From a virus: a DNA stretch of 64,000 nucleotides. Position numbers and translations under genes: made by a program. Below the pieces are notes generated by a model. It did not search any database, was not told the DNA's origin, and saw only the letters and a list, made by a program, of their open reading frames with translations. This document shows, in pieces, positions 1 to 64,000 of the stretch. The stretch covers positions 145,702-209,701 of IMG/VR virus record IMGVR_UViG_3300020179_000005. One strand, given 5' to 3'. Position 1 is the first letter of the stretch; every line of letters begins with the position of its first letter.

Positions 1-1
1 A

Positions 2-1315
2 GTCGATAAAAATGGATTCAAACCATTGTGGGGGCAATCTCTTTCTCAGCAATTGAAATTCAAGTTTCTACAGGGTGAAGTACAGATTTTGGTCAATGAT
101 GCGTATCGTTGTCTAGAAAAGGTATACAAGAAGACAGACATTTTGCCAATTTGTGAAAACCTGTCATTTGACAGAATTTTCCCAGACGAATACAATAGTT
201 TGAGCTACCCCATGCCGACTCAACTGTATGGAATAACTCAAGATCAGTTGCGTTATCTTTCTGGTGCCAAAAACATTCACCAAGCATTAAATAATGCTTT
301 TGGTACTCCTGTAGAGAAAATGGGCAAAGAAGAATCACGGTATATCTTTCTTGAGATTCCTATCAAAGAAAATTCTGGAATTACAAGAAGAGCATTTGGT
401 GGGCAACAACAATTCAAGCATTGGCACCATTTGTGCTCGGCCATTCAAATGGTCAGAATGTTCAAAGCATTTGGACTTAATTTCTTTGAACAAATGAAGA
501 TTGATTTTGTTCTGCCACCAATACCTGTAATGCACAAGGTTGAAAGACTTGGAGGCGATCAGAATTATGCGATATACCCAATAAGAACAGGGTCTAATCC
601 GGGGAATTACCGTATATACAATGACATACAGAACATGCAAAAGTACTTCAAGACCTTTGGTGCAACAACTGCATACAAGAATCAAATCTTGCAGACTTTT
701 ACATGGGACGAAACTGATACAAAGAAGCTGGAAGAGCTCGCAAAAGAACCACATCGCACCCACGCCACCGCAGCGTGTGAGCGTCAGAATCAGATCTATC
801 ATCTATTAAATCAAGTTGCTGACACTCTTTCTTCATTGAAGAAAATTCCTGTTGGAAATCGCAGAAAAGCGGTTATTGAACAGGTAAAGAGGCAGAAGTA
901 TGACTTTGATCAAACTCACGATTACGTAGTTACAGAAGCAATGAAATACAAGAATGAAGCCAGGCCAACGAAAAATACCAGGTTGATCAATTCGTTCGAT
1001 GGCAAAGAAATCATTGATGGAGTAATCTTCAGGGCTCCTAAGACCACGCATGATCTTTACCTGTGGGGTACACAACAGAACAACTGCATCGGAACTTCTT
1101 GGGCAGAAGTTGTTGCCGACAGATATCAATTCATCGTTGGCTTTGAATATGCAGATACGGGTAAGTGGATTGGACATGCAAGGTTCGTACTCCTTGATTC
1201 CGGCAAAGAGCTTGAAATTCAAGAGTTTCGAGGTAAGGGTGAAGAGCCACGAGAAGATCTACGTAAAGAGCTTGTCAAGTGGATGAAGAGCAATTTGGTA
1301 AAGAAGGAAAACTAA
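2..1315 (+). CDS. PcfJ-like protein, 5' end outside window
   Basis: The reading frame is open to the window edge (residues VDKNGFKP precede the first possible TTG start at 26), so the gene is cut at its 5' end. The last ~130 residues carry a pattern typical of the PcfJ-like family: PKTTHDLYLWG, then QQNNCIGT, then a beta-rich segment with WIGHARF and LEIQEFRGKG. PcfJ-like proteins are common in plasmids and phages; their biochemical role is not settled. The rest of the protein has no recognisable domain. A strong terminator follows at 1341-1380. Family assignment is by motif recognition only. Confidence 0.6.
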   Translation, partial: VDKNGFKPLWGQSLSQQLKFKFLQGEVQILVNDAYRCLEKVYKKTDILPICENLSFDRIFPDEYNSLSYPMPTQLYGITQDQLRYLSGAKNIHQALNNAFGTPVEKMGKEESRYIFLEIPIKENSGITRRAFGGQQQFKHWHHLCSAIQMVRMFKAFGLNFFEQMKIDFVLPPIPVMHKVERLGGDQNYAIYPIRTGSNPGNYRIYNDIQNMQKYFKTFGATTAYKNQILQTFTWDETDTKKLEELAKEPHRTHATAACERQNQIYHLLNQVADTLSSLKKIPVGNRRKAVIEQVKRQKYDFDQTHDYVVTEAMKYKNEARPTKNTRLINSFDGKEIIDGVIFRAPKTTHDLYLWGTQQNNCIGTSWAEVVADRYQFIVGFEYADTGKWIGHARFVLLDSGKELEIQEFRGKGEEPREDLRKELVKWMKSNLVKKEN

Positions 1316-1340
1316 TAAATATTCTTTAGCCGACTGATAT

Positions 1341-1380
1341 AAGACTAGTATATTTAACTACATTACTAGTCTTTTTTTTT
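1341..1380 (+). terminator. Rho-independent terminator after the PcfJ-like gene
   Basis: AAGACTAGT pairs with ACTAGTCTT around a short AT-rich loop, followed by a run of nine or more T. A nearly identical hairpin recurs at 2007-2040. Confidence 0.75.
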
Positions 1381-1431
1381 ATGACTAGGAATATGGTTTC
1401 CTAGTCAAGGGTCTTAGGAGGGCCCAAAACA

Positions 1432-1971
1432 ATGAAAGCAAACCGCTACTACATCGCTGGGACTGGCTCTCGTGAGCTGATTCTGGATGTTGACAAGCGT
1501 CGTGAGGTCCGTGATTATCTTGCGGACCTTCTGACAAAGGCAAAGGAAAAGCATGGTGACAAGTTGATTGTCATCAGCGGAATGGCAGAAGGCTTTGATG
1601 AAGCACTTGCTCGTGCTGCAATCATGGCTGATGTGTCGTTTATCGCGGCAATTCCCAGCCCTGATTACATTGAGTACTACTGGGGTAAAACCAGTATGCT
1701 CAGGCGTAACAGAATGAGTGAAGCACAGGAAATCCTGTCAAAGGCACAAGAAATCGTTTACGTGTGCCCATCAAGCCCAAGCAAACGTGGCAATGGCGTT
1801 AAGTATCCGCAAAACGGTGGTGCAAACATCGACCGAAACGAGTGGATGGTCGACCATGCAAACATTGTCTGGGTGTACAATCCAACTACTCCAGGTACCG
1901 CTAGGTGCTATGCCTACCTCAAGAAGGTTGGCAAGCCCGCATTTATCATTGACACCACTAAAAAGCTTTAA
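1432..1971 (+). CDS. SLOG-family (YspA/DprA-like Rossmann) nucleotide-binding protein
   Basis: A 179-aa protein with the SLOG-fold signature: an N-terminal GTGSRE motif after the first strand, a central VISGMAEGFDEALARAA segment matching the GxAxGaD loop of the family, and a C-terminal Rossmann-type strand before a GTARCYAYLKKVGKP helix. SLOG proteins bind nucleotides or nucleotide-derived ligands and are frequent phage accessory proteins; the ligand here cannot be told. The ATG at 1432 is supported by GGAGGG ten bases upstream. It is a monocistronic unit between two similar T-run hairpins. Confidence 0.65.
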   Translation: MKANRYYIAGTGSRELILDVDKRREVRDYLADLLTKAKEKHGDKLIVISGMAEGFDEALARAAIMADVSFIAAIPSPDYIEYYWGKTSMLRRNRMSEAQEILSKAQEIVYVCPSSPSKRGNGVKYPQNGGANIDRNEWMVDHANIVWVYNPTTPGTARCYAYLKKVGKPAFIIDTTKKL

Positions 1972-2006
1972 CCAGCTAATTGGTTGGTAATAAGGGATCT
2001 ATATAT

Positions 2007-2040
2007 GGCTAGTAAATTTAACTATATTACTAGTCTTTTA
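2007..2040 (+). terminator. Terminator, second copy of the 1341 element
   Basis: GGCTAGTA pairs with TACTAGTC (one G-T) around AATTTAACTATAT, then TTTTATTTTTT. The loop and stem match the element at 1341-1380 closely, so this is a duplicated intergenic unit. Confidence 0.6.
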
Positions 2041-2094
2041 TTTTTTATGGTTAGCCATCCGGCTACCAAAATCAACAATGGGGAGGAAAAACCC

Positions 2095-2526
2095 ATGAGT
2101 AAGCGGTTTGATCAAGAAATACAGAAGGCAATACAGAAGGGTTACGTTGAAGGACTGACCATCAAGTGCGAGCGATGTGCTGGCACTGGATTGTGGCCAA
2201 CCATCGAAGATCCGGAAGGCTTGCACCACAAGTGCTTTCGGTGCGATGGAACTGGACAAGTTCAGATAATGAGCATCGCGCAAGTTGCACTCATCAGGAA
2301 ACTGATGTATGTGGACCAAGTTATTGCCAGGGAGTCCGCTTTCGGAGGCACTACCGCGCAATGGTCACGTATCGAATACAAGATGGCTGGCCATTTGGCT
2401 GGCATGCCCTATCTGTCAATGGCAGAAGGCAGAAAAATCATTGGTGAACTGATGAACTCGAAGAAGACCAAGGAAAAAGAAAGCCTTGATCAATGCGAGA
2501 TCGACTTCGGTCACATCTACGAATAA
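2095..2526 (+). CDS. Small protein with two DnaJ-type CxxCxGxG motifs
   Basis: A 143-aa product containing CERCAGTG and, about 30 residues later, CFRCDGTG. Two CxxCxGxG motifs form one zinc site of the DnaJ cysteine-rich fold, usually involved in binding unfolded polypeptides or nucleic acids. No J domain is present, so it is not a co-chaperone by itself. An ATG further upstream in the same frame (1984 region) lies inside the terminator repeat and lacks a ribosome site; ATG 2095 has GGGGAGG nine bases before it and is preferred. A second protein with the same motif pair is at 28897. Confidence 0.7.
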   Translation: MSKRFDQEIQKAIQKGYVEGLTIKCERCAGTGLWPTIEDPEGLHHKCFRCDGTGQVQIMSIAQVALIRKLMYVDQVIARESAFGGTTAQWSRIEYKMAGHLAGMPYLSMAEGRKIIGELMNSKKTKEKESLDQCEIDFGHIYE

Positions 2527-2547
2527 CAAGGCAAGCAAGAAAAGAAG

Positions 2548-2574
2548 AAGGGGTCCAAAAGGGCCCCTTTTTCT
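2548..2574 (+). terminator. Rho-independent terminator
   Basis: GGGG(T)CC-AAAA-GG(G)CCCC followed by TTTTTCTTT, 22 bases after the preceding stop codon. Confidence 0.8.
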
Positions 2575-2576
2575 TT

Positions 2577-2591
2577 ATGACTAGTACTTAG
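2577..2591 (+). repeat. Intergenic repeat ATGACTAGTACTTAG (copies at 2577 and 3076)
   Basis: The 15-base string occurs identically at 2577-2591 and 3076-3090, in both cases a few bases after a terminator T-run; a shorter version (ATGACTAG) follows the terminator at 1381. The position suggests a promoter or 5' leader element for the next gene, but no consensus -35/-10 pair is evident. Confidence 0.55.
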
Positions 2592-2671
2592 ACTTCAAGT
2601 ATCAGTCAGGGTTGAAGTGTCGTTTCCCAAATCAAAAATGACGCAATGTACATCCATACAAGGAGGATGAC

Positions 2672-2989
2672 ATGAACAAGCAAATCAAGTGCGGTGCCTG
2701 CGGGCATACGCACCCGACCGTGGCAGAGGTATTCAGCTGCCACAACACACTGGGGGTTTTCAAACTCCAGGAAGCGGATGAACTGGCGAAAGACATGCCA
2801 AAGCGCCAGTTCGTCAAGACTCCAAAGGCACAGGAGCCCAAGACCTACCAGGTCCATGTGTTCCCGACCAAGGAGGGCGCCGAGGCATTCATTGCCAAAA
2901 CGCCAAAGACCCGACTCGGAACGACGAAAGTCAAGTACGTGGACGGACAGCCCGAGAAGACCTATCAGGTCATCGAGAGCTTGAAGTAA
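2672..2989 (+). CDS. Small zinc-finger-like protein
   Basis: A 105-aa protein starting at an ATG with AAGGAGG upstream. The N-terminus has IKCGACGHTHPTVAEVFSCH, a CxxC...C/H arrangement compatible with a single zinc site; the rest is lysine-rich with two similar beta segments (KTYQVHVFPTKEGAEAF and KTYQVIESL). No family recognised. It is flanked on both sides by hairpin terminators, so it is its own transcription unit. Confidence 0.65.
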   Translation: MNKQIKCGACGHTHPTVAEVFSCHNTLGVFKLQEADELAKDMPKRQFVKTPKAQEPKTYQVHVFPTKEGAEAFIAKTPKTRLGTTKVKYVDGQPEKTYQVIESLK

Positions 2990-3050
2990 TAACCTAGCAG
3001 GGGAAAGAAGTCACCCCTGCAAACCAAGAGTCGGGTTCAGCCGACAGTAG

Positions 3051-3070
3051 AAGGGGCTTCGGCCCCTTTT
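3051..3070 (+). terminator. Rho-independent terminator with UUCG loop
   Basis: AAGGGGC-TTCG-GCCCCTTTT: perfect GC stem capped by a cUUCGg tetraloop, followed by T-rich sequence. Confidence 0.85.
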
Positions 3071-3137
3071 ACTTTATGACTAGTACTTAGGTCTCTATTC
3101 TGAGGCCGCTAGTAGCTCAAGAGAAAGGAAACTCATC

Positions 3138-5780
3138 ATGAGCGCAATCAACCAAGCGGTGAAGGGCGAAATCCCGATCATCGCATTCCTGTCAGGAAAG
3201 TGGCGAATCCTGACCAACAATCCCAGGGCACACGAAAAGTCTGCTCTGGAACTGTTCAGGGATACCAAAGAGCCAATCCAAGTCCAGACACGGACTCCAC
3301 AAGGTAGGACAATTTCCAACTACCTGATGGAAATCCACAATGGAACCTGGATCTACCCTGCGTTGAGCAAGTTGAACAAAAGAGGATTCACATTCCGACT
3401 TGGTTCAATCTCAATCAGTGACCTAAAGCATGAAATCAAGTTGAAGAGGACCAATATCGACCTGTTGGTTGATGGATCCACTTTTGCTTGGGCAAATGCG
3501 ACCTATGCATTCTTCCTTTACATCGATGGAATGGATCGTGAGATCTTCAGCCTCGAGGCAATGGACATGATTGCACTGGATGCAAAGAAGACACCAAAGC
3601 GACTGCAAGAAGTTGGTCGTTCATGCCAGATGTACAAGTCTGGTAAGTTCGACGAACTGAGCTGCTTGATGTTGGTGGACCCCAGCAATGAAATCCCAGA
3701 AGCTGAACATGATCACGGACCGGGTAACTGGCCTGCTGCTCGTGAAGAAGTCACCCTGGAGATGAGCCCTGATGGCAATAATTGCAATCCGTACGACGGA
3801 CCAATCATTGTCAGTCAGAGCTTCTTGCGGGAGATGTGCTACAAGATGGAAGAAGGTCATGAAAAGCGCCGTATGATTGCAATGATCATGGGCAACAAGA
3901 TTGACCGGTTCATCTTCCGACTGAGGACTCCGTACGGACTCGTAAAGGGTTTGGGTTTGTGCAGGCCTGACAGGGTGATGTCTCATGATGTCATCTTCCA
4001 CAGCAGTGCAATCAAGCCGGAGTTCCATTCGGATGGCAACAACTATCTGGCAACGGCGTTCATTCACGAGAACATCCACACGGCGATGTGGGACATGCAG
4101 AGCACGTTCCACAATCACGATTGGTTGTTCACCGAAGAGCGTTTCGTTCAGGACTCAGAGTCATTGGTGGATGACATCACCAAATCGTTCGCAGACAACA
4201 AAGTGCCGGACTTCATCTTGCACCAAGTAAAGTTTGCTCATGACGAAGCTGGTGTGCACCACGAAGAACCTGTAGTGGCTGGTTGGAAGACCGCTGTTGT
4301 CAGGTGGCTTGAGGCAGGGAATGATCTGTCTGCTTCTGCTTGCTTTAACAGGCTGGCGATTGGTTCTGTAGAAATGCAGATGCAATCAGCACGAGACAAC
4401 AACCGTTGGTGGCTGCCAATGAGCAATGCATTCATGGCAACCGTCAACACCTATGCTGCCTTGGAGCACATGGCGATGATGGACCTTCCGGAAGAGAAGC
4501 GCAATTGTGTCTTCTATCTGGAGAATGTTGGTGTGGTAATTCCCACCGACAGGTTCGTTGATACCGCTGTGTTGCATGACACATGGGATCAAGACGGTGA
4601 TCAAGCCAAGTTCATCTGGATCAAAATCTGGTGCAGCCAGTATGGTCGAGAGAAACTGGAGAAGCTGTATTCGGACTCGGTACTGCCAGTCAACATGATT
4701 GTGCCAGAGACACCGGAGGAAGCCATCGACGTCTGCGTAGTGATTCGTTCACCAAACGGACCAGGTGGGTACAGCATTGAGTGGTTTGATGCAGAGACCA
4801 TGCCATGGCACAGGCGTAATGACGAGCGGGTTCCGGTCATCGACTTGAACACTGCTCCATTCGGCATGTCGACTTTGCTGGAGACCTCTGAGCGAGGAGA
4901 GATTCCTCATTCAGTGGAGTACACCAGCAGGATGATCACACGAGACAACGTCAAACGGATGATCAGGGCACAGTTGGTAAATCCCAACGTAGGTACGTAT
5001 GCCAACTTGATCATGGCTTACTCTGCAATCATGGGAGTGAGCTATCCTGAGTGGCTGCCGGCAAACAGCAACGATGTGATCGACACCAATCAACAGGAGG
5101 CGGACATCGATTCCTTCCTCTACCTGAAGTTTGGAATGTTGCACATGCAAAAGTTGATCGTGAATGAAATCATTCGCGAACAGGTGCCTGTTGACAAGTT
5201 CGTGTTCAAGACACGTCTGTCGATTGGCATGGACGAAACAGATCAGGACATGCTTGAGGACATTCTGGTGGATGGCAAATTCACCCGTATGGACAATGTG
5301 AACAAGCACACCCTGGATCAAGTCAAGAAGATGATCGTTGAAGTTTCATTCGGTCGTCGTCTGGAATCTGAAACTCGTCAGTTGGTCATGGACAAATTGT
5401 CGATAGTCAAGCCGGAACACGTCGAATGGGCAAGTGGACTCTTCAAGGAGTTCGATGTGCGCCTCAAGCGTGCAGATGCAAAGTACCACTCCTCAGTGGC
5501 CAAGGCCGGTAAACTCGGGTTCAACAGCAAGTATCTCAAGATGTTTGCCGAAACCGAGCGCAGCAGGGAAATTGGCGATATTCAATCGGACCTGTACAAC
5601 AGGATCAATTCACACACAGCACCAGAAAAGTGGGCTGTACTGCTGTACCGGTACATCGTGGATCCGAGCCTGAACTCTGGCAAGTACGGTCTCAGTGACC
5701 GGATCATCTTCCAGAATGGCCAGGAAGGACAACCCACGGTCATGGACCTGTTGATCCAAGGTTTGGCTGACCTCAAGTAA
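3138..5780 (+). CDS. Large protein, paralogue of the 14473 gene, DxDGD motif
   Basis: 880 aa. Related over its middle and second half to the 861-aa product at 14473: shared blocks are LPMSNAF/IPCSVYEQ, GVVIPTDRFVD/GVHVVNDADWL, an acidic motif WDQDGDQAKF aligned with HDEDDYFKL, the hallmark RSPNGPGGYSI/RSPNGIGEYSI, and DNVKRMIRAQ/DDVISDIKVA. The DxDGDQ string is reminiscent of the metal-binding loop of two-barrel RNA polymerases (NADFDGDQ in beta prime; DxDGD in QDE-1-like and YonO-like enzymes), but no overall homology can be shown by eye. No signal peptide or membrane segment. ATG 3138 follows AAGAGAAAGGAAA. Preceded by the 3076 repeat; probably transcribed alone. Function unknown. Confidence 0.75.
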   Translation: MSAINQAVKGEIPIIAFLSGKWRILTNNPRAHEKSALELFRDTKEPIQVQTRTPQGRTISNYLMEIHNGTWIYPALSKLNKRGFTFRLGSISISDLKHEIKLKRTNIDLLVDGSTFAWANATYAFFLYIDGMDREIFSLEAMDMIALDAKKTPKRLQEVGRSCQMYKSGKFDELSCLMLVDPSNEIPEAEHDHGPGNWPAAREEVTLEMSPDGNNCNPYDGPIIVSQSFLREMCYKMEEGHEKRRMIAMIMGNKIDRFIFRLRTPYGLVKGLGLCRPDRVMSHDVIFHSSAIKPEFHSDGNNYLATAFIHENIHTAMWDMQSTFHNHDWLFTEERFVQDSESLVDDITKSFADNKVPDFILHQVKFAHDEAGVHHEEPVVAGWKTAVVRWLEAGNDLSASACFNRLAIGSVEMQMQSARDNNRWWLPMSNAFMATVNTYAALEHMAMMDLPEEKRNCVFYLENVGVVIPTDRFVDTAVLHDTWDQDGDQAKFIWIKIWCSQYGREKLEKLYSDSVLPVNMIVPETPEEAIDVCVVIRSPNGPGGYSIEWFDAETMPWHRRNDERVPVIDLNTAPFGMSTLLETSERGEIPHSVEYTSRMITRDNVKRMIRAQLVNPNVGTYANLIMAYSAIMGVSYPEWLPANSNDVIDTNQQEADIDSFLYLKFGMLHMQKLIVNEIIREQVPVDKFVFKTRLSIGMDETDQDMLEDILVDGKFTRMDNVNKHTLDQVKKMIVEVSFGRRLESETRQLVMDKLSIVKPEHVEWASGLFKEFDVRLKRADAKYHSSVAKAGKLGFNSKYLKMFAETERSREIGDIQSDLYNRINSHTAPEKWAVLLYRYIVDPSLNSGKYGLSDRIIFQNGQEGQPTVMDLLIQGLADLK

Positions 5781-5905
5781 TTAATCCTTTATTGATTGTG
5801 AATACCTATGGGTATTCTAAATAGGTCTCTCTGGCTGGCTAGGCTCTAGGTTGCTTGGCTGGCTTGGGTTGTTGCGTGTTGACTCTTCTTACGGGTCTAA
5901 CGCGC

Positions 5906-5965
5906 AAAATAGGGGTCTTTCCCCGTTTGGCGTTGCTGAACGGGTTTGACTCTGAAAATAGGGGC
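5906..5965 (+). repeat. AAAATAGGGG start-associated repeats (first two of eight)
   Basis: Two copies at 5906-5916 and 5955-5965. Six more lie at 6729-6739, 7508-7520, 7747-7757, 8804-8814, 9137-9147 and 13937-13947. All are on the plus strand in intergenic DNA and all but the first lie 15-90 bases ahead of a start codon. The G-run may serve as part of the ribosome site in the closest cases (7508, 7747), but elsewhere a separate Shine-Dalgarno is present, so the motif looks regulatory. None is seen after 14 kb. Confidence 0.65.
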
Positions 5966-6038
5966 TCATTCCCGAGCCTCTTCAGGCGGTCACTGCCTGC
6001 GTAAGAAAGTGGCAAAGCGGTCAAGGAGCCGCAGCAAT

Positions 6039-6551
6039 ATGAAGCAGATACTGAAGGCGCTCTACGCCAACAATGATTGGCAGGAGCGAGTGAACACCGA
6101 GACGGGCAAGCGATTCTGGCAGGTGCTAGTTGGGCCTGTTGGCTTTGATGCCGTTTCGGCGGAAGACCGTCAGGTCAACGCGTACAACTGGGCAATCAAC
6201 GAAGATGACCAGTTGACCGTGGAAGTGGACGGTGCCAAGCACTCAGTGAACCTGAAGTCCTATGTGGACGAAGTGGTTCGCAGTGCGACTGGTGGAATCA
6301 ACCCGAAGGGTGTGTTGCGCGTCTTGTGCGACGACATCGTGCTGGGGAAGGCCACCGAGTTGACCTACAAGGATGGCAGCGTCCACCCGCAAATCACGGT
6401 GTACCCCGTGAACTTCGTGGTTGAGACCTACCAGCGGAGCAGGCCAGCAGCGGTGAAGATGGACAACGCAGCGTTCGCAGCGCTGAAGAGTCGGATGTCG
6501 CAGCCGACGCGGCCAGTGGTGGTCGCTGAGAGCAGTGACGCACCGTTCTGA
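6039..6551 (+). CDS. Hypothetical protein ending in an SSB-like SSDAPF tip
   Basis: 170 aa, distinctly GC-rich codon use compared with later genes. The ATG at 6039 has AAGGAG ten bases upstream; an earlier in-frame start at 5946 sits inside the TAGGGG repeat zone and is rejected. Contains a FWQVLVGPVGFDAVSAEDRQVNAYNW segment and ends in AESSDAPF, a short acidic/Pro-Phe tail resembling the C-terminal tip of single-stranded DNA-binding proteins; the protein at 9225 ends similarly in VAPF. A DNA-transaction role is possible but no domain is recognised. Confidence 0.65.
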   Translation: MKQILKALYANNDWQERVNTETGKRFWQVLVGPVGFDAVSAEDRQVNAYNWAINEDDQLTVEVDGAKHSVNLKSYVDEVVRSATGGINPKGVLRVLCDDIVLGKATELTYKDGSVHPQITVYPVNFVVETYQRSRPAAVKMDNAAFAALKSRMSQPTRPVVVAESSDAPF

Positions 6552-6568
6552 CCGAACGGCGGAATGTG

Positions 6569-6598
6569 TTGGTGGGGGGGCTTCGGCCCCCCTGCCAA
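6569..6598 (+). terminator. Strong hairpin, probable terminator
   Basis: TTGGT-GGGGGGG-CTTCG-GCCCCCC-TGCCAA just after the preceding stop, followed by TAAAAAATT rather than a clean T-run. Confidence 0.65.
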
Positions 6599-6767
6599 TA
6601 AAAAATTGGTCTAGGTATATAGGTTCTTGCTATCCCTCCTTGGGGACACCCAGTCCGGCGGTGCTATGCACTTCTCACCGTCGGGCTGGGTCGTCTTTTC
6701 GTGTGGGTGCTTGAATGGTAATACAAAAAAAATAGGGGTAACATCCAAGTCAACAGTGGAGGGCATC

Positions 6768-6974
6768 ATGCCTAAGCAATCAGTGAATCCAGTAATTCCG
6801 TTTGAAGTAATGATTCCCAAGCGGGGAGATAGGTCTCAGGTGTTGGCGGAAATCGTCAGCATCGTCGAGAACGCACCTTCTTCCAAGTGGGACAAGTACC
6901 AAAGTGCAGAACAAGAGTTCCATCTCTTCAATGTGATGGCAGCTTCCTCAATCCCGGAGGACAATAACGTATAA
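6768..6974 (+). CDS. Hypothetical 68-aa protein
   Basis: Begins at ATG 6768, eight bases after GGAGGG and 29 bases after a TAGGGG repeat; a longer frame from 6627 runs through that repeat and lacks a ribosome site. Sequence MPKQSVNPVIPFEVMIPKRGDR, then a helical KWDKYQSAEQEFHLF segment. No family recognised. It lies directly upstream of the large structured RNA. Confidence 0.6.
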   Translation: MPKQSVNPVIPFEVMIPKRGDRSQVLAEIVSIVENAPSSKWDKYQSAEQEFHLFNVMAASSIPEDNNV

Positions 6975-6979
6975 GATGT

Positions 6980-7448
6980 TTCCCTGTACAACCGTAATCA
7001 CATGCAGGGTTATGCCATCGGGCGAAGAACCGATGTTAGCGGAGAATGGTTGGATTGTCCGGGTTTATTCTGTGTCGGCCCTTAAGTGGAAGTACGTACA
7101 GGATAGACGAAACTTATTGTGAACTGGGCTGGCCCGTCCCAAAGGATGTCGGAGTCTGTTGATATCTTCGGAGCAACAGACAGGGCGCTATTAATGGGAG
7201 ATTGATGTCCCGTGGATACATCAATGGTGTAATTGCAGCATCAGACAGCTCTTGCTGACATACCAAGTAGACAAAGTGCAGTAGTATGTCACAGAATTAA
7301 AAGTGGGGAAGGCGTTCGCAACTCCCCATGGTTATGGGACTGGCTTAAATGCCGGGCCATTGACGGGTTTCGGTTCAACCGAGTAATGTCCCATCTGGCT
7401 GACCCACCTACGGCGAACCTAGTGGGTGGGGCGCAAGCCCTGCCCACT
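6980..7448 (+). ncRNA. Large ornate structured RNA (~470 nt)
   Basis: No credible gene in ~550 bases, but many perfect helices: CATCGG/CCGATG (7016), TCTGTTG/CAACAGA enclosing a UUCG hairpin (7151-7182), ATTGATGT/ACATCAAT (7202-7229), TGACATAC/GTATGTCA (7256-7293), TGGGGA/TCCCCA (7305-7329), ATGGGAC/GTCCCAT (7334-7395), and an 11-bp stem with a GCAA tetraloop at 7422-7447. No group I or group II intron core, tmRNA or RNase P signature was found. Size, helix density and phage context resemble the ROOL/GOLLD class of large phage RNAs; that match is inferred, not demonstrated. Confidence 0.6.
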
Positions 7449-7525
7449 CGATAATAATATATAAAAAAATTTTTTATTAGCTTATAATTCTAAAAATTTA
7501 CACTAGAAAAATAGGGGGGTGTTTC

Positions 7526-7747
7526 ATGACGCAAGAATGGACAGATTTGGTGCCCAAGTGCACCATACACAATGTTCCGATGAGAGTAAAACAACTGACA
7601 CTCACTGAAGAACGCGAAGTTCGTGATTGTGACCTGATCATTGACGACACGCGCAAACACTGGGTTTGTGATTCGTGCCGCATTGTTTGGGTTTCCATCA
7701 TTGAGAACAACGAGATGAATGTACTTGGTATTCCAAGGTCGCACTAA
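7526..7747 (+). CDS. Small CxxC protein
   Basis: 73 aa starting 18 bases after a TAGGGGGG repeat whose G-run can act as the ribosome site. Cysteines at KCTIHNVPM and WVCDSCRIVW could form one zinc site (C-x2-H / C-x2-C). No family recognised. First gene of a run of tightly packed microproteins reaching 9131. Confidence 0.6.
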   Translation: MTQEWTDLVPKCTIHNVPMRVKQLTLTEEREVRDCDLIIDDTRKHWVCDSCRIVWVSIIENNEMNVLGIPRSH

Positions 7748-7761
7748 AAATAGGGGTAATT

Positions 7762-7938
7762 ATGAAATATGTGTTATTGCCAGTAATGTGGAAAATAAAG
7801 AATGCTTGTTGGCGCATAGCCGTCAAATTGAGCAAACTTGAATACACGATACTTGATCGTATCGATGCAATTGATCCCCACTATGCCGATAGGCAGTGGG
7901 CTAAGAAAATATTCAACAAAAACAAAGGGGTAAAGTAA
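7762..7938 (+). CDS. Hypothetical 58-aa basic protein
   Basis: ATG 7762 follows TAGGGG at ten bases. Product begins MKYVLLPVMWKIKNACWRIAVKL and ends in NKNKGVK; the first half is hydrophobic/amphipathic, the second polar. The TAA stop shares an A with the next ATG (TAATG), indicating translational coupling to the 7938 gene. Confidence 0.55.
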   Translation: MKYVLLPVMWKIKNACWRIAVKLSKLEYTILDRIDAIDPHYADRQWAKKIFNKNKGVK

Positions 7939-8144
7939 TGTCATCATGGAAGTTAACCAAAGCAGTAATGCGTGCTCAACTAATCTGGATGGTCATCGCA
8001 TTTTCGGTAATGTTCATCGTCGGTTTGTTTGTGACCAAGGACAAGGTTCCAAGCAAAAGGACCAAGGATGGTTTCAAGACCGAAGAGATGCAGTCCGTCT
8101 ACGATCACTATCTGAATAAGGAGATGAAGTATGGCAAGTCCTGA
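7938..8144 (+). CDS. Small single-pass membrane protein
   Basis: 68 aa with one hydrophobic segment (residues ~15-33, LIWMVIAFSVMFIVGLFV) followed by a lysine-rich soluble tail. Preceded by AAAGGGG. Overlaps the next start by 14 bases. Function unknown. Confidence 0.6.
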   Translation: MSSWKLTKAVMRAQLIWMVIAFSVMFIVGLFVTKDKVPSKRTKDGFKTEEMQSVYDHYLNKEMKYGKS

Positions 8145-8265
8145 AAACACCAAATGGTGGAAGGAATCCGAACGCTTGAAGGAAAAAAACAAGCGTCGTT
8201 CTGCCCGCCGCAAAGCAAATCCCGGTTTCCATAATCCCAGAGCCAAAAAGAAAGAGAGTGAATAA
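8131..8265 (+). CDS. Basic 44-aa microprotein
   Basis: Starts at ATG 8131 with AAGGAGATGAAGT upstream, inside the end of the previous gene; stop overlaps the next start as TAATG. Product is rich in Lys/Arg (ERLKEKNKRRSARRKANPG...RAKKKESE), suggesting nucleic-acid or polyanion binding. No family. Confidence 0.55.
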   Translation: MASPENTKWWKESERLKEKNKRRSARRKANPGFHNPRAKKKESE

Positions 8266-8585
8266 TGTACATATTCCACGAAAACCAATACGACACCGAT
8301 AGCAGCAGTATCTACGGGTTCTTTGTCTACCGCAAAGACGGAAAGTCCATGCCCAAGGGTATGATCACTTCGTTCAATGCGATGTGGTACAAAGCCTTGG
8401 ATAGGTTCCCTTCTTTCAGCCAGATCGAGTTCGCCGTTCAATCACCAACTGGTGACTCGTCAGACCACTTCGACTACACGATGCCCTGTGCGAATTTCGA
8501 ACAGGCAAAAGCCATTGTGGACAACTATCGTGCAGGCTTGTACGAAATGCTGGGTGAAATTCGTAAAGAGGAGTTGTACTCATGA
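8265..8585 (+). CDS. Hypothetical 106-aa protein
   Basis: Coupled by TAATG to the previous gene. Begins MYIFHENQYDTDSSSIYGFFVYRKDGK; contains DHFDYTMPCANFEQAKAIVDNY. Looks like a small alpha/beta protein; no recognised family. Upstream AAAGAGAGTG provides a ribosome site. Confidence 0.6.
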   Translation: MYIFHENQYDTDSSSIYGFFVYRKDGKSMPKGMITSFNAMWYKALDRFPSFSQIEFAVQSPTGDSSDHFDYTMPCANFEQAKAIVDNYRAGLYEMLGEIRKEELYS

Positions 8586-8677
8586 AACCGATCACTAAAA
8601 TTGGTTTGATCGTCACCACGATTGCATTCCTAATTTCTGGTGCAGCATACAAGTTCCGGCGAAAGCCGGGCTTGTAA
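8582..8677 (+). CDS. 31-aa membrane peptide
   Basis: ATGA overlap with the preceding stop; AAAGAGGAG lies ten bases upstream. MKPITKIGLIVTTIAFLISGAAYKFRRKPGL is a single hydrophobic helix with positive ends. Confidence 0.5.
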   Translation: MKPITKIGLIVTTIAFLISGAAYKFRRKPGL

Positions 8678-8772
8678 TGCTGTTACCGGGAATATTCACG
8701 GCAATCATTCTAAATCTTATTGTCATAGTCTTGGTCGGATTGGCCAAGGTTAATGACGATAGAAAAAAATAA
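8677..8772 (+). CDS. 31-aa membrane peptide
   Basis: TAATG overlap with the previous gene. MLLPGIFTAIILNLIVIVLVGL followed by AKVNDDRKK: one transmembrane helix with a charged cytoplasmic tail. Weak ribosome site, so expression would depend on coupling. Confidence 0.45.
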   Translation: MLLPGIFTAIILNLIVIVLVGLAKVNDDRKK

Positions 8773-8835
8773 CACTAGCCTTCCTGTTTTAAAAATTCCT
8801 AGGAAAATAGGGGTCATATTGAAGGGAGGTGATGC

Positions 8836-8907
8836 GTGTTTGATTGGTTGTTCGATCTAATCACTGAACTAATAGATGCAATATTCGGAACATATGAAGA
8901 ATTCTAA
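8836..8907 (+). CDS. 23-aa acidic amphipathic peptide
   Basis: GTG start with a near-perfect ribosome site (GGGAGGTGA) five bases upstream and a TAGGGG repeat 22 bases upstream. MFDWLFDLITELIDAIFGTYEEF is a strongly amphipathic acidic helix. Such a strong initiation signal for so short a frame argues it is a real microprotein. Confidence 0.5.
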   Translation: MFDWLFDLITELIDAIFGTYEEF

Positions 8908-8930
8908 CAACAAAAGAAAGAGGTAATGTC

Positions 8931-9131
8931 ATGCGTAAGTTAGGTAAACTGTTGGGCAAGACAACCGCCCAAACAAAGAACCTCGCCAAGTCCACCAAGA
9001 GTGGTGGTAAGGCTGCGATCAGCAAGACAAAGTCAACATTGGTAACGGCCAAAGACGACTTCGTTGCTGGTTACAAGGAACAGGCTGGTGGAGAAAGTTC
9101 CTCACCAATCGTTCCTGAATCAGGCGATTGA
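8931..9131 (+). CDS. Lysine-rich small protein
   Basis: 66 aa: MRKLGKLLGKTTAQTKNLAKSTKSGGKAAISKTKS... with a less charged C-terminus ending PIVPESGD. Composition resembles histone-like or DNA-compacting tails, but no fold can be assigned. AGAAAGAGG lies upstream of ATG 8931. Confidence 0.6.
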   Translation: MRKLGKLLGKTTAQTKNLAKSTKSGGKAAISKTKSTLVTAKDDFVAGYKEQAGGESSSPIVPESGD

Positions 9132-9224
9132 AATACAAAATAGGGGATCGTTCAGCAGTGAACTTTCCTTCAGCAATACATCATATCATATCAAACAATA
9201 AAACACAAAGGAAAAAAACATATT

Positions 9225-10262
9225 ATGTCCACACTAAGCAACAAGTTCGGTATCAAGAGCGACACATTCGCTGTTGTCACCGAGAACCCCGATGCGCTCA
9301 AGTCCCAGAGTTCAACCGTCAAGTTGATCAAGGACAAGCGCGTCAAGATCAAGGGTTCCATCAACGGCAATGCCATTGACACCTATGCGACTCTGGAGTC
9401 CGCATTCTGGACTCGTCTGACGGTTCGTGACCACGAAGTCCGCCGCCAGAACGCAGAGCCCCGTATCAGCCAAGTCTTTGGTGGCGTGTTCAAGCCAGTC
9501 AAGTTGAAGGTTGAAGTCGAACTCGGCGGTCAGGTAATGACGCTGAGTGAGTTGATCGAGACCCTCATTCTTGAGAGCGCCAAGGGCAAGAGCCTTGATG
9601 ACGTGCGTAAGATCCTCAACGACACCAACCTGATCAAGGGCCTCAGCGACGGTATGCCACTGATGTTCCAACAGATGGGTGCCAGCCAGAACGGTTTCGC
9701 CCACGCGGTGGAAATCTTCAAGGCGGCAGGTGGTATTGACGATCTGGCAACGCTGCACAAGAATCCGCGTTTCCACACCTGCTATGACATGAAAGCCAAT
9801 CAGGGTCTGGAAGTGGTTGCCTTCGAGTTGGGTTCAGCCGACCGCAAGCAATCCACCACTGGTCAGGGTTTCATTGACATCGTTGACGCGGTGTTCAGCA
9901 ACCTCGTGCGTGTCATTGAACACAAGACCGCAGCGAGCATCCTGTCCAAGCAGATTCAGGAGAAGGCAGCCGAGATGTCCCAAGGGGATGTCAAACTGCA
10001 CGAAGCCAAGATCAAGAACGAACTTGACATGAGCCGTCAGTACCCAGTGATCTGGTCTGGTGCTTCTCGTCAGGTTGATGTGCAAGCCAATGGTGAGAAA
10101 GTTACCAGAGACAAGTACAACGCAACCAACGCACCGTGTGGTCGTTGGACGGTTGTGACTGCCAATGGTAACGTGGATCTGGATGTCTGGTCTAACTCGA
10201 CCAACAAGCCAGCCAACGCACCTGTCGCAGTACAGGTTGACACCACAGTTGCACCGTTCTAA
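9225..10262 (+). CDS. Hypothetical 345-aa protein with VAPF C-terminus
   Basis: A long, well-expressed-looking gene with less AT-rich codon use (AAGGAAA ahead of ATG 9225, TAGGGG repeat 78 bases upstream). N-terminal half is beta-rich and basic (STVKLIKDKRVKIKGSINGNAID), the middle is helical (LSELIETLILESAKGKSLDDVRKILND; HAVEIFKAAGGIDDLATLHKNPRF), and the C-terminus ends DTTVAPF, similar to SSDAPF of the 6039 product. No recognised domain; a core DNA-transaction or abundant structural role are both possible. The conserved-looking length and lack of membrane segments argue for a cytosolic protein. Confidence 0.65.
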   Translation: MSTLSNKFGIKSDTFAVVTENPDALKSQSSTVKLIKDKRVKIKGSINGNAIDTYATLESAFWTRLTVRDHEVRRQNAEPRISQVFGGVFKPVKLKVEVELGGQVMTLSELIETLILESAKGKSLDDVRKILNDTNLIKGLSDGMPLMFQQMGASQNGFAHAVEIFKAAGGIDDLATLHKNPRFHTCYDMKANQGLEVVAFELGSADRKQSTTGQGFIDIVDAVFSNLVRVIEHKTAASILSKQIQEKAAEMSQGDVKLHEAKIKNELDMSRQYPVIWSGASRQVDVQANGEKVTRDKYNATNAPCGRWTVVTANGNVDLDVWSNSTNKPANAPVAVQVDTTVAPF

Positions 10263-10268
10263 GTAGAA

Positions 10269-10330
10269 GGTGTTGTTCCCGCCAGTTAGTTGCCATCAGA
10301 GCAAAAAGCCCATCTGGCGGGGACACCACC
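10269..10330 (+). terminator. Long stem-loop after the 9225 gene
   Basis: GGTGTTGTTCCCGCCAG pairs with CTGGCGGGGACACCACC (17 bp, one G-T and one mismatch) around a 28-base loop. No T-run follows, so it may be an RNA-processing or stability element rather than an intrinsic terminator. Confidence 0.6.
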
Positions 10331-10383
10331 AATACTTATAATAATAAAAAATAATACTAGCCCTAATGAAAGGTAGGCTATTT

Positions 10384-10665
10384 ATGTACCCGATTGCCTT
10401 GGCGGTGTTCTTGGGTTTTGCTGTGGCGTTTGCCACGGATGCAATTCTCAATTATCTTCCGTTCCTGCAGAAGGTTCCATACCTAGGAAAGCCTGAAGTT
10501 CTGTTTCCAGTGTTGACCGTCTTGACGGTCTGGGCAGCAGATGTCAGCATTCTGGGAGCCTATGGATTTGGTGGAGATCAATGGTTGAATGTCGTTGGTT
10601 CGGCATTTGCCATCGTGGTCGCTACTAAAACCGTAGATGAAATCACTGACGCTTTGACGCGTTAG
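10384..10665 (+). CDS. Membrane protein, three hydrophobic segments
   Basis: 93 aa from ATG 10384 (AAAGGTAGG upstream; an in-frame ATG at 10366 is inside that site). Hydrophobic stretches at residues ~2-20, ~42-62 and ~70-84, with a short acidic C-terminus. Size and topology are holin-like, but it lies far from the endolysin cassette at 57 kb, so this is only a possibility. Followed by a strong hairpin. Confidence 0.6.
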   Translation: MYPIALAVFLGFAVAFATDAILNYLPFLQKVPYLGKPEVLFPVLTVLTVWAADVSILGAYGFGGDQWLNVVGSAFAIVVATKTVDEITDALTR

Positions 10666-10673
10666 AGGTAGTA

Positions 10674-10705
10674 GTGGGTGGTAGTGTCCTTGCACTATCA
10701 CCCAC
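10674..10705 (+). terminator. Hairpin terminator
   Basis: GTGGGTGGTAGTG pairs with CACTATCACCCAC (13 bp, one G-T) around TCCTTG. Downstream is CCCCTATAAAAAAAATTTT, an imperfect T-run. Confidence 0.65.
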
Positions 10706-10750
10706 AAACCCCTATAAAAAAAATTTTACTAATTCAAAAAGGAGCAAACA

Positions 10751-10981
10751 ATGACAAAACGCCCACCACTAACACCATGTATCATTTGTGAAAAAGCAGT
10801 AATGCACCTATGGGAAAACAACGCCACCAACCTCAATGGTGGTTGTGACATCAGGATCAGTGCTCATTATGGTAGTGAGTTTGATACCTCTAAATTTGCC
10901 GGCATTGTGTGTGACGAATGTGTAGACAACTTGGTTCAATCCAAACGACTCAGGTTTATCGGTTACAATCACGATCTATAG
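10751..10981 (+). CDS. Small zinc-binding protein (two CxxC)
   Basis: 76 aa with PCIICEKAV near the N-terminus and IVCDECVDNL near the C-terminus, a four-cysteine arrangement for one zinc ion, separated by a DIRISAHYGSEFD segment. AAAGGAG precedes ATG 10751. Such proteins are frequent in actinophages; function unknown. Confidence 0.65.
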   Translation: MTKRPPLTPCIICEKAVMHLWENNATNLNGGCDIRISAHYGSEFDTSKFAGIVCDECVDNLVQSKRLRFIGYNHDL

Positions 10982-11062
10982 AACGAATGTGTACTGTCTA
11001 CTCTATAGTCTATATAAGGCTATAGGGTAGCAGTAACAAAAAATATTTCTAGTCTTCTGGGT

Positions 11063-11146
11063 ACCGAAAAAATTCGGTCCTTTACGGTAATAAATATTTT
11101 TATTTTTATTAGTCCTCTGGTCACCGAATTTTTCGGGGGGCCCCAG
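11063..11146 (+). terminator. Two related hairpins in tandem
   Basis: ACCGAA-AAAA-TTCGGT (11063-11078) and CCGAA-TTT-TTCGG (11124-11136), the second nested inside CTGG/CCAG (11117-11146). Both follow a shared TAGTCyTCTGG leader, so this is a tandem duplication. Likely terminators isolating the HicA-like gene; the remaining bases of this gap hold nothing else I can support. Confidence 0.6.
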
Positions 11147-11165
11147 AAAAAAGTTCTTTTAGGTG

Positions 11166-11195
11166 TTGCATCTAAAAAAGAATATATGCTATAGT
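11166..11195 (+). promoter_or_regulatory. Sigma70-like promoter for the HicA-like gene
   Basis: TTGCAT (11166-11171), 18-base spacer, TATAGT (11190-11195); the same TTGCAT -35 is used at 12788. Confidence 0.55.
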
Positions 11196-11244
11196 ATATT
11201 CAGCAAGCAATACCAAAATTATTCAAACTTACAAGGAGCAATGT

Positions 11245-11475
11245 ATGCCAAAGCAACATCAATCCAAAGCCATCAAAGAAGTCTTTCGGGAGCTGAGAAG
11301 ACTTGGCTTTGTAGTAGAACAGAAGAAATCAGGCGCATACCGGATTGTCCCCCCTTCAACAATTCCGGGCCCGATATATACAACTCACGGCACAGAATCA
11401 GCGTTACACCCAATACGCCGTGACTTTAAAAAATATTATAACATAACTCTTCAATCTACTCTTAAAGTCAAATAA
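11245..11475 (+). CDS. HicA-like small basic protein
   Basis: 76 aa; the segment VFRELRRLGFVVEQKKSGAYRIVPP and the later LHPIRRDFKKYYNI follow the layout of HicA-type double-stranded-RNA-binding-fold proteins seen in many actinophages. HicA toxins cleave mRNA using a conserved His in a GSH(H) context; here the expected His is replaced in the GAYRI loop and no HicB antitoxin is adjacent, so ribonuclease activity is doubtful. ATG 11245 has AAGGAG eleven bases upstream, with a clear promoter at 11166. Confidence 0.55.
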   Translation: MPKQHQSKAIKEVFRELRRLGFVVEQKKSGAYRIVPPSTIPGPIYTTHGTESALHPIRRDFKKYYNITLQSTLKVK

Positions 11476-11492
11476 CAAGGAAAAGTTTGTTA

Positions 11493-11537
11493 GAGCTACG
11501 AGGTTAAATATGCCCCTATATTGTGACCTCGTAGCTC
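11493..11537. promoter_or_regulatory. Perfect 12-bp inverted repeat hairpin
   Basis: GAGCTACGAGGT and ACCTCGTAGCTC flank a 21-base centre that itself pairs (AATAT/ATATT). Placed 18 bases after the HicA-like stop. No T-run follows, so it may be an RNA element or a protein-binding site. Confidence 0.55.
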
Positions 11538-11703
11538 GATTTAATTAAAAGGACTTTTTATTATTAAACTTAAATAAATATCAGTATTAGAATAAAATGT
11601 TATCAAAAGTAAAATTAAAGGCTCTCTCGGGCCTGAACCCATTATACTTTTATTATATTTTGTATTATCAACATACTATATCAATATCAAAGGCGGTAGT
11701 GTC

Positions 11704-11856
11704 ATGGCTAAATTGCCCAACAAATGGAATGATCAGGATCGCAAAGACTTCAAAAATGGAGTACGCCTACGTGCTGTTACCATACAGGATAAAAAAAAGA
11801 CGTGGAACAAAAAGGCTTGTAGAATAAAAATACCCTTGGATCACAACTTCGACTAA
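11704..11856 (+). CDS. Hypothetical 50-aa basic protein
   Basis: MAKLPNKWNDQDRKDFKNG... ending PLDHNFD. Chosen over an overlapping hydrophobic frame (11597-11827) because ATG 11704 has AAAGGCGG upstream, and the composition is that of a normal phage protein. Function unknown. Confidence 0.55.
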   Translation: MAKLPNKWNDQDRKDFKNGVRLRAVTIQDKKKTWNKKACRIKIPLDHNFD

Positions 11857-11969
11857 CTTCCAGTGGGTTGCAGTGGTGAACAGTGGGGATATCTTTATAT
11901 TCCTACAAGCATATACTCTATCCCTATTAGCATATACGTAAAAATTATAAAAATTTTTGCGGGCGGCCT

Positions 11970-12042
11970 GCCCTGGTAGCTCAGTGGATAGAGCAACGGA
12001 CTTCTAATCCGCAGGTCGTAGGTTCGACTCCTACTCAGGGCG
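11970..12042 (+). tRNA. tRNA-Arg (anticodon TCT)
   Basis: Acceptor GCCCTGG/TCAGGGC, D-arm TAGCTCAG...GAGC, anticodon loop CTTCTAA, T-arm GTAGG-TTCGACT-CCTAC. The 3' CCA is not encoded. Reads AGA codons, which are common in the AT-rich part of this genome. Confidence 0.92.
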
Positions 12043-12049
12043 CAAAATG

Positions 12050-12096
12050 GAAACTAAAAGGATTGGCTGTTGCGTCAGCCAATTCGGTATAGTTTC
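12050..12096 (+). terminator. Nested hairpin after tRNA-Arg
   Basis: ATTGGCTG/CAGCCAAT (8 bp) inside GAAACT/AGTTTC; no strong T-run. The following ~130 bases to the next gene show nothing further. Confidence 0.5.
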
Positions 12097-12231
12097 TGGG
12101 CACATAACAAAAATGTGTGGATGAAGACCAACCTTGTAGGATTCCCTCCATTTATCCTAACATGTTCCCGATTCCTACTCCCCCTGTGAATCGCCAGAAC
12201 TATATCCAACTTAAGAAAGGTTCATTGCCAT

Positions 12232-12690
12232 ATGTCAACGCAGCTCATGGATTCTAAACGCTTACCAATGACAGATGACCCTAAGATAGTTTCTATTCTT
12301 AGAGTTCATCATGCATTATGGAATAGGGAATCTTTTATTGAGCGGGGCGGCCAGAAGTACACGCCTTTTGTACCAGCTCATGATGGTTACATATCCGTCG
12401 TACTGCCAAACGAACAGGGTTATAACTTATTATGGATTACTCAGAATCTGAATAAATCCACTTCAGGATCTTTAGAGATTAAAAAAGCCCGTTCGTTGGG
12501 TAACGACAAAAGAATTACATGGATCGTAGACAATTCAAACTCTAAGTTTTTGTACCTTGGTTCGGTCCATACTTGCAATTATTTTGACGGCCAAGAAGAT
12601 ATAATCATTGAGCGTTATTACCAAGATGAACCCACTCAAGTCCTATGGACTAACATGCCTTTTTACTTGCCTGTCAAGTCTAAATATTAG
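12232..12690 (+). CDS. Hypothetical 152-aa protein
   Basis: ATG 12232 lies 13 bases after GAAAGG. Beta-rich (GYISVVLPNEQGYNLLWITQNLN; KRITWIVDNSNSKFLYLG) and contains SVHTCNYFDGQED. No membrane segment or known motif. The two-sheet pattern with short turns suggests a compact beta-sandwich or barrel, but this is only a visual impression. Confidence 0.6.
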   Translation: MSTQLMDSKRLPMTDDPKIVSILRVHHALWNRESFIERGGQKYTPFVPAHDGYISVVLPNEQGYNLLWITQNLNKSTSGSLEIKKARSLGNDKRITWIVDNSNSKFLYLGSVHTCNYFDGQEDIIIERYYQDEPTQVLWTNMPFYLPVKSKY

Positions 12691-12787
12691 AAATTGTTAA
12701 TGGGTCAAATTTATATAGGTTTGTTCTCAACCATACTATATATATATTAATATGTTGTAATTCAAATAAAATAAATTTCAACAAAAC

Positions 12788-12816
12788 TTGCATATTTTAC
12801 CCTTCTACACTATAAT
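12788..12816 (+). promoter_or_regulatory. Consensus promoter for the 12857 gene
   Basis: TTGCAT (12788-12793), 17-base spacer, perfect TATAAT (12811-12816), 41 bases before the start codon. The -35 matches the promoter at 11166. Confidence 0.7.
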
Positions 12817-12856
12817 ATTTATACACCTTTATACACCTTAAACGGAGAGTACCATA

Positions 12857-13063
12857 ATGGCTAAGCCATCAAAAACACCACAAATTGAACAATTCATCAA
12901 CACACACGTCAACAATACTTTTTCAACAAAAGAGATGTGCGAACAAATCGGAGTGAGCCTTCCAACTTTGTTGAATTATATTAGAGCCAATCAAAACAGA
13001 TTTCAGCTTGTATCCTACGGTACTTACACCATAGTTCAAGCTTCAACATCTGCTAATTCTTAA
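12857..13063 (+). CDS. Small helix-turn-helix DNA-binding protein
   Basis: 68 aa. NNTFSTKEMCEQIGVSLPTLLNYIRANQNRF fits a helix-turn-helix (second helix SLPTLLNYIRAN), followed by a short beta hairpin (QLVSYGTYTIVQ) as in winged-helix domains. GGAGAG precedes ATG 12857 and a consensus promoter sits upstream, so it is probably a separately controlled regulator. Confidence 0.65.
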   Translation: MAKPSKTPQIEQFINTHVNNTFSTKEMCEQIGVSLPTLLNYIRANQNRFQLVSYGTYTIVQASTSANS

Positions 13064-13100
13064 CTTTATTATTAGATAAGGTTACTATACAAGGATATAA

Positions 13101-13192
13101 TGCCCGTTCCCAGCGGGCAGGGAAAAGATCCCTAACATAACAGAGCAATACTGTGAAGTCGGAGATAGGCAACCTGCCATCTGTGACGGGCA
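13101..13192 (+). ncRNA. Structured RNA element upstream of the lysozyme-like gene
   Basis: Closing helix TGCCCGT/ACGGGCA (13101-13107 with 13186-13192) encloses three hairpins: AGGGA-AAAGA-TCCCT, ACAG-N7-CTGT and AGAT(A)GGCA-ACC-TGCCATCT. This multi-branch layout is riboswitch-like. It does not match the core sequences of the riboswitch classes I can recall, including c-di-AMP, which often precedes actinobacterial cell-wall hydrolases. Confidence 0.5.
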
Positions 13193-13241
13193 TTTCGTTT
13201 TTGTCCGCACATCTTCGGGTTCGCAACCTGCGTTATACTAA

Positions 13242-13264
13242 TGACAATTGTTAATTGATTGTCA
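13242..13264. promoter_or_regulatory. Inverted repeat, possible operator
   Basis: TGACAAT-N9-ATTGTCA located 27 bases before the lysozyme-like start, next to TTATACTAA which could be a -10 region. Confidence 0.45.
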
Positions 13265-13290
13265 GACTAGACGATAAGGAGCGAAAACGC

Positions 13291-13938
13291 ATGCTAGTAC
13301 AAAACGCGATAAAATATTTTGTAGTAACCTTACTTACCTTTGTTAACTTTACTGGACTGTTTGTAGTCAATCAGTTACATGAAGAAACAAAGCAAGTTAA
13401 GGAGCCCCCTAGTACCCTTGTGGTACAAACACATCACACCGTACAACAACATAACAATCTTTATTCATTAAATGAAACTAAAGATATTGGTTCTAATATA
13501 AATAGCGTTCAGCATTACGGACTAACATTTAAACATGGTGATATTTCTTGGTTACCATACCTTGCTGCTCAAGCAGGTTGGCCAGAACACACATGGAATA
13601 AGTTAGGCCAGATAATCTTACGCGAGTCAGGCGGTTGTCCCAACCGTCGTGGCGGTGATGTCGTAAATTCTAATTGTGTCATAACCAGAGTTTCTGAATG
13701 GAACCACCGTTCAGACACAGGCTTGTTACAGATCAACGGAGTCAATTACAACACTAAGCGCAACAAGTGGGCAGCAGTATGCAATAGAATGTCTGTCTGC
13801 ACACAAGAGCCTTTGTTGGATCCATTGACCAATCTTAAAGCCGGTAAACTTCTTTATGATATAGCAGGATGGTCACCATGGAATCCCTGCACATGGGATA
13901 TTTCCAAGTGTCCAAAAAAGGTATCGACATCTGACTAA
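13291..13938 (+). CDS. Membrane-anchored lysozyme/lytic-transglycosylase-like protein
   Basis: 215 aa. An N-terminal hydrophobic helix (residues ~7-26) acts as signal or anchor, then a low-complexity linker, then a domain of the lysozyme/SLT superfamily: LGQIILRESGG with catalytic-type Glu at ~112, DTGLLQINGVNYN (the GLxQIN signature) and paired cysteines (CPNRRG...SNC; CNRMSVC; CTWDISKC). It probably cuts peptidoglycan outside the membrane, like actinobacterial Rpf-type enzymes. ATG 13291 has AAGGAG; a TTG at 13255 overlaps the inverted repeat. The structured RNA upstream may control it. Confidence 0.7.
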   Translation: MLVQNAIKYFVVTLLTFVNFTGLFVVNQLHEETKQVKEPPSTLVVQTHHTVQQHNNLYSLNETKDIGSNINSVQHYGLTFKHGDISWLPYLAAQAGWPEHTWNKLGQIILRESGGCPNRRGGDVVNSNCVITRVSEWNHRSDTGLLQINGVNYNTKRNKWAAVCNRMSVCTQEPLLDPLTNLKAGKLLYDIAGWSPWNPCTWDISKCPKKVSTSD

Positions 13939-14011
13939 AATAGGGGATCTTATTCCCTTTATTTTAATTCAAAATATGGCATAAACATCTAACTAAAGAA
14001 AGGCTAGTTGT

Positions 14012-14425
14012 ATGTTCCTTACTATGATGATCGTTCTTGGTTTATCATCATTTATCGTAGAAATGATGCTCGCAGTGAATATTCCGTGGTGGAGACAAAA
14101 TGCTCATCGGTTGAAATGGTTTAACATGATCATTTCAATCACTTTGTCATCAGTACTTGGCTTTCTATTTGGAGCCGCAGGTCTTGTCGTTATGGGCGCT
14201 GCTTTGTTTGGTACTGTTTTATCTATTCCGGGTTATGCATTCTTGCACTGGAATTATGATTCAGAGCAAGCAGCCCGCTATGGTGGCAACATGCTTTCCC
14301 ATATTCGCGGAAAATGGGTTCAAGCATTCAAAGATCTTGCTAAAGTAATTTATACAGTAATAAAAGTAATTACATTTCCCGTCTGGGGATTGAGATGGGT
14401 AGCAAACAAAATAAACAATAGATAG
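14012..14425 (+). CDS. Membrane protein, three predicted TM helices
   Basis: 137 aa with hydrophobic segments at ~2-22, ~36-72 (long, possibly two helices) and a C-terminal amphipathic stretch VIYTVIKVITFPVWGLRWV. AGAAAGG precedes ATG 14012 and a TAGGGG repeat lies at 13937. No family recognised; position after a cell-wall enzyme suggests an envelope role. Confidence 0.6.
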   Translation: MFLTMMIVLGLSSFIVEMMLAVNIPWWRQNAHRLKWFNMIISITLSSVLGFLFGAAGLVVMGAALFGTVLSIPGYAFLHWNYDSEQAARYGGNMLSHIRGKWVQAFKDLAKVIYTVIKVITFPVWGLRWVANKINNR

Positions 14426-14472
14426 TATATTTATAGCCATATCAACGCAACTATGGAGAAAATGGAGATTAT

Positions 14473-17058
14473 ATGACATTGTCCTATCGACCAAGAGTTC
14501 GGCTCAACGCAGAAATATACGGTCCTTTGCGTAGCATGAACGATTACCAGTTCGGCTTCTATGACACAGGCTTTCTGCGTCAAGCCGTACAGGCACTTTC
14601 TGAGCAGCATTCTACGGAAAAACCTGTGTCGTTTAGAATGGCCACTCTACCAATACCTCAGACACCATCCGAATTACGGATAGCAGAAGCCATCGTTCGC
14701 CATCCACAGATTTCTTATGCAATCGTGGACAAGGACAAAATGGCCTTCGTTATCATCGAGGGGTGTCCAGGTTGGCTAGAGGCATTCAAGCGTCTTGGTT
14801 ACGAAGTTTACGCCGGAGACAAGACTGCGAAACGACTCAAGACTTTTCACCGTCCTGCACTGTTGAACGCAACGTTTGCCAAGGACGAGTTGAACGTAAT
14901 GATCGTAGATCCCACTCAATATTCAGAATACAATTTCAATGATCCCGAAATGTTAGCTTCTTTGTCACAAGACTATCCCGGTGTAGATTTCAAGGACCCA
15001 AAAGTTCTTGCTCGCTTGTTGGACGGTGGTTTTGTCGTATCTTCAAAGTTGATACAGCGTGCTGTAGCCAACTTGCCGGTATACGAACCCTCAAAGACCA
15101 CCGACACCAAAGAGTATTATTACGATTGGCGGATTCGCAAGAAGCTGGTACGCAATCTCTTGAAGCAGAAAGTATACAATGCCCGCATCGTTTTCGATAA
15201 GGGTTTCCTCAAGGGTAATTGCATAGTTTCTGACAACCTACCTGAGGGAGTTGATATCATCACTTCCCAGGATAACATCAAGTCAGAAATCAAGTATGAA
15301 AACGGATTCAAATTCATTGCAGAGCCGCAAGGTTCCCACGAACGAGTAATCACCGACGACCAAACGCTCATCAACCTTCCAAATCTGTTTCGCCAGTCAG
15401 ACATGGAGTTCTGGCTAGACGAAGAGTACAAGAAAATGTTTGATGATGCGGTCAACTGTCGTCTGCTTACGAACTGGCGTGAAATCTACAAACGACAGTT
15501 CCGTAACCTCGCAGACGCAGAAGACGAAGAGGCCAACTCTAGAATGTCGTACGTTGGTTACCGATGGGTATCCTCTGGAATGAAGATAACCGATTCACCT
15601 TGGCTCTTTGAAACATTGGCAACCAGCCACGCAAAACCATACCAGTCTCGGGTTCCCATTCCTTGTTCTGTCTACGAACAGGTGATACCAGAGTCGTTGG
15701 CACATATGGCTGGCTATGAGCTGAGCGTACAGGTGGAACAGGGTCAAATCATTCGTATCAACGAGATAGGCGTTCACGTCGTCAACGACGCTGATTGGCT
15801 CGAGATGTACGAGTCGCACGGCGGCCACGACGAGGACGATTATTTCAAGCTGTTCTACCGCACCATGGAAGGCGGGAAATTTGACGGACAAAAAGTCGTC
15901 ATCGTATGCCGTTCACCAAACGGTATCGGTGAGTACTCGATCTTTCGGTATGTAGAGGGCCAATGGTCACCCACTTGGCACAAAGCAGATGGCACTCCGA
16001 TCAAGTTCCCCACCGTTTCCGGGCGCGGATGGCCAAAACGACTCAGTGAATGTATTCGTGATAAAGAAGTACGTTATACTGGATTTCCATCCGAACACGT
16101 TAAGAAGTCCAAGAAAACCGGCTTGTATACACAAGACGACGTCATTTCAGATATCAAAGTCGCCATGACCGGCGGCAATGTCGGAGGTTACGTCAATGCC
16201 GCAATGGTTCATTCTTTGATCATTCACAAACATCGTCCAGTCCAACTTTGTTCTATGGAAAAGGCAATTGACAAGTGCATCAACCCCGACTTTGCAGAGG
16301 ATGTACTTGCGATTGACGAAGAAGCCAAGAAGATCGTCAGAGAGATCATCGATTCCGCACAACCAATAGACACGAATGTTTGGCTGAAACGAGGTTTCAA
16401 ACGTTATCTGAAGGACGGAGAAGAGATCGTACTGCACGACGGTAAGATAACACAAATGAATCTACTTTGTTCACAAAAGTATTCGGAGTATTGCCAGAAA
16501 GTACGCAATTGGGCGCAGCTAAACGCTAAGCCACCGCAGATCGTACATGATCTCGCCCAACGCCTCTACTTTCAGGCACTTTCCACGGTAAAGGACTTTC
16601 GTAGCAAGATCTATCAGGTCAATATTTCTGAAACCACGCAATCAACTGGCAACATAGTCAGAGGATCATGGGAGTCAATGTACACTGAGATTGTTAATAT
16701 CATTAATTCTTTCCAGCGTATAGAAGACAAGCATGATTTTGTGTTGTCCATGTATTCGGTTTCTTTGAACGTTCCCACATCTGCAGGTAAGGTTACGGAT
16801 CAGATCGTAATGAATCGATTCGTTTATCCTTATTTGGAGTCTGCATTACAGTTTTACGGTATTGCAAGCACCGTCTTTTTCACCCCGAAAGCGGACGGCG
16901 ATGTGGACGTAAACACGTTCAAGAGCGACAAATGGCAGTACGACAAGCACATCTATCACGACCCGATGTCTTTCCAAGAAGCACATCGTCAGGACACGGA
17001 AGTTGTGTTCACACCCACGATCAAGTTCACCAGAACTTCCAGCGTATCAAGATATTAA
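14473..17058 (+). CDS. Large protein, paralogue of the 3138 gene
   Basis: 861 aa, homologous to the 880-aa product at 3138 in the central and C-terminal parts (RSPNGIGEYSI; GRGW...; DDVISDIKVAMTGGNVGGYVNAAMVHSL). The acidic motif reads HDEDDYFKL here where the paralogue has DQDGDQAKF, so two of the three aspartates of a DxDGD loop are altered. An upstream SRVPIPCSVYEQVIPESL segment recalls the RxP motif that precedes DFDGD in two-barrel polymerases, but this is suggestive only. Ribosome site: TGGAGAAAATGGAG before ATG 14473. Keeping two diverged copies 11 kb apart implies different jobs. Confidence 0.75.
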   Translation: MTLSYRPRVRLNAEIYGPLRSMNDYQFGFYDTGFLRQAVQALSEQHSTEKPVSFRMATLPIPQTPSELRIAEAIVRHPQISYAIVDKDKMAFVIIEGCPGWLEAFKRLGYEVYAGDKTAKRLKTFHRPALLNATFAKDELNVMIVDPTQYSEYNFNDPEMLASLSQDYPGVDFKDPKVLARLLDGGFVVSSKLIQRAVANLPVYEPSKTTDTKEYYYDWRIRKKLVRNLLKQKVYNARIVFDKGFLKGNCIVSDNLPEGVDIITSQDNIKSEIKYENGFKFIAEPQGSHERVITDDQTLINLPNLFRQSDMEFWLDEEYKKMFDDAVNCRLLTNWREIYKRQFRNLADAEDEEANSRMSYVGYRWVSSGMKITDSPWLFETLATSHAKPYQSRVPIPCSVYEQVIPESLAHMAGYELSVQVEQGQIIRINEIGVHVVNDADWLEMYESHGGHDEDDYFKLFYRTMEGGKFDGQKVVIVCRSPNGIGEYSIFRYVEGQWSPTWHKADGTPIKFPTVSGRGWPKRLSECIRDKEVRYTGFPSEHVKKSKKTGLYTQDDVISDIKVAMTGGNVGGYVNAAMVHSLIIHKHRPVQLCSMEKAIDKCINPDFAEDVLAIDEEAKKIVREIIDSAQPIDTNVWLKRGFKRYLKDGEEIVLHDGKITQMNLLCSQKYSEYCQKVRNWAQLNAKPPQIVHDLAQRLYFQALSTVKDFRSKIYQVNISETTQSTGNIVRGSWESMYTEIVNIINSFQRIEDKHDFVLSMYSVSLNVPTSAGKVTDQIVMNRFVYPYLESALQFYGIASTVFFTPKADGDVDVNTFKSDKWQYDKHIYHDPMSFQEAHRQDTEVVFTPTIKFTRTSSVSRY

Positions 17059-17090
17059 TAACAACAATATATGAAAGGTAAGTATATTAT

Positions 17091-18017
17091 ATGAATAAAG
17101 ATACAGAGATTCAAATGCAGCAAGATGAAATTGGTTCTGATTTGGAGATCAACGTTCCTTTGTGGAGAAATTTCGTGAAGGACGTTCGCAAGATGACTTA
17201 TCCCGAAGATCCTCACACTGTTCGGGAATTGGTCAAGGCCTATTATCGACTGCAGGATGCACGCATTGCGATTGCAGCCCAGTCCAGAGAATTGGCCAAA
17301 CGCGAAAAGCCGAATCAAATGAACGAACACATGGCTATCAACATGAAGTACATGGAGCAGTCGTTGGTTGATCCATTCAAGCACTTCAGTGGCAAGTACT
17401 TGGCCGGACGATGGGCACTTTCCCAGTACGGCATAGGTCCGGTAATCACCGCTGGATTGTTGTCCAACATTGACATTTCCAAGGCCCATACTGCTGGTAG
17501 CATTTGGCGTTTCGCTGGAATGGATCCCACGGTTGTTTGGCAGAAGGGCGAAAAGCGCCCTTATAACGCAGATCTAAAGACTCTCGTTTGGAAAATTGGA
17601 CAGAGTTTCATGAAGTTCTCTGGTCGCGACCAGTGCTTTTATGGCAAGTTGTATCTGCAGGACAAAGCACGTCGTGTACAGTTGAACGAATCTGGAACAT
17701 ATTCCGAAAGAGCCAAGTCAATCTTGGAGCAGAAACAATGGAAGAAGAACAATCCTACCCGTCGCAGACTGCAGGAAGGTTATTTACCTGACGGTCAGAT
17801 AGATGGTCAGGCACGTCGCTTTGCTGCCAAGATCTTTTTGTCTCATTTCCATACGGTGTGGTACGAAGATTACCACACTAATCTTCAGGGTACTCCCGTA
17901 CGCGCACCCCGACCTTATGTCATTCAGCATGGCGGTCATTCTCATATGATCGAAGTGCCGAATTATCATCAAGCAGTGGACGGTGTTTCTTCCGGATACA
18001 TCATTTTGGACAAATAA
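17091..18017 (+). CDS. IS110-type C-terminal / HhH domain protein
   Basis: 308 aa. The segment ALSQYGIGPVITAGLLSNIDISKAHTAGSIWRFAGMDP matches the helix-hairpin-helix pattern shared by the C-terminal domain of IS110/IS116/IS902 transposases (GIGP...A..L...I..F..AG..P). The N-terminal DEDD/RuvC half of those transposases is not evident and no flanking element ends are seen, so this is more likely a phage DNA-binding protein that uses the same domain than a live insertion sequence. ATG 17091 follows GAAAGGTAAG. Basic C-terminal region. Confidence 0.6.
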   Translation: MNKDTEIQMQQDEIGSDLEINVPLWRNFVKDVRKMTYPEDPHTVRELVKAYYRLQDARIAIAAQSRELAKREKPNQMNEHMAINMKYMEQSLVDPFKHFSGKYLAGRWALSQYGIGPVITAGLLSNIDISKAHTAGSIWRFAGMDPTVVWQKGEKRPYNADLKTLVWKIGQSFMKFSGRDQCFYGKLYLQDKARRVQLNESGTYSERAKSILEQKQWKKNNPTRRRLQEGYLPDGQIDGQARRFAAKIFLSHFHTVWYEDYHTNLQGTPVRAPRPYVIQHGGHSHMIEVPNYHQAVDGVSSGYIILDK

Positions 18018-18056
18018 ATAACTTCTTTGTTTTGACCCAAAATACCGGAGGATAAT

Positions 18057-18590
18057 ATGACACAAATGTTAACGAAAATACATTCTGATGTAGTGAGTAC
18101 AATCGTAAGTTATTTCGACGAACATCTTGATCCACTATTGGTTACCGATGTATCTAGATATGCGCCTGGACGCAGAAGATTGTGGCTTCAGTACGAAGCG
18201 CCTCTTACTGCATCTAGACCATGGTTACCCGGACATAGAGACCAAAGAATATGGACTTATATACAGTCGATATGTCGACCTCATAAGTTCAGCCCTGACT
18301 TTGGTTTGGTGTCAAAGGGTGGTCAGATAGGCCCACATAGAGATGCATCAGCTTTGTGCGCCCATGCAATAAGTATTAACTTGGGTAGAGTTACTTGGTG
18401 CATGGGGGAAAAAGAACAGGTCGAAAAGATCGATCTTGTTGGAGGAGAGGTATTTTCCTTCAACAGTAAAAATGTTCATTGGGTTGAGAACGTAGATCCG
18501 CAACGTTGGGCTATCAACCTTTGGAATGTGTCCAATATTGAGACCCAGCGGTATCAGCAGATCAAGATTCAATACCCGTTATCTGAATAA
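18057..18590 (+). CDS. 2-oxoglutarate/Fe(II)-dependent oxygenase-like protein
   Basis: 177 aa. Metal-binding pattern HxD...H is visible: GPHRDAS (H94, D96) and NVHWVENVDPQRWAINLW (H141), with R150 positioned to bind 2-oxoglutarate. Length fits compact prolyl-hydroxylase or AlkB-like folds. Substrate unknown; could be a nucleobase or a protein. ATG 18057 has CGGAGGATA upstream. It is the last gene before the 37-bp repeat array. Confidence 0.65.
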   Translation: MTQMLTKIHSDVVSTIVSYFDEHLDPLLVTDVSRYAPGRRRLWLQYEAPLTASRPWLPGHRDQRIWTYIQSICRPHKFSPDFGLVSKGGQIGPHRDASALCAHAISINLGRVTWCMGEKEQVEKIDLVGGEVFSFNSKNVHWVENVDPQRWAINLWNVSNIETQRYQQIKIQYPLSE

Positions 18591-18628
18591 TATTTTTAAC
18601 CGTAGCCTGAAGAGAGTGCCGTTCACCG

Positions 18629-18997
18629 GAGTGAATCATTGATTTCAATTTGTAACAAGATCTATGAATGAATCATCATTTGGGATTAGTATCATGTCTG
18701 AGGAATGAATCACAAACATTTAATGGTAACATGTAAAGCGAATGAATCATTTTCGCCGATTTGTAACAAACGCAGTAAATGAATCACTAACAACGATTTT
18801 GAACATGATGCACGAATGAATTATAGTCATTGATTTGTAACAATTACTGGGAATGAATCATCAGGATGAATTCGTAGCAAACCACCTGAATGAATCACAC
18901 ATCGAAACATGTATCATTAGGTAGAAATGAATCAACACCTTTGATTGTAACACGTACGAAAAATGAACCATTTCAAATAAAAGGATCGGAACGAGTG
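18629..18997 (+). repeat. Ten-unit tandem array, 37-bp period
   Basis: Units begin at 18629, 18666, 18703, 18740, 18777, 18814, 18851, 18888, 18925 and 18961: eight steps of exactly 37 and a last of 36. Each starts with GAATGAATCAT or a near match; most carry a second block near ATTTGTAACAA eight bases later; the rest varies. The 37-bp step is about 3.5 helical turns, so successive sites alternate faces. This fits an iteron-type origin, a partition centromere or an operator array. The gap 18591-19045 holds no gene. Confidence 0.85.
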
Positions 18998-19045
18998 GAC
19001 CCATACCACCCATTCCGACCCTACCAACCACAAAGGAGTCACAAA

Positions 19046-19426
19046 GTGACGACTACAGTATACACCAAAACATCCGACGTTGACAAAATGTTGGACGTTT
19101 TGCGGACTTTAATTTCTTCACCTAGAGTTGAGCCAACTATTATTGACTATCATCCTGAGTCACGTAAGGGAATAGTTTATAAGATTGGTAAATACACCAA
19201 AAAGACCGTAAACTACGTGAAAAGAACAGAGTCAAAAACAGGCGTTCTTGTTGCTACATGGGTAGTAGAAAGCATCGCTTATGCATTGACGTTCTTGGTA
19301 TTGTTGTCTTCCGGTGCAGTAGTTACTGCTGCATTGTGGACAGCTTTGTATGTTTATATTACTTATGCTTTCTTTGACATGCTCAAAGATTCTGTCGTAT
19401 TCAATAGTATAATCAAAGGATCGTAG
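19046..19426 (+). CDS. Small membrane protein next to the repeat array
   Basis: 126 aa from GTG 19046, eight bases after AAAGGAG. A longer frame from ATG 18890 would translate the repeat array and is rejected. N-terminal soluble part (DVDKMLDVLRTLISSPRVEP), a basic middle (KIGKYTKKTVNYVKRTESKTG) and two hydrophobic helices at ~75-115. No family recognised. Position beside the array makes a role in anchoring phage DNA conceivable but unproven. Confidence 0.65.
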   Translation: MTTTVYTKTSDVDKMLDVLRTLISSPRVEPTIIDYHPESRKGIVYKIGKYTKKTVNYVKRTESKTGVLVATWVVESIAYALTFLVLLSSGAVVTAALWTALYVYITYAFFDMLKDSVVFNSIIKGS

Positions 19427-19434
19427 AAAATATT

Positions 19435-20040
19435 ATGGCGATTAAGTATCCTTCTTTACAAGACTATGTAAATAGTCCAGAAGAAGAAATAAAAAATATC
19501 ACTAGTTCTTTTAGTGACCACGTTAAGCTAACTAACAATGCTGCTTATCGCCCTAGATTGGTATTTTTCGATTTCTTTGGAGACAAGATTTTTGGTATTG
19601 TGGCCAGATCTTATGTAGATGAAACGGATTTCAAGTCTTGCATTGCAGAGATGATGTATTCTTACAGTGCTGTGCATGCAGAAGCATGTGTGCTTGTGCT
19701 TGATTCTACGTATAAATCTAAAGATTCTAAAGATGTTAACAATTGTTTGCATTGTTATTTTGTGGGTGACAAATCGGCCGGCGTAGTCTTTCTTCCTTAC
19801 ACTTTGAACGACAAAGAAGTAGTTTGGGACACTGCCCAACAAAGTTCAAAGGAGATAGATCTAAAGGATCACGACGGAGTTACTCAGGAGATGATAGAAT
19901 TGCTTTATGCTTATACACATCTTGATAAACCTCCGTTCAGTATAAATGATTTGTTATCGTACTATACATCAATGCATTATCAATTTAGATCATTTAAGAA
20001 TATGAATATAACGTATATTGATTACAGTAAGAGTAAATGA
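19435..20040 (+). CDS. Hypothetical 201-aa protein
   Basis: Follows the membrane protein by eight bases; AAAGGATCG is inside the end of that gene. RPRLVFFDFFGDKIFGIVARSYVD and AVHAEACVLVLDSTYKSKDSKDVNNCLHCYFVGDKSAGVVFLPYTLND suggest an alpha/beta fold with an internal H-x-E-x-C. No recognised family. Confidence 0.6.
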   Translation: MAIKYPSLQDYVNSPEEEIKNITSSFSDHVKLTNNAAYRPRLVFFDFFGDKIFGIVARSYVDETDFKSCIAEMMYSYSAVHAEACVLVLDSTYKSKDSKDVNNCLHCYFVGDKSAGVVFLPYTLNDKEVVWDTAQQSSKEIDLKDHDGVTQEMIELLYAYTHLDKPPFSINDLLSYYTSMHYQFRSFKNMNITYIDYSKSK

Positions 20041-20044
20041 AAAT

Positions 20045-20206
20045 ATGCAAAAAAACAAACAAAATATAAAAACAGAAAAAGAATATATAACATTAAAAGA
20101 CAAAACCGTAGTTTATTATGTTAAGATCGACACTGTTTCTGACGAACAAGTAGAAGACATGATGACCGAGTCTGTGTCGTACGAATATCAAGAGTCATAT
20201 AGTTAG
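20045..20206 (+). CDS. Hypothetical 53-aa acidic protein
   Basis: MQKNKQNIKTEKEYITLKDKTVVYY... ending SYEYQESYS. Begins four bases after the preceding stop; ribosome site weak, so start is uncertain (a TTG at 20018 is alternative). No family. Confidence 0.45.
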   Translation: MQKNKQNIKTEKEYITLKDKTVVYYVKIDTVSDEQVEDMMTESVSYEYQESYS

Positions 20207-20213
20207 GAGAGTT

Positions 20214-21902
20214 GTGACTATACAACTTAGACCATATCAACAGGAAGCGCTAGATGCAATAGTCAATAATATTGACAAGAATATTTTTAGACAGCTGATA
20301 GTTCTTCCGACTGGTTCAGGTAAAACAGTTGTATTTAGTCATCTACCCCAAACTATACCCGATGCTTTACCGATGCTCGTTCTTGCCCACAGAGGTGAAC
20401 TTCTAGAACAGGCCAAGGACAAAATTTTATGGTCCAATCCTGATCTGGATGTTCAAACAGAAAAAGCAGAACAAACTGCAGAACTCTGTGACGTTGTAGT
20501 TGCTTCTGTGCAAACTCTTGGTAGGTCAGATTCTAACAGAATAAATAAATTTTCTAAAAATTATTTTAAGACTATAGTCGTGGACGAAGCACATCATGCT
20601 GCAGCCACAACGTACAGAAGAATATTGGATTATTTTGATCCCAATCTTCTTTTGGGCGTTACCGCTACACCACAACGAAGTGATTCGGTAAGATTGACAG
20701 ATGTTTTCGACGAGATAGTTTACTATAAAAATATTCTTGATTTAATTCAAGAAGGATATCTTTGTAGGTTAGTAGGTTATAGAATAAACACAGACACTGA
20801 CATTTCGGAAGTGGAGACAACAAATGGCGATTATATCGCGTCTCAATTGGAAGATACTATCAATAATCCTTACCGTAACAATCTTGTTGTTAAGTCTTAT
20901 CTGGAGATTGCAAAAGATAAAAAAGCCCTCGTATTTGCCGCTGGAGTACAGCACGCAAAAGACCTGGCCGCATCCTTTGCGAGACAAGGGACACCTGTAC
21001 GAGTAGTTCTTGGCGACACTCCAGACGAACAAAGACAATCTACTTTCAATGATTTTCGTTCTGGAAAAATAAAAGTAGTCGTCAATGTGGGTGTATTAAC
21101 CGAGGGCTTTGACGAGCCTTCTGTAGAGGTCGTTATATTGGCTAGACCAACACGATCATCATTGTTGTACACTCAGATAGTCGGTCGTGGAACCCGTCTA
21201 TTTGAGGGAAAAAACAATTGCATGATCATAGACGTAGCCGATACCACGAAAGGCAAAAAGCCTTTGGGTCTCCCCACATTGTTGGGCATGCCGCCAGATT
21301 TTGACCTGCAAGGTCAAGATTTGGTCGATGTTGCCAACAAGTACAAGGAACTGGAAGCCTACTGCCCAGGAGAGGCCGTTAGGGTGCTTAAACCACAGGA
21401 CATTGATTTAGCGTACAAGAGAATTGATTTGTTCATGCCGCCACCACCTAATCAGTTCATATTACAATATTCAACTTTTGTTTGGGCTGAAACTGCACAG
21501 GATGAATACAGATTGGGCATTGGAAACAACGAATCTTTAAAGATACACACAGACACTCTTGGAAGATTGTCTGTTGTGCACATACAAAAAGTTGGGTTCA
21601 ATACTGTTCCTAATGAGACCGTATTAGGATACCCAGCTGATATTAGGGAAGCTTTTGCAAGAAGCGACAGGTGGGTCATAAACAATAGATCTTCCAGCGT
21701 AAATTTAATTGATAATCAATCTGTTTGGAGACATGATGAACCAACTGACAAGCAGAAAAGGTTGCTCAAAAGAATTGGTGTACCTTTGACTGCAGATATG
21801 ACCAAAGGTATTGCAAGCAACATCATAACAAAGTATTATGAAGCTAATCCCAAACCGAAATGGCTTGAAAACAAAATAGCTTCAAATAAGAAATGGAAGT
21901 AA
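20214..21902 (+). CDS. SF2 DEAD/DEAH-box helicase
   Basis: 562 aa. N-terminal Q-like RPYQQEAL, Walker A PTGSGKT (K37), motif Ia AHRGELLEQA, Walker B VVDEAHHAA (~125), motif III VTATPQRSD, C-terminal helicase core with VLTEGFDEP and motif VI QIVGRGTRLF. This layout is typical of SF2 helicases of the RAD25/UvrB-like 'DEAD/DEAH helicase' group common in phages, acting on DNA or RNA in replication, repair or recombination. A ~200-aa C-terminal extension has no recognised domain. GTG 20214 has TAGGAGAG upstream. Confidence 0.88.
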   Translation: MTIQLRPYQQEALDAIVNNIDKNIFRQLIVLPTGSGKTVVFSHLPQTIPDALPMLVLAHRGELLEQAKDKILWSNPDLDVQTEKAEQTAELCDVVVASVQTLGRSDSNRINKFSKNYFKTIVVDEAHHAAATTYRRILDYFDPNLLLGVTATPQRSDSVRLTDVFDEIVYYKNILDLIQEGYLCRLVGYRINTDTDISEVETTNGDYIASQLEDTINNPYRNNLVVKSYLEIAKDKKALVFAAGVQHAKDLAASFARQGTPVRVVLGDTPDEQRQSTFNDFRSGKIKVVVNVGVLTEGFDEPSVEVVILARPTRSSLLYTQIVGRGTRLFEGKNNCMIIDVADTTKGKKPLGLPTLLGMPPDFDLQGQDLVDVANKYKELEAYCPGEAVRVLKPQDIDLAYKRIDLFMPPPPNQFILQYSTFVWAETAQDEYRLGIGNNESLKIHTDTLGRLSVVHIQKVGFNTVPNETVLGYPADIREAFARSDRWVINNRSSSVNLIDNQSVWRHDEPTDKQKRLLKRIGVPLTADMTKGIASNIITKYYEANPKPKWLENKIASNKKWK

Positions 21903-21912
21903 ATATGCTATA

Positions 21913-22386
21913 ATGGTTATTACTATGTATGTTTCAAAATATTTAGTAAACCATTTCAGCATTACTCCAGAAAATTTTCCGTCTGTAAAAAAAGACGCTG
22001 AACGAAGAATAAAGTCTTTGTACATACCTGTTGGTTCAAAAGAACCAAAGATATGTTTTAATACCCCCGATGGTGTCAAATCGGAGGTATTTAAACAGCA
22101 AGTTTCTTCTCTTTTGTTGATACCATTGCACCCATATTATCATATGTATGTTGTTACTGATTTTGCGGTTCATCATCATAATGTAAATTTTGTTGCAACG
22201 TGTTTGTACAGATCATGCACTTTGGCGATGCTTGGATTTCTTTCTACTAACGTGATATCTGGTGATGTGCTTGTATTCGGTTCAGCAAGTGCTCTTGATC
22301 AGCAGAATCATGAGGTAGATTATTCTGTTCCATACGAGCTTGTTGAACAAATATCAAGATACTACGACCAGAAAATGATAGTATGA
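21913..22386 (+). CDS. Hypothetical 157-aa protein
   Basis: Begins near a TATAAT string; a second in-frame ATG at 21925 is equally likely as start. Segment PLHPYYHMYVVTDFAVHHHNVNFVATCLYRSCTLAMLGFLS is histidine-rich. Overlaps the next start by four bases. No family recognised. Confidence 0.5.
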   Translation: MVITMYVSKYLVNHFSITPENFPSVKKDAERRIKSLYIPVGSKEPKICFNTPDGVKSEVFKQQVSSLLLIPLHPYYHMYVVTDFAVHHHNVNFVATCLYRSCTLAMLGFLSTNVISGDVLVFGSASALDQQNHEVDYSVPYELVEQISRYYDQKMIV

Positions 22387-22532
22387 AGTCCAAATATTCG
22401 CCACCTTCTAAATTGAAATGTTATGATTGCAACGTTTATTCTAATCAAGTAAGTTATAAGAAAAAGTTTGATCTTAAACTTTGCGTTTCCTGTTATATTA
22501 ACAGAGAAATAAAAAGTTTGGGCAATAAATAA
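22383..22532 (+). CDS. Zinc-ribbon microprotein (two CxxC)
   Basis: 49 aa with KCYDCNVY and LCVSCYIN 21 residues apart, a compact four-cysteine zinc ribbon, in a basic background. ATGA overlap with the preceding stop. Probably nucleic-acid binding. Confidence 0.55.
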   Translation: MKSKYSPPSKLKCYDCNVYSNQVSYKKKFDLKLCVSCYINREIKSLGNK

Positions 22533-22553
22533 GGTTATACAGAAAGGATATAT

Positions 22554-22784
22554 ATGTCATTAAGTATTATGATTGGTTCAGAAGCAGAAGATTATAAGAA
22601 TATTAAGAATACTATAGTTTTTCTGGAAGCCGTCAAGGAATTGAAACCTCTTGGGCTTATAGATGACGAACGGTTCGAAGAATTGGAATATCTGATTACT
22701 TGGTACCAGTCTATGTACGACGTCTTGACCAATCCCTTGGTTTCGTCTGAACAGCTTTACGATCCAAGTGAGTTGGTCAAATAG
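22554..22784 (+). CDS. Hypothetical 76-aa acidic helical protein
   Basis: AGAAAGGA precedes ATG 22554. Mostly alpha-helical (YKNIKNTIVFLEAVKELKPLGLIDDERFEELEYLITWYQSMYDVL). No family. Confidence 0.6.
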   Translation: MSLSIMIGSEAEDYKNIKNTIVFLEAVKELKPLGLIDDERFEELEYLITWYQSMYDVLTNPLVSSEQLYDPSELVK

Positions 22785-22790
22785 TTCTAT

Positions 22791-22876
22791 GCCCAGGTGG
22801 CGGAACAGGCAGACGCAAGGGGCTTAAACCCCCTCGACTAGAGATAGTCGTACGGGTTCAATTCCCGTCTTGGGCA
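22791..22876 (+). tRNA. tRNA-Leu (anticodon TAA)
   Basis: Acceptor GCCCAGG/CTTGGGC, anticodon loop CTTAAAC between GGGG and CCCC, long class II variable arm, T-arm ACGGG-TTCAATT-CCCGT. No encoded CCA. Confidence 0.92.
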
Positions 22877-22897
22877 CATATTGGTTAGGGAGGTGTT

Positions 22898-23224
22898 ATG
22901 CCAGAAACGTTTGATCAAGATTATTCTTGGATAGAAAGTGCAGCATGCAAAGGCATGACACACTTATTTTTTGGGCATGTATCTGAGCGTCCACAAGCTG
23001 CTCATAGGCGCGAAGAAAAGGCTCGTAAAATATGCAATAACTGCGATGTTTTTGAGCAGTGCAGAAACTATGCCCGCTCGAACAGAGAGCATGGTTTTTG
23101 GGCTGGCGAAAATGAATACGACAGATCTTTACTTGGATTTGGTCCACCGAACATAAAGCTCCGTCGTTCAACTGTTTATCGCAGAGCAGCCAACACCATT
23201 GAAGGTGAAGATATTGGCGAGTAG
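22898..23224 (+). CDS. WhiB-family iron-sulfur transcription regulator
   Basis: 108 aa with the four WhiB cysteines: C17 (AACKGM), then C46-x2-C49-x5-C55 (CNNCDVFEQC), which bind a 4Fe-4S cluster, followed by HGFWAGENEYDR, the turn that contacts the sigma factor in WhiB proteins. WhiB-like proteins occur in actinobacteria and their phages and bind the primary sigma factor to reprogram host transcription, so this is good evidence for the host phylum. GGGAGGTG precedes ATG 22898. The last ten bases of the gene are also the first ten of tRNA-Asn. Confidence 0.9.
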   Translation: MPETFDQDYSWIESAACKGMTHLFFGHVSERPQAAHRREEKARKICNNCDVFEQCRNYARSNREHGFWAGENEYDRSLLGFGPPNIKLRRSTVYRRAANTIEGEDIGE

Positions 23225-23287
23225 CTCAGTTGGCAGAGCAAGGGACTGTTAATCCCTGGGTCGCAGGTTCGAGCCCTGCCTCGCCAG
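23215..23287 (+). tRNA. tRNA-Asn (anticodon GTT)
   Basis: Acceptor TGGCGAG/CTCGCCA, anticodon loop CTGTTAA, T-arm GCAGG-TTCGAGC-CCTGC. Its 5' end overlaps the WhiB gene by ten bases; the WhiB stop TAG is part of the tRNA. Confidence 0.92.
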
Positions 23288-23324
23288 CACGGTTTATACG
23301 CATAATATTTATGAAAGGAATATT

Positions 23325-24737
23325 ATGAAGAAGATTTTTATTTCACTTATTGTTTTGGCATTAATGCCTTTGTTTGTTTTTTCGAACACAACAAGTGTCA
23401 AAGCAGATACATTACAGGCGTTAGGGCCAGTTAAGTTCAGAATGAATCTTACAAGAAGTTTGTCGCAGATTGGTGCTGTCAAGGCTCATCAGAATCTACA
23501 CAAAGGCAATGGGTCTTTTGTGGTCGTTATAGATTCAGGCGTAGATGTTCAATCTTCATTTTTGTCCAACAAGGTGGCGTTGGAAGCATGTTTTGCAGTA
23601 GCCTGTCCAAATGGTACAACCAAAATGATTGGACAGGGAGCCGCAAAGCCGGTTCACTGGCATGGTACTCATGTGGCAGGAATCGTCGCCGGTTCCAACG
23701 CCAACATGTCAGGAGTCGCACCAGAAGCAAAGATAATTGCAGTAAATATCTTTGACAGATACGGATCTACGTTTGACGGCAATATCATTGCTGCATTGCG
23801 GTGGGTTGATTCGATATCATCCGAATACAACATTGCTGCAGTAAACATGTCTCTTGGCACGACGATGGTATTTAAATCATCTTGCAATAGCTATATTCCA
23901 GATCTTACAAGTATTATCTCTAAACTTAAGTCAAAAAATATTGCCACAGTTGTGTCAGCAGGAAACGCTTATTCTCACGGAATGAGTTCTCCTGCATGCA
24001 TAACCGACACTATCAGTGTAGCTGCAACCTATTATAATAGGGACGAAGTAACTAAGTTTTCCAATGTTCATGAAGATACAGATTTTTCCGCTCCTGGAGA
24101 TAATATATATTCTTCAGAATTGAACGGTTCTTACAGAACTGCTTCAGGTACTTCCATGGCAGCTCCTCACGTTGCTGGTGCTTACGCAGTATACAGATCC
24201 AAGTACGGAGTACAGTCTGTAGACAAAGTAACACAAGACTTTAAGGATAGTTCAATGCCTGCAATAGATGATTTTACATCCATCGTCACAAAAAGAATAG
24301 ACCTTGGATATTTGTTTGGTGACGGTCAAATGCCTTCACCCACAACTACAACAACAACGGTTTTGCGTCCGCCAGTAACCACTATCAAGCCTCCTGTTAC
24401 AACTACAACGGTTGTTGCGCCGGCTCCTCCTGAAGGAGACACTGAGTTTGTTTTGACCGTTCCTGAAATATTGGGCATATACAAAGATGTACACGGAAAA
24501 GATTATCTGTATCTTGATTTCAAGTATACTGGTAAAACAGATCTTCTTTCTGCATACTTATTTGATTGTTCATATTCTGGGTCAAACAATGTTTCAAGAT
24601 CTATTCGTAATAGAGGTCATAGATTAAATTATTTTTACGTTGCTATACCAGTATCTAACATTGATTCATGCAGAATTGCTGCTGTTTCAAAGTCTGGTGT
24701 TGTAGGTCAGTATACTGATTATTTCAAGTTAAAATAA
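23325..24737 (+). CDS. Secreted subtilisin-like (S8) serine protease
   Basis: 470 aa. Signal peptide at 1-27 (KKIFISLIVLALMPLFVFS...KADT). Catalytic triad in family context: D70 (VVVIDSGVD), H113 (HWHGTHVAGI), S277 (GTSMAAPHVAG), with oxyanion N214 (SAGN). After the peptidase domain a Pro/Thr linker (TTTTTTVLRPPVTT...) leads to a ~100-aa C-terminal beta domain with one cysteine pair. Likely secreted through the host Sec pathway or carried in lysis or adsorption. Threonine linkers resemble those of Acidimicrobiia secreted proteins. GAAAGGA precedes ATG 23325. A secreted S8 protease is unusual for a phage. Confidence 0.88.
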   Translation: MKKIFISLIVLALMPLFVFSNTTSVKADTLQALGPVKFRMNLTRSLSQIGAVKAHQNLHKGNGSFVVVIDSGVDVQSSFLSNKVALEACFAVACPNGTTKMIGQGAAKPVHWHGTHVAGIVAGSNANMSGVAPEAKIIAVNIFDRYGSTFDGNIIAALRWVDSISSEYNIAAVNMSLGTTMVFKSSCNSYIPDLTSIISKLKSKNIATVVSAGNAYSHGMSSPACITDTISVAATYYNRDEVTKFSNVHEDTDFSAPGDNIYSSELNGSYRTASGTSMAAPHVAGAYAVYRSKYGVQSVDKVTQDFKDSSMPAIDDFTSIVTKRIDLGYLFGDGQMPSPTTTTTTVLRPPVTTIKPPVTTTTVVAPAPPEGDTEFVLTVPEILGIYKDVHGKDYLYLDFKYTGKTDLLSAYLFDCSYSGSNNVSRSIRNRGHRLNYFYVAIPVSNIDSCRIAAVSKSGVVGQYTDYFKLK

Positions 24738-24768
24738 TGCCTTATCTCATCAAGAAAGGAAATATAAA

Positions 24769-25425
24769 ATGAAAGCAATTATTAATGGAATTGAGTTTGA
24801 AGGAACTCCTGAAGAATTTGTCAAGCTTATTGGCAAACATGATTCTTCAGTTTCTTCAAAGGGTTCTGAGGTTTATGTTTTTGATCCCAAAAGATTGAAC
24901 GGGAGTTCAAAGCCAAAGAGCAAAGATGATGCCAAGAGTGAATCCAAGGTAGTCGCAGAAGTAATGGAGACGTACTTAAGCGGCACTGCAGAGTTCCTTG
25001 CGGCACTTTATCGTTATCGTCCAAAGTTCGGTGGCGCATCCTATGCATTCCAGTTGTTTGCAACCGGTAAAGCATTTACCGTCAGATCTTTGGCTCAGAA
25101 GGCCGGTGTATCTTACGACGCGGTTTATGAGGTATTGCAAAGATCATTCAATGCAGGATGCAAAATCGGCATTGACAACAACCATGTTGCACCAGGTACA
25201 CTACAAAGATCAAAAAAGACTTTGTCTGTTTCCGGTAGCAAAGATGATACAATTTCAATTGCTTTGGAAACCAAGATTAGGTTGGTTTCTTTGGGTACGG
25301 TAGAACAAGCAAAAGTTGCCGCTGACAATACGCGTGTTGCTTTTCGAAAGAACAAAGACTCTAAGACCAAGGCAGTCGTTGTTTCAACAGGTTCACCACC
25401 CGTAACCAAGATAGTCTACAACTGA
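24769..25425 (+). CDS. Helix-turn-helix-containing protein
   Basis: 218 aa. N-terminal MKAIINGIEFEGTPEEFVKLIG resembles a small beta-alpha module; the centre KAFTVRSLAQKAGVSYDAVYEVLQRSFNAG fits a helix-turn-helix; the C-terminus is basic. Probably DNA binding. AAGAAAGGAAA precedes ATG 24769. No exact family. Confidence 0.6.
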   Translation: MKAIINGIEFEGTPEEFVKLIGKHDSSVSSKGSEVYVFDPKRLNGSSKPKSKDDAKSESKVVAEVMETYLSGTAEFLAALYRYRPKFGGASYAFQLFATGKAFTVRSLAQKAGVSYDAVYEVLQRSFNAGCKIGIDNNHVAPGTLQRSKKTLSVSGSKDDTISIALETKIRLVSLGTVEQAKVAADNTRVAFRKNKDSKTKAVVVSTGSPPVTKIVYN

Positions 25426-25432
25426 TTAGATC

Positions 25433-25505
25433 GCGCCTTTAGCTCAGTTGGTAGAGTAACGGACTTTTAATCCGCTGGTCGCGGGTTCGATCCCCGCAGG
25501 GCGCA
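25433..25505 (+). tRNA. tRNA-Lys (anticodon TTT)
   Basis: Acceptor GCGCCTT/AGGGCGC, anticodon loop CTTTTAA, T-arm GCGGG-TTCGATC-CCCGC. No encoded CCA. Confidence 0.92.
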
Positions 25506-25593
25506 CGGTCCAGCATTAAAAAGTTTGTTTGAAATAAAAGTATGCAGTGACGTACATTTCAAACTAATCAAACAAAAAGTAGGAGGAATTTTT

Positions 25594-25947
25594 ATGCCAC
25601 CATTGAAGAAGAATAAGGTCGTCAAGGAAGAAAAAACGACTTTGGAACAAAAGGTACAAGCAGCAATAAATTCCAGTAGTTATTGTATGATTCCCCATCT
25701 GTATGCAGATTATGTCACCGTTCGTAATCCAATTACCGGAAAGGATCATCATCTGAAGACAGACAGTGAAGTTTTTCTTGAAATGGTTTGGGATTTGACC
25801 CAAAGAGGGATGAAAGAAAAGATTTTAAAGGATCTTACGGCTTTTTCTGATTTGTATGATCCTAAATGGACAAAGATCATAGATCTTGTAAATGGTTATA
25901 TCAAAGGCAAGGAAACTGCTAATGTCGAAAAAGTCGAAAGCACTTAG
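25594..25947 (+). CDS. Hypothetical 117-aa protein
   Basis: Start at ATG 25594 with TAGGAGGA nine bases upstream, preferred over a longer frame from 25525. Basic N-terminus (MPPLKKNKVVKEEK), then IPHLYADYVTVRNPITGKDHHLK and helices. No family. Overlaps the next gene. Confidence 0.6.
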   Translation: MPPLKKNKVVKEEKTTLEQKVQAAINSSSYCMIPHLYADYVTVRNPITGKDHHLKTDSEVFLEMVWDLTQRGMKEKILKDLTAFSDLYDPKWTKIIDLVNGYIKGKETANVEKVEST

Positions 25948-26293
25948 ACCTTTTGTAGAGTCCGGCTCTATGAGCGACGTATTGTTGCATTTCATTTATA
26001 TGTATAGTAGGACCACTGCGTATACAGATCCTACGTCTAGTGAGCTCTATACAATAAATGCTGCAAGATATAAAAAGAAAGACAATTTAGAAAGAGCTCT
26101 GTCTAGATTGTTAAAAATGAAACTAGTGAACTTCTATTCTCACGCTGACGGTAAACGATATTTCATTACCGATCGTGGTATAGATTGCGTGTATAGACTT
26201 GCGGCTCTTAGAAAAAGAAGAGAGATTAAACATAAGCGGGATGCTGGTATAAACAGCACTAATTTTAAGTATGGTTATGATGAACTTTTATAG
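25922..26293 (+). CDS. Probable winged-helix DNA-binding protein
   Basis: 123 aa from ATG 25922 (AAGGAAA upstream), overlapping the previous gene by 26 bases. NLERALSRLLKMKLVNFYSHADGKRYFITDRGIDCVYRL has the recognition-helix plus wing layout of winged-helix repressors such as PadR/MarR-like folds. The stop codon abuts tRNA-Val. Confidence 0.55.
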   Translation: MSKKSKALRPFVESGSMSDVLLHFIYMYSRTTAYTDPTSSELYTINAARYKKKDNLERALSRLLKMKLVNFYSHADGKRYFITDRGIDCVYRLAALRKRREIKHKRDAGINSTNFKYGYDELL

Positions 26294-26365
26294 GGGCCGG
26301 TAGCTCAGTGGCAGAGTGTCACCTTTACATGGTGAGTGTCGGGGGTTCGATTCCCTCTCGGCTCA
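26294..26365 (+). tRNA. tRNA-Val (anticodon TAC)
   Basis: Acceptor GGGCCGG/TCGGCTC (two G-T pairs), anticodon stem TCACC/GGTGA with loop TTTACAT, T-arm GGGGG-TTCGATT-CCCTC. Starts directly after the preceding stop codon. Confidence 0.85.
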
Positions 26366-26373
26366 CGACATAC

Positions 26374-26446
26374 GGGCCGTTAGCTCAGTGGTTAGAGCGT
26401 GGCACTCATAATGCCTTGGTCGTAGGTTCGATCCCTACACGGCCCA
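26374..26446 (+). tRNA. tRNA-Met (anticodon CAT)
   Basis: Acceptor GGGCCGT/ACGGCCC, anticodon loop CTCATAA, T-arm GTAGG-TTCGATC-CCTAC. The CAT anticodon could also be an Ile2 tRNA if modified; sequence alone does not settle it. Confidence 0.9.
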
Positions 26447-26447
26447 C

Positions 26448-26491
26448 CGAAACAGTAGCGTTAAGTATCCCGAAACGGTAGTGTTAAATAT
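26448..26491 (+). repeat. Tandem 21-base direct repeat after tRNA-Met
   Basis: CGAAACrGTAGyGTTAArTAT occurs at 26448-26468 and 26471-26491, differing at three transitions. The second copy runs into the ATG of the next small gene. Confidence 0.65.
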
Positions 26492-26627
26492 GACAGATAT
26501 GATTATCAGCAACATAGGTTATGGTTTATTTGTATGTTTGCTTGCGATTAGAATTTATGTAGGTATTAATTTTCTTGATAAAGAATCAAGAACATGTGAA
26601 GTTTGCGGAGTTGATCATGATTCATGA
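26490..26627 (+). CDS. 45-aa membrane/CxxC microprotein
   Basis: One hydrophobic helix (residues ~5-26) then TCEVCGVDHDS. No good ribosome site, so moderate support only. Confidence 0.45.
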   Translation: MTDMIISNIGYGLFVCLLAIRIYVGINFLDKESRTCEVCGVDHDS

Positions 26628-26653
26628 ACCATATTAGACAAGGAGTGCAAATA

Positions 26654-26902
26654 ATGGCGAAAGCAAAGAAGCGCAAGGCCAAAGCAAGACCCCGCGCTAA
26701 ACGCGCAAAGACGACGAGTGGGGAGCGGTTCCGCGCCAAAATCGCTGCGCTTTGTAAGAACTATTTGATTGACGAAGATGGCGATGGACAAATTATTATC
26801 TACACGGGTTTGATGGACGATGGAAATGACAACTATGTGTTGTTTGATGATGAGTCGGAGATGGCTTGGAAAGATGGCGCTCAATACTGGCCTGGTTCGT
26901 GA
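26654..26902 (+). CDS. Small protein with highly basic N-terminus
   Basis: 82 aa from ATG 26654 (AAGGAGTG upstream). Residues 1-30 are a Lys/Arg/Ala tail like histone H1 or viral DNA-packing tails; residues 31-82 form a small acidic domain (IDEDGDGQIIIYTGLMDDGNDNYVLFDDESE). Opposite charges in the two halves are notable. Function unknown. Confidence 0.6.
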   Translation: MAKAKKRKAKARPRAKRAKTTSGERFRAKIAALCKNYLIDEDGDGQIIIYTGLMDDGNDNYVLFDDESEMAWKDGAQYWPGS

Positions 26903-26966
26903 CGTTTCTTAAAAGACAGCAAATGAGTATGTTTGATACATGATTCATCAGATTACAAGGAGTACC

Positions 26967-27107
26967 ATGGAAATGCCAATGAAAAACGAATATAAATATG
27001 TTAAAAAGTATCGTACATTTGGAAAGTACTTGTTAGCAAGTGGTGTAGTATTGTACTTTATATTTATGGGTGCTTTCTTTAGTTCTTGCATAGGCAATAA
27101 CCTATGA
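26967..27107 (+). CDS. 46-aa membrane peptide
   Basis: AAGGAGTACC precedes ATG 26967. Basic N-terminus and one hydrophobic helix (YLLASGVVLYFIFMGAFFSSC). Stop overlaps the next start. Confidence 0.55.
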   Translation: MEMPMKNEYKYVKKYRTFGKYLLASGVVLYFIFMGAFFSSCIGNNL

Positions 27108-27388
27108 TGCATGATCCTTCAGATTACAAAGCGTCAATAGTTTTGACATATCAGCAGATGTGGGAAGTGTCTAAGGCCATATCCGCTCGGATAGCTGATT
27201 GGGTAGGGGCTGGAGTTTTGTCTGAAAAAGATTTAGAAATAGGTTGGTTGACTCAAGTCCAACAAATTTTAGAACCACATATCAGCTATGCGGTGGACCA
27301 ATGGGAAAGCGAATTAGTTGATAGAGAAATTTTTGATTTGGATCAAGCTATAAATAAAATGTTAGAAGAAGACGGCAGTGATAGCTGA
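27104..27388 (+). CDS. Hypothetical 94-aa acidic helical protein
   Basis: ATGATG start overlapping the previous stop. Helical throughout (MWEVSKAISARIADWVGAGVL...IFDLDQAINKMLEEDG). No family. Confidence 0.55.
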   Translation: MMHDPSDYKASIVLTYQQMWEVSKAISARIADWVGAGVLSEKDLEIGWLTQVQQILEPHISYAVDQWESELVDREIFDLDQAINKMLEEDGSDS

Positions 27389-27503
27389 TCATCATAATAT
27401 ATTAGACACCACGGGAATAGATATATTTTTTGTGGTAACGATTATATTATGCGCTATAATAGGATTTTATGTTAAGCGTTTAATAGACAAGGAGGATCAA
27501 TAA
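27378..27503 (+). CDS. 41-aa membrane peptide
   Basis: GTG start inside the end of the previous gene; one hydrophobic helix (IDIFFVVTIILCAIIGFYV) and a charged tail. TAATG coupling to the next gene. Confidence 0.45.
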   Translation: MIADHHNILDTTGIDIFFVVTIILCAIIGFYVKRLIDKEDQ

Positions 27504-27616
27504 TGATCGTTGAATCTATTTTTGGTTTGATAATTCTTGTTCTTCTTGGTCTAATGTTTGCTATAACCGTAAAATCATATGTTCAGGAAGAGAAAGATGA
27601 AAGAGATTACAAATGA
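27503..27616 (+). CDS. 37-aa membrane peptide
   Basis: AAGGAGG lies ten bases before ATG 27503. MIVESIFGLIILVLLGLMFAITV then an acidic tail. Stop overlaps the next start (ATGA). Confidence 0.55.
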   Translation: MIVESIFGLIILVLLGLMFAITVKSYVQEEKDERDYK

Positions 27617-27864
27617 ACAATCATGCACATCATCCAATAGTTTGGGATCACGAGCTTGGTGCTTATGTTTACAAGGGTGAGTCGTACAGTGGTCCAAGCA
27701 CAAAGAAGAATCAAAGAGTTGCCTCTGCCTATTCTTTGGAGCATTATAAGGTTCGTCAGTTAGAACTTATAGCCCAAGCTTTAGAGGGCCAAAAGGTCGT
27801 AAATGACTTAATGAGAAAACAATTAACTATACAGAATTATCGAACAGCTTATTTTGCTGAATGA
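27613..27864 (+). CDS. Hypothetical 83-aa protein
   Basis: Begins MNNHAHHPIVWDHELGAYVYKGESYSG, followed by a long helix. GAAAGATGAAAGAG upstream. The WDHELGAYVYKG stretch looks like a small beta module. No family. Confidence 0.55.
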   Translation: MNNHAHHPIVWDHELGAYVYKGESYSGPSTKKNQRVASAYSLEHYKVRQLELIAQALEGQKVVNDLMRKQLTIQNYRTAYFAE

Positions 27865-28160
27865 AAGGCCGTATCATGACAAGTAGGGACACCCATGACA
27901 TAGAAGAGTACGAACGGGAACGGAAAACTACCAATGTCCAACCAGCCCTAATGGTTAAATTAATGATGGAATCTGAACCTTGTTTGTTTGCCAACAAGAA
28001 CAAACCTGTAGTTGTCCCTTACAAAATGCCGTATAATTTAATGGTGATTAGGGACAGAATGCTTGACATTAGTCGTTGGCATGCTCAGCTACAGGTTTCT
28101 TTTGAGCGTATTCTTCGTAGAGAGTCTTTTTATTCTGCCGGTTCGTTGTATATCAAATAG
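27861..28160 (+). CDS. Hypothetical 99-aa basic protein
   Basis: ATGA overlap with the previous stop. An internal ATG (MTSRD, 27876) is an alternative start with GAAAGG upstream. Basic, helical C-terminus. No family. Confidence 0.55.
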   Translation: MKGRIMTSRDTHDIEEYERERKTTNVQPALMVKLMMESEPCLFANKNKPVVVPYKMPYNLMVIRDRMLDISRWHAQLQVSFERILRRESFYSAGSLYIK

Positions 28161-28178
28161 TTGTAAAGGAGTTACGTT

Positions 28179-28496
28179 ATGGACAGTCAAGATATAATTA
28201 ATCAGTACAGAATGGCTTTGCGTTTTTGTGCCGAGAACGAATTGCCTATTGGTGTTCACGATTTATTGGATGGTTTGGCCATTGCTGGTTTGAAGCTTTG
28301 TGATTTGAATGACGACGAATATGATGAAGAGGGTGTAAGTTTAACTTCCAAAGCTTACATGTATTCTGTTGTTGAGAATATAGAGACATCTCATCATAGA
28401 AATAAAGAAGTTGATGATTTTGATTCGGATATTGATGATGATCTTGATATTGAGGATTTTTATTCGGTAGATCCGTCTGACGAAACAGAGGTTTAG
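28179..28496 (+). CDS. Acidic 105-aa protein
   Basis: AAAGGAG precedes ATG 28179. Helical first half; the last ~30 residues are almost entirely Asp/Glu-rich (DDFDSDIDDDLDIEDFYSVD), resembling DNA-mimic or protein-binding tails. No family. Confidence 0.6.
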   Translation: MDSQDIINQYRMALRFCAENELPIGVHDLLDGLAIAGLKLCDLNDDEYDEEGVSLTSKAYMYSVVENIETSHHRNKEVDDFDSDIDDDLDIEDFYSVDPSDETEV

Positions 28497-28497
28497 A

Positions 28498-28812
28498 ATG
28501 GCAGATATTATAGGTCCAGATGGAATAGCAATACCAAGAAACAACGTTTTTTGTTTACCTTTAAGCCCTGATAATTATTATGGAAGAGCTTCTACGATGG
28601 AAGAAATATCTAGAATGCCCGTACAGCCCACCTTTTACATTGGTCAGAGTAGAGACACACGAGAGTATGTTGGCATATCTTATTCATTGTTGGAAGATGG
28701 TACATATCATTTTTTTGTAAAGAGGAAGGAACGCGGTTCACTTTCTTATAGTGATTATGTTTTGGTTGGCACAAAATATACGAGAGTGAATCTTAAAAAT
28801 GAGTCTCGCTAA
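28498..28812 (+). CDS. Hypothetical 104-aa protein
   Basis: Begins one base after the preceding stop. Beta-rich (PTFYIGQSRDTREYVGISYSLLEDGTYHFFVKRKERG). No family. Confidence 0.55.
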   Translation: MADIIGPDGIAIPRNNVFCLPLSPDNYYGRASTMEEISRMPVQPTFYIGQSRDTREYVGISYSLLEDGTYHFFVKRKERGSLSYSDYVLVGTKYTRVNLKNESR

Positions 28813-28894
28813 GTCTCGCAAAGTTTCCAAAGGTCCTAAAAAGCCTCCCACACCACCACCACCGCCACCGGCGGACGTCCCCAAGGAGAAATAA
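28799..28894 (+). CDS. Proline-rich 31-aa peptide
   Basis: Overlaps the end of the 28498 gene. Basic start (MSLAKSRKVSKGPKK) followed by a run of prolines. Coding status moderate; the proline run could be a ribosome-stalling signal. Confidence 0.4.
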   Translation: MSLAKSRKVSKGPKKPPTPPPPPPADVPKEK

Positions 28895-28896
28895 CT

Positions 28897-29388
28897 ATGG
28901 GAATGGATGTATACGGTAAAAATCCGAAAAATAAAAAGGGTGAGTATTTTCGGAATAGCGTATGGTGGTGGCATCCTTTATGGCATTACTGCGAAACTGT
29001 GCACAATGACATTGCACAAAAGGTAGAGGACGGTCATAGCAATAGTGGCTATGGCTTAGATTCAACTGACGCATATAAGCTTGGAATAAAACTTAGACAG
29101 GATTGCGTATCCGGACTTGCTTCGGAGTACGAAAGAAGATACATGGCAGAGTTGAGTCAATTGCCAAAAGAAAAATGCCATCTTTGCCGTGGTACAGGTA
29201 TCATTGTGAAAGAAAATGAATTTTACGTTTCAGCTGATGCAGAATCCGTATCAGGCAGTAAAGTTTGCCATGTTTGTTCTGGAGAAGGATTTACTGATTC
29301 TTTTAGTAAGAATTATCCTTTCTCTGCAGAAAATCTTAGAGATTTTGCTGAGTTTTGTATACATTCCGGTGGATTTAGTATACATTGA
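28897..29388 (+). CDS. MGMDVYG-type phage protein with DnaJ-like zinc motifs
   Basis: 163 aa opening with MGMDVYGKNPKNKKGEYFRNSVWWWHPLWHYC, a start shared by a widespread but uncharacterised phage family. Towards the end CHLCRGTG and CHVCSGEG form the paired CxxCxGxG motif also seen in the 2095 protein. Likely a zinc-stabilised binding protein. CAAGGAG precedes ATG 28897. Confidence 0.7.
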   Translation: MGMDVYGKNPKNKKGEYFRNSVWWWHPLWHYCETVHNDIAQKVEDGHSNSGYGLDSTDAYKLGIKLRQDCVSGLASEYERRYMAELSQLPKEKCHLCRGTGIIVKENEFYVSADAESVSGSKVCHVCSGEGFTDSFSKNYPFSAENLRDFAEFCIHSGGFSIH

Positions 29389-29418
29389 TATTATTTATTT
29401 TTATTATTGGAGATTACG

Positions 29419-29712
29419 ATGGACAAAGATATTGATGAAATCTTTAATAGTGTAACTAAAAATTTTAACGATAGAGTCAGTCAGCTTAATGCGATGATTT
29501 TAGAAGTTCAGGATCTTTTTCCTCGTTATCGCGAATTGTCTAAATTGATTGTTGAAATATATTCTACTCCATCTCCGGATGAAAATAAGATTACAGAACT
29601 TAAAGAAAATTTTTATAGATTGGTAAAGAATTTGAACTCTATTAATAAAGAAATATATACGATAATATTTGAGTCAGATTTTACCAATGATCAAAGTCAA
29701 AACAATGACTAG
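29419..29712 (+). CDS. Hypothetical coiled-coil-like 97-aa protein
   Basis: ATG 29419 follows TTGGAGA. Mostly helical with heptad-like spacing (FNDRVSQLNAMILEVQDLFPRYRELSKLIVEIY...LKENFYRLVKNLNSINKEI). No family. Confidence 0.55.
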   Translation: MDKDIDEIFNSVTKNFNDRVSQLNAMILEVQDLFPRYRELSKLIVEIYSTPSPDENKITELKENFYRLVKNLNSINKEIYTIIFESDFTNDQSQNND

Positions 29713-29723
29713 AAAGGTTGATT

Positions 29724-30485
29724 ATGTCTGAGTTTTCGCGTCAGAATGACGATGATTTGTTTGATTACGATCCGTCTAAGGATAAACCAAAGGTATCACA
29801 CGATTATATTTCTTCTTCTTCTAATTCAAAAGTATCTAATGAAGTTTATGATCAGATTACAAAAAGCATTGAAGAAAACGACGATGAAAATTATTTGAAG
29901 ATCAACGGTTTGCGGATAAAATTTTCTCAGGCTATTTTGAATTCTTATGATTATTGGATATCGCCAATCGGCGCCATCTCGTCTTTTGTTACTATATCAC
30001 AAGTTCTTGATCAGTTAACTGGTGGAAGATTTTCCAGTTTATACCTTTACAATTATTTGGAAACCAGTATACTTAGACGCAAACATATTATATATCTTTT
30101 GAGTCAAACATTTGATCAAGTTTCTCGGAACAAAGACGACGACGATTCTTTTAGAGAGTTTTTGGCCAGACTTGATGTGAAGGTTTCTGATTCTTATCTT
30201 CCTACTTACGTAGGTACATTGGTAAGAATTTCCTCTCACATTCTTGCCAAGGACCGCGCAATGTATATCACATTGGCAAATAAACTTGATATTGTACCCA
30301 ATGCGTCTGTACTAGAGTCTGTTTCTTCACCTAGCGAAGTGTACAACAATTCTCAACAGAACGTCAAAGCGGCTTCGGATTGTTTGTTGCAGGAAACATT
30401 CAATAAATCAGTTGACATGGCTTTTGCTGAGAAGTTGAATAATTTGAATGGCACTCAAGTAGATTATCAGCTGCGTAGCATATGA
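29724..30485 (+). CDS. Hypothetical 253-aa protein
   Basis: ATG 29724 has GAAAGG upstream. Acidic disordered N-terminus, then a helical domain (NGLRIKFSQAILNSYDYWISPIGAISSFVTISQVLDQLTGGRFSSLYLYNYLETSILRRKHIIYLL). No membrane segment certain. Overlaps the membrane-protease gene by four bases, so the two are translationally coupled. Confidence 0.55.
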   Translation: MSEFSRQNDDDLFDYDPSKDKPKVSHDYISSSSNSKVSNEVYDQITKSIEENDDENYLKINGLRIKFSQAILNSYDYWISPIGAISSFVTISQVLDQLTGGRFSSLYLYNYLETSILRRKHIIYLLSQTFDQVSRNKDDDDSFREFLARLDVKVSDSYLPTYVGTLVRISSHILAKDRAMYITLANKLDIVPNASVLESVSSPSEVYNNSQQNVKAASDCLLQETFNKSVDMAFAEKLNNLNGTQVDYQLRSI

Positions 30486-30913
30486 TAAAGTCTGTTGCCA
30501 TTCTTATTGTAACGGCAGTAGCAACAGCGGCTATAAATTATGCCTTGATGCCTACACCATTTGTGTTTTTTATAATACTTGTTCTTTTGGCTCATGAATT
30601 TGGACATTATTTTATATCTTTATTGAACAGAGCAAGTCCTGACTTACCCTATATTATACCGTTACCATTAATTGCAATAGGAATAACAAGAGTACATAAT
30701 TTTCAAGAGCTCAAGCCAAATTCCCAAAAGTCCATACTTTTTGGTGGGCCTTTGTTTGGCGTAATTACAGCTATAAGTATATTTATATATCTCCTTACAA
30801 ATCCAATCATTTCCCCACTTTATATGCTGATAATAGCATTGCTTGAGATCATTTTAAATTATTTCGGTTCTGACGGTTCAAGATACCGCAGAATATCTAA
30901 CAAGGAGTTATGA
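30482..30913 (+). CDS. S2P/M50-like intramembrane zinc metalloprotease
   Basis: 143 aa, strongly hydrophobic. LLAHEFGHYFISLL carries HExxH (H38, E39, H42) within a membrane helix; FGGPLFGV (~88-94) and LNYFGSDGSR (D131) supply the GGP and (L)DG-type motifs of site-2 proteases, where the Asp is the third zinc ligand. The family cleaves membrane-bound substrates such as anti-sigma factors. This is a minimal version, shorter than usual bacterial S2P enzymes. ATGA overlap with the preceding gene. Confidence 0.7.
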   Translation: MIKSVAILIVTAVATAAINYALMPTPFVFFIILVLLAHEFGHYFISLLNRASPDLPYIIPLPLIAIGITRVHNFQELKPNSQKSILFGGPLFGVITAISIFIYLLTNPIISPLYMLIIALLEIILNYFGSDGSRYRRISNKEL

Positions 30914-31062
30914 TGTACGCTATTTTTATTCCTATTTTGATAACTGGTTTGGTTTTAAGGATTTATAACAATAAACTTAAACATATGATCAACGTTCAAG
31001 AGGAACAAAATGACACAGTTAAACAGACAACAGAAGATAGACAGAATACAACAGTATCTTAA
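30910..31062 (+). CDS. 50-aa membrane peptide
   Basis: ATGATG overlapping the previous stop, AAGGAG eight bases upstream. Hydrophobic N-terminus (MMYAIFIPILITGLVL) then a polar tail. Overlaps the next gene by 53 bases in another frame, which lowers confidence. Confidence 0.4.
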   Translation: MMYAIFIPILITGLVLRIYNNKLKHMINVQEEQNDTVKQTTEDRQNTTVS

Positions 31063-31237
31063 TGATTGTTGTTTTGACATACAAGGAATTTCGAGTTCTC
31101 AATCTTTGATGAACACCGCTGAAGCACAGCTTGCAAGAATACTTACCAAAATAGTGGTCGGTGGTGCTTCTATTTGGTGGAGTGTTATGGAGTTGAGACA
31201 GTTTTTGAAAATCAGAAAAACGCAGAAAGGGTTATAA
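31010..31237 (+). CDS. Hypothetical 75-aa protein
   Basis: ATG 31010 has GAGGAAC upstream. Amphipathic helices and one hydrophobic stretch (ILTKIVVGGASIWWSVM). Stop overlaps the next ATG (TAATG). Confidence 0.5.
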   Translation: MTQLNRQQKIDRIQQYLNDCCFDIQGISSSQSLMNTAEAQLARILTKIVVGGASIWWSVMELRQFLKIRKTQKGL

Positions 31238-31599
31238 TGTCGTCTAACATAGAAAGTTTCAATTTTTCTTTTGCCATGGCTGCAAAAGCCAAGGATTCTT
31301 TGGAGGAGCAAGTTTCTAGCGTAGAGTCTAGGATAGAAAAGATAGTCGATCATTTTACGATAAATGACGCACCGATATTGAAGTTCATTCTCAATATGAA
31401 TCCTACCAGAGAAGACCTTAAAAAATTATCTAAAGCTTTAGATCGTTTGTCTGATTTGGTAGAAATTTATAATACATTGGATTCAAAGTTGTCGGTTATC
31501 AATGCCGCAGAAAAGGATCCGAATTGGTTTGCTTTGGCTTTTGGTGATTTCAAAGAAGACATAGACAAAGGTATTGAGCAAATTCTAACAGAAGAATAA
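31237..31599 (+). CDS. Hypothetical coiled-coil 120-aa protein
   Basis: ATG 31237 follows GAAAGGG. Helical with coiled-coil character (KDSLEEQVSSVESRIEKIVDHF; LKKLSKALDRLSDLVEIYNTLDSKLSVI). Located just ahead of the ubiquitin-like gene block. No family. Confidence 0.55.
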   Translation: MSSNIESFNFSFAMAAKAKDSLEEQVSSVESRIEKIVDHFTINDAPILKFILNMNPTREDLKKLSKALDRLSDLVEIYNTLDSKLSVINAAEKDPNWFALAFGDFKEDIDKGIEQILTEE

Positions 31600-31620
31600 T
31601 TATAGATTGGATATAACATC

Positions 31621-32700
31621 ATGGACAAAGTGTCTTACTCATTTGTAAAGCAAGAAGATAGCATTGTCTTTCGTTCCAAGGTACAGGCATTCAACCTTGA
31701 TCATGTAACGGACAAAGACATTCGTTCTTTTTATTTGCAGTTTTCACAGTATGCTGCCTTTGATACTGGTTTGTTACCGTTGGACGGAACTGGTTTGCTT
31801 TGTGTTCGCAAAGCAGGCGAATACACACAGGTTGCCTACCAGTACAAACCAGGTAGTTATTATGTTAACTGGGGGACATACGAAAAGGATCCTGAAGCCA
31901 AAAAGTATCTTTTGGCGCAACCTTATCGAGTGGTTATAATAGATTTTAAGTCCAACAATTTGTTGGGTGCTAGAACGTTTTACACCACTACCCCTGTTAC
32001 GCATCCAGATGTCCAGTTGTATCATGTTAATCTTCCCAACATAAATTGCAGAGGGTACCGCGGCAATGGCGTTGGATGGATTTGTTTGTATCATAATACC
32101 GATTGGAGTAGTCTGACGTTTAATGAGCGTTTGGCGCTTGCTTTGGAGCGTTGTTCCGGTTCTGAAGCATACAACGACAACAATATGTCGGAAACTGACG
32201 GTCCGAGATTCTATCGAGACATGTACCAGAACGATGCTTCTTTTTCCTACATGTGGAATCCCAGCGTTTGGCAGAACAAAACATCTCAGGACGGTTATGA
32301 GTGGACTTTGTTTGCCCCGTGGATTCCTGTTGTAGTTGAGGGTCTCGACCGGCAGGCAGCACATTCAACTTCTTCTGAAGCTGTTCCGCTTACATTTTCA
32401 ATGGCTTTGACTGGTACATACAAATCTTATTACACTGATAAGATGCCATTGAAACCCATAAATGCATTGCAGCGCAATGGAGAGAGCGTAATTACCGATA
32501 TTACCAACTATTTTGTACAGTCTTACAATAATTCTTCAACACAGTATGTTGGTAGGGACATAATGGAGGATAGTAAGAAGTTTAGAGACTCTAGAAAAGA
32601 AGTTAACCAAGGTCAGTTGTTTGAAGAGTCTGAGTCCGAAGAAGATGAAGATCATGATGATGACGACCATGATCAAGGGGGAGAAGAAGGTCCTTTTTAG
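31621..32700 (+). CDS. E2-like protein (PRTRC-B / Prok-E2_D-like), acidic GPF tail
   Basis: 359 aa. The core PYRVVIIDF...LLGARTFY...DVQLYHVNLPN...GNGVGWICLYHN resembles the prokaryotic E2-like signature (LY..P..PNV..dG.vC.G) of PRTRC system protein B, with the candidate catalytic cysteine at ~C155. Related segments occur at 41373 (C176) and 43274 (C160). The family is a proposed carrier for a ubiquitin-like modifier. The C-terminus is a long Asp/Glu run ending GEEGPF, resembling an SSB C-terminal tip. It opens the gene block leading to JAB, E1 and Ubl. ATG 31621 has a weak ribosome site. Assignment is by motif only. Confidence 0.55.
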   Translation: MDKVSYSFVKQEDSIVFRSKVQAFNLDHVTDKDIRSFYLQFSQYAAFDTGLLPLDGTGLLCVRKAGEYTQVAYQYKPGSYYVNWGTYEKDPEAKKYLLAQPYRVVIIDFKSNNLLGARTFYTTTPVTHPDVQLYHVNLPNINCRGYRGNGVGWICLYHNTDWSSLTFNERLALALERCSGSEAYNDNNMSETDGPRFYRDMYQNDASFSYMWNPSVWQNKTSQDGYEWTLFAPWIPVVVEGLDRQAAHSTSSEAVPLTFSMALTGTYKSYYTDKMPLKPINALQRNGESVITDITNYFVQSYNNSSTQYVGRDIMEDSKKFRDSRKEVNQGQLFEESESEEDEDHDDDDHDQGGEEGPF

Positions 32701-32801
32701 ATATAAATTCTAAAGAGACTTTCGATGGTGTACCACTTACAATACTGGCTCAAGACTACATAACTGGCAGTATTGATACTGTTGATTTTGACAATACTAC
32801 A

Positions 32802-33587
32802 TTGGTCTATTCCAATACTACTGGATTTTGGTATTCTAAAGATGGGGATTACTTGGCTGTTTGTTCAAATTGCGGTCAAGTACATTTTTGTTTTGAAGAA
32901 AATTATAATAAGTCTAATCCGTATGAAAGTTTTAATATTTGGTACCAAAATCAAGAGGCTTTCAATAATTTTTCTGATATGCCTGTTGTTATTTGTAGTA
33001 CTTGTAAAAAAGATTACATAGATGATATTTCAAAATGTAAATTATGTCTTGTTGATATACCTCCAAAAGAACATTATTCTCATGTTCACGAATTTAAAGA
33101 TACTAATCATTGTAAACATCTTATTTGTAATTCTTGTTCTAGTACTCATTGGTATCACCCTATGATGTGTCTGTGTGGCGAAGCAGTTTCAGAAGTTGAC
33201 ATGTATCAAATCAAACCGATAGTTATAGATGAAATAACTAGCACGCATCATTCAGACGCATTCTTTGCTTTGAAGGATAGGCTTCAACTAGAGCATACCG
33301 ATAGTGTTTATCTTTATGCTACTAAGATTTGTTCTTCTTGTTATTCAGAAAATCCATTTGATTATAATAAATTTATAAATAAGATATCAACTAATATTAA
33401 TATAGAAAGTTTGTCTTGTGTTGCTGATTCTTTGGGTGATATCGAGACAAAATATATACAATTGGTTGAGACTTACTACAAAAAGCCTACAGACGATGAT
33501 GTTGAAGTGTTAGTGCCTGCAATTTATTTACAGGCTCAAATCAAAAGTCACGGCTATGTAGGATATTTCTCTAAAGAAATAGTTTAA
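32802..33587 (+). CDS. RING-like multi-zinc protein (candidate E3)
   Basis: 261 aa from TTG 32802; the frame stays open and protein-like for ~35 codons further upstream but has no ATG/GTG/TTG there. Several CxxC pairs (CSNCGQVHFC, CSTCKKDY). The block C-x2-C-x21-C-x-H-x2-C-x2-C-x10-C-x-C (CKLC...CKHLICNSC...CLC, ~68-116) closely follows the cross-brace ligand order of RING fingers, including the CxHxxCxxC centre; only the last pair is C-x-C rather than C-x2-C. RING domains act as E3s, bringing an E2 to its target. It lies between an E2-like gene and the JAB/E1/Ubl genes. A different treble-clef zinc fold remains possible. Confidence 0.6.
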   Translation: MVYSNTTGFWYSKDGDYLAVCSNCGQVHFCFEENYNKSNPYESFNIWYQNQEAFNNFSDMPVVICSTCKKDYIDDISKCKLCLVDIPPKEHYSHVHEFKDTNHCKHLICNSCSSTHWYHPMMCLCGEAVSEVDMYQIKPIVIDEITSTHHSDAFFALKDRLQLEHTDSVYLYATKICSSCYSENPFDYNKFINKISTNINIESLSCVADSLGDIETKYIQLVETYYKKPTDDDVEVLVPAIYLQAQIKSHGYVGYFSKEIV

Positions 33588-33615
33588 TTAAATAACAAAT
33601 TGAGGAGGATATGAT

Positions 33616-35388
33616 ATGACAGTACCACAACTGAATGACCTGAAGCATTTTTGGATGCCTTCAGGTGTTCCATGTTTTATCGCAGATCGTCAAGACATAT
33701 GCGATGTCGTGGAGAATATGGGTTTTCAAATATATTATTTGCTTTCGAACCACAAAACCGAAACCAAGTCGGTCACAAATAGTACTCCTTCTGCGTCGCC
33801 GCATAATTATGGTTATACCACTTATGGAAATTCAACCGTTACGTCGATAAAGATAGAAAAGAAGCCTAGACTTTTCAAGGTCGTAAACAATTACGTAGGT
33901 AGGGTAGTTGCGGTAAGTAATGACGAGTTTCCTGCTGAATTCATTGACATTGAAGACGAATGTACTTATAGCATGCCCCTCATTCCCATTGATGTTGTCA
34001 ATAAGCTGGATGAGTTCTTTAGGCTTGTACACTCACAGCACGGTACGGAATCAATCGTTATACTTACATACGATACTACCAAGACCGGACCAGCAGGTTG
34101 GGGTGTTCTGGTTCCGGAACAAACAAACACCGCAGCCCATTGCAAGTATGATGCCGACAGCATCGTTGCATTAAAGCCCGAGAACGTCATGATTGTTGGT
34201 TCGGTACATTCGCACCCGGATATGCCTGCCTATGCTTCAGGCACAGATCATGACGATCAAGCTGATTTTGATGGTTTACACATAACCTATGGTTGGCAAA
34301 AGAATGTAAACAATGGTGCCACACAGTATTATGCCGAGTTACAAATGGCAGGCACAGGATACAAACTTGACATGGAAGATGTTTTTGAAACTGTAACGGT
34401 GCAGAAAGATCCTGATCCTGAAGTTGTGGAGTGGTCCACTAAAGTAAAAAAAGCCTACCCCCCCTACCAGGGGGGATACAACACCATTCAAAATGGTCGG
34501 CACACGCAAACAACTCAAACGACGACACCACAACAGCAGCCTGGGCTTCAGACTGGGAAGGCGGTTGGGGGATCTAGAACTCCTTTGAAGCAGGCCAGAT
34601 TTCTGGAAAAGTACGAGGATATGCTGGCAGCTTATCATATGCCGTACAACGCCGTTCTGGCTATTGAGGCAGAGCTTGATGAGCGGAACAGAGGACATTG
34701 TCTTGTGTGCGAAACCGAGATTAATATCTCCGATGTAAGAATCGGTTTGTGTCCCACATGCGAAGTTCCCCTTGTTCATCCAGAAGACCATATGTCTACG
34801 ATTGTTGAAAAGGTAGAGTCTTATTTGATCGACAATTATTTGCCGTATACTACTCCCGTTTATTTGTATTCGTTTACGGATGATAATCTTCCAAGCATAA
34901 TGAATATCAGTGACGAATTGAGATATTATACGGGTACGGCAATGAAGCCTATCGTTCAGAATTCTACCGTCAAAAAGGCGGATGTTTCTGACCTGTCTGA
35001 TTATGTTCATTTGCCAACACATACAGAGGACGTAATACCCATAGACAGTGCTTTCAGCTCTGGACATACTGCTTGTTGTGGTGTAAGGATAGAGAATGCT
35101 GAAGCTGATTGCGTTTGTGCCGTGAGACTGATGCCCGATGATGTTGTGGATTTTGATAGTTATTTGGCTGAAAATGCTGATATATATGTTCCGAATTCTC
35201 CATGCCATGATTGTACCCATTTTTATTCCATCAAATGCCCTGCGTTTAGAGAGCTTTTGACAGAATGGGTAAGGTCTAAAGATAGTTTCAACATTATTCT
35301 TTACACACATTCCGTCAATGGTTGCAGCAATTATGAACATTATGCAAATTCTTTTGCTGAAATTCAATATAATGACGAAATTAGATAG
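33616..35388 (+). CDS. JAB/JAMM deubiquitinase-like protein with C-terminal zinc regions
   Basis: 590 aa. The N-terminal half has a complete JAMM site: E145 (GTESIVIL), H198-S-H200-P and S208-x2-D211 (HSHPDMPAYASGTD). JAMM enzymes are zinc isopeptidases that remove or mature ubiquitin-like proteins. After a Gln/Thr-rich linker (~277-325) come cysteine clusters CLVC...CPTC (zinc ribbon) and CCG...CVC...CHDC...KC. A -1 frameshift signal at 34446-34475 sits exactly at the linker and would release the JAMM half with ~40 extra residues. GAGGAGG precedes ATG 33616; the E1 gene follows after 12 bases. Closest known arrangement is protein A of PRTRC cassettes. Confidence 0.85.
   Translation: MTVPQLNDLKHFWMPSGVPCFIADRQDICDVVENMGFQIYYLLSNHKTETKSVTNSTPSASPHNYGYTTYGNSTVTSIKIEKKPRLFKVVNNYVGRVVAVSNDEFPAEFIDIEDECTYSMPLIPIDVVNKLDEFFRLVHSQHGTESIVILTYDTTKTGPAGWGVLVPEQTNTAAHCKYDADSIVALKPENVMIVGSVHSHPDMPAYASGTDHDDQADFDGLHITYGWQKNVNNGATQYYAELQMAGTGYKLDMEDVFETVTVQKDPDPEVVEWSTKVKKAYPPYQGGYNTIQNGRHTQTTQTTTPQQQPGLQTGKAVGGSRTPLKQARFLEKYEDMLAAYHMPYNAVLAIEAELDERNRGHCLVCETEINISDVRIGLCPTCEVPLVHPEDHMSTIVEKVESYLIDNYLPYTTPVYLYSFTDDNLPSIMNISDELRYYTGTAMKPIVQNSTVKKADVSDLSDYVHLPTHTEDVIPIDSAFSSGHTACCGVRIENAEADCVCAVRLMPDDVVDFDSYLAENADIYVPNSPCHDCTHFYSIKCPAFRELLTEWVRSKDSFNIILYTHSVNGCSNYEHYANSFAEIQYNDEIR
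34446..34475 (+). promoter_or_regulatory. Candidate programmed -1 ribosomal frameshift site
   Basis: Slippery heptamer A AAA AAA (34446-34452) in the correct phase (GTA AAA AAA GCC), six-base spacer GCCTAC, then hairpin CCCCCC-TACCA-GGGGGG (34459-34475). The -1 frame ends at TAG 34575-34577. Heptamer, spacer and stem are all within the canonical ranges known from dnaX-type sites. Confidence 0.7.
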
Positions 35389-35400
35389 AAGGTGGATAAA

Positions 35401-36159
35401 ATGCAATCAAAAAGATTTGTTATCGTAGGTACAGGCGGCATAGGCACGTGGCTTGCTGCTGGTCTTGTACGTCTTTTGGAATGGAAAATGCCTGGTTCTG
35501 GTTTGATTCTCGTAGACGGAGACAACTACGAAGAGAAGAACAAGGAGCGCCAGGATTTTACAAAGTTAGGCAACAAGGCTGTTGTGAAAGCGGCCGAGTT
35601 GACGCCTCAGTTTCCCAAGACCACGATCATACCGGTACCAAAGTGGGTCGTGTCTGACGACAACACTGGAGTTTCCGCTGATAGTGATTCTCCCAGAATT
35701 AAGGCTTCCGACTTGTTGATTGACGGCGACGTTGTTTTTGCTGTCGTCGATAATTTTGCTGCTCGCAAGATACTTTTCGACGCCGCTGCAAAACTTATAA
35801 ACGTCGATGTATTCACAGGCGGTAACGACGATGCTTTGTTCGGTTCCATCTATCATTACCAAAGAAGAGATGGCAAGAACATAACTGAACATCCTGTCGT
35901 TTTTCATCCTGAATATGAAAATCCTCCTGACAAAAATCCAGGCGAACTTTCTTGTCAGGAAAGATCTAAGCTTGAGGGCGGTACGCAATTATTGGCTACC
36001 AATATGGCGGTGGCCGCATTCATACTTGGTAGGGTTCATAAGACCATTGTTCTAGATCAAAGTCCCGAAGAAACCGAAATCTATTTTGATTTGGGTTTGG
36101 GAAAATCTGAGCCCTACAACAGAATGGTTTCGCAGGTCAATCAACCTGCGATGGTATAA
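35401..36159 (+). CDS. ThiF/E1-like adenylating enzyme
   Basis: 252 aa. Rossmann ATP-binding loop VGTGGIGTWLA, acidic end of strand 2 (LVDGDNYEEKNKERQ, with the N-x2-R-Q element of E1 enzymes), VVFAVVDNFAAR, and a candidate catalytic cysteine C185 in GELSCQERSKLEGGTQLLATN. E1/ThiF proteins adenylate the C-terminus of a ubiquitin-like protein and often carry it as a thioester. ATG 35401 has AAGGTGG seven bases upstream and is preferred to GTG 35392. It lies between JAB and Ubl genes, the order expected for a conjugation cassette. No zinc-binding CxxC pairs of MoeB/ThiF are seen. Confidence 0.85.
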   Translation: MQSKRFVIVGTGGIGTWLAAGLVRLLEWKMPGSGLILVDGDNYEEKNKERQDFTKLGNKAVVKAAELTPQFPKTTIIPVPKWVVSDDNTGVSADSDSPRIKASDLLIDGDVVFAVVDNFAARKILFDAAAKLINVDVFTGGNDDALFGSIYHYQRRDGKNITEHPVVFHPEYENPPDKNPGELSCQERSKLEGGTQLLATNMAVAAFILGRVHKTIVLDQSPEETEIYFDLGLGKSEPYNRMVSQVNQPAMV

Positions 36160-36184
36160 AACAACAACACAATAGGAGAATAAA

Positions 36185-36436
36185 ATGGATCAGTCAGCAT
36201 CGCAGAATCAACCTTCTGCATCGCAAGGTATTGCCAATGTTCGCTTTGGTGTATACAATCAGCCAAGCAACATTGGAGGTAAAACAGTTTCTCAGGCAAG
36301 AGAGCAGTTTTCTCGACTGTGGGGCATTCCCACGGACGCTGTTGCCTACAAAGGCAAGGACAAACTTGATGAAAACTATGTCATCCAGCCAGGCGACAAC
36401 GTGGAGTTCCACCGTCGCGCAGGCGAGAAGGGCTGA
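36185..36436 (+). CDS. Ubiquitin-like modifier (Prok_Ub/PRTRC-C-like), GEKG terminus
   Basis: 83 aa. After a Gln/Ser-rich start, NVRFGVYNQPSNIGGKTVSQARE...WGIPTDAVAYKGKDKLDENYVIQPGDNVEFHRRAGEKG has the beta-grasp pattern of small Ubl/MoaD-like proteins and ends in RRAGEKG, like PRTRC system protein C which ends G-x-KG. The terminal glycine is exposed for adenylation without processing. AATAGGAG precedes ATG 36185. It sits 25 bases after the E1 and is followed by a strong hairpin, which would allow higher expression of this gene than of the ATPase downstream. Confidence 0.75.
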   Translation: MDQSASQNQPSASQGIANVRFGVYNQPSNIGGKTVSQAREQFSRLWGIPTDAVAYKGKDKLDENYVIQPGDNVEFHRRAGEKG

Positions 36437-36451
36437 TATAGTTCAAGGTTT

Positions 36452-36493
36452 GAGTGGGGGGGACCATAACCTTTCAAATGGTTTCCCCCACTC
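36452..36493 (+). terminator. Hairpin between Ubl and AAA+ genes (attenuator)
   Basis: GAGTGGGGG/CCCCCACTC with an inner ACCAT/ATGGT pairing; followed by TTATATAAAGG rather than a T-run, so partial termination or mRNA-end protection is likely. Confidence 0.65.
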
Positions 36494-36535
36494 TTATATA
36501 AAGGCGATATTTAATACAATAGAAAGCAGTATTTT

Positions 36536-38134
36536 ATGTTAAACGAAATAAAGATTGGTTATCCTGCTTTATGGATAAAAACCACTGAGTATTCTAGGGT
36601 TATTAGTAATATCGTGTCTTTTGATTTCAGAGACTATTATATGATAGATCCACAGCAAGGGTTTTCCAAGTACGTTGATTCAGATTGGAAACCGGTGCTC
36701 GTAGAATTTACTGACGAATCAGGCACAGTCGCTCATGTTCACACTTATGATTTATCTATTGCCGTAAATCATATAAAGAATAATACCGTTTCTGGAGGCA
36801 AGGCGCCTACGTTTTTGCTTCCCATACATGGCAAGCCAGAGGTTAATTTGTTTAGGTACGTGCCTATGGTGTATCAACTTGTTGAAAAGTATCGCAAGTC
36901 CTTTTGGACCGACACCATGTATGAAGAAATGCAGTTCATATTTCTTTCCGCTTTCGATGTGCCTGTTGATTATCCCAACCTTTTCAAAGTCATAGGTCAT
37001 GGAGTTCCCACTTCCGAAGAGTTGTTCCACATTGTGGATCATATTAATGTGTCTTCACATGGTCGTTTTGTTAATCCAGAAACCGTAAAAGATCTCGTAA
37101 AATCTGGCATTGGTCTAACGGAAACTGATTTCATCGATTATTGTTTGACTTCAATAGTCGACAACGGTCTTTTGGATCCAAAGTACATATACGAGAGAAA
37201 GATGGCCACCGTTAAACAAAAGGGCATTCTTGAGATCATAAAGCCTCGGTTGACATTTGCCGAAATCGGTGGTCTTGATAACATCAAGAACATAATCAAA
37301 CGTACCGCTTTCCTTAGGAACAATAGACAGAAAGCTGAGTCTTTTGGTGTGTCTCCAATCAGAAGAATATTGATGGTTGGTGTCCCCGGCACTGGCAAGT
37401 CGGCCATCTGTCAAGCTACCGCTAGTGAACTTGGGCTTGATCTTGCCAGAACCGGCATCAGCCAAGTCATGAATTCTTTTGTTGGTCAGTCAGAAGCCAA
37501 CATGCGTGCGGTGTTTAATCAGATTAGAGCTATGACGCCTTTGTGCGTTTGGATTGACGAGTTTGGTCGTGATCTTTCTGGTGGTTCGAGTTCGTCACAA
37601 GTTGACGCCGGTACCACAGATCGTGTCCATGGCGAGTTCTTAACTGGATTACAGGAATTACCAGAAGATACATTTTTGATGTGTGCCGCAAATCAACTTG
37701 ATAATTTGCGACCAGAGATGCTTCGCGCTGATCGTTTCGACAAGATAGTGTTCGTTGGTTTGCCATCTTACAGTGAGCGTGTAGAGATACTAAAGATATA
37801 TTTGTCTGGTATAGATACCGATCACGAGTACGATTATGATGCCCTTGCAAGAGTAACCGAAAATTTCACCGGTGCAGAGATTTCTGCTTTGATTAAAGAA
37901 GTCAAGTTCTTTGTTGTTGCCGATGAATTTCGTGCAATCAACACCCAGGACATTATGGCTCATGCCCCTAATGTTAAGAACATAATTTGGAATAAACATA
38001 GAGATATGATAAAATCAATGTACAGTTATGCCTTGGCACAATGGGATTGGGCTTCTTCTGAACAACAGATCGATGCACAAAACGTACTATCTGGTCGTAC
38101 CGTTGATCAGCCGCAGGTTACTTGGAAAATATAA
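36536..38134 (+). CDS. Ycf46-like AAA+ ATPase
   Basis: 532 aa. N-terminal ~240-aa domain of the Ycf46 type, then a classic AAA module: FAEIGGLDNIKNIIKR, Walker A GVPGTGKS (K288), VGQSEANMRAVF, Walker B CVWIDEFG (D341/E342), sensor AANQLDNL, arginine finger LRADRFD, and FTGAEISALI in the lid. AAA modules of this clade are close to those of FtsH, proteasomal ATPases and Vps4 and form hexameric remodelling rings. With the Ubl/E1/JAB genes upstream and a proteasome-like hydrolase downstream, it is a candidate unfoldase, although no HbYX-type C-terminus is present (ends TWKI). Start is ATG 36536; ribosome site GAAAGCAG is weak. Confidence 0.88.
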   Translation: MLNEIKIGYPALWIKTTEYSRVISNIVSFDFRDYYMIDPQQGFSKYVDSDWKPVLVEFTDESGTVAHVHTYDLSIAVNHIKNNTVSGGKAPTFLLPIHGKPEVNLFRYVPMVYQLVEKYRKSFWTDTMYEEMQFIFLSAFDVPVDYPNLFKVIGHGVPTSEELFHIVDHINVSSHGRFVNPETVKDLVKSGIGLTETDFIDYCLTSIVDNGLLDPKYIYERKMATVKQKGILEIIKPRLTFAEIGGLDNIKNIIKRTAFLRNNRQKAESFGVSPIRRILMVGVPGTGKSAICQATASELGLDLARTGISQVMNSFVGQSEANMRAVFNQIRAMTPLCVWIDEFGRDLSGGSSSSQVDAGTTDRVHGEFLTGLQELPEDTFLMCAANQLDNLRPEMLRADRFDKIVFVGLPSYSERVEILKIYLSGIDTDHEYDYDALARVTENFTGAEISALIKEVKFFVVADEFRAINTQDIMAHAPNVKNIIWNKHRDMIKSMYSYALAQWDWASSEQQIDAQNVLSGRTVDQPQVTWKI

Positions 38135-38142
38135 GGAGACAT

Positions 38143-38766
38143 ATGTCAGACATGGATCAAATAGAATATCAGATGTCTCAGACTGCTGAGCCTGTTGTAT
38201 CTGATATCTTACAGAAAGATTACGAGAAAGATCTTTACAAGAAATGGTTTAGGTCTAAAACTCAAAGTGGATTTTTGTCCATAAGGCCTTGGTATCAAGG
38301 TCTTAAGTTTAAGCTGGACATAGGTAAAACTTCGCCCGATGGCAAACTCATTTCTAGCACGATGGTATATTTAGATGCCATAGATTTTTCTGGTTATTTA
38401 AATTCTATTGCTATTGGTATAGGAAGCATAAATTTTCCCGCAAACAGCAAAACCGGTATTCCAACCGATGAAGGTTTTGTTTCTTACGGTGGAGGCATAA
38501 TAGAGTCAAAACCTATTTCTAGGATTTTCAAGTCTCATTATTGGCAGAATTCCGATAATAGTTTTGATTCTTCTGCGTTTGTTTGGAAGTGCGGTCATTT
38601 TGCTGCTAGAAAAACTGAGTCAGGTGCATTCATCCCGGACATGAAATCTTCTTTGTCCGTTGATAGCATAAAGGTTACTAGATCAGAAATAGTCAGCATC
38701 TCTCATATGTTGAATCTTTCGTTGATATCTCACGTGGCAAACAAATCAGATTGGTATGCCGTATGA
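38143..38766 (+). CDS. Hypothetical 207-aa protein
   Basis: ATG 38143 has AAGGAGAC upstream and lies eight bases after the ATPase gene, suggesting a partner. RPWYQGLKFKLDIGKTSPDGKLISSTMVYLDAIDFSGYLNSIAIG is beta-rich, as in OB or barrel folds; no family. Overlaps the next gene by four bases. Confidence 0.6.
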   Translation: MSDMDQIEYQMSQTAEPVVSDILQKDYEKDLYKKWFRSKTQSGFLSIRPWYQGLKFKLDIGKTSPDGKLISSTMVYLDAIDFSGYLNSIAIGIGSINFPANSKTGIPTDEGFVSYGGGIIESKPISRIFKSHYWQNSDNSFDSSAFVWKCGHFAARKTESGAFIPDMKSSLSVDSIKVTRSEIVSISHMLNLSLISHVANKSDWYAV

Positions 38767-39143
38767 CCGAACAGGGAAATTATGATACTGACTTTTCTAC
38801 CATACAAATTGCAATTGATAATATGTTGAACGTTCTCGCCAAAGAAGTCACTTCGGTTCAAAAGGATATCGAACAGAGAGTAGAAGCAGTCGAAAAACAG
38901 ATTGCTACTTTAGTTTTGGCGTACGGCGAACAGGCTGTTTTTATGGAAGCTTTGATAGGTCAGATAGCTTTTTCTACCGTTGAAGCCCAAAAGTCTTTTC
39001 GTGATACTTTGAAAGAGGCAAGAAAGTCTATGTTGGAGGTAATGCAGGATGGAACACAATCTTTTGTGGCAGACGGCGACAAAAAAATTGGACAAGCCAT
39101 TGCAGACGTGGTTGCAGAAAAGCTATCTGACCTTGGTCAATGA
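38763..39143 (+). CDS. Coiled-coil 126-aa protein
   Basis: ATGA overlap with the previous stop. Long helices with heptads (VLAKEVTSVQKDIEQRVEAVEKQIATLVLAYGEQ; FRDTLKEARKSMLEVMQDG). Possibly an oligomerisation or adaptor subunit. No family. Confidence 0.55.
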   Translation: MTEQGNYDTDFSTIQIAIDNMLNVLAKEVTSVQKDIEQRVEAVEKQIATLVLAYGEQAVFMEALIGQIAFSTVEAQKSFRDTLKEARKSMLEVMQDGTQSFVADGDKKIGQAIADVVAEKLSDLGQ

Positions 39144-39333
39144 TCACGAATGCGTACTGTTTCTAGATAGATACAATCACGTTTTGTTAAATCATTTAAG
39201 TTATCTTTCTGAAATATACGCTTGTGTTAAAACTGTTTATCCGGAGTTTAGATCTTTGCATTTGGCTAATACTTCGTTTTTAGATTATCTTAAATCTCAA
39301 AAAATCGAACTTTATTCATTGGAGGCGTTATGA
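39133..39333 (+). CDS. Hypothetical 66-aa protein
   Basis: Start uncertain: TTG 39133, overlapping the previous gene by 11 bases, is used; an ATG at 39049 with GGAGG upstream would overlap by 95 bases. Product is mostly helical. Stop overlaps the next ATG. Confidence 0.45.
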   Translation: MVNDHECVLFLDRYNHVLLNHLSYLSEIYACVKTVYPEFRSLHLANTSFLDYLKSQKIELYSLEAL

Positions 39334-40082
39334 TGGATATACATTCTCATATTAAGTCAGTTGATCATTTTGATCAAGTTTGGAATAAGAAGGTATCTTT
39401 GTTTAGTAAACATTTTGAGAATCGACCCGTTGTTGCTTGTCTTTATGATTTCAACATTACTTTCTTTTTGCGGGCTTTGGCTGATTCAATGATTGGTGTA
39501 TCTGATCAGATACCTCAGTCTGATATAAATACACACGAAGCATATTGTAAAATGAATTTAGAAGCTTTTATGAATTGTCGTGATGTTGCGTTTAATTTTT
39601 ACATGAGGTATCAACCAAGAAAGAAACCTGTTACTCAAAAGCGGTTAGATGCTTTTAATGTTTCGTATCAATCTCTTACTGCCGCGCAGAAGAAGGCTGT
39701 GGTTTTACCTTATTTTTTCAATGATTTTTTTAATATTATTTTTGGTTCTTTTTATCCTTCGGTTCGTATTTCTTTGTTAAGTTTTATGTTTAAGAATAAA
39801 ATAATTGTTCCGGATAAGTCGAATAAGTTTGTAACAATTGTTCCTTACGATCCGAGTAACGAGCATATATTCACCATGAATAAATCTTCTACTTCCCTTG
39901 CGTATGACACGATGCTTTCTGATTCTAAAGATGTTTTTGATGTACTTAAGTCCATGCAGTCATACATTGAGAACCTAATTAAGGATAACAATTTTGTTCA
40001 AAACAGTTACGAATCTTTGTTGAAAAAAATGGAATTGCAAGATAAACAGGGAATTAATGGTTATTTAATGACTTGGCATTAA
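39330..40082 (+). CDS. Hypothetical 250-aa protein
   Basis: ATGATGG overlapping the previous stop, TTGGAGG upstream. Aromatic-rich (LYDFNITFFLRALAD; VVLPYFFNDFFNIIFGSFYPSVRISLLSFMF) with no clear membrane helices. No family. Part of the ubiquitin-like gene block by position only. Confidence 0.55.
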   Translation: MMDIHSHIKSVDHFDQVWNKKVSLFSKHFENRPVVACLYDFNITFFLRALADSMIGVSDQIPQSDINTHEAYCKMNLEAFMNCRDVAFNFYMRYQPRKKPVTQKRLDAFNVSYQSLTAAQKKAVVLPYFFNDFFNIIFGSFYPSVRISLLSFMFKNKIIVPDKSNKFVTIVPYDPSNEHIFTMNKSSTSLAYDTMLSDSKDVFDVLKSMQSYIENLIKDNNFVQNSYESLLKKMELQDKQGINGYLMTWH

Positions 40083-40092
40083 GGAGAATGTT

Positions 40093-41358
40093 ATGGATAA
40101 CGATAGCAGTGTTGCCGAAGCAAGTTTATTGGATTACGCTTTTATAGGTAAACCTCAGATAAATTTAGATGAGGTGACTTATTTGAAACTGGAGATTCCT
40201 TGTTCTCCCAGTGTCGATACAGGAGAACCGGCGGGGAACTTGCTTATACAATTAAATTCTGTTATGAATTTTTATGTGTATCCAATAAATCCTAATTATG
40301 TTAATAGTGCCGCGGAGTTGGATGAGGGTCATTCTATTGACGAAATTATCATATTTGATTTATTTAATACCGGTAGTTTTTATATTTCCAAAGCTAATAT
40401 AATGAATGGAATTAAGTCTAATTCATTACCTTTGTATGTCCATATCAATAATGTTTGGAAATCTTCTCCGTTGATTAACACTGAATATCCACATGGATTT
40501 GTATACGCAGTCCAGATATCTTTTAGTGATCCATTTCAGGCTGATTATACGTTGAATTTTAAGCGTCACATATCTGAATTTTATGATGGCTGGGAAATTA
40601 TGATAGGGCATATGTTTTATGTAGGCTCTATGAAAAATTTTGTCGTATCCAGTGATCAATCTAAGAATTTATCAGATAAACTTAGTAATGATATTGAGAA
40701 ACTCACTAAGGCAATCAAGAAGATGAAGACAACAAATTTGTCGCCGAATAAGACTAAAGGTCATGAAGCATTTAGTGTTTTTAATAGTAAGGGTCAAAGT
40801 AACGCACCAATATTTCATACCGATATAATATTAGAGGAGGAAGAGTCCATGTCGCAGTTTTCAATATGTTCTTATTTTAGCTTGAAAACTCAAAACGTAG
40901 ATATAGTCAGCAAGGATTATGCTTATGCAAATCGTCCGGAAAACATTTGCATTTGTACGCATTCTGCTTTATCTAAGCCTGACAAAGCATCTTATTGTGG
41001 CTTTGGTTTGACTCCAAACCAAACTATCTGTCCTTATTATAAGTCTAGTTCTGTGCTACGAAAGAAGTACACTTCTAAGGGTAAAGGATCATTATCTTTT
41101 GATCTTTATGAGCATACAGATTACAAGGGAAATAAGGTTTTTAATTTGATCAATCCTGAAAATGATCAGGTGTCTTATACTTTGGTTCCTCCCGTAGACG
41201 CACCTTATGATCAAGTAGTTTCTGAAATTGATTCTGTGGTCAATGAGGTTGTTTCTTCTTGTCCAGAGGAAGTGTCTTCCACGTTGGTTTCTCTTGAAGT
41301 GCCTCCTTCTACTGAGACACCCGTTGAGAAGAAAAGCTTTATATTGTCTCTTATATAG
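40093..41358 (+). CDS. Hypothetical cysteine-rich 421-aa protein
   Basis: AAGGAGAATG precedes ATG 40093. N-terminal beta-rich domain (LEIPCSPSVDTGEPAGNLLIQLN), a charged coiled segment (~190-225), then a cysteine cluster SICSYF...ICICTHS...SYCGFG...TICPYY that could bind zinc or iron-sulfur, then an acidic C-terminus. It lies directly before two E2-like genes and is 10 bases after the previous gene. No family recognised. Confidence 0.55.
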   Translation: MDNDSSVAEASLLDYAFIGKPQINLDEVTYLKLEIPCSPSVDTGEPAGNLLIQLNSVMNFYVYPINPNYVNSAAELDEGHSIDEIIIFDLFNTGSFYISKANIMNGIKSNSLPLYVHINNVWKSSPLINTEYPHGFVYAVQISFSDPFQADYTLNFKRHISEFYDGWEIMIGHMFYVGSMKNFVVSSDQSKNLSDKLSNDIEKLTKAIKKMKTTNLSPNKTKGHEAFSVFNSKGQSNAPIFHTDIILEEEESMSQFSICSYFSLKTQNVDIVSKDYAYANRPENICICTHSALSKPDKASYCGFGLTPNQTICPYYKSSSVLRKKYTSKGKGSLSFDLYEHTDYKGNKVFNLINPENDQVSYTLVPPVDAPYDQVVSEIDSVVNEVVSSCPEEVSSTLVSLEVPPSTETPVEKKSFILSLI

Positions 41359-41372
41359 TGAGAGGAGTTTTT

Positions 41373-43133
41373 ATGCCAGGCGTGTATAATATAGTGCAGT
41401 ATTCACCTGACAATTCTAATTGGTTTCAGGTAAGGAACACATCAATAACTGGTTATTATTCTTGCGTAAGAGCAGCAAGTGAATTATTTCCAGAAGACAG
41501 TTTTGATTTTCTCGTTCAGTCATTAGTGTCTCTACAGTATGTTGTTCCTACTGAGCTGATTTACGATCAGCAGGACTATAATTTACAGATGCGTTCGAAA
41601 CGGCATATACTGCCTATGGCAGTTAGATACGTAGACAAGTCTCAGTCTTATTATATTGAACGCCCACCATGCAGAATTAATGTTAAATACAAAAATGCGA
41701 GAGCGTCGCACAGCGCTCCGGAAGTTGAAGATTTGTTTATATGGGTACCTTGGACAATAACAATAATGCCAGTTACGTTCATAAATAAATATGATCCAGG
41801 CGATGTAAGGATTTATTATTCTCATTCTGCGTTGTCTTCTTCTACTCAAATGTATATTAATTCTTTGTTTCCCAATACGCATTCAGATGCAAGAATATGT
41901 TGGTCTGGTTCTTTTTCAAATTTATTGACTCATGTAAAAGATCAGTCCGACTTTAATACTTTTGATTATAGATACTGGCATTCTATGATTTTTAATGATT
42001 ACATGTTAGGTGGATGGAACAATGACCTGATATCAAGACCATTGTATGCTTTGTCTGGTAGAACTAACGTGGGAGAAGCTGGGATAGTTAATCAGATCTT
42101 AGAAGGAGATTATAAATCTAAGTATCCTTTGGTAGATATGTACAGAAATCCTCAATCTTATCCTGAGTTTTACGATAGGTTGGTTTCTGTTGTAATTAAC
42201 AAGTTTAATTTTTCTAGATCCAAGGCATTGGATGTTGTTTCAAATGCACAATATGATTCCTATATCAGTAATTACGATTACGTAAAATTATTGTCTTTTA
42301 TGTCTTTATTGTCGTTGGAAGAGACTTTGTCTTTCTACAAACAAATTGGTGACGTTGTTAAGGATGTTGAGGTACAGAATAAGAAGAATAGCAAGAATAA
42401 AAAGAATGTTTATTCTCTACTTTCGTGTGTTGCCCAGAAGTTTTCTGAGGTTGTCAAAGAGTATTGTGCAGATATTGAGTTTGAACTTTTCAATCAAGAA
42501 GAGGATTTTCAGGATGCAATTAATGATCGACGGGAACAAGTTTTTGATGACATGGAAGATGTTTTTGATGACGAAGATCCTTCATTTAGTCCCGCACATA
42601 CTATTGATCCTTTGCTTAGTAGCGTATTTCAGTCGCAATCTGTAAATAGGCCTATAACGATGGGTGAACTTGGTCTTTGTATTCAAGATCCGCTTGTTAA
42701 GGCAGTGGCTGCAAATGATCCTCGTTGCACCATAGAAAAAGCATCTTCTTATTATTCTAATTATACAATAGTTTATTTATTTAAAAATATCAATAGGTCT
42801 CAAGTTAAAAAAATGGATTTGTATAGAGTAGACGATGCGTATAGTATTCTTGAGAGTCAAGGATTTGATTTTGCGCCTTTAATGGAGTTTTATTCTCAGT
42901 TGAAGAATCAAACTTCAGATACTTTTTTTGTTCACGCTGATTGTAAAGAAAAGACATACACATTTTATACCAAACAAGATCTTATTAATTATTATGATAG
43001 TTTCAAGGCTAATTTGTTAGATAGGCTTGCTTCTCTTGGAAATTCTCCAAAATCTAAGCAAAAGCTTTCAAAGAGTAATTCACAGATAGTGCATCGTATT
43101 AATGAAGCGATGAATTATATTAGGGTTAGTTGA
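41373..43133 (+). CDS. E2-like protein, second paralogue
   Basis: 586 aa from ATG 41373 (GAGAGGAG upstream). The region YIERPPC...VPWTITI...DVRIYYSHSALSSSTQMYINSLFPNTHSDARICWSG lines up with VLFERPPC...VPWQIYI...DVNMFFSSASLTEETQQLCLPPLPNFYTNGQLCRPF of the 43274 product and with the 31621 product. It also fits the PRTRC-B/Prok-E2_D pattern (LY....PN..dg.vCwG); candidate catalytic cysteine ~C176. The long C-terminal half has a basic patch (KKNSKNKKN) and an acidic stretch and is unassigned. E2 assignment is inferred from the motif. Confidence 0.55.
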   Translation: MPGVYNIVQYSPDNSNWFQVRNTSITGYYSCVRAASELFPEDSFDFLVQSLVSLQYVVPTELIYDQQDYNLQMRSKRHILPMAVRYVDKSQSYYIERPPCRINVKYKNARASHSAPEVEDLFIWVPWTITIMPVTFINKYDPGDVRIYYSHSALSSSTQMYINSLFPNTHSDARICWSGSFSNLLTHVKDQSDFNTFDYRYWHSMIFNDYMLGGWNNDLISRPLYALSGRTNVGEAGIVNQILEGDYKSKYPLVDMYRNPQSYPEFYDRLVSVVINKFNFSRSKALDVVSNAQYDSYISNYDYVKLLSFMSLLSLEETLSFYKQIGDVVKDVEVQNKKNSKNKKNVYSLLSCVAQKFSEVVKEYCADIEFELFNQEEDFQDAINDRREQVFDDMEDVFDDEDPSFSPAHTIDPLLSSVFQSQSVNRPITMGELGLCIQDPLVKAVAANDPRCTIEKASSYYSNYTIVYLFKNINRSQVKKMDLYRVDDAYSILESQGFDFAPLMEFYSQLKNQTSDTFFVHADCKEKTYTFYTKQDLINYYDSFKANLLDRLASLGNSPKSKQKLSKSNSQIVHRINEAMNYIRVS

Positions 43134-43154
43134 AATAGAAAGAGATATAACATA

Positions 43155-43247
43155 ATGGATCCAGTAATTATTGCAGCTATACTGACCGCAATCGGCGCAA
43201 TACTTGTTGCAGCGATTGAGGGTTTATTTGCTTATTATTTGTCTTAA
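43155..43247 (+). CDS. 30-aa membrane peptide
   Basis: MDPVIIAAILTAIGAILVAAIEGLFAYYLS, a single helix, between two E2-like genes; AGAAAGAG upstream. Confidence 0.5.
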   Translation: MDPVIIAAILTAIGAILVAAIEGLFAYYLS

Positions 43248-43273
43248 TAAACCAATATTCTATAGGAGATTAT

Positions 43274-44488
43274 ATGTCAAGTTTGATATCAATATTTGAT
43301 GGTACTACCGCTTATCACAGCACGAACACAAACTTTAAGGTCGTCGTTACTGATCATAACGATGAGTCGGTTAGTTTTTCTGGCTATGATGCTGTTAGTT
43401 ATCTGTTAGGTACAGTGTTTTCTGGGTTCAGTGGTAGTGTTCTTGATGGTAGAAATTCCGGTGTTTTACCTCCGGGCGTAAGAATTATTGACAGCAATTA
43501 TGTACTGTTTGAGCGCCCCCCGTGTTATCAAAACATTTTTTACAACACCGATAAAGTACATTCTAAAATGTCTGATAGCACCATGCATGTGTACAGGATT
43601 CCTGTGCCATGGCAGATATATATTGCTAGGTTCGATTCTAATTATTATTTAACAGACGTAAACATGTTCTTTTCTTCTGCTTCATTGACTGAAGAAACAC
43701 AGCAGTTATGTTTGCCACCATTGCCCAATTTTTATACAAACGGGCAATTGTGCAGACCCTTTTTTGCTGAGATGCAGGATGTAGAAAGATATCAGAAGAA
43801 TATTTCTGGTGTTATTGCGTCAGCTTATGATTGGGTTTGGAACAATGGAACCAACAATGACTTGAATGAAGCTGTGGTTCACATTAACTTACAATCTGTA
43901 TATCCTAAGTTGGAATCTACTGGGTTCAGTTTGGAATCTTACACTAGTGCTGTCAAGGACACGGTGTTTAAGCATGTATCTTATAATGACTATACGAGCA
44001 TGTTTGCCAATCCGTATGGCGCGGTGTACTACGCCGCCCCTCAAGTTATGACGATACTTTCTGCGTGGGAAAAAATACCGTTAGAAGAAATTTTGAGTGT
44101 TGTTTGGCCCGCTTCTTCTGTTGAGCAGCATTTTCCTTCCAGTGCTTACAAGCCATCGGGTATAGGTGATGAATTGTATGAACATCCTTCTTATTACGAT
44201 TGGCTAAACGATTGGGCTCATGATTATTACGAAGGAGAGGATCCAGAAGATATCGCGCACATGATTGAGAATGGAGATTATGACGGCGACGCATATTATC
44301 AGTACGTCCTTAATAGCGGTAAGATATCCCTTAAGCCGTATGTATACAATTATCTTACTTGTGAAAATGTATTGAAGAATATATCTTCGGAAAGTAGCAC
44401 TTTGGTTGCGATAAAGTCTAGATACAATTCATTTGTTTCTGCCGCTTTCATACAGAAGGCTAAAAAGTCCAAAAAGACAGAAGTTTAA
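43274..44488 (+). CDS. E2-like protein, third paralogue
   Basis: 404 aa, TAGGAGA before ATG 43274. Homologous to the 41373 product in its first ~170 residues (FERPPC, VPWQIYI, LPPLPN...NGQLC with candidate C160), then an independent C-terminal half with an acidic DYYEGEDPEDIAHMIENGDYDGDAYY stretch. Keeping three diverged copies suggests different substrate or partner specificity. A stretch of ~100 AT-rich bases with a palindrome follows before the MerR-like gene. Confidence 0.55.
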   Translation: MSSLISIFDGTTAYHSTNTNFKVVVTDHNDESVSFSGYDAVSYLLGTVFSGFSGSVLDGRNSGVLPPGVRIIDSNYVLFERPPCYQNIFYNTDKVHSKMSDSTMHVYRIPVPWQIYIARFDSNYYLTDVNMFFSSASLTEETQQLCLPPLPNFYTNGQLCRPFFAEMQDVERYQKNISGVIASAYDWVWNNGTNNDLNEAVVHINLQSVYPKLESTGFSLESYTSAVKDTVFKHVSYNDYTSMFANPYGAVYYAAPQVMTILSAWEKIPLEEILSVVWPASSVEQHFPSSAYKPSGIGDELYEHPSYYDWLNDWAHDYYEGEDPEDIAHMIENGDYDGDAYYQYVLNSGKISLKPYVYNYLTCENVLKNISSESSTLVAIKSRYNSFVSAAFIQKAKKSKKTEV

Positions 44489-44547
44489 GTTATTACATAA
44501 GGCTTAACATATTCAACTATCAAAACTTAGGTCTATCCTTTACTAAT

Positions 44548-44563
44548 TATATACACGTATATA
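44548..44563. promoter_or_regulatory. Palindromic operator-like site
   Basis: TATATAC-AC-GTATATA, 22 bases before the start of the MerR/excisionase-like gene, suggesting autoregulation. Confidence 0.5.
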
Positions 44564-44585
44564 AAGTTAAGTAAAGGTGCATAAA

Positions 44586-44879
44586 ATGGCTAGAACGGTT
44601 GTTGTTGAACCATTTTTTAATAGGTCTGAAGTTGCTGAGATATTGAATATATCTGTTCTTACGGTTTCGAATAGAGAAAAAGCTGGCAAGTATCCTGTTC
44701 CCAAAAGAGATTTAAACAATTATAGGGTGTATACTTTAAATGACATATTTAATCTTCAGCTTATTACTTATAGTCACGTCGATCCTAAACCAGTAATATC
44801 CGTCATGTACGACAAGGGTTATACTGATCCTAAGATTTTGGGGCAAATTATTGACGAAGTTTTTTCAAAGAGAGTATGA
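44586..44879 (+). CDS. MerR/excisionase-type HTH protein
   Basis: 97 aa from ATG 44586 (AAAGGTG upstream). FNRSEVAEILNISVLTVSNREKAGKYPVPKRDLNNYRVYTLNDI is the helix-turn-helix plus wing of MerR-like and HTH_17 proteins, usually transcription regulators or recombination directionality factors. The C-terminal part is short and lacks an effector domain. A palindrome lies just upstream; the stop overlaps the next start. Confidence 0.75.
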   Translation: MARTVVVEPFFNRSEVAEILNISVLTVSNREKAGKYPVPKRDLNNYRVYTLNDIFNLQLITYSHVDPKPVISVMYDKGYTDPKILGQIIDEVFSKRV

Positions 44880-45124
44880 ACATGAGTAATGATAAATCAG
44901 AAGATTTGAGTTTAGTAGATAAGGTCGAAGAGCCAATATTTACGGATTCGGTTGTTGAGTTGAAGTCAGGTATATACAACTTGTTTATATCAATGTATAA
45001 TAGTCTCATACTAGAAGTTGGTGTAGAGGAAGCCATACGCCAGTCTACTCAGTTTCTAGATGAAATATCATATAATTTTAAACAAATATTAATTGACCAA
45101 AAAGAGAGTAACAAAAATGATTGA
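44876..45124 (+). CDS. Hypothetical 82-aa protein
   Basis: ATGA overlap with the previous gene; MNMSNDKSEDLSLV, then a hydrophobic amphipathic helix (GIYNLFISMYNSLILEVG). Overlaps the SSB start by eight bases. No family. Confidence 0.5.
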   Translation: MNMSNDKSEDLSLVDKVEEPIFTDSVVELKSGIYNLFISMYNSLILEVGVEEAIRQSTQFLDEISYNFKQILIDQKESNKND

Positions 45125-45539
45125 TCCAAGAAACCTAATCAACATCACAGGCGGTGTCGTAGCTGACCCCGAGTTAATCAATGACAAAATTGCCAAGTTT
45201 CGTTTGGCGGTTGATTACGCCGGCCAAGAAAAAGGCGGAGACAACAATTCTGGTTATTTTGATATTGTTTATTATCTCAAGGATGCAAACGGTTTTGCAA
45301 GTAAGAATGCATCTTTTATGCACGGTCAAATCTCTGATTCCAAGATCAAGAAAGGTTCTAAACTAACAATTGTTGGTCGTTTGGTTCAGGAAAGATGGAA
45401 GCAGGAAGATCAGAATAGAAGCAAGGTTGTCATAGTTGCTGAGCATATTTCTTATGCTGCTACTGCAGGTTCTTCAAAGTCTTCTAGCACTAACGAAACT
45501 GCTACGGTAGGTTCGTCTTCGGTTCCAGATAGCTTCTAA
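45117..45539 (+). CDS. ssb: Single-stranded DNA-binding protein
   Basis: 140 aa from ATG 45117. OB-fold pattern of bacterial SSB: DPRNLINITGGVVADPEL, FRLAVDYAG, SGYFDIVYYLKD, IKKGSKLTIVGRLVQERWKQEDQNRSKVVIVAEHI, followed by a Ser/Thr-rich tail ending SSVPDSF, an SSB C-terminal tip variant. It coats single strands during replication and repair. Its stop overlaps the uracil-DNA glycosylase start (TAATG), so the two are coupled. Confidence 0.85.
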   Translation: MIDPRNLINITGGVVADPELINDKIAKFRLAVDYAGQEKGGDNNSGYFDIVYYLKDANGFASKNASFMHGQISDSKIKKGSKLTIVGRLVQERWKQEDQNRSKVVIVAEHISYAATAGSSKSSSTNETATVGSSSVPDSF

Positions 45540-46309
45540 TGCCGGATTTTGACGAAGATAATCTAAATTCGTTAATCCAAGAAGCTTTAGCCGAAAAAGG
45601 CACAAGTCAGTCTCATGCTTTTGCGGTTAATCACCTTGGTCATGGTGACTCGCAGCTTTTGTCTGTTGTCGCAAAAAGATTATCTGACTATTTGCCTGAA
45701 TCTTCTATCGACGCTTTCTTACACGAACTAAGAGTCGATCTTGTTTCTGGTAAGTCTAAATCTACCATAAAAGATCTTCACACTGTTGTGTTAAATTGTA
45801 GAAAGTGCGCTATTGCTTCCAAGCCTGAATTGCCGAAATGGAATTCTACTAATCCTAAAGTTGCAATAGTGATCGAAAGTCCTTCACTTGATTCAAATTC
45901 AATCGGTTTCTTGGTTGACAAAATCAAACAGGTTGGGTTTAAATCCGATCAACTTTGTTTAACTTACGTCAACAGATGTCCAAAGAGTGTCAAATACGAA
46001 AATCAAGAAGTTATAAATTGTGCTCCTTATTTGCATTCTGAGTTACAGCTGTTGCGCCCAAGCGTTATAATTACAATGGGATCTTTAGCTACTTCTGTTT
46101 TATTTGGCACGGAAGTAAAAATAAAGGATTATCGTGGAAATTTAACGGCCTTGGGTTATTGGATGGTGATGCCCATGTATTCACCAGGCTATGCGTCAAA
46201 GTTTGAATCCATGACAGAACAGTTTATTGCTGATTTAGTACAGGTTTATAAATATATAAATAATATACACATCAAAAAGGAACCCCATCATGCAGGCAAA
46301 GCAGTATAA
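45539..46309 (+). CDS. Uracil-DNA glycosylase-like protein (family 4/5 type)
   Basis: 256 aa. The C-terminal ~190 residues follow the family 4/5 UDG layout: first cysteine pair CRKC, PKVAIVIESP (substrate-binding motif region), YVNRCPK, INCAPYLHSELQLLRPSVIITMG and GNLTALGYWMVMPMYSPGYASK; the cysteines would hold a 4Fe-4S cluster. Motif A normally reads GEaPG or similar; IESPS here is divergent, so activity may be altered. It could act in base excision or as a DNA-binding accessory. Coupled to ssb. Confidence 0.75.
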   Translation: MPDFDEDNLNSLIQEALAEKGTSQSHAFAVNHLGHGDSQLLSVVAKRLSDYLPESSIDAFLHELRVDLVSGKSKSTIKDLHTVVLNCRKCAIASKPELPKWNSTNPKVAIVIESPSLDSNSIGFLVDKIKQVGFKSDQLCLTYVNRCPKSVKYENQEVINCAPYLHSELQLLRPSVIITMGSLATSVLFGTEVKIKDYRGNLTALGYWMVMPMYSPGYASKFESMTEQFIADLVQVYKYINNIHIKKEPHHAGKAV

Positions 46310-46658
46310 TCGAAGTGACTTGTCGGCTTTTGAAGCTTTGGTTAACAAAGATATCAAAACACAGGTTACTTCATCTGAATTGGAAACTTTGGTTTTAAAT
46401 ATTGATAAATGGTTTTATTGTTTGTATTCAATAAAAAGAGATGTAGAGTACAATATTTCTTCTCGCGAGGCCGGTAGAAAGATATTGCTACAGCAAATGA
46501 AGGATAGAAATGCACCAAAAGAGGACATCCACAAATTACTGGCAACGGAATCTTTGTGGAGAGTAAATACTCTTAAGTTTTTGAATTCTTTAGAGAAGAA
46601 AATACTTTATGTCAAATTGCTTATGAAGGAAAGTATCTTACAAGATAAGGTCGTCTAG
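46290..46658 (+). CDS. Hypothetical 122-aa helical protein
   Basis: AAAGGAACC precedes ATG 46290, which overlaps the previous gene by 20 bases. Helical and basic (EAGRKILLQQMKDRNAPKEDIHKLL). No family. Confidence 0.55.
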   Translation: MQAKQYNRSDLSAFEALVNKDIKTQVTSSELETLVLNIDKWFYCLYSIKRDVEYNISSREAGRKILLQQMKDRNAPKEDIHKLLATESLWRVNTLKFLNSLEKKILYVKLLMKESILQDKVV

Positions 46659-47101
46659 TGCCTAGTATATTATTGCATGTTCCAGAAACTATATCTTCTA
46701 TAGATTCGACTATTTCTGAGGACAGTTCATATTATTTGCATACGCAGTTTTTGACGATGTTTCCTTCTTATGTTTCTTACACTACTTTAAATTACAGTTT
46801 GGATGAAATTTTAGATTTAATAAATACTTTTGCTGTGTTTCATTCTAAGATAGATATTTTTGAGTCTTCAAAACAACAGATATCTTCTAGAGTGCCCTTG
46901 GAGTTATTCAGATATAAACTTTTGGACGATGGAACATGGTACTATGTTAAGACTGTACCTTCTAAGCATAAAGAAGGAAAAATCGTAGAGGGCGCATTGT
47001 GGTCTAACGGAATGTATTATGTAGTTAGGACTCAAGGCACCGTGTCTGATGCTGGTCTTTATGTCAATGAGTATACAAAGGAGTTTTACGGTTACCCATG
47101 A
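46658..47101 (+). CDS. Hypothetical 147-aa protein
   Basis: GTG 46658 overlaps the previous stop. Beta-rich C-terminal half (LLDDGTWYYVKTVP...GALWSNGMYYVVRTQGTV). No family. Overlaps the KTSC gene by four bases. Confidence 0.5.
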   Translation: MPSILLHVPETISSIDSTISEDSSYYLHTQFLTMFPSYVSYTTLNYSLDEILDLINTFAVFHSKIDIFESSKQQISSRVPLELFRYKLLDDGTWYYVKTVPSKHKEGKIVEGALWSNGMYYVVRTQGTVSDAGLYVNEYTKEFYGYP

Positions 47102-47379
47102 GTTCAATAAGGTCTATTTTCTATCGCACAAGTTCGTTTATTAAGAATGTTTCTTGGGACTCTAATAGTGAGGTTCTTTTAGTTCAGTTTTCTAGTGGTT
47201 CTACTTGGATGTATCATGGAGTGCCTAAAGAAGTTTATGAATCTTTAGTTAGGTCTCCTTCTGTTGGAGAGTATTTTAACAAAAATATAAGGAATAAATA
47301 TATTTGTCAAACTATAAATAAAAAGTCGAATATTAAGGAACATAAACAACATGGGAAAGAGAAACAAGAAGAAGAATAA
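47098..47379 (+). CDS. KTSC-domain protein
   Basis: 93 aa. SSFIKNVSWDSNSEVLLVQFSSGSTWMYHGVPKEVYESLVRSPSVGEYFNKNIRNKY matches the KTSC domain (short beta-rich domain with a V.F.sG..Y.Y..VP..vy..l....S.G.yFn pattern), common in phages, often linked to lysyl-tRNA-synthetase-related or nucleic-acid contexts; role unknown. Charged tail. ATGA overlap with the previous stop. Confidence 0.75.
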   Translation: MSSIRSIFYRTSSFIKNVSWDSNSEVLLVQFSSGSTWMYHGVPKEVYESLVRSPSVGEYFNKNIRNKYICQTINKKSNIKEHKQHGKEKQEEE

Positions 47380-47515
47380 ATGGAGGAATAAAAATAGGCG
47401 TATACTTTTTGTAGATCTTTCTTGTAAAACAGTCACATCTTCTGAAGTAAATGATATTGCCCACAAGGTTTTTGGTTCTTTGTATTATAGCAGTTCTTCT
47501 GAATCTAGGCTGTAG
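47351..47515 (+). CDS. Basic 54-aa protein
   Basis: ATG 47351 lies in the end of the KTSC gene with AAGGAAC upstream. Lys/Arg/Asn-rich start (MGKRNKKKNKWRNKNRR) then LFVDLSCKTVTSSEVND. Precedes the proteasome-like gene by 21 bases. Confidence 0.5.
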   Translation: MGKRNKKKNKWRNKNRRILFVDLSCKTVTSSEVNDIAHKVFGSLYYSSSSESRL

Positions 47516-47536
47516 TATGTTAGACTGTATTGCTAT

Positions 47537-48166
47537 ATGACTACCATAGTGGGTATACAGGGCGATAATTTTTCTGTGGTTTGTTCTGATTCGCGTATAT
47601 CTACCGTTGATGATGAAGGTGTCATTTCTCAAATTACTACTTTGAAAGATGGAAACGGCAAAGTTGCAGTGAATGGAAAGTACCTTTTAGGTGCGGCGGG
47701 AGACATGAGGGCGATTAATCTTTTGCATCATGTTTATCAGCCTCCGGCTGTACCTCCGGCAACGGTCGGTAAAAAGTTAGATCAGTTTTTTACTTCTAAG
47801 GTTGTGCCTTCGATAAGAGAGTGTTTTGAACAACATGGATATGCTTTGCCTGATACCAATGAAAAAAAGCATATAGCAGAGAACGATTCTACTGTTTTGA
47901 TTTCTGTTGCAGGAGTAATATACATACTTGATGGAGACTATTCTTGGACTTCTGATGCGCAGAATTTTTATGCTATAGGCACAGGGTCTTCTTATGCTCT
48001 GGGTGCCTTGCAGGTCATTAGAGGGAAAAGAAAGATATCCATAAATCAAGCTAAGACTTTGGCCCTTAAGGCCGTCAACGTCGCCGCAAGGTTTGATCCA
48101 GGCACTGGAGCTCCTTTTCATACTTTTGTGCAGGAAACGCCTAAAGTAGGCAAGAGACGTAGGTAG
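47537..48166 (+). CDS. HslV/20S-proteasome-beta-like Ntn hydrolase
   Basis: 209 aa starting M-TTIVGIQGDNFSVVCSDSRIS. After Met removal the Thr nucleophile is residue 1, with Asp at 17 and the DSR triplet (D17-S-R19) exactly where proteasome beta subunits and HslV have them. YLLGAAGDMRA matches the AGxxAD region, YAIGTGSSYALGAL the conserved GSG.yA motif, and ISINQAKTLALKAVNVA the last helix. Candidate Lys33 equivalents are K36 or K41. Like HslV it lacks a long propeptide. It may assemble into a peptidase ring served by the AAA+ protein at 36536, or interfere with the host proteasome. No strong ribosome site; start fixed by the Thr-Thr motif. Confidence 0.8.
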   Translation: MTTIVGIQGDNFSVVCSDSRISTVDDEGVISQITTLKDGNGKVAVNGKYLLGAAGDMRAINLLHHVYQPPAVPPATVGKKLDQFFTSKVVPSIRECFEQHGYALPDTNEKKHIAENDSTVLISVAGVIYILDGDYSWTSDAQNFYAIGTGSSYALGALQVIRGKRKISINQAKTLALKAVNVAARFDPGTGAPFHTFVQETPKVGKRRR

Positions 48167-48227
48167 TTTGTGTATAATATCTATTTATAGATTATTATAT
48201 ATTTTAACTATTTTTATGGAGATTTAA

Positions 48228-48536
48228 ATGGCACTTAAAGAGTCTTTGGTTTGCGAAGTTTGTAGTTCTACGTGGACACGGAACAAATCTAGGGGAAGAA
48301 AACCTAGGGTTTGTCCCGAGTGCATTAAAGATAATATCGTATTGCATGAGTGCAGTTCTGTAATGCCTGCTCAGTCTTCAAAAAAAGCTACAAAATGGGT
48401 TTGTCCCCTTTGTGGCAATAGCGTTACTGTGTTTGTGAATTTGGAGTATTCTCCTGTTTGTCAGAATCCCGTGTCACATTCTTCAAGAAAAATTGAAATG
48501 CAAATTAGTGGTCGGCAAGCGCAAGTAGCGGTTTAG
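48228..48536 (+). CDS. Two-zinc-ribbon protein
   Basis: 102 aa with CEVCSSTW...CPEC (~9-32) and C..., CPLCGNSV...C (~59-80), two ribbon-like zinc sites separated by a Ser/Lys linker. TGGAGA precedes ATG 48228. Probably nucleic-acid or protein binding. No family. Confidence 0.6.
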   Translation: MALKESLVCEVCSSTWTRNKSRGRKPRVCPECIKDNIVLHECSSVMPAQSSKKATKWVCPLCGNSVTVFVNLEYSPVCQNPVSHSSRKIEMQISGRQAQVAV

Positions 48537-48597
48537 TTTTGTTTTATAGAGTATTGATATAGCATAGTATAACAACTCTTAAACAAAAAGGAAGATC

Positions 48598-48792
48598 ATG
48601 AATGATTTCAATGTTGATTCTGATGATAAAAATATTTCAGAAAAATTTGGCCAAAATATTATAAAGTTTATATCTAATTTGTTTAACATAAAAAATATTG
48701 CGAAAATATTTGAATTATTGTTACTTTTGGTTTTCACTTTGTTTTATCGAAAGAAGCCTTTGGTTGATTGGGAAGGAATGAGAGTGGATTAA
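48598..48792 (+). CDS. Small membrane protein
   Basis: 64 aa, AAGGAAG upstream. Polar N-terminus, one hydrophobic helix (IFELLLLLVFTLF), basic exit (YRKK). Function unknown. Confidence 0.55.
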   Translation: MNDFNVDSDDKNISEKFGQNIIKFISNLFNIKNIAKIFELLLLLVFTLFYRKKPLVDWEGMRVD

Positions 48793-48794
48793 CA

Positions 48795-48995
48795 ATGGTA
48801 ACCAAAAGTAGCGAATACAACATATATTCAGTAACAGTGCCTATAACCTTGTACGTTGACGCTGCTTCTTCCAATAGAGCAGTCGACGTAGCATTGGAGG
48901 CTATATCTAACCCTTGCAATTTTACCATTGTAAGAAATGCAGAAGTAGATACTGCCAATATAAAGGTACAGAAAACAGAAATATTTTTATTGTAA
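48795..48995 (+). CDS. Hypothetical 66-aa protein
   Basis: ATG 48795, two bases after the previous stop. Beta-alpha-beta pattern (YSVTVPITLYVDAASSNRAVDVALEAI...FTIVRNAEV) as in small ferredoxin-like or MTH1880-like folds. No family. Confidence 0.5.
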   Translation: MVTKSSEYNIYSVTVPITLYVDAASSNRAVDVALEAISNPCNFTIVRNAEVDTANIKVQKTEIFLL

Positions 48996-49057
48996 ATCAA
49001 AGTATTGAACTTATCATATAATATTTTCAACATCCAAACAACAAATAGGAGATCATC

Positions 49058-49405
49058 ATGCCGATGGTTGCCAGCACCGAAACACAAGTCATCCAGAACC
49101 CGCAAAAGTTTGCGATGGCAGAGCCGACAAAGCTCGTTACTTTCCTTAAGGGTGAACCACCCTACAACGCAGGACGGGGTCGTCGTCGCAGTCCAGTAAT
49201 TTCTGCGATATACAACGAGTTGATTCGGAACCGCAATGTTTGGGCTCATGTCAACATTCCGATAACCGACAAGAAGACAAAAGCCTCTATAATAGGTTCT
49301 CTTTATGCACGCGCGGCAAAAGACAATCTTGCCTTGTCATCGTCTAGCGTATTCAATGACGCTACAAAGATGTACGATCTTTGGGTAATGGTTTCGCCTA
49401 AGTAA
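49058..49405 (+). CDS. Hypothetical 115-aa protein
   Basis: TAGGAGATC precedes ATG 49058. Contains a basic GRGRRRSPVISAIYNELI stretch and NVWAHVNIPITDKKTKASIIGSLYARAAKDN. Codon use is less AT-rich than its neighbours. Possibly DNA binding; no family. Last gene before a structured RNA at the convergent junction. Confidence 0.6.
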   Translation: MPMVASTETQVIQNPQKFAMAEPTKLVTFLKGEPPYNAGRGRRRSPVISAIYNELIRNRNVWAHVNIPITDKKTKASIIGSLYARAAKDNLALSSSSVFNDATKMYDLWVMVSPK

Positions 49406-49422
49406 TAAGCTTCAGTTTTCTG

Positions 49423-49554
49423 CTGTGAGGGTCGTCGTATAAATCTTTAGTCGAAAGATAGATGAGTTCGTACATCTGTCTGTTCCTGGGTTGGGCGACT
49501 ATAGAATTCCTTCCTATGACGATCCTCACAGTGGATTGAAATGCTCTTTTTTTT
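49423..49554 (+). ncRNA. Structured small RNA with terminal T-run
   Basis: Closing 14-bp helix CTGTGAGGGTCGTC/GACGATCCTCACAG (49423-49436 with 49518-49531, one G-T), inside it AGTCG/CGACT and the 9-bp AGATAGATG/CATCTGTCT (one G-T), then TTTTTTTT at 49547. No open frame. Either a discrete small RNA or an elaborate terminator between convergent gene groups. Confidence 0.6.
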
Positions 49555-49600
49555 GTTGATTCAAAAAATATTTTTTATATTAGAAATTTAGATTATTGCT

Positions 49601-49879
49601 TTATAGTCTTGTTATAGCTCTTGCCACTTGTTTTGCATCTACGATTCCCATAAATGTTTTTGCGCTTCTAGATCCTGCTTTTGTGGAAAGACTGGGTATT
49701 TTTTCTTCAACTACATCTTGAACTTCTGAAGCTACGCCGGAAGAAAGTCGCACTTGATATCTTTCTTGATGCCTATAGTATTCGTCAACAAACGCCTCTT
49801 GTGCTTCTCCTGCCGTCAAAGCGGAGCCGTCACCGGAGGAGAAAAAGGTTCTTTGATTTGTCAAAGGTTGTATTATCAA
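49601..49879 (-). CDS. Probable C-terminal continuation of the 49830 gene (frameshifted)
   Basis: 92-aa frame overlapping the end of the 49830-50900 gene by 50 bases. It lacks its own ribosome site and joins that gene by a +1 shift at CTTTTTC. Its last residues (SAKTFMGIVDAKQVARAITRL) resemble the C-terminus of the HAD protein at 50931 (SQRTFSGISEAKSLAKLIMRI), which supports it being a protein end. Programmed frameshift, an indel in the T5 run, or a separate gene are the three options. Confidence 0.5.
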   Translation of the reverse strand: MIIQPLTNQRTFFSSGDGSALTAGEAQEAFVDEYYRHQERYQVRLSSGVASEVQDVVEEKIPSLSTKAGSRSAKTFMGIVDAKQVARAITRL

Positions 49880-50900
49880 TAAATTCTTGTCTCATAGGAC
49901 CCAGCAGGGGGTCCAGATCTCCGTAACCCACGGTCGCCAAATAGGCTGCTCTTGCCCTATAAGAAGCTTCTTCTATAAGGTCATCTGTTATAGGATTATT
50001 AAGATGCACACCATCTAGGTTGAAAAAGTCGGCTGTTTCTCTTGAATAATAATCCATTGATCCTGGCAAGAGATAGTGTGAGGCTAAGTCCATAAATTCT
50101 CGTTCTTTGACCGAGACTGAGCCCGTCTTAAACATATAATCAGAATCGCTTATCGCTTGCCACATGAACGTATCAGCTCTGGCCTCTTCCAATCCTCGTT
50201 CAACTACGGTTTCTAAGAACATTTGTTGCAATCTGTCCACCTGATTACTTATGTATGTGTCGCTCATCGTCATGATACCGCCGTCAAACCTATAATTGTT
50301 ATTGACCATGTCGGCTATATTTTTTGATAGATTTTTTCCAGATCCCAAAAGAACGGAGCCTCGATAAACACCAGCTTGATGACTCGCAGCGTGTCCCATT
50401 TCGTGAAACGGAACGGAAAGACTTATCCTCATTTCGTGCATCGCTGAATAGGTGCGAATGTCGCCGGGCGGTGCGCCCCTATTGATACCTAAGTAGGTTT
50501 CGTCGGGCACGTTGTCGATTAGACTGGGGGTTACATAAAGCTGACTTTGTGCCGTTGTGCTTATTTTGTCAACAAGATTTTCAGAAGAAATAAATCTTTG
50601 AAAGTCTAGGTCAGTTACAGGTGTGTGCTTTGCGCGTCCTGCTCTTCCTTTTATATTTTCACCAAAAACGGCTTCTGTTTCTACGGTTCCTGGATCTGCG
50701 GTTATTATATTGACTGCCCCGCTCAAATTAACCGGTCTGCCCAGTTGAACTGATCCGCTTCTTCCAACTTTTTCAAAAGTTATGTTTCCAAATTTTAATT
50801 CAGAAAGATTTTTATTGAGTTCTTCAACATAAGAAGGGTCAATGGTAGTGTTACGCGTAGCCGTTTTGCCAACTAATATTCTGAAAGTGTTTTCATTCAT
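49830..50900 (-). CDS. Zinc-metallopeptidase-like protein (HExxH)
   Basis: 356 aa. PFHEMGHAASH carries HExxH (H166, E167, H170) and RGLEEARADTFM (~236-245) supplies the downstream Glu/Asp of gluzincin-type EExxAD sites. Around it are beta-rich N-terminal and helical C-terminal parts. Likely a peptidase, possibly a virion or maturation protein judging by the separate minus-strand location. The end is frameshifted relative to an open frame with a conserved-looking tail (see 49601). ATG at 50900; ribosome site not strong. Confidence 0.65.
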   Translation of the reverse strand: MNENTFRILVGKTATRNTTIDPSYVEELNKNLSELKFGNITFEKVGRSGSVQLGRPVNLSGAVNIITADPGTVETEAVFGENIKGRAGRAKHTPVTDLDFQRFISSENLVDKISTTAQSQLYVTPSLIDNVPDETYLGINRGAPPGDIRTYSAMHEMRISLSVPFHEMGHAASHQAGVYRGSVLLGSGKNLSKNIADMVNNNYRFDGGIMTMSDTYISNQVDRLQQMFLETVVERGLEEARADTFMWQAISDSDYMFKTGSVSVKEREFMDLASHYLLPGSMDYYSRETADFFNLDGVHLNNPITDDLIEEASYRARAAYLATVGYGDLDPLLGPMRQEFIDNTTFDKSKNLFLLR

Positions 50901-50930
50901 ATAGATACCTAGGCCTCAGATTACTGCTTT

Positions 50931-51692
50931 TTAAATTCTCATAATAAGTTTCGCCAAAGATTTGGCTTCAGATATTCCGGAAAAAGTTCTTTGACTTGAC
51001 GCTGATCCACCTATCGCAATATCAAGTAAGGCTCTTGTATTATATACTCCTTTTTTCATTTGCTTTGGCGTAATTAAGCCCTTTGCTGCGAATTCTTCCA
51101 TTTTGCTACGACCCCTTGAAATAGCTCCCTCTAAAAACTCTGGATCCACCTTACTTGATTTGTCGGATGGCTGAAGAATTGTTGGAACCCCATATTTTAA
51201 AGCAGCCTCTACATTTGACTTAGAATCATCAAACATAGCAACATAATTATATTTGTTTGCAGTTTGTTTCATCCAATTAACTTTCATAGTAGCAGCGGAC
51301 ATATCCTCACCTGCAACCGTATCTGGTCTAAAAAATACTTCATTTGGAACTATACCCATTTTTTCCAACAATCTCATTGTTGGCTCTTGAATTCTTGCGC
51401 TTCTTGCCGTCATTGCATTTAGCGAAATTCCAGATCCCTGTAGCCTTTGCAAAAACTTTATCATTTCTTCATTTGGTTCAATATCTTTAATTGCTAGTTT
51501 TTCCCATTCACCCCAAAATCCTTTTTTCATTGCAATTTCTTGTTTTTCAGGAAAATTAGTAAGTCCAAACATCTTTTTTGCTTCATTAAATGGAATTACT
51601 CTGTCAAATACAGCTGAGTTTTCTGCTGCTTCCATTGCAGGTGAATTAGTATAAACAGTTTTATCAAGATCTAGGGCAATTGCTGGAATCAA
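50931..51692 (-). CDS. HAD-superfamily phosphatase-like protein
   Basis: 253 aa. Motif I LDLDKT (D8, D10), motif II Thr in MTARSARIQ, motif III Lys region, motif IV MFDDSKSN. Belongs to HAD hydrolases, possibly acting on nucleotide or polynucleotide 3' phosphates as in phage end-healing enzymes, but the substrate is not evident. Called start TTG 51692; the frame remains open and protein-like for ~31 codons upstream with no standard start, and an out-of-frame ATG sits at its edge, hinting at an indel. The C-terminal 20 residues resemble those of the 49601 frame. Confidence 0.7.
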   Translation of the reverse strand: MIPAIALDLDKTVYTNSPAMEAAENSAVFDRVIPFNEAKKMFGLTNFPEKQEIAMKKGFWGEWEKLAIKDIEPNEEMIKFLQRLQGSGISLNAMTARSARIQEPTMRLLEKMGIVPNEVFFRPDTVAGEDMSAATMKVNWMKQTANKYNYVAMFDDSKSNVEAALKYGVPTILQPSDKSSKVDPEFLEGAISRGRSKMEEFAAKGLITPKQMKKGVYNTRALLDIAIGGSASSQRTFSGISEAKSLAKLIMRI

Positions 51693-51877
51693 TCCAGATC
51701 TCGTGGATATTGAAGTTCGACTACCAATATTAATTAAATTAAATTTATCACCTGGTCCGATATAATCTTCTAGTCTGCGCCATGCCTAAATAGTAATCTC
51801 AAAACAATCTTTATTTTTCCTATATAGGGTAAAATTGGGAAAAATTTTTCGAGGGGTTTTTCATTTTGGAGTTTTTT

Positions 51878-51901
51878 CCCTATTAGGGGATGTGGTATAA
51901 T
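51878..51901 (+). promoter_or_regulatory. Promoter/operator of the 51977 gene
   Basis: CCCTATTAGGGG (imperfect palindrome, 51878-51889) followed six bases later by TATAAT (51896-51901). The surrounding gap 51693-51976 separates divergent gene groups and holds no other feature I can support. Confidence 0.5.
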
Positions 51902-51976
51902 TTCTATCACGAAGTCAGATGCTCTGTATGGGGTTAGTAAATGAAACTGCTAGCCCCATACAAGAATGGATTAAAT

Positions 51977-52342
51977 ATGGGATTGTTTGATGAAATATAT
52001 TTTGAACCCAGATTGCCCCTACCAAAGGATTTGGACAAAGAATTGTGTCCGGCAATAGAAAAATTTCTTGACGAAGACGTCTTTCAAACCAAAGATTTTG
52101 AGAACGTAATGACAAGATACGTTGTTACTATGAAGGGTGCGCTAAAAGAGATAAATAGATATAGTGAGAATACCAATTTTTATGAAGAATCAGAACCAAT
52201 TTCAATTGACAAAAATATTACGTGCTACGGAATAATAAAGGTTTCTGAACATAAGAACTATTGGCTAGAGTATGAAATTGTTTTCAAAAACGGTATAATG
52301 GTTGGAGCAAAAGTATCTAACTGGCATGAAATGGAAGATTAA
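51977..52342 (+). CDS. MGLFD-type phage protein
   Basis: 121 aa beginning MGLFDEIYFEPRLPLPKDL, an opening common to uncharacterised phage proteins with a similar 'MGLFDEi..e.pLP' start; an ATG at 51941 is alternative. The rest is a beta-rich domain (NITCYGIIKVSEHKNYWLEYEIVFKNGIMVGAKV). Function unknown. Confidence 0.6.
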   Translation: MGLFDEIYFEPRLPLPKDLDKELCPAIEKFLDEDVFQTKDFENVMTRYVVTMKGALKEINRYSENTNFYEESEPISIDKNITCYGIIKVSEHKNYWLEYEIVFKNGIMVGAKVSNWHEMED

Positions 52343-52343
52343 A

Positions 52344-52607
52344 ATGACCGATGAAATAAATAATGATCAATATACTCAAATATATAAATCTATTTTTAAT
52401 TCATTAAAAAATGATAAGTTAGAAGAAAAATTTGCTATAACAATGGCAAAAAAATTAACTGATTCAGTTTGGCAAATATGTCTTTTTCTAGGTAGAGAAT
52501 CTAGATCTTATCAAAATACTATTGAAAACATAAAAGAAATAATAAAGAACAGTCTTGATAATAACACTTACGACCTGCACGAAAATGCCGATTGGTTTAT
52601 AAATTAA
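52344..52607 (+). CDS. Hypothetical 87-aa helical protein
   Basis: ATG 52344 one base after the preceding stop; GGAAGA upstream. All-helical and AT-rich. No family. Confidence 0.5.
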   Translation: MTDEINNDQYTQIYKSIFNSLKNDKLEEKFAITMAKKLTDSVWQICLFLGRESRSYQNTIENIKEIIKNSLDNNTYDLHENADWFIN

Positions 52608-52714
52608 TTTTAATCAATTTTTGTACTAAAAATTTTTATATATGTTTTCCAATTTCTCAGAATTTGAAATAATTGGGCAAACAATATGCGAATTATCATA
52701 CTATAATAGTAATT

Positions 52715-52789
<75 letters not shown>

Positions 52790-52792
52790 AAA

Positions 52793-54508
52793 CTAGTGGT
52801 AGTCTTCATCGGGTTCAATTCTAGTTTGCCTATTTCTTTGATATAAGCCAACTCCAACTATACTTGCGGCTCCAGCAAATAAAAGACTTCTTGCATTGGT
52901 GTGTCCTTTAACTGCTTTTTTGGCGGCATCCAGGGACTCTGCAATTTTTTTAGTTGTATTACTAGTCCTCCTTGTAGAATCAGCTGGAGAAGGTATTGGA
53001 GGAGATTTAGGAGCAGTTTCTGCGGCGGTTTCTGCTGCGACCTTTGGAGCAACGTCGTCAGCTTTAGAAACAATGGGCTCTGCTTCGGTTGGCAAATCAG
53101 CTGGTTTACCATGCCTTAATCTTCCCTCTCTTCTTGCTGCTTTTTTTTCTTTTTTTTTGGCATCTCTAGCAGCAAAATCTTCAGCTTGTTTAGCTTTTTT
53201 GGCTGTTGCTCCTGGATTCATTATTTCAACTTGTTGTCGTTTATTCATATCTATTAATTCATCAATAGATTTACCCGGATTTTCTTTTTGTAAATCCTTT
53301 AAAGATCTTCCTCCAACAACTACATTTCTGCCAGAAACTTTTGCCTCATCTAAAATTGCTTGATCAGCAAATGTTTTATTGCTTTCTAATGTATTTCTAA
53401 TTTTTGTAAGCGCTCCATGTGGATCATATTTGCCTGCGTCTTCTACTAAACCAGTTTCCATGCCTAAACGATTTATCGCTGCTACTCTAATATCATTTGG
53501 ATCTAAATTTCTAACTCCAGGTCCAAGTCTTTCATCTAAAATACCACCTTCTCCTTTTATATCTCCAAAATGTGCAAGAAACTTTCTATACAGTTTTTCC
53601 GGATCAGAAGTAAATTCAGTTATTTTTTTATTGGCTGCGTCATCCATCTTTTTAGCTGTGGCTGCACTAGTTGTGAGTCTTCCAGTTTTACCAACTGTTA
53701 CAGATTCTTCGCCAACATTTTTTAATGTAGTTCCTGATCCTGGTGGTGTAGGGCCTACTCTTTTTGTAGCTGGTTTTGGTTGAGGCTTTCTATGAGATGG
53801 ATGTCTTCCCGCTATTTCCTCTGGACTGTGATGACCAAGCTTTTGATATTTTATTCCACCAGTACTTTCATCAAAAACTCCTCCTACTCCAATTTTTTCA
53901 GCTGGAAAACTGTCGGCCTCAAAAAAAACCGATCTTGCAACACCATCTTTGTTACCAATTAAAGGATCCATTTGAAATGAATCTAACATTTCTGGAGTAA
54001 CTTTTGTTCTATAAAGATCTAAAGTGCCACCTTCCTTGAAAGTTTCAGGAGCAAAACCACCGGTTGTGGCATGAGAGGGATCTGTCCAATAAAATATTTT
54101 TCCAGCACCTTGTGGCGCGCGTGGGTCTTTATTAGATACTATTCCTGTTTCAGCAATGTTTTCAGCGTACTTGTTCGGAGCAAAGTGATAAAGATATCCT
54201 TCTTTTTCTATTGCTTCTCTTGTTGCGGGCCTTGCTAAATCATTAGCGTTTTTTTTAGCTTCTGCTTCAGCTTTCATGTTTTCAATCATTTTTTGGGCGC
54301 TCGGATTCTTATCCAGATCAGCATCTGGTCTAGGCCCTGCATCAGCAAACCTTGCCCTAAGATCTTCCATGTTTGGGCCTGCTGTGCTTGGTTGTGTCTC
54401 TGCAGCATTAAATTTTATTGGACCGCTAGATTCGGCCACATCATCGCCTACAAATTTTACTTTACCAAAGTCTTCGCCAAAGTCTATGATCTCATCATCT
54501 GGTGCCAT
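52793..54508 (-). CDS. ADP-ribosyltransferase-like / membrane-tailed protein
   Basis: 571 aa. Residues ~105-215 contain YLYHFAPNKYAENIAETGIVSN...IFYWTDPSHATTGGF...LYRTKV...SVFFEADSFPAEKIGVGG, the H-Y...GL/GI...fEaD layout of ADP-ribosyltransferase-type folds in phage virion and toxin proteins. The rest is low-complexity Ala/Lys/Glu-rich with basic patches, and a hydrophobic helix (SLLFAGAASIVGVGLY) near the C-terminus. An injected or head-associated protein is conceivable. The assignment rests on pattern only. ATG 54508 is preceded by GAGGTAA; the divergent 54606 gene shares its promoter region. Confidence 0.5.
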   Translation of the reverse strand: MAPDDEIIDFGEDFGKVKFVGDDVAESSGPIKFNAAETQPSTAGPNMEDLRARFADAGPRPDADLDKNPSAQKMIENMKAEAEAKKNANDLARPATREAIEKEGYLYHFAPNKYAENIAETGIVSNKDPRAPQGAGKIFYWTDPSHATTGGFAPETFKEGGTLDLYRTKVTPEMLDSFQMDPLIGNKDGVARSVFFEADSFPAEKIGVGGVFDESTGGIKYQKLGHHSPEEIAGRHPSHRKPQPKPATKRVGPTPPGSGTTLKNVGEESVTVGKTGRLTTSAATAKKMDDAANKKITEFTSDPEKLYRKFLAHFGDIKGEGGILDERLGPGVRNLDPNDIRVAAINRLGMETGLVEDAGKYDPHGALTKIRNTLESNKTFADQAILDEAKVSGRNVVVGGRSLKDLQKENPGKSIDELIDMNKRQQVEIMNPGATAKKAKQAEDFAARDAKKKEKKAARREGRLRHGKPADLPTEAEPIVSKADDVAPKVAAETAAETAPKSPPIPSPADSTRRTSNTTKKIAESLDAAKKAVKGHTNARSLLFAGAASIVGVGLYQRNRQTRIEPDEDYH

Positions 54509-54527
54509 AATTTACCTCTTATGTTGA

Positions 54528-54571
54528 TAGTAACATATATATATTGCGCAAGGCAATTAAATATGTTACTA
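54528..54571. promoter_or_regulatory. Divergent promoter with 11-bp inverted repeat
   Basis: TAGTAACATAT-N22-ATATGTTACTA, perfect, with TTGCGC (54544) and TACTAT (54567) at 17-base spacing for the plus strand. Probably an operator between the 52793 and 54606 genes. Confidence 0.6.
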
Positions 54572-54605
54572 TATATTAATAATTCTCAAATTATGGAGAT
54601 TAAAA

Positions 54606-55028
54606 ATGTCTAATCACTGGCTATCAGATATTAACTATCAAAAAAGCGTAGCTAAAAACATTAGTGAAGCCGCTAAAAAGGGATCTTCAAAAGCCATGCC
54701 ATGTTGCGACGTATCAGATATGGACAGAGTAAGAATGTCCGCCGCCGAGAGAGAATTTGCTAATAGCTTATTGTCGATTGCTCAAAAGTACGGAAAGCTT
54801 TCCGACATGGACAACAACGGAATATGGGTTGGATATGTTTCCAAAGCTGAGAACGACGACTACGATATAGGTGTGCGTTGCGAGAACTGTGTACTGCACG
54901 AGTCAGAGTCCGTATGTAGAATTATTAAACAAAAGATAGAGCCAGGCGGACGCTGCCGTTTAGCGGCCATACCAGACGGATTGGTTAATATTGGTATGGA
55001 CGAAGAAGATATGGACGATGAAGACTAA
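54606..55028 (+). CDS. Phage protein with four-cysteine motif
   Basis: 140 aa; TATGGAGAT precedes ATG 54606. C-terminal VRCENCVLHESESVCRIIKQKIEPGGRCRLAAIPDGLV has the C-x2-C...C...C pattern seen in phage proteins thought to bind zinc or iron-sulfur. Acidic tail. It precedes a ferredoxin gene by five bases. No exact family. Confidence 0.6.
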   Translation: MSNHWLSDINYQKSVAKNISEAAKKGSSKAMPCCDVSDMDRVRMSAAEREFANSLLSIAQKYGKLSDMDNNGIWVGYVSKAENDDYDIGVRCENCVLHESESVCRIIKQKIEPGGRCRLAAIPDGLVNIGMDEEDMDDED

Positions 55029-55033
55029 TCTTC

Positions 55034-55294
55034 ATGAAAGTTTGGATTGACCAAGACCTATGTACTGGCGATGGCCTGTGCACGGAACTAGCTCCGGCTG
55101 TATTCATGATGCATTCGGATGGACTTGCATACGTCAAGGATCCGAGCTGGCCAAATTTGCTTGGCCCAGATGGGAAAGGAAACGAACCAAAGCTAAAAAT
55201 GACAGCAACGACCGAGTTTCCCGACACAATGCTTGATGAAGTTATTCAGTCGGCCGAAGACTGTCCTGGTGAATGCATTTTTATAGAAGAATGA
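55034..55294 (+). CDS. Ferredoxin (3Fe-4S/4Fe-4S type)
   Basis: 86 aa: MKVWIDQDLCTGDGLC (C10, C16) and SAEDCPGECIFIEE (C77, C81), the layout of actinobacterial 3Fe-4S ferredoxins that serve cytochrome P450s and other oxygenases. No P450 is in the window; a host reductase or phage iron-sulfur enzymes could be partners. Start at ATG 55034. Overlaps the next gene by four bases. Confidence 0.85.
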   Translation: MKVWIDQDLCTGDGLCTELAPAVFMMHSDGLAYVKDPSWPNLLGPDGKGNEPKLKMTATTEFPDTMLDEVIQSAEDCPGECIFIEE

Positions 55295-56133
55295 ACGCTC
55301 AACATCCTGTCGATGACAAAGATCAAATTGATCTATTGTCTAAGAGAAACAAGAAACGTTTTGGCAAGCTTTTGGATGGTTTATCACAAAAATATTCTGG
55401 AGTTGAAACAGAAAATTTTGAACTAAAAACAAAGAACGAAGAGCTTGAAAAAAAGCTACAAGAAGCTACATCGCCAAAAGAAATACAAAAAAAAGAACTA
55501 TTATCAGAGTATGAATTAGCCTATAAGGAATATCAGGGAGCTCAAACAAATTATCAAGAAACAAAAGAACAACTTTATCCTCATTCTTCTAATACCTCTA
55601 ATTACGGATCAGAAATCATTTGGTTTTCAGTTGTAGTTGGTTTAGTTTTTGATTTTTTATTATGGAAAGATATTTTTGTTGGTAAATTTGGAGAAGATAT
55701 TTGGGCCGAAAGAGCCGAAAGGGCCTCCGCTGTTATCATGTCTTTTTCTTACGCTTTTGTATGTGCTCAACTAGGTGCAGCCTATGCAATAAGAATGCTC
55801 GTAAAAAAAAGAAAAAACAAACAAGATACAACTGACAAAGAAAAAGAAGTTTACAATAAATCAACGGCAAAAAATACAATGGGAATAAATTCTGTATTAT
55901 TCTTGCTCTTGACAACACTTGCTACTGGAGCGAGATTTAGTCAACAAGAACTTGACTACTCAGACAAATTTATACTATCATTAGCTGCGACAACAATTGG
56001 ATTAGTGATATCTGCTATAGCTTACTGGTATACTGATGTGTATGATCACTTTATAAAAGCCGCAAAAAACAGAGAATCAATGGCTAGAAAAAACTTTATT
56101 AAAGCTAGTAAAAAGGTAGAAAAAAATTCATGA
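55291..56133 (+). CDS. Multi-pass membrane protein with coiled coil
   Basis: 280 aa from ATG 55291 (overlapping the ferredoxin stop). A coiled coil (KNEELEKKLQEATSPKEIQKKELLSEYELAYKEYQGAQ, ~45-95) precedes four hydrophobic helices (~108-125, ~145-170, ~200-220, ~232-250). No family. Coupled to the OmpA-like gene by overlap, so both may act at the envelope. Confidence 0.6.
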   Translation: MNAQHPVDDKDQIDLLSKRNKKRFGKLLDGLSQKYSGVETENFELKTKNEELEKKLQEATSPKEIQKKELLSEYELAYKEYQGAQTNYQETKEQLYPHSSNTSNYGSEIIWFSVVVGLVFDFLLWKDIFVGKFGEDIWAERAERASAVIMSFSYAFVCAQLGAAYAIRMLVKKRKNKQDTTDKEKEVYNKSTAKNTMGINSVLFLLLTTLATGARFSQQELDYSDKFILSLAATTIGLVISAIAYWYTDVYDHFIKAAKNRESMARKNFIKASKKVEKNS

Positions 56134-56627
56134 ATGACAAATTAAGAAAAATAGTTGCCAGATCTGCAACTGCGCTAGTAGCCTTGGGCATTTTGGCTTA
56201 TATATTTTGGCCAGAGTCGCAAGAAATAGTCGAAGAGGTAGTCGAAACAACAATTGTTGAAACGACAACTACATCAGTAAAGATTGATGAATCTCCATGT
56301 CTAGTTCTTTTTATAAAAGACTCCGACAAATTTTTGATGGAGCAAACAAATTGCATTGACACATATGTAGATAGAGTTAACTCCGGATTCTATACTAATC
56401 TTAAACTGATTTGTAGATCTTCTGGAGATGGGCAAAGAACCAACAGAGAAGAGCTTTCGCAAAAAAGAGCAAAGGCTCTTGAATTTAATTTGATGAAGTT
56501 GGGAGTAGATTTTGAAAAAATAAAGTCTGAAGCCATAGCCGACGACTCCCCATACGCTGGCGTAGATCCCACTACTGAAGAAGGTAAAGTTTTAAATAGA
56601 TCATGTGAAATAACCGGATTAAAATAG
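56130..56627 (+). CDS. OmpA-like domain protein, membrane-anchored
   Basis: 165 aa. N-terminal anchor helix (~9-27), Thr/Glu-rich linker (VVETTIVETTTTS), then a short OmpA/MotB-like segment RAKALEFNLMKLGVDFEKIKSEAIADDSPYAGV...GKVLNRSCEI, matching R..AV...L...GV...i...g.....P...........NRRvei. These domains bind peptidoglycan. The first strands of the domain are divergent, and a cysteine pair replaces some conserved positions. ATGA overlap with the previous gene. Confidence 0.6.
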   Translation: MNDKLRKIVARSATALVALGILAYIFWPESQEIVEEVVETTIVETTTTSVKIDESPCLVLFIKDSDKFLMEQTNCIDTYVDRVNSGFYTNLKLICRSSGDGQRTNREELSQKRAKALEFNLMKLGVDFEKIKSEAIADDSPYAGVDPTTEEGKVLNRSCEITGLK

Positions 56628-56635
56628 GAGCTTAT

Positions 56636-56806
56636 ATGAATTTTAATATTGATGAAGCTATAAAAGAACTGACAAAAGAGTTAAAAGAACTTAAAAAAAT
56701 AAAGAAAGAAATTTTAAAAGCTGATAAAGAAATTGCCAAATGGGAAAAAGTATTAGCTAAATACGACGTTAAAGAAGCTGATTCTGTTGACACAGCGGGT
56801 TTGTAG
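56636..56806 (+). CDS. Coiled-coil 56-aa protein
   Basis: TAGGAGC precedes ATG 56636. Almost entirely a Lys/Glu coiled coil (ELTKELKELKKIKKEILKADKEI). Immediately upstream of the lysis genes. Confidence 0.6.
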   Translation: MNFNIDEAIKELTKELKELKKIKKEILKADKEIAKWEKVLAKYDVKEADSVDTAGL

Positions 56807-56848
56807 TTAATTAGTTACTATACTCTTGATTATTAGTCAGGAGTGATA

Positions 56849-57106
56849 ATGGAACAGTTAAAGAATATACTACTTAGGATAGTTGCGACCTTTGCCGCAT
56901 CAGGTTTGGGTGTGGTTGGCGCGGGCACGATAGCTGGAGTGCCAATTTGGAAGGCTGTATTTATGGCTGGCATAGCGGGTGTGGCCACGGTCGTAGAGGG
57001 ATTGTCACGTGCATTTCTGGACGATGGCAAACTGAGTGCCAAAGAAATCAACGAAGTATTCAACAAGGTGGACAAGAAGGCAAAGAAAGTCGCTGATGCA
57101 GAATGA
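56849..57106 (+). CDS. Holin-like membrane protein
   Basis: 85 aa from ATG 56849 (CAGGAGTG upstream). Two Gly/Ala-rich hydrophobic helices (ATFAASGLGVVGAGTIAGV; AVFMAGIAGVATVVEGL) and a charged C-terminus (KVDKKAKKVADAE), the size and topology of class II phage holins. It opens the cassette holin / lipoprotein / membrane protein / endolysin. Confidence 0.65.
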   Translation: MEQLKNILLRIVATFAASGLGVVGAGTIAGVPIWKAVFMAGIAGVATVVEGLSRAFLDDGKLSAKEINEVFNKVDKKAKKVADAE

Positions 57107-57297
57107 AAAAAGCGATAGTAGCGGTGGCTATTTTGCTTTTATCTGGATGTGGATACGATGGAAGTTATCGCTACTCATGTCAAGATCCCATAAACTGGGA
57201 AAATGAAGAGTGCAATCCGCCGATATGCAAAGTTGATGGTGCGTGCTCAAAGGATCTTATTGGATTCGATTGGGAGGAAGAAACAGATGAGAAATAA
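57103..57297 (+). CDS. Small lipoprotein (possible spanin-like)
   Basis: 64 aa: MKKAIVAVAILLLSGCGYDGS, a signal peptide with lipobox LSGC (Cys16), then a Cys-rich acidic tail. Position between holin-like genes and endolysin suggests a lysis accessory role. ATGA overlap with the previous gene. Confidence 0.65.
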   Translation: MKKAIVAVAILLLSGCGYDGSYRYSCQDPINWENEECNPPICKVDGACSKDLIGFDWEEETDEK

Positions 57298-57580
57298 GAA
57301 AAGGTTTAGTCCAGAAGAACTCGATGCGCGTTTAAAATTTGTAGTTGGTTGCGTTCTTGCGGGAGTGTTGGCAATGACAACTGCTGGAGTGCTGTATGCA
57401 TTGGTGTTTGTTACTCAACCTATAGGTGTTCAATCAGAGAATGATAAAATGTTTTTTGGCGTGCTCTCAAGTGTTGCCACATTCATTACCGGTACGCTCG
57501 CTGGGTTGATGATCTCAACAGGAAGAAATAAGCACGAGGAGACCGAGACGACCACCGAAGATGGCGATCAGCAACCATGA
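57287..57580 (+). CDS. Second holin-like membrane protein
   Basis: 97 aa from ATG 57287 (GGGAGGAAG upstream). Two hydrophobic helices (~19-42 and ~57-75, ending TLAGLMISTGRNK) and a Glu/Thr-rich tail. A decayed copy of its last ~23 residues lies after the endolysin at 58281. Stop overlaps the endolysin start. Confidence 0.65.
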   Translation: MRNKKRFSPEELDARLKFVVGCVLAGVLAMTTAGVLYALVFVTQPIGVQSENDKMFFGVLSSVATFITGTLAGLMISTGRNKHEETETTTEDGDQQP

Positions 57581-58272
57581 CGCAGGGGTATGTCACCGGC
57601 ATAGACGTGTCTGAGTACCAGGGGGAAATAGCCTGGAAGAAGGTCGCCTCGTTCGGGTTTGATTTTGCATACATCAGAAGCAACGTGGGCACCAAGCAGG
57701 ATTCCATGCTTGAGTACAACTCGAAGCGCGTAGCGAACAACAAGATACCGTTCGGCTACTACGTGTACGTGAAACCAGAACTTGACGCCGAGGAGCAGAT
57801 ATCAATTCTTCTCGACGCACACCGCAAGTACGGGGCGAACCTCGCTCCACAGATAGACGTAGAGCACCACGGCGACCTTCACCCAAGGCATGTGAGGAAA
57901 TCCGTTGACCACATCATAAAGCGTGCGACCGAAGCACTCGGGAGACCCCCGACGGTGTACAGCGGCGATTGGTTCTGGAATTCGAGAGTCAAGTCGCGCA
58001 AGCACGGCAACTGCCCGCTATGGGTGGCGAAATACGTCCAGTACTCGCATAAGCAATTTGAGCAGAATAGTGTGCCGATGAACCCCGCCGACTGGGTCGA
58101 TTGGGCATTATCTTTTGAACAGCCCAAACCACTGATGGGCTGGAAGGATTGGGACATATGGCAGTTCGCCGCTGGGTATAACAACTGCGGCAAGCGATAC
58201 GGAATGGTCTCCAACGACCTTGATTTGAACATCATGAAGGCAGAATGCATGGCAAGGCTCAAGCTCGACTGA
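57577..58272 (+). CDS. GH25 muramidase endolysin
   Basis: 231 aa. GIDVSEYQGEIAW (D10) opens the GH25 domain; YGANLAPQIDVEHH (D94, E96) is the catalytic pair; GYYVYV, PPTVYSGDWFW and WDIWQFA are the other conserved strands. It hydrolyses the MurNAc-GlcNAc bond of peptidoglycan for lysis. There is no separate cell-wall-binding domain. Base composition is much richer in G+C than the flanking genes, suggesting recent acquisition. Starts by ATGA overlap with the holin-like gene. Confidence 0.92.
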   Translation: MTQGYVTGIDVSEYQGEIAWKKVASFGFDFAYIRSNVGTKQDSMLEYNSKRVANNKIPFGYYVYVKPELDAEEQISILLDAHRKYGANLAPQIDVEHHGDLHPRHVRKSVDHIIKRATEALGRPPTVYSGDWFWNSRVKSRKHGNCPLWVAKYVQYSHKQFEQNSVPMNPADWVDWALSFEQPKPLMGWKDWDIWQFAAGYNNCGKRYGMVSNDLDLNIMKAECMARLKLD

Positions 58273-58280
58273 GCCCGAGA

Positions 58281-58352
58281 ACATTAGCCGGCCTAATGAT
58301 TTCGACAGGCCGCAATAAACATGACGATGAACCTGAAAGTGATGCTAGCTAA
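58281..58352 (+). pseudogene. Remnant copy of the holin-like C-terminus
   Basis: Codons read TLAGLMISTGRNKHDDEPESDAS-stop, matching TLAGLMISTGRNKHEETETTTED of the 57287 product with silent and conservative changes. No start codon. Best explained by insertion or exchange of the endolysin gene within a lysis module. Confidence 0.65.
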
Positions 58353-59016
58353 CTAGTTTTTTATTAATCTCTTTCTTTAAATCTATAAAAGTAGAGTTCT
58401 TCATCAGAATCTGCAACCCAGCGTGAACCAGTGTGCTCGCATGAAAATTCGCGTGAGAATATAAGCCAATCTGGTCTGTCGAGCTTCTTTGTAATCCAAC
58501 TTCCGTCCGGTCCATCCAAAGCACACGGTTGTTTGGTTGTATGAAAAACTGTCCACCCTCGCCCTCGAACACATGCCCACACTTGTGGCCTGCGGCGTAC
58601 TCACCGTAGCCCGCCTGATATTGAGGACCCATGCACCAATCAAGCGTAAACATATATTTGGCTTTATGCTGCGTGTGATCCTTAAGCCATATCATGGCAC
58701 CACGATTCTTGCAGTAGTCAATAATATTTACCGATGCATAATAAGAAATAGAATCCCACAGCTGTATCCAGTCCAACGGAAAAGCAGTTGGGGTATCAAC
58801 CCACAGGCTGGTTAAATATTGAATCGGCACTCTTGCGTGCTGACTACCGTACTCGGTCATAACGCTGAATAGCCCGCAGCGTTGCGGTATTGAAGTGTAC
58901 ATAAATACTTCTACGGGAATGCGCTCGTTAGTTGGGTTCGGATCCTCATCATAAAGAAACGCTTTGTCCATGCCCGCATAAAACGTTGGTATATTTACAT
59001 TAAGATAATTGCTCAT
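58345..59016 (-). CDS. Hypothetical 223-aa protein
   Basis: No signal peptide or membrane helix. Aromatic-, His- and Cys-containing (WCMGPQYQAGYGEYAAGHKCGHVFEGEGGQFFIQPNNRVLWMDRTEV). Looks like a compact beta-rich enzyme or binding protein; no family recognised. Starts at ATG 59016 inside the preceding small gene. Convergent with the endolysin cassette. Confidence 0.6.
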   Translation of the reverse strand: MSNYLNVNIPTFYAGMDKAFLYDEDPNPTNERIPVEVFMYTSIPQRCGLFSVMTEYGSQHARVPIQYLTSLWVDTPTAFPLDWIQLWDSISYYASVNIIDYCKNRGAMIWLKDHTQHKAKYMFTLDWCMGPQYQAGYGEYAAGHKCGHVFEGEGGQFFIQPNNRVLWMDRTEVGLQRSSTDQIGLYSHANFHASTLVHAGLQILMKNSTFIDLKKEINKKLVS

Positions 59017-59095
59017 TCCAATACCATTGATTATTTAATTCCGGATCGTAGATATATTCTTGTGGATTTTCTGAATCATATACATTTGGTTCCAT
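59000..59095 (-). CDS. 31-aa acidic peptide
   Basis: MEPNVYDSENPQEYIYDPELNNQWYWNEQLS; three bases after the previous minus-strand stop and overlapping the next start by 17. Tight packing supports coding; no family. Confidence 0.45.
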   Translation of the reverse strand: MEPNVYDSENPQEYIYDPELNNQWYWNEQLS

Positions 59096-59098
59096 AAA

Positions 59099-59266
59099 TT
59101 AATTCTTTGTTGTCAAACTGTATATATCTAATAAAATATTTTCGACTTCTTCATAAGAAAATAATTGTCTTTCAGCCGTAGATATTTCAGTTAAAAAATT
59201 CTCTACGGACAATTTGATCTCATCAATCTTATCATCATTTTTACTACGAAACAATATTTTACTCAC
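59099..59266 (-). CDS. Hypothetical 55-aa protein
   Basis: GTG start overlapping the end of the 59259-62000 gene by eight bases (GTGAGTAA). MSKILFRSKNDDKIDEIKLSVENFL..., helical and acidic. Packing and open length make it likely real. Confidence 0.55.
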   Translation of the reverse strand: MSKILFRSKNDDKIDEIKLSVENFLTEISTAERQLFSYEEVENILLDIYSLTTKN

Positions 59267-62000
59267 TGTCGTTTTTTAATACTTCATGAATGTAATGAAC
59301 ACCTAGGGCTACAACCGTGGCGATGATAGCCATCTTTCTTGTCTCGCCAGACAATGTAACAAACATTACAAAGCTACCAGCCAATGTGAAAGCCAATCCG
59401 GCTGTGGTCTCCCATACCTTTTTACCCAATCCAAACCAATTCATTTTTTTCATTTCTATACCCCCTTCTGTATAGTAATTAAATATACTGTTTCTTGTCA
59501 AAACAATATCTTCTTCGTCGCCTTCTGGACCCTCTATTCCACCACCCTCTTCCTCTTCTTCTTCTAGTTCTTCTTCCTTTCTAGCAGCGTCTCCAGAGCC
59601 CCCAGAAGCTTGACCCCCACCAGGACTACCCCCACCACCTGAAGACCCACCAGAAGGGCTCCTAGAGCCTCCAGAAGGCCCTGTAGAAGCCGCTGCGGTG
59701 CCTATTGTGGATATTACGGTGGCAGCTGCTATGATCGTTCTGCGATCCCCTACGTCTATGCTAGAGCCGGTTGGCACATACTCATCAAAGCCTTCTCCGT
59801 ATATATTAATTTCTTCTTCAAAAGCTTCTTTAATTTCTTCTGGTGCTTCGGTCAAAGCCTCTGACAATTCAGACTTTTGTTCTTCAGTAAAAAGCTCTGG
59901 CTCTATAGCAGCGAATACTTCTTGAGCAGTTTCTGTAGAAACATTATCAAAGTTTTCATTTAAAATAATAGCTACGGCTACAGCTGCGGCTATAGGTTCA
60001 TCATCTTTTTTAGTCAACGCCTCAATAACATTGCTTAGACCCTCAGTGCTTTTAACTGATTCAATAAGTTCTGTTGTTTTTTCTTCCGAAAGTTCTTCTA
60101 AAACTTCAGCCAATTTGTCCGGTTCAACTTGTTCCATTATTTCCGCAAGCTCTTCTGAACTAGCTTCATCTATTGCGTTCAAAACTTCTTCAGTTGTTGC
60201 GTCTTTTTCTATTACTACTTCATCTTGTGATGATTCTGTTTCTTCTTGTGTGGATTCTTCTTGGTCTGTTTCTTCTTGCTGCTGTTCTTCTTCTGGGGAT
60301 TGCTCTGGCTCATCAGGAAGAGTCGTCGGAGTTGTTTCAGGCTCCTCAGGCTGAGGTTCCTTTTCCTCCTCAGGAATAGTAGTTTTTGGAACTGTAGTAG
60401 TAGTAGTAGTAGTTTCTTCTGGTTCAGGAAGAGTTGTTGTTGTAGTTGTTTCTGGAACAGTAGTTGTAGTGGTTTCCGGAACAGTTGTTGTTGTTGCGGG
60501 CGGAACGTAGACAGTTGTAGTGGTAGTCGTTTCTGGCGGAACATAGACAGTTGTGGTAGTTGTTGTTGCGGGCGGAACGTAAACGGTTGTTGTAGTTGTC
60601 GTTGTTGTAGTAGTCGTGGTTGTCGTCGGCGGAATCGTAGTTGTGGTCGTCGTTGTCGGCGGAACCGTAGTTGTCGTGGGCGGCAGCGTGGTTGTCGTGG
60701 TTGTCGTTGTCGTAGAGGTGGTTGTCGTGGTTGTCGTTGTCGTAGAGGTGGTTGTCGTGGTTGTCGTGGAGACTGGGTTTGGATCAACGACGCTTGCGAC
60801 AGATGTTGAGTCGCTGATGCGCAGCATGTCGACAAAGTAGATGTCGCCGCCGCCTGAGGGAAGTGTGAAGCTCAAGATGATCTTGCCGTTGCCGTTGAAA
60901 TAGATCTCTTTGTAATAGCCAGGAGCCTGGCAGGTTGAGCAGCCGGAGGTAAGAACCGAGTGGCTGATCGTAAATGACGCTGTTGTGTTGTCGGCGTATG
61001 TGACGGTGCCTGTCTCGTTGCCGTTCTTTGCACCAACGCGGAAGTAAAAGCTTCGAGGATTCAACGACGACGGAAGCGTAAATACGGCAGGCTGTGACGG
61101 ATAATTTGCGTAGATTGCGTAACCTTGCGTGCCGTAGCCGTTGCTCAGGTTCGCGTAGTACCAACCGCCTTGGTTCGATGTCGTCAGGTTGCTGTTGTTG
61201 ACAGTGACGGTAAGACCAGTAAGCGTTGGCCCGGGACCCTCGAATTGCTCTGTTGTCTCTGTGCCTTGACCCGCGGCGGGGATTGTCGTTGTCGTTGTTG
61301 TGGTTGTGGTAGGAGGAACGGTGGTTGTCGTTGTCGTTGTCGTTGTTGATGTGGTTGTTGTTGTTGGAGGGTTGTTGATCTCAACGGCAGACGATGATCC
61401 AATGCAGGGTTGGTGTCCAGAGTTAGCTGAGCATGTCTGCCAACCGAGAGAAGATGTCCAGCCAGTGTTTGATGTAAACGAGCCGTTCGTAAGAAGCTCG
61501 GTGCCGTCGAGAGTCAGCGACGCGGATTCGACCTGGGCGCCGTAGTTACCGGCCCAGAACTCTCCGTCTCGACCGATGATAAAGATACGAGCGGTGACGA
61601 CGCTGTTCCAGCCAGCGCCAACGCCGGCTGCGGTGACAGAGACGCTGTAGCTGTTGAATGTTCCTCCGTCGGTGAGAGTGATGAACCCGGTGCTGTGCGA
61701 ATAGATGCCACCTCCGCCGGCGCCAAGAAGCTCGATGCCAACAGCTACGGTGTCGGACGACACCTTCCAGTCCTGCACCTCTGCAGCCGAGATGGTCGCC
61801 GTCAGCGTGCTCGCCGAGGCGACGCTCGCCGAGATGTTTACGTCCTGCGAAACGACCGCCTGCTGCCAGGCGAACACGAGCTTGCCGTCGCCTGACGCGC
61901 GAACAGGGTTAGGGACGACCAGCGCCACGACGAGCGACAGCGAGTAGGCGAGTGCGGGCAGGAACGCAAGCCATCTATTGCGCAAAAATAGTCTTGGCAT
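59259..62000 (-). CDS. Large secreted/surface protein with threonine-rich repeats
   Basis: 913 aa. Signal peptide (LAFLPALAYSLSLVVALVV, cleavage near VRAS). Two beta-sandwich-like extracellular regions (~40-215 and ~255-420) separated and followed by long Thr/Pro linkers (TTTTTT-VPP/YVPP repeats), then a Glu-rich helical region (~560-760), a Gly/Ser/Pro stretch, an acidic run, and one or two hydrophobic helices near the C-terminus (~855-900). This resembles host cell-surface proteins of Acidimicrobiia more than a virion fibre; it may coat the infected cell or be a displayed adhesin. The 5' part is markedly GC-rich, the 3' part AT-rich, suggesting a chimera. Confidence 0.7.
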   Translation of the reverse strand: MPRLFLRNRWLAFLPALAYSLSLVVALVVPNPVRASGDGKLVFAWQQAVVSQDVNISASVASASTLTATISAAEVQDWKVSSDTVAVGIELLGAGGGGIYSHSTGFITLTDGGTFNSYSVSVTAAGVGAGWNSVVTARIFIIGRDGEFWAGNYGAQVESASLTLDGTELLTNGSFTSNTGWTSSLGWQTCSANSGHQPCIGSSSAVEINNPPTTTTTSTTTTTTTTTVPPTTTTTTTTTIPAAGQGTETTEQFEGPGPTLTGLTVTVNNSNLTTSNQGGWYYANLSNGYGTQGYAIYANYPSQPAVFTLPSSLNPRSFYFRVGAKNGNETGTVTYADNTTASFTISHSVLTSGCSTCQAPGYYKEIYFNGNGKIILSFTLPSGGGDIYFVDMLRISDSTSVASVVDPNPVSTTTTTTTSTTTTTTTTTSTTTTTTTTTLPPTTTTVPPTTTTTTTIPPTTTTTTTTTTTTTTVYVPPATTTTTTVYVPPETTTTTTVYVPPATTTTVPETTTTTVPETTTTTTLPEPEETTTTTTTVPKTTIPEEEKEPQPEEPETTPTTLPDEPEQSPEEEQQQEETDQEESTQEETESSQDEVVIEKDATTEEVLNAIDEASSEELAEIMEQVEPDKLAEVLEELSEEKTTELIESVKSTEGLSNVIEALTKKDDEPIAAAVAVAIILNENFDNVSTETAQEVFAAIEPELFTEEQKSELSEALTEAPEEIKEAFEEEINIYGEGFDEYVPTGSSIDVGDRRTIIAAATVISTIGTAAASTGPSGGSRSPSGGSSGGGGSPGGGQASGGSGDAARKEEELEEEEEEGGGIEGPEGDEEDIVLTRNSIFNYYTEGGIEMKKMNWFGLGKKVWETTAGLAFTLAGSFVMFVTLSGETRKMAIIATVVALGVHYIHEVLKNDSE

Positions 62001-62042
62001 CTAGCCGCACCCCCCGGTATAGTTAGGCTAGACTAATAGTAA

Positions 62043-62085
62043 TAAAAAAATAGAGTGAAGCGCATCCCGGGACACGCTTCACTCT
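62043..62085 (-). terminator. Rho-independent terminator (minus strand)
   Basis: AGAGTGAAGCG/CGCTTCACTCT perfect 11-bp stem (62052-62085) followed on the minus strand by ATTTTTTT. It ends the 63964-62086 gene group, one base after the methyltransferase stop. Confidence 0.88.
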
Positions 62086-62667
62086 TCATGTTTGCGGTTT
62101 AACCGCATCAATTTTCAATAAATAGTCTTCGTGGATTATGGGTTTAGAAGCATCGACTTTTAGCCAACCCCATTCCTCTCCTGATTTTACATCAACAATT
62201 TCAAAACCCAACTTTTGAAAATCGTCTACCAACATTCTACTTGTGAATCCAACAAAATGAAAATCATGAGGGTTTATTTGCTCTGCAAAAAATATTTGCT
62301 GCATAGCTCTATCTCCTTCTAGTGAATCCATTGTCAATATTTGTCTACATGCGCCAAGAAAATCTGGAACTTCAATCCTTATCATTCCACCTGGTTTTAA
62401 TATCCTACACCATTCCTGTAAAGCTTTAGGATATTCTCTCCATGGAAAATGTTCTAAACATTCAGAGCTAAATACTACATCAGCGTAGTTATCTTGAAGG
62501 GGTATTTTTCTTGCATCACAAACAATATCAACAGGATGCCATGTATTATCCGCAGAGTATAATGGAAATGGATCAATATCAACATGAGTCCAATCAGGTC
62601 CAAGATACGTCCTCGTTCCTATAACCACTTTAATCCCAGAACCCTTTGGTATTGTTTCTAATCTCAT
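62086..62667 (-). CDS. Class I SAM-dependent methyltransferase
   Basis: 193 aa. IKVVIGTRTYLGPDWTHVDIDPFPLYSADNTW, VCDARKIPLQDNYADVVFSSECLEHFPW and EWCRILKPGGMIRIEVPDFLG give the Methyltransf_11 pattern (acidic strand-2 end D33/D35, motif II, LKPGG). The usual first glycine-rich loop is shortened (VVIGTRTYLG). Substrate unknown; often sugar or small-molecule modification in phages. Forms a gene pair with the TauD-like oxygenase 12 bases upstream. Confidence 0.8.
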   Translation of the reverse strand: MRLETIPKGSGIKVVIGTRTYLGPDWTHVDIDPFPLYSADNTWHPVDIVCDARKIPLQDNYADVVFSSECLEHFPWREYPKALQEWCRILKPGGMIRIEVPDFLGACRQILTMDSLEGDRAMQQIFFAEQINPHDFHFVGFTSRMLVDDFQKLGFEIVDVKSGEEWGWLKVDASKPIIHEDYLLKIDAVKPQT

Positions 62668-62679
62668 ATTATTCTTCCT

Positions 62680-63450
62680 CTACTCAATAAAATCAGTTGT
62701 TATTACATGGCCAACTATGTGTTCTTTTGGTGGAAGCTGTTTTCTAACCAATATTCTTTGCACCCACCTATCAGTTCCATCATACTTGGGCTGAAATGGT
62801 TTGCGACCATGTACGGTTTTATTATTATCTATAACCAAAAGATCACCAGTCTCTAAAACAATTTCTTGTACACATTTAGAAACCGCTTCAGCAAATTTGT
62901 CTATAGCCATACTGGCTAATATATTTGTTGGCTTCATAAGATCTTCATCATAGGTCATGTTGTATTCACTGCCTATTTTTTTAAGTATCTGAAGTGTTGT
63001 TTGTCTGTATTTTTTACCTGGAAGTTGAAAGCTTTTGTCAACAGAAGTTGTGTAAGCTGGATCCTGAAGATACTGAAGCATTTCGTTGCTTAACTGACAA
63101 ACTATGTCTTCTACATTTGCGTAGGTTGTAACCGCAGTGGGATCACCCCTAAGACAAAGAAGCATGACATAATCTGGCTTATAAGGGTGAAAAGCCGCTT
63201 CGGTGTGCAACGCTAACTGAACCTTGGAAGAAGTAGATATCTGCATATACTCGGTTTTGTGAACGGGAACTATATTTTGTATCAACGCACCTGCTTGTTC
63301 TTGAACAAAACTTATTGGATAACCAAAAGAAAGCCCTTCAACTAAAAGTGTTTTACGAGCTTCTTCTAGTGCTGGAGAACTATAATATGGTTGAGCTGGC
63401 GTGCAAGGAACATCGCCTATTTTTACATGTTTAAATAATTGTACACCCAT
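62680..63450 (-). CDS. TauD/CAS-like 2OG-Fe(II) oxygenase
   Basis: 256 aa. QLALHTEAAFHPYKPDYVMLLCLRGD supplies H82-x-E84, typical for the TauD/clavaminate synthase clade (HxE rather than HxD), and GDLLVIDNNKTVHGRKPF the distal His, with RWVQRILVR for 2-oxoglutarate. Substrate not evident; small molecule, nucleotide or amino-acid hydroxylation is typical. Followed by the methyltransferase, suggesting consecutive hydroxylation and methylation. Confidence 0.82.
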   Translation of the reverse strand: MGVQLFKHVKIGDVPCTPAQPYYSSPALEEARKTLLVEGLSFGYPISFVQEQAGALIQNIVPVHKTEYMQISTSSKVQLALHTEAAFHPYKPDYVMLLCLRGDPTAVTTYANVEDIVCQLSNEMLQYLQDPAYTTSVDKSFQLPGKKYRQTTLQILKKIGSEYNMTYDEDLMKPTNILASMAIDKFAEAVSKCVQEIVLETGDLLVIDNNKTVHGRKPFQPKYDGTDRWVQRILVRKQLPPKEHIVGHVITTDFIE

Positions 63451-63459
63451 ACCTACACA

Positions 63460-63666
63460 TTATATCAGGCTTTTTAGGATCAAGAAGTATAGTTTTTGTA
63501 AATCTTGTGGTTGAATACTAAAAACATAATCTTTATCTGCGGCTTTAATGGTTACGCAATGAACATTCAGCAGGTCACCATTTGAAGTTATCGATGGAGT
63601 GGGCCTTGAAATACTAATATCAGTTATGGCTGGCATAAAGCCATCAAATACACCGTCTTCTGACAT
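63460..63666 (-). CDS. Hypothetical 68-aa protein
   Basis: MSEDGVFDGFMPAITDISISRPTPSITSNGDLLNVHCVTIKAAD..., beta-rich. Located between a basic protein and the TauD-like gene in the same direction. No family. Confidence 0.55.
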   Translation of the reverse strand: MSEDGVFDGFMPAITDISISRPTPSITSNGDLLNVHCVTIKAADKDYVFSIQPQDLQKLYFLILKSLI

Positions 63667-63678
63667 AGCTATATTATA

Positions 63679-63960
63679 TCACTTCTTTTTTTGTTTTTTA
63701 AACGTACTCACATTTCTTGGAGCCTGACCCTTAACTCCTTTTTGCGGAGTGCCAGAAGCTCTTTTCCTTTTTACTGCGCTTCTTTTTTGCGCAGCCGTCA
63801 TTCTTGCCGCTTTGGCCGCAGGCACGCACTTGGCGTATCCAGAACCACCTTTGCCAGAAGTTCCACAGGGCTGATACTTGCCCTTCTTTTTGGGCGCACC
63901 AATGTTAACCCACTTCTGATCAAACCACTTAGTGAGGCCAACGCCTTTAGGGCCTGGCAT
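63679..63960 (-). CDS. Basic 93-aa protein (DUF5872-like)
   Basis: LTKWFDQKWVNIGAPKKKGKYQPCGTSGKGGSGYAKCVPAAKAARMTAAQKRSAVKRKRASGT matches the W..kWV.i.......G.y.PCG......aKC.P..kA..mt..qr..av.rKr pattern of a short basic protein family common in phages. Highly Lys/Arg-rich; probably nucleic-acid binding or virion-associated. Confidence 0.6.
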   Translation of the reverse strand: MPGPKGVGLTKWFDQKWVNIGAPKKKGKYQPCGTSGKGGSGYAKCVPAAKAARMTAAQKRSAVKRKRASGTPQKGVKGQAPRNVSTFKKQKKK

Positions 63961-63963
63961 TAT

Positions 63964-64000
63964 CTACTTCTTTTTTCTTTTTGAAGACTTACCAGATGAT
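63964..64000 (-). CDS. 3' end of a minus-strand gene (partial)
   Basis: The frame ending at 63964 reads SGKSSKRKKK-stop and runs off the window; three bases separate it from the next start. A basic C-terminus like its neighbour. Confidence 0.45.
   Translation of the reverse strand, partial: SSGKSSKRKKK

Follow-up and report, generated by a model that had tools for sequence, protein, structure and literature searches.

Does a virus of actinobacteria carry a ubiquitin-like conjugation pathway of its own, and what might it do with the tag? The question arises from the window, a 64,000-nucleotide stretch of a 209.7 kb virus record, in which genes for an E1 (ThiF), a ubiquitin-like protein (Ubl), a JAB/JAMM protease, three E2-like proteins, an AAA+ ATPase and a proteasome-beta-like hydrolase all lie on one strand (Table 1). 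What is known of ubiquitin-like conjugation in bacteria comes chiefly from work on anti-phage defence (PMC10097602). We estimate the probability that this locus represents a phage-borne ubiquitin-like conjugation cycle, with a tag made reversible by the JAB, at roughly two in three.

Table 1. Features of the ubiquitin-like conjugation locus, in window positions.
Feature	Description	Positions	Strand	Evidence
E2a	E2-like; acidic, SSB-like C-terminus ending GPF	31621..32700	+	E2a core vs E2c profile, 7e-7
Zinc protein	Cys-rich, zinc-type; homologous to the E2a C-terminal tail of most relatives	32802..33587	+	Tail HMM
JAB	JAB/JAMM metalloprotease; N-terminal domain and Cys-rich C-terminal region	33616..35388	+	Prok-JAB 1.6e-6, above cut-off
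E1	ThiF-like; Gly-rich nucleotide motif, ERQ arginine, C188	35392..36159; ATG start 35401	+	ThiF 1.2e-11
Ubl	83 aa, predicted beta-grasp; mature C-terminus ...RRAGEKG	36185..36436	+	AF2 model and Foldseek
Hairpin	GC-rich, terminator-like, between Ubl and AAA	36452..36493	+	Sequence
AAA+	ATPase, classic clade; Cdc48/PAN/IetA-like core, own N-terminal region	36536..38134	+	AAA 2.7e-23
E2b	Prok-E2_D-like	41358..43133; ATG start 41373	+	vs PRTRC-B, 3.4e-6
E2c	Prok-E2_D-like; invariant C160 (codon 43751-43753)	43274..44488	+	vs PRTRC-B, 4e-7
HslV-like	Proteasome-beta/HslV-like Ntn hydrolase; MTTI N-terminus	47537..48166	+	Proteasome 4.4e-8

The order E2a-JAB-E1-Ubl-AAA-E2b-E2c was kept on one strand in all 40 viral loci recovered, which correspond to about 22-25 distinct phages when counted as E1 clusters. 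In the synteny check proposed with the original prediction, all seven core genes were co-conserved. In the five pairs compared dN/dS was below 0.4, with E1, Ubl and AAA under the strongest purifying selection. Together, the cassette order, the retained active-site motifs and dN/dS are beyond chance. This gene set is carried by large viruses of actinobacteria that form a group and have not been cultured. In the window phage the operon adjoins an SSB gene and a UDG-like gene. Strong hairpins with differing stem sequences separate Ubl from AAA in most of 22 loci (z mostly -2.4 to -8.6), a scan that left out the window's own copy; the latter is without a good T-run.

The tag itself was recognized by structure. 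The Ubl sequence gave no family match, no Prok_Ub match and, in a profile comparison, no match to three PRTRC-C sequences alone. Its AF2 model (core pLDDT about 90) matched ubiquitin, NEDD8, SUMO and Caldiarchaeum ubiquitin in Foldseek at prob 1.00, so that the predicted protein combines the beta-grasp fold and the exposed C-terminal Gly of ubiquitin-like modifiers, as had been proposed. The C-terminus is GEKG in 37/41 and GEKG followed by two residues in 4/41; the added pair is SL/NI in these four and SK in L071, a divergent cassette. In Bacillus phage KLEB27-3, four Ubls (Prok_Ub) are encoded as one tandem precursor, with E2, JAB and E1 genes nearby; once its repeats, which end in GxKG, were added to PRTRC-C, the Ubl gave a local profile match of 5e-4. 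The two extra residues and the tandem precursor suggest that the Ubl is matured proteolytically, with the JAB as candidate enzyme.

The E1 and the JAB, both identified in the original prediction, retain their catalytic signatures. In the E1, the C188 codon lies at 35953-35955 within a PGE-x-SC motif whose Cys is invariant (41/41), and the adenylation motif GxGGxG, present in 40/41, is that of the ThiF superfamily. The JAMM motif of the window JAB (H198-x-H200-x7-S208-x2-D211) recurs as H-x-H-x7-S-x2-D in 38/40 JABs, the remaining two being truncated ORFs. The weak best PDB matches of the JAB include an Rpn11 homologue and AMSH, and its predicted role is Ubl processing and deconjugation. Direct PDB profile searches with Ubl, E1, E2a and E2c returned nothing useful.

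Of the three E2-like paralogues proposed, E2b and E2c were supported by PRTRC-B (Prok-E2_D) profiles at about 1e-6, in a comparison in which unrelated controls scored 0.05-0.9. The Pfam score in the Protein B / Prok-E2_D comparison was 13.3 bits against a cut-off of 25, and Prok-E2_D weakly matched 8/23 E2c members. The E2c Cys motif is found in 38/38 members; E2b, which matches the E2c profile at about 1e-12, has its conserved Cys, C176 (codon 41898-41900), within PN-x(2)-SDARIC, and the members aligned share it. E2a is more distant. Its invariant C155 (codon 32083-32085) lies in a GW-x-CLY motif whose Cys is also kept in 38/38, and its C-terminus ends in PF in 32/38, but it reached the PRTRC-B profile at only 2e-3. 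Its AF2 model (mean pLDDT 72) found nothing significant among solved PDB structures with Foldseek; the viral models that it matched were mostly of its own family or of unnamed phage proteins. The match of its core to the E2c profile links E2a, at the level of profiles, to PRTRC-type E2s through E2c. The downstream histidine described for this E2 type by Iyer et al. 2006 (PMC1779556) is not invariant in alignments of these phage E2s.

The zinc protein had been proposed as a RING-like component, and this claim failed. An HMM built from 23 E2a tails scored 37.1 bits on the 32802 protein (best of 300 shuffles, 4.9), which also matched the E2a tail of L023 by blastp (6e-5). The zinc gene stands alone only in the window and in the near-identical relative L002, the tail being fused to E2a in most relatives. 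By homology, then, the 32802 protein is a detached piece of the Cys-rich zinc tail of E2a. A pattern search found the canonical RING (C3HC4 cross-brace) spacing in neither this protein nor the 23 homologous tails, and the RING E3 assignment was rejected. Against Pfam, the tails gave scattered, weak zinc-motif matches; the divergent L071 tail weakly matched RING (0.019) and IBR (0.013).

The relationship to PRTRC plasmid cassettes, operon type 6d of Iyer, Burroughs and Aravind 2006 (PMC1779556), was upheld at a distance. As in type 6d, the E1 is separate, the JAB has an N-terminal domain, E2b and E2c are Prok-E2_D-like and a small predicted Ubl ends in Gly; unlike it, the window phage has three E2s and a zinc tail on E2a. 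The E1 matched a PRTRC ThiF alignment at 5e-21 by profile; its score against the curated PRTRC ThiF model was 22.0 bits, below the cut-off of 144.75. The JAB matched PRTRC_A at 0.005, below cut-off, and scored 16.4 bits against 101.8 for curated PRTRC protein A. The Ubl, in contrast to PRTRC-C, is under the detection level of the family, and ParB_N, the domain of the ParB-family PRTRC component, was found in 0/14 phage records, with a positive control in 11/14 genomes. E1, JAB and E2b/E2c are thus, as judged by their profiles, distant relatives of PRTRC components.

Other phages proved to carry comparable genes. JAB and ThiF genes occur together in gut phage MT835919 and in four isolated phages, Salmonella Arash, Vibrio D69, Bacillus KLEB27-3 and Acinetobacter ME3, all of them large; in the four isolated phages some of the genes are annotated PRTRC or ThiF. 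A Prok-E2_D-like E2 is present in Arash, D69 and KLEB27-3, and in MT835919 by sequence inspection. In these five cassettes a single E2 was found and no zinc tail was seen. In tblastn the window E1 was 27% identical to the MT835919 E1 and did not reach the other cassette phages; by this comparison, none is a close relative of the window phage. The claim that no such system had been described in a phage calls for caution, since the four isolated phages have JAB/ThiF and mostly E2 genes. No publication on a phage-encoded PRTRC-type system was found in the literature searched, whose partial coverage leaves absence unproven.

What purpose could such a cassette serve? The original prediction envisaged tagging followed by de-tagging or degradation, and for the latter the AAA+ ring would unfold Ubl-tagged proteins and the HslV-like hydrolase would cut them. 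Proteasome homologues are known in phages (PPH, AAH; PMC8665760), and the window hydrolase (phrog_1040, 3e-23) is likewise proteasome-like; it differs in lying near a Ubl cassette from which it is nevertheless separable. The AAA+ core is nearest to Cdc48/PAN models (CDC48 6e-35), the protein also matching phrog_8638 (6e-68) and IetA (8.5e-29), and the hydrolase, its MTTI N-terminus and active-site region conserved, was present in 9/10 and 10/16 records examined. However, it is absent from a sub-lineage and, in all, from five substantial records, G011, G012, G013 (179-194 kb), G019 and G021, all of which keep the seven core genes, and Actinomycetia phage DSL-LC01 has it with no E1 or JAB relative detected. 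It lies about 9 kb from the AAA gene, and a C-terminal HbYX motif (PAN/Mpa-type) was found in 0/41 AAA+ proteins. About 100 further phage records contain the AAA+ family, which is widespread in phages where no E1 is detectable; in L071 a ParB-like/DUF6551 gene lies downstream at the expected AAA place. The AAA+ and proteasome-like assignments were confirmed, but neither the dedicated role of the AAA+ nor the part of the hydrolase in the cassette held, and gene distribution points to the latter as accessory, outside the conserved core. A shared AAA partner gene was likewise rejected: gene 38122, which follows AAA, resembled none of the genes that follow the AAA homologues of JP1, L338C, Dylan and RcMenchie. 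Since the RING, dedicated AAA+ and HslV claims were not upheld, reversible tagging is better supported than degradation, which we regard as unlikely.

It is similarly improbable that the phage enzymes serve to disturb host Bil or CBASS Cap2/Cap3, for example through a JAB that strips host-made tags off phage proteins or a Ubl that serves as a decoy. Hosts do possess defences that attach Ubl-like tags (PMC10097602), Bil being one as cited in PMC12135933. The cassette shares their E1-E2-Ubl/JAB logic, a JAB is present in every cassette, and the window E1 weakly matches PADLOC E1-E2 models (1.1e-7). Yet the window E1 and E2 are separate genes, no CD-NTase was seen in the operon, JAB, Ubl and E2s had no match among PADLOC models, and an E1, a Ubl and three E2s exceed what a decoy needs. 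Modification of structural proteins of the phage or of its competitors, in virion assembly or superinfection exclusion, is very unlikely: the annotation of Salmonella phage Arash does call both its E2-like gp248 and its ThiF gp246 'structural protein', whereas the window genes adjoin SSB and UDG-like genes and no obvious structural block. We give least weight to a ThiS/MoaD-like sulfur carrier, activated by the ThiF protein and matured by the JAB for biosynthetic thiolation. Sulfur pathways do combine a ThiF-type E1, a Ubl and a JAB (PMC1779556), but here there are three E2-like partners, no rhodanese was found in 14/14 records, and the 50 Foldseek matches listed for the Ubl were ubiquitin, NEDD8, SUMO and similar modifiers, none of them ThiS or MoaD.

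In the reversible tagging that we favour, the JAB would trim Ubl carrying extra residues such as those observed in some phages, and the E1 would adenylate the C-terminal Gly and may hold the Ubl on C188. E2a, E2b and E2c would then hand it, via their conserved Cys, to target lysines, the zinc tail of E2a, or the detached protein in the window phage, perhaps acting as an E3-like target adaptor. The JAB would finally strip the tag, so that the modification would be reversible. Tagged complexes might be remodelled by the AAA+, and the cycle does not require degradation by the HslV-like enzyme. Phage or host proteins of DNA replication or repair would be the most likely targets, given that the operon adjoins the SSB and UDG-like genes and related plasmid cassettes are located near dnaN, Rad52, SSB or ParB. 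No DnaN domain was matched in 14 records; at that sensitivity there is no sign of a phage clamp that could be a PCNA-like target, and the sliding clamp was dropped as a phage-encoded target.

A bacterial virus may, on this reading of its genes, attach a ubiquitin-like tag to proteins while it infects its host. More speculatively, and doubtfully as a whole, large actinophages could possess a complete reversible ubiquitin-like pathway, in which the three E2s would divide the labour, one of them fused to or paired with a zinc module as E3, and which, with a Cdc48-like ATPase, would control their own replication machinery or host takeover. No function has, to our knowledge, been established for the PRTRC/6d type. 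A phage lineage with a fixed cassette puts the genes for Ubl conjugation in a virus and offers a compact system in which to test substrates and purpose, and the tandem Ubl precursor of the cultured Bacillus phage KLEB27-3 an immediate experimental model.

The window covers positions 145702-209701 of a virus record of 209.7 kb. WhiB was found in 14/14 related records tested, this one included, and among 14 control genomes only Corynebacterium gave a match, so the host of the window phage is likely an actinobacterium. Because neither the Ubl nor the three E2-like proteins had a sequence-family match above curated cut-offs, relatives were gathered. Two E1 scans of IMG/VR yielded 40 loci (25 distinct E1 clusters at 99% identity, 22 at 95%), whose gene order was read with profiles built from the first set of relatives. 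The order E2a-JAB-E1-Ubl-AAA-E2b-E2c was present on a single strand in 40/40 loci, with gaps only where available sequence stopped short, and JAB, E1 and Ubl were spaced by a few bases or overlapped. This agreed with the original observation that these three genes are adjacent; the seven genes of this order are co-conserved in relatives.

An additional divergent cassette (locus L071, E1 59%) came from a MAG named Ectothiorhodospiraceae, on a contig measuring 10.4 kb; downstream of its Ubl, at the expected place of AAA, is a DUF6551/ParB-like gene (L071:4823-5740) recalling ParB of the plasmid PRTRC cassettes. One 267,766 bp contig (record G014) held two different whole-operon copies (L032, L037) and two HslV genes, reflecting either chimeric assembly or real duplication.

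Genes recognised in the window and in cassettes of isolated phages
Source	Gene	Position or product	Basis
Window	E2a	31621	
Window	Cys-rich zinc-type protein	32802	
Window	JAB	33616	sequence family
Window	E1	35392	sequence family
Window	Ubl	36185	
Window	AAA+	36536	sequence family
Window	E2b	41358/41373	
Window	E2c	43274	
Window	proteasome-like hydrolase (HslV)	47537	sequence family
Salmonella phage Arash	Prok-E2_D, JAB, ThiF	gp248, gp247, gp246	
Vibrio phage D69	complete or partial cassette		
Bacillus phage KLEB27-3	tandem Ubl, Prok-E2_D, JAB, ThiF	gp199, gp196, gp195, gp194	
Acinetobacter phage ME3	ThiF, gene annotated PRTRC A		

The E1 profile matched PRTRC-type ThiF proteins at 5e-21 across 217 columns, in agreement with its naming as E1/ThiF, and its C188 was invariant (41/41). 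The predicted JAB/JAMM isopeptidase likewise combined its family match with a JAMM motif intact in all full-length JABs. An AlphaFold2 run on 25 Ubl sequences gave a beta-beta-alpha-beta-beta core with pLDDT of about 90, and the Foldseek matches listed were ubiquitin, engineered ubiquitins, NEDD8, SUMO and other modifiers including Caldiarchaeum ubiquitin (probability 1.00, TM about 0.6-0.7), supporting the Ubl assignment. The GEKG end also held, being the C-terminus in 37/41 proteins; 4/41 ended in GEKGSL or GEKGNI, and the L071 Ubl in GEKGSK. Such a removable extension is the expected feature of a Ubl whose Gly is uncovered by a protease (JAB).

Of the three E2-like proteins, E2b and E2c were paralogous in profile comparison (about 1e-12) and matched an alignment made up of PRTRC-B and of Prok-E2_D proteins from plasmids and phages (3e-6 for E2b, 4e-7 for E2c), where unrelated alignment pairs score 0.05-0.9. 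E2a matched E2c at 7e-7 and PRTRC-B more weakly, at 2e-3. Each match extended to a PN motif followed by an invariant Cys; the downstream His that Iyer et al. (PMC1779556) described in E2s of this type was not invariant. For an E2a relative (L004), AF2 gave a model with a mean pLDDT of 72, whose certainty was lowest near the PN motif that precedes the Cys; Foldseek against PDB returned no significant solved fold. We therefore name all three proteins E2-like, with least support for E2a.

The E2a C-terminus was acidic and PF-ending in 32/38 proteins, resembling the tip of bacterial SSB proteins; by this analogy, and as a lead only, it is a possible dock for SSB partners. A PF end was present in 3/64 window plus-strand ORFs of at least 100 aa (31621-32700, 5946-6551 and 9225-10262, the latter two without family match), and SSB C-termini of relatives shared a conserved [IV]P-x-x-F end.

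In most relatives E2a runs on into a Cys-rich tail (total length 455-679 aa); in locus L003 the tail is absent. The protein at 32802 matched a profile of 23 E2a tails at 37.1 bits (best of 300 shuffles, 4.9), and the tail is therefore a separate gene in the window phage. Canonical RING spacing was found neither in 32802 nor in the 23 tails, and with this homology the RING-like description was rejected. Protein and tail are more aptly seen as CxxC zinc knuckles in an array that travels with an E2.

Two further claims, a dedicated AAA+ and tagging followed by degradation, were not borne out. The AAA core occurred in about 100 phage records with unrelated hosts, and HbYX was found at the AAA C-terminus in 0/41; the sole record matching the window E1, in an insensitive search, was not among the AAA-bearing records listed. 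Between Ubl and AAA most loci carry a strong GC-rich hairpin, followed in many by T-runs, which suggests that transcription of E2a-JAB-E1-Ubl can stop ahead of AAA; stem sequences differ from phage to phage. HslV was present in 9/10 and 10/16 records of two sets and missing from records G011, G012, G013, G019 and G021, where the Pfam model, its signal weak even in positives, was also silent. The Actinomycetia phage DSL-LC01 encodes an HslV 47% identical, and E1 and JAB searches gave no match there. Since HslV is thus absent from cassette-bearing records and present in DSL-LC01 without an E1 or JAB match, degradation would be optional at best. The AAA+ is also similar to IetA (8.5e-29), which forms the IetA/subtilisin defence pair; the window has an ORF for a subtilisin-like protease whose N-terminus is signal-like (23325-24737), but it lies about 12 kb from the AAA+ gene.

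Cassettes of isolated phages, complete or partial, were reached via weak matches. In vB_BauM_KLEB27-3, gp199 (L069:718-1425) contains four tandem Prok_Ub domains (5e-27), each with a terminal GVKG, and is a polyubiquitin-like precursor in a cultured phage, close to E2-, JAB- and ThiF-like genes. In Arash, E2-like and ThiF proteins (L051:1519-2274 and 3499-4539) carry the database annotation structural protein. Within partial literature coverage we found no paper on a phage-encoded system of this type; database annotations do, however, name phage PRTRC/ThiF genes. Because the window cassette scored below the PRTRC curated cut-offs and the search for the ParB component of PRTRC gave no match, it is classed as a PRTRC/6d-like variant and not a PRTRC member. 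Its plasmid relatives lie near dnaN, Rad52, SSB or ParB genes, and downstream of the window operon are SSB (phrog_44) and a UDG-like gene, named from sequence and weak family matches. Elsewhere in the window, ORFs 3138-5780 (880 aa) and 14473-17058 (861 aa) have a common RSPNG-x-G-x-YSI motif and may be paralogues.

In five pairs, dN/dS did not exceed 0.10 for E1 and AAA or 0.14 for Ubl, and ranged over 0.00-0.18 in JAB, 0.10-0.22 in E2a and 0.14-0.39 in E2b and E2c; the tag-handling enzymes are therefore the most constrained and the E2s the fastest-evolving. What the analysis shows is gene content, conservation, motifs, Ubl fold and Ubl extensions; in the mechanism proposed beyond these, Ubl would be activated, passed on by transthiolation, conjugated and later deconjugated, with the zinc tail as a putative adaptor and AAA as a candidate remodeller. 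The targets may be replication or repair proteins, and fast E2 evolution would fit changing targets.
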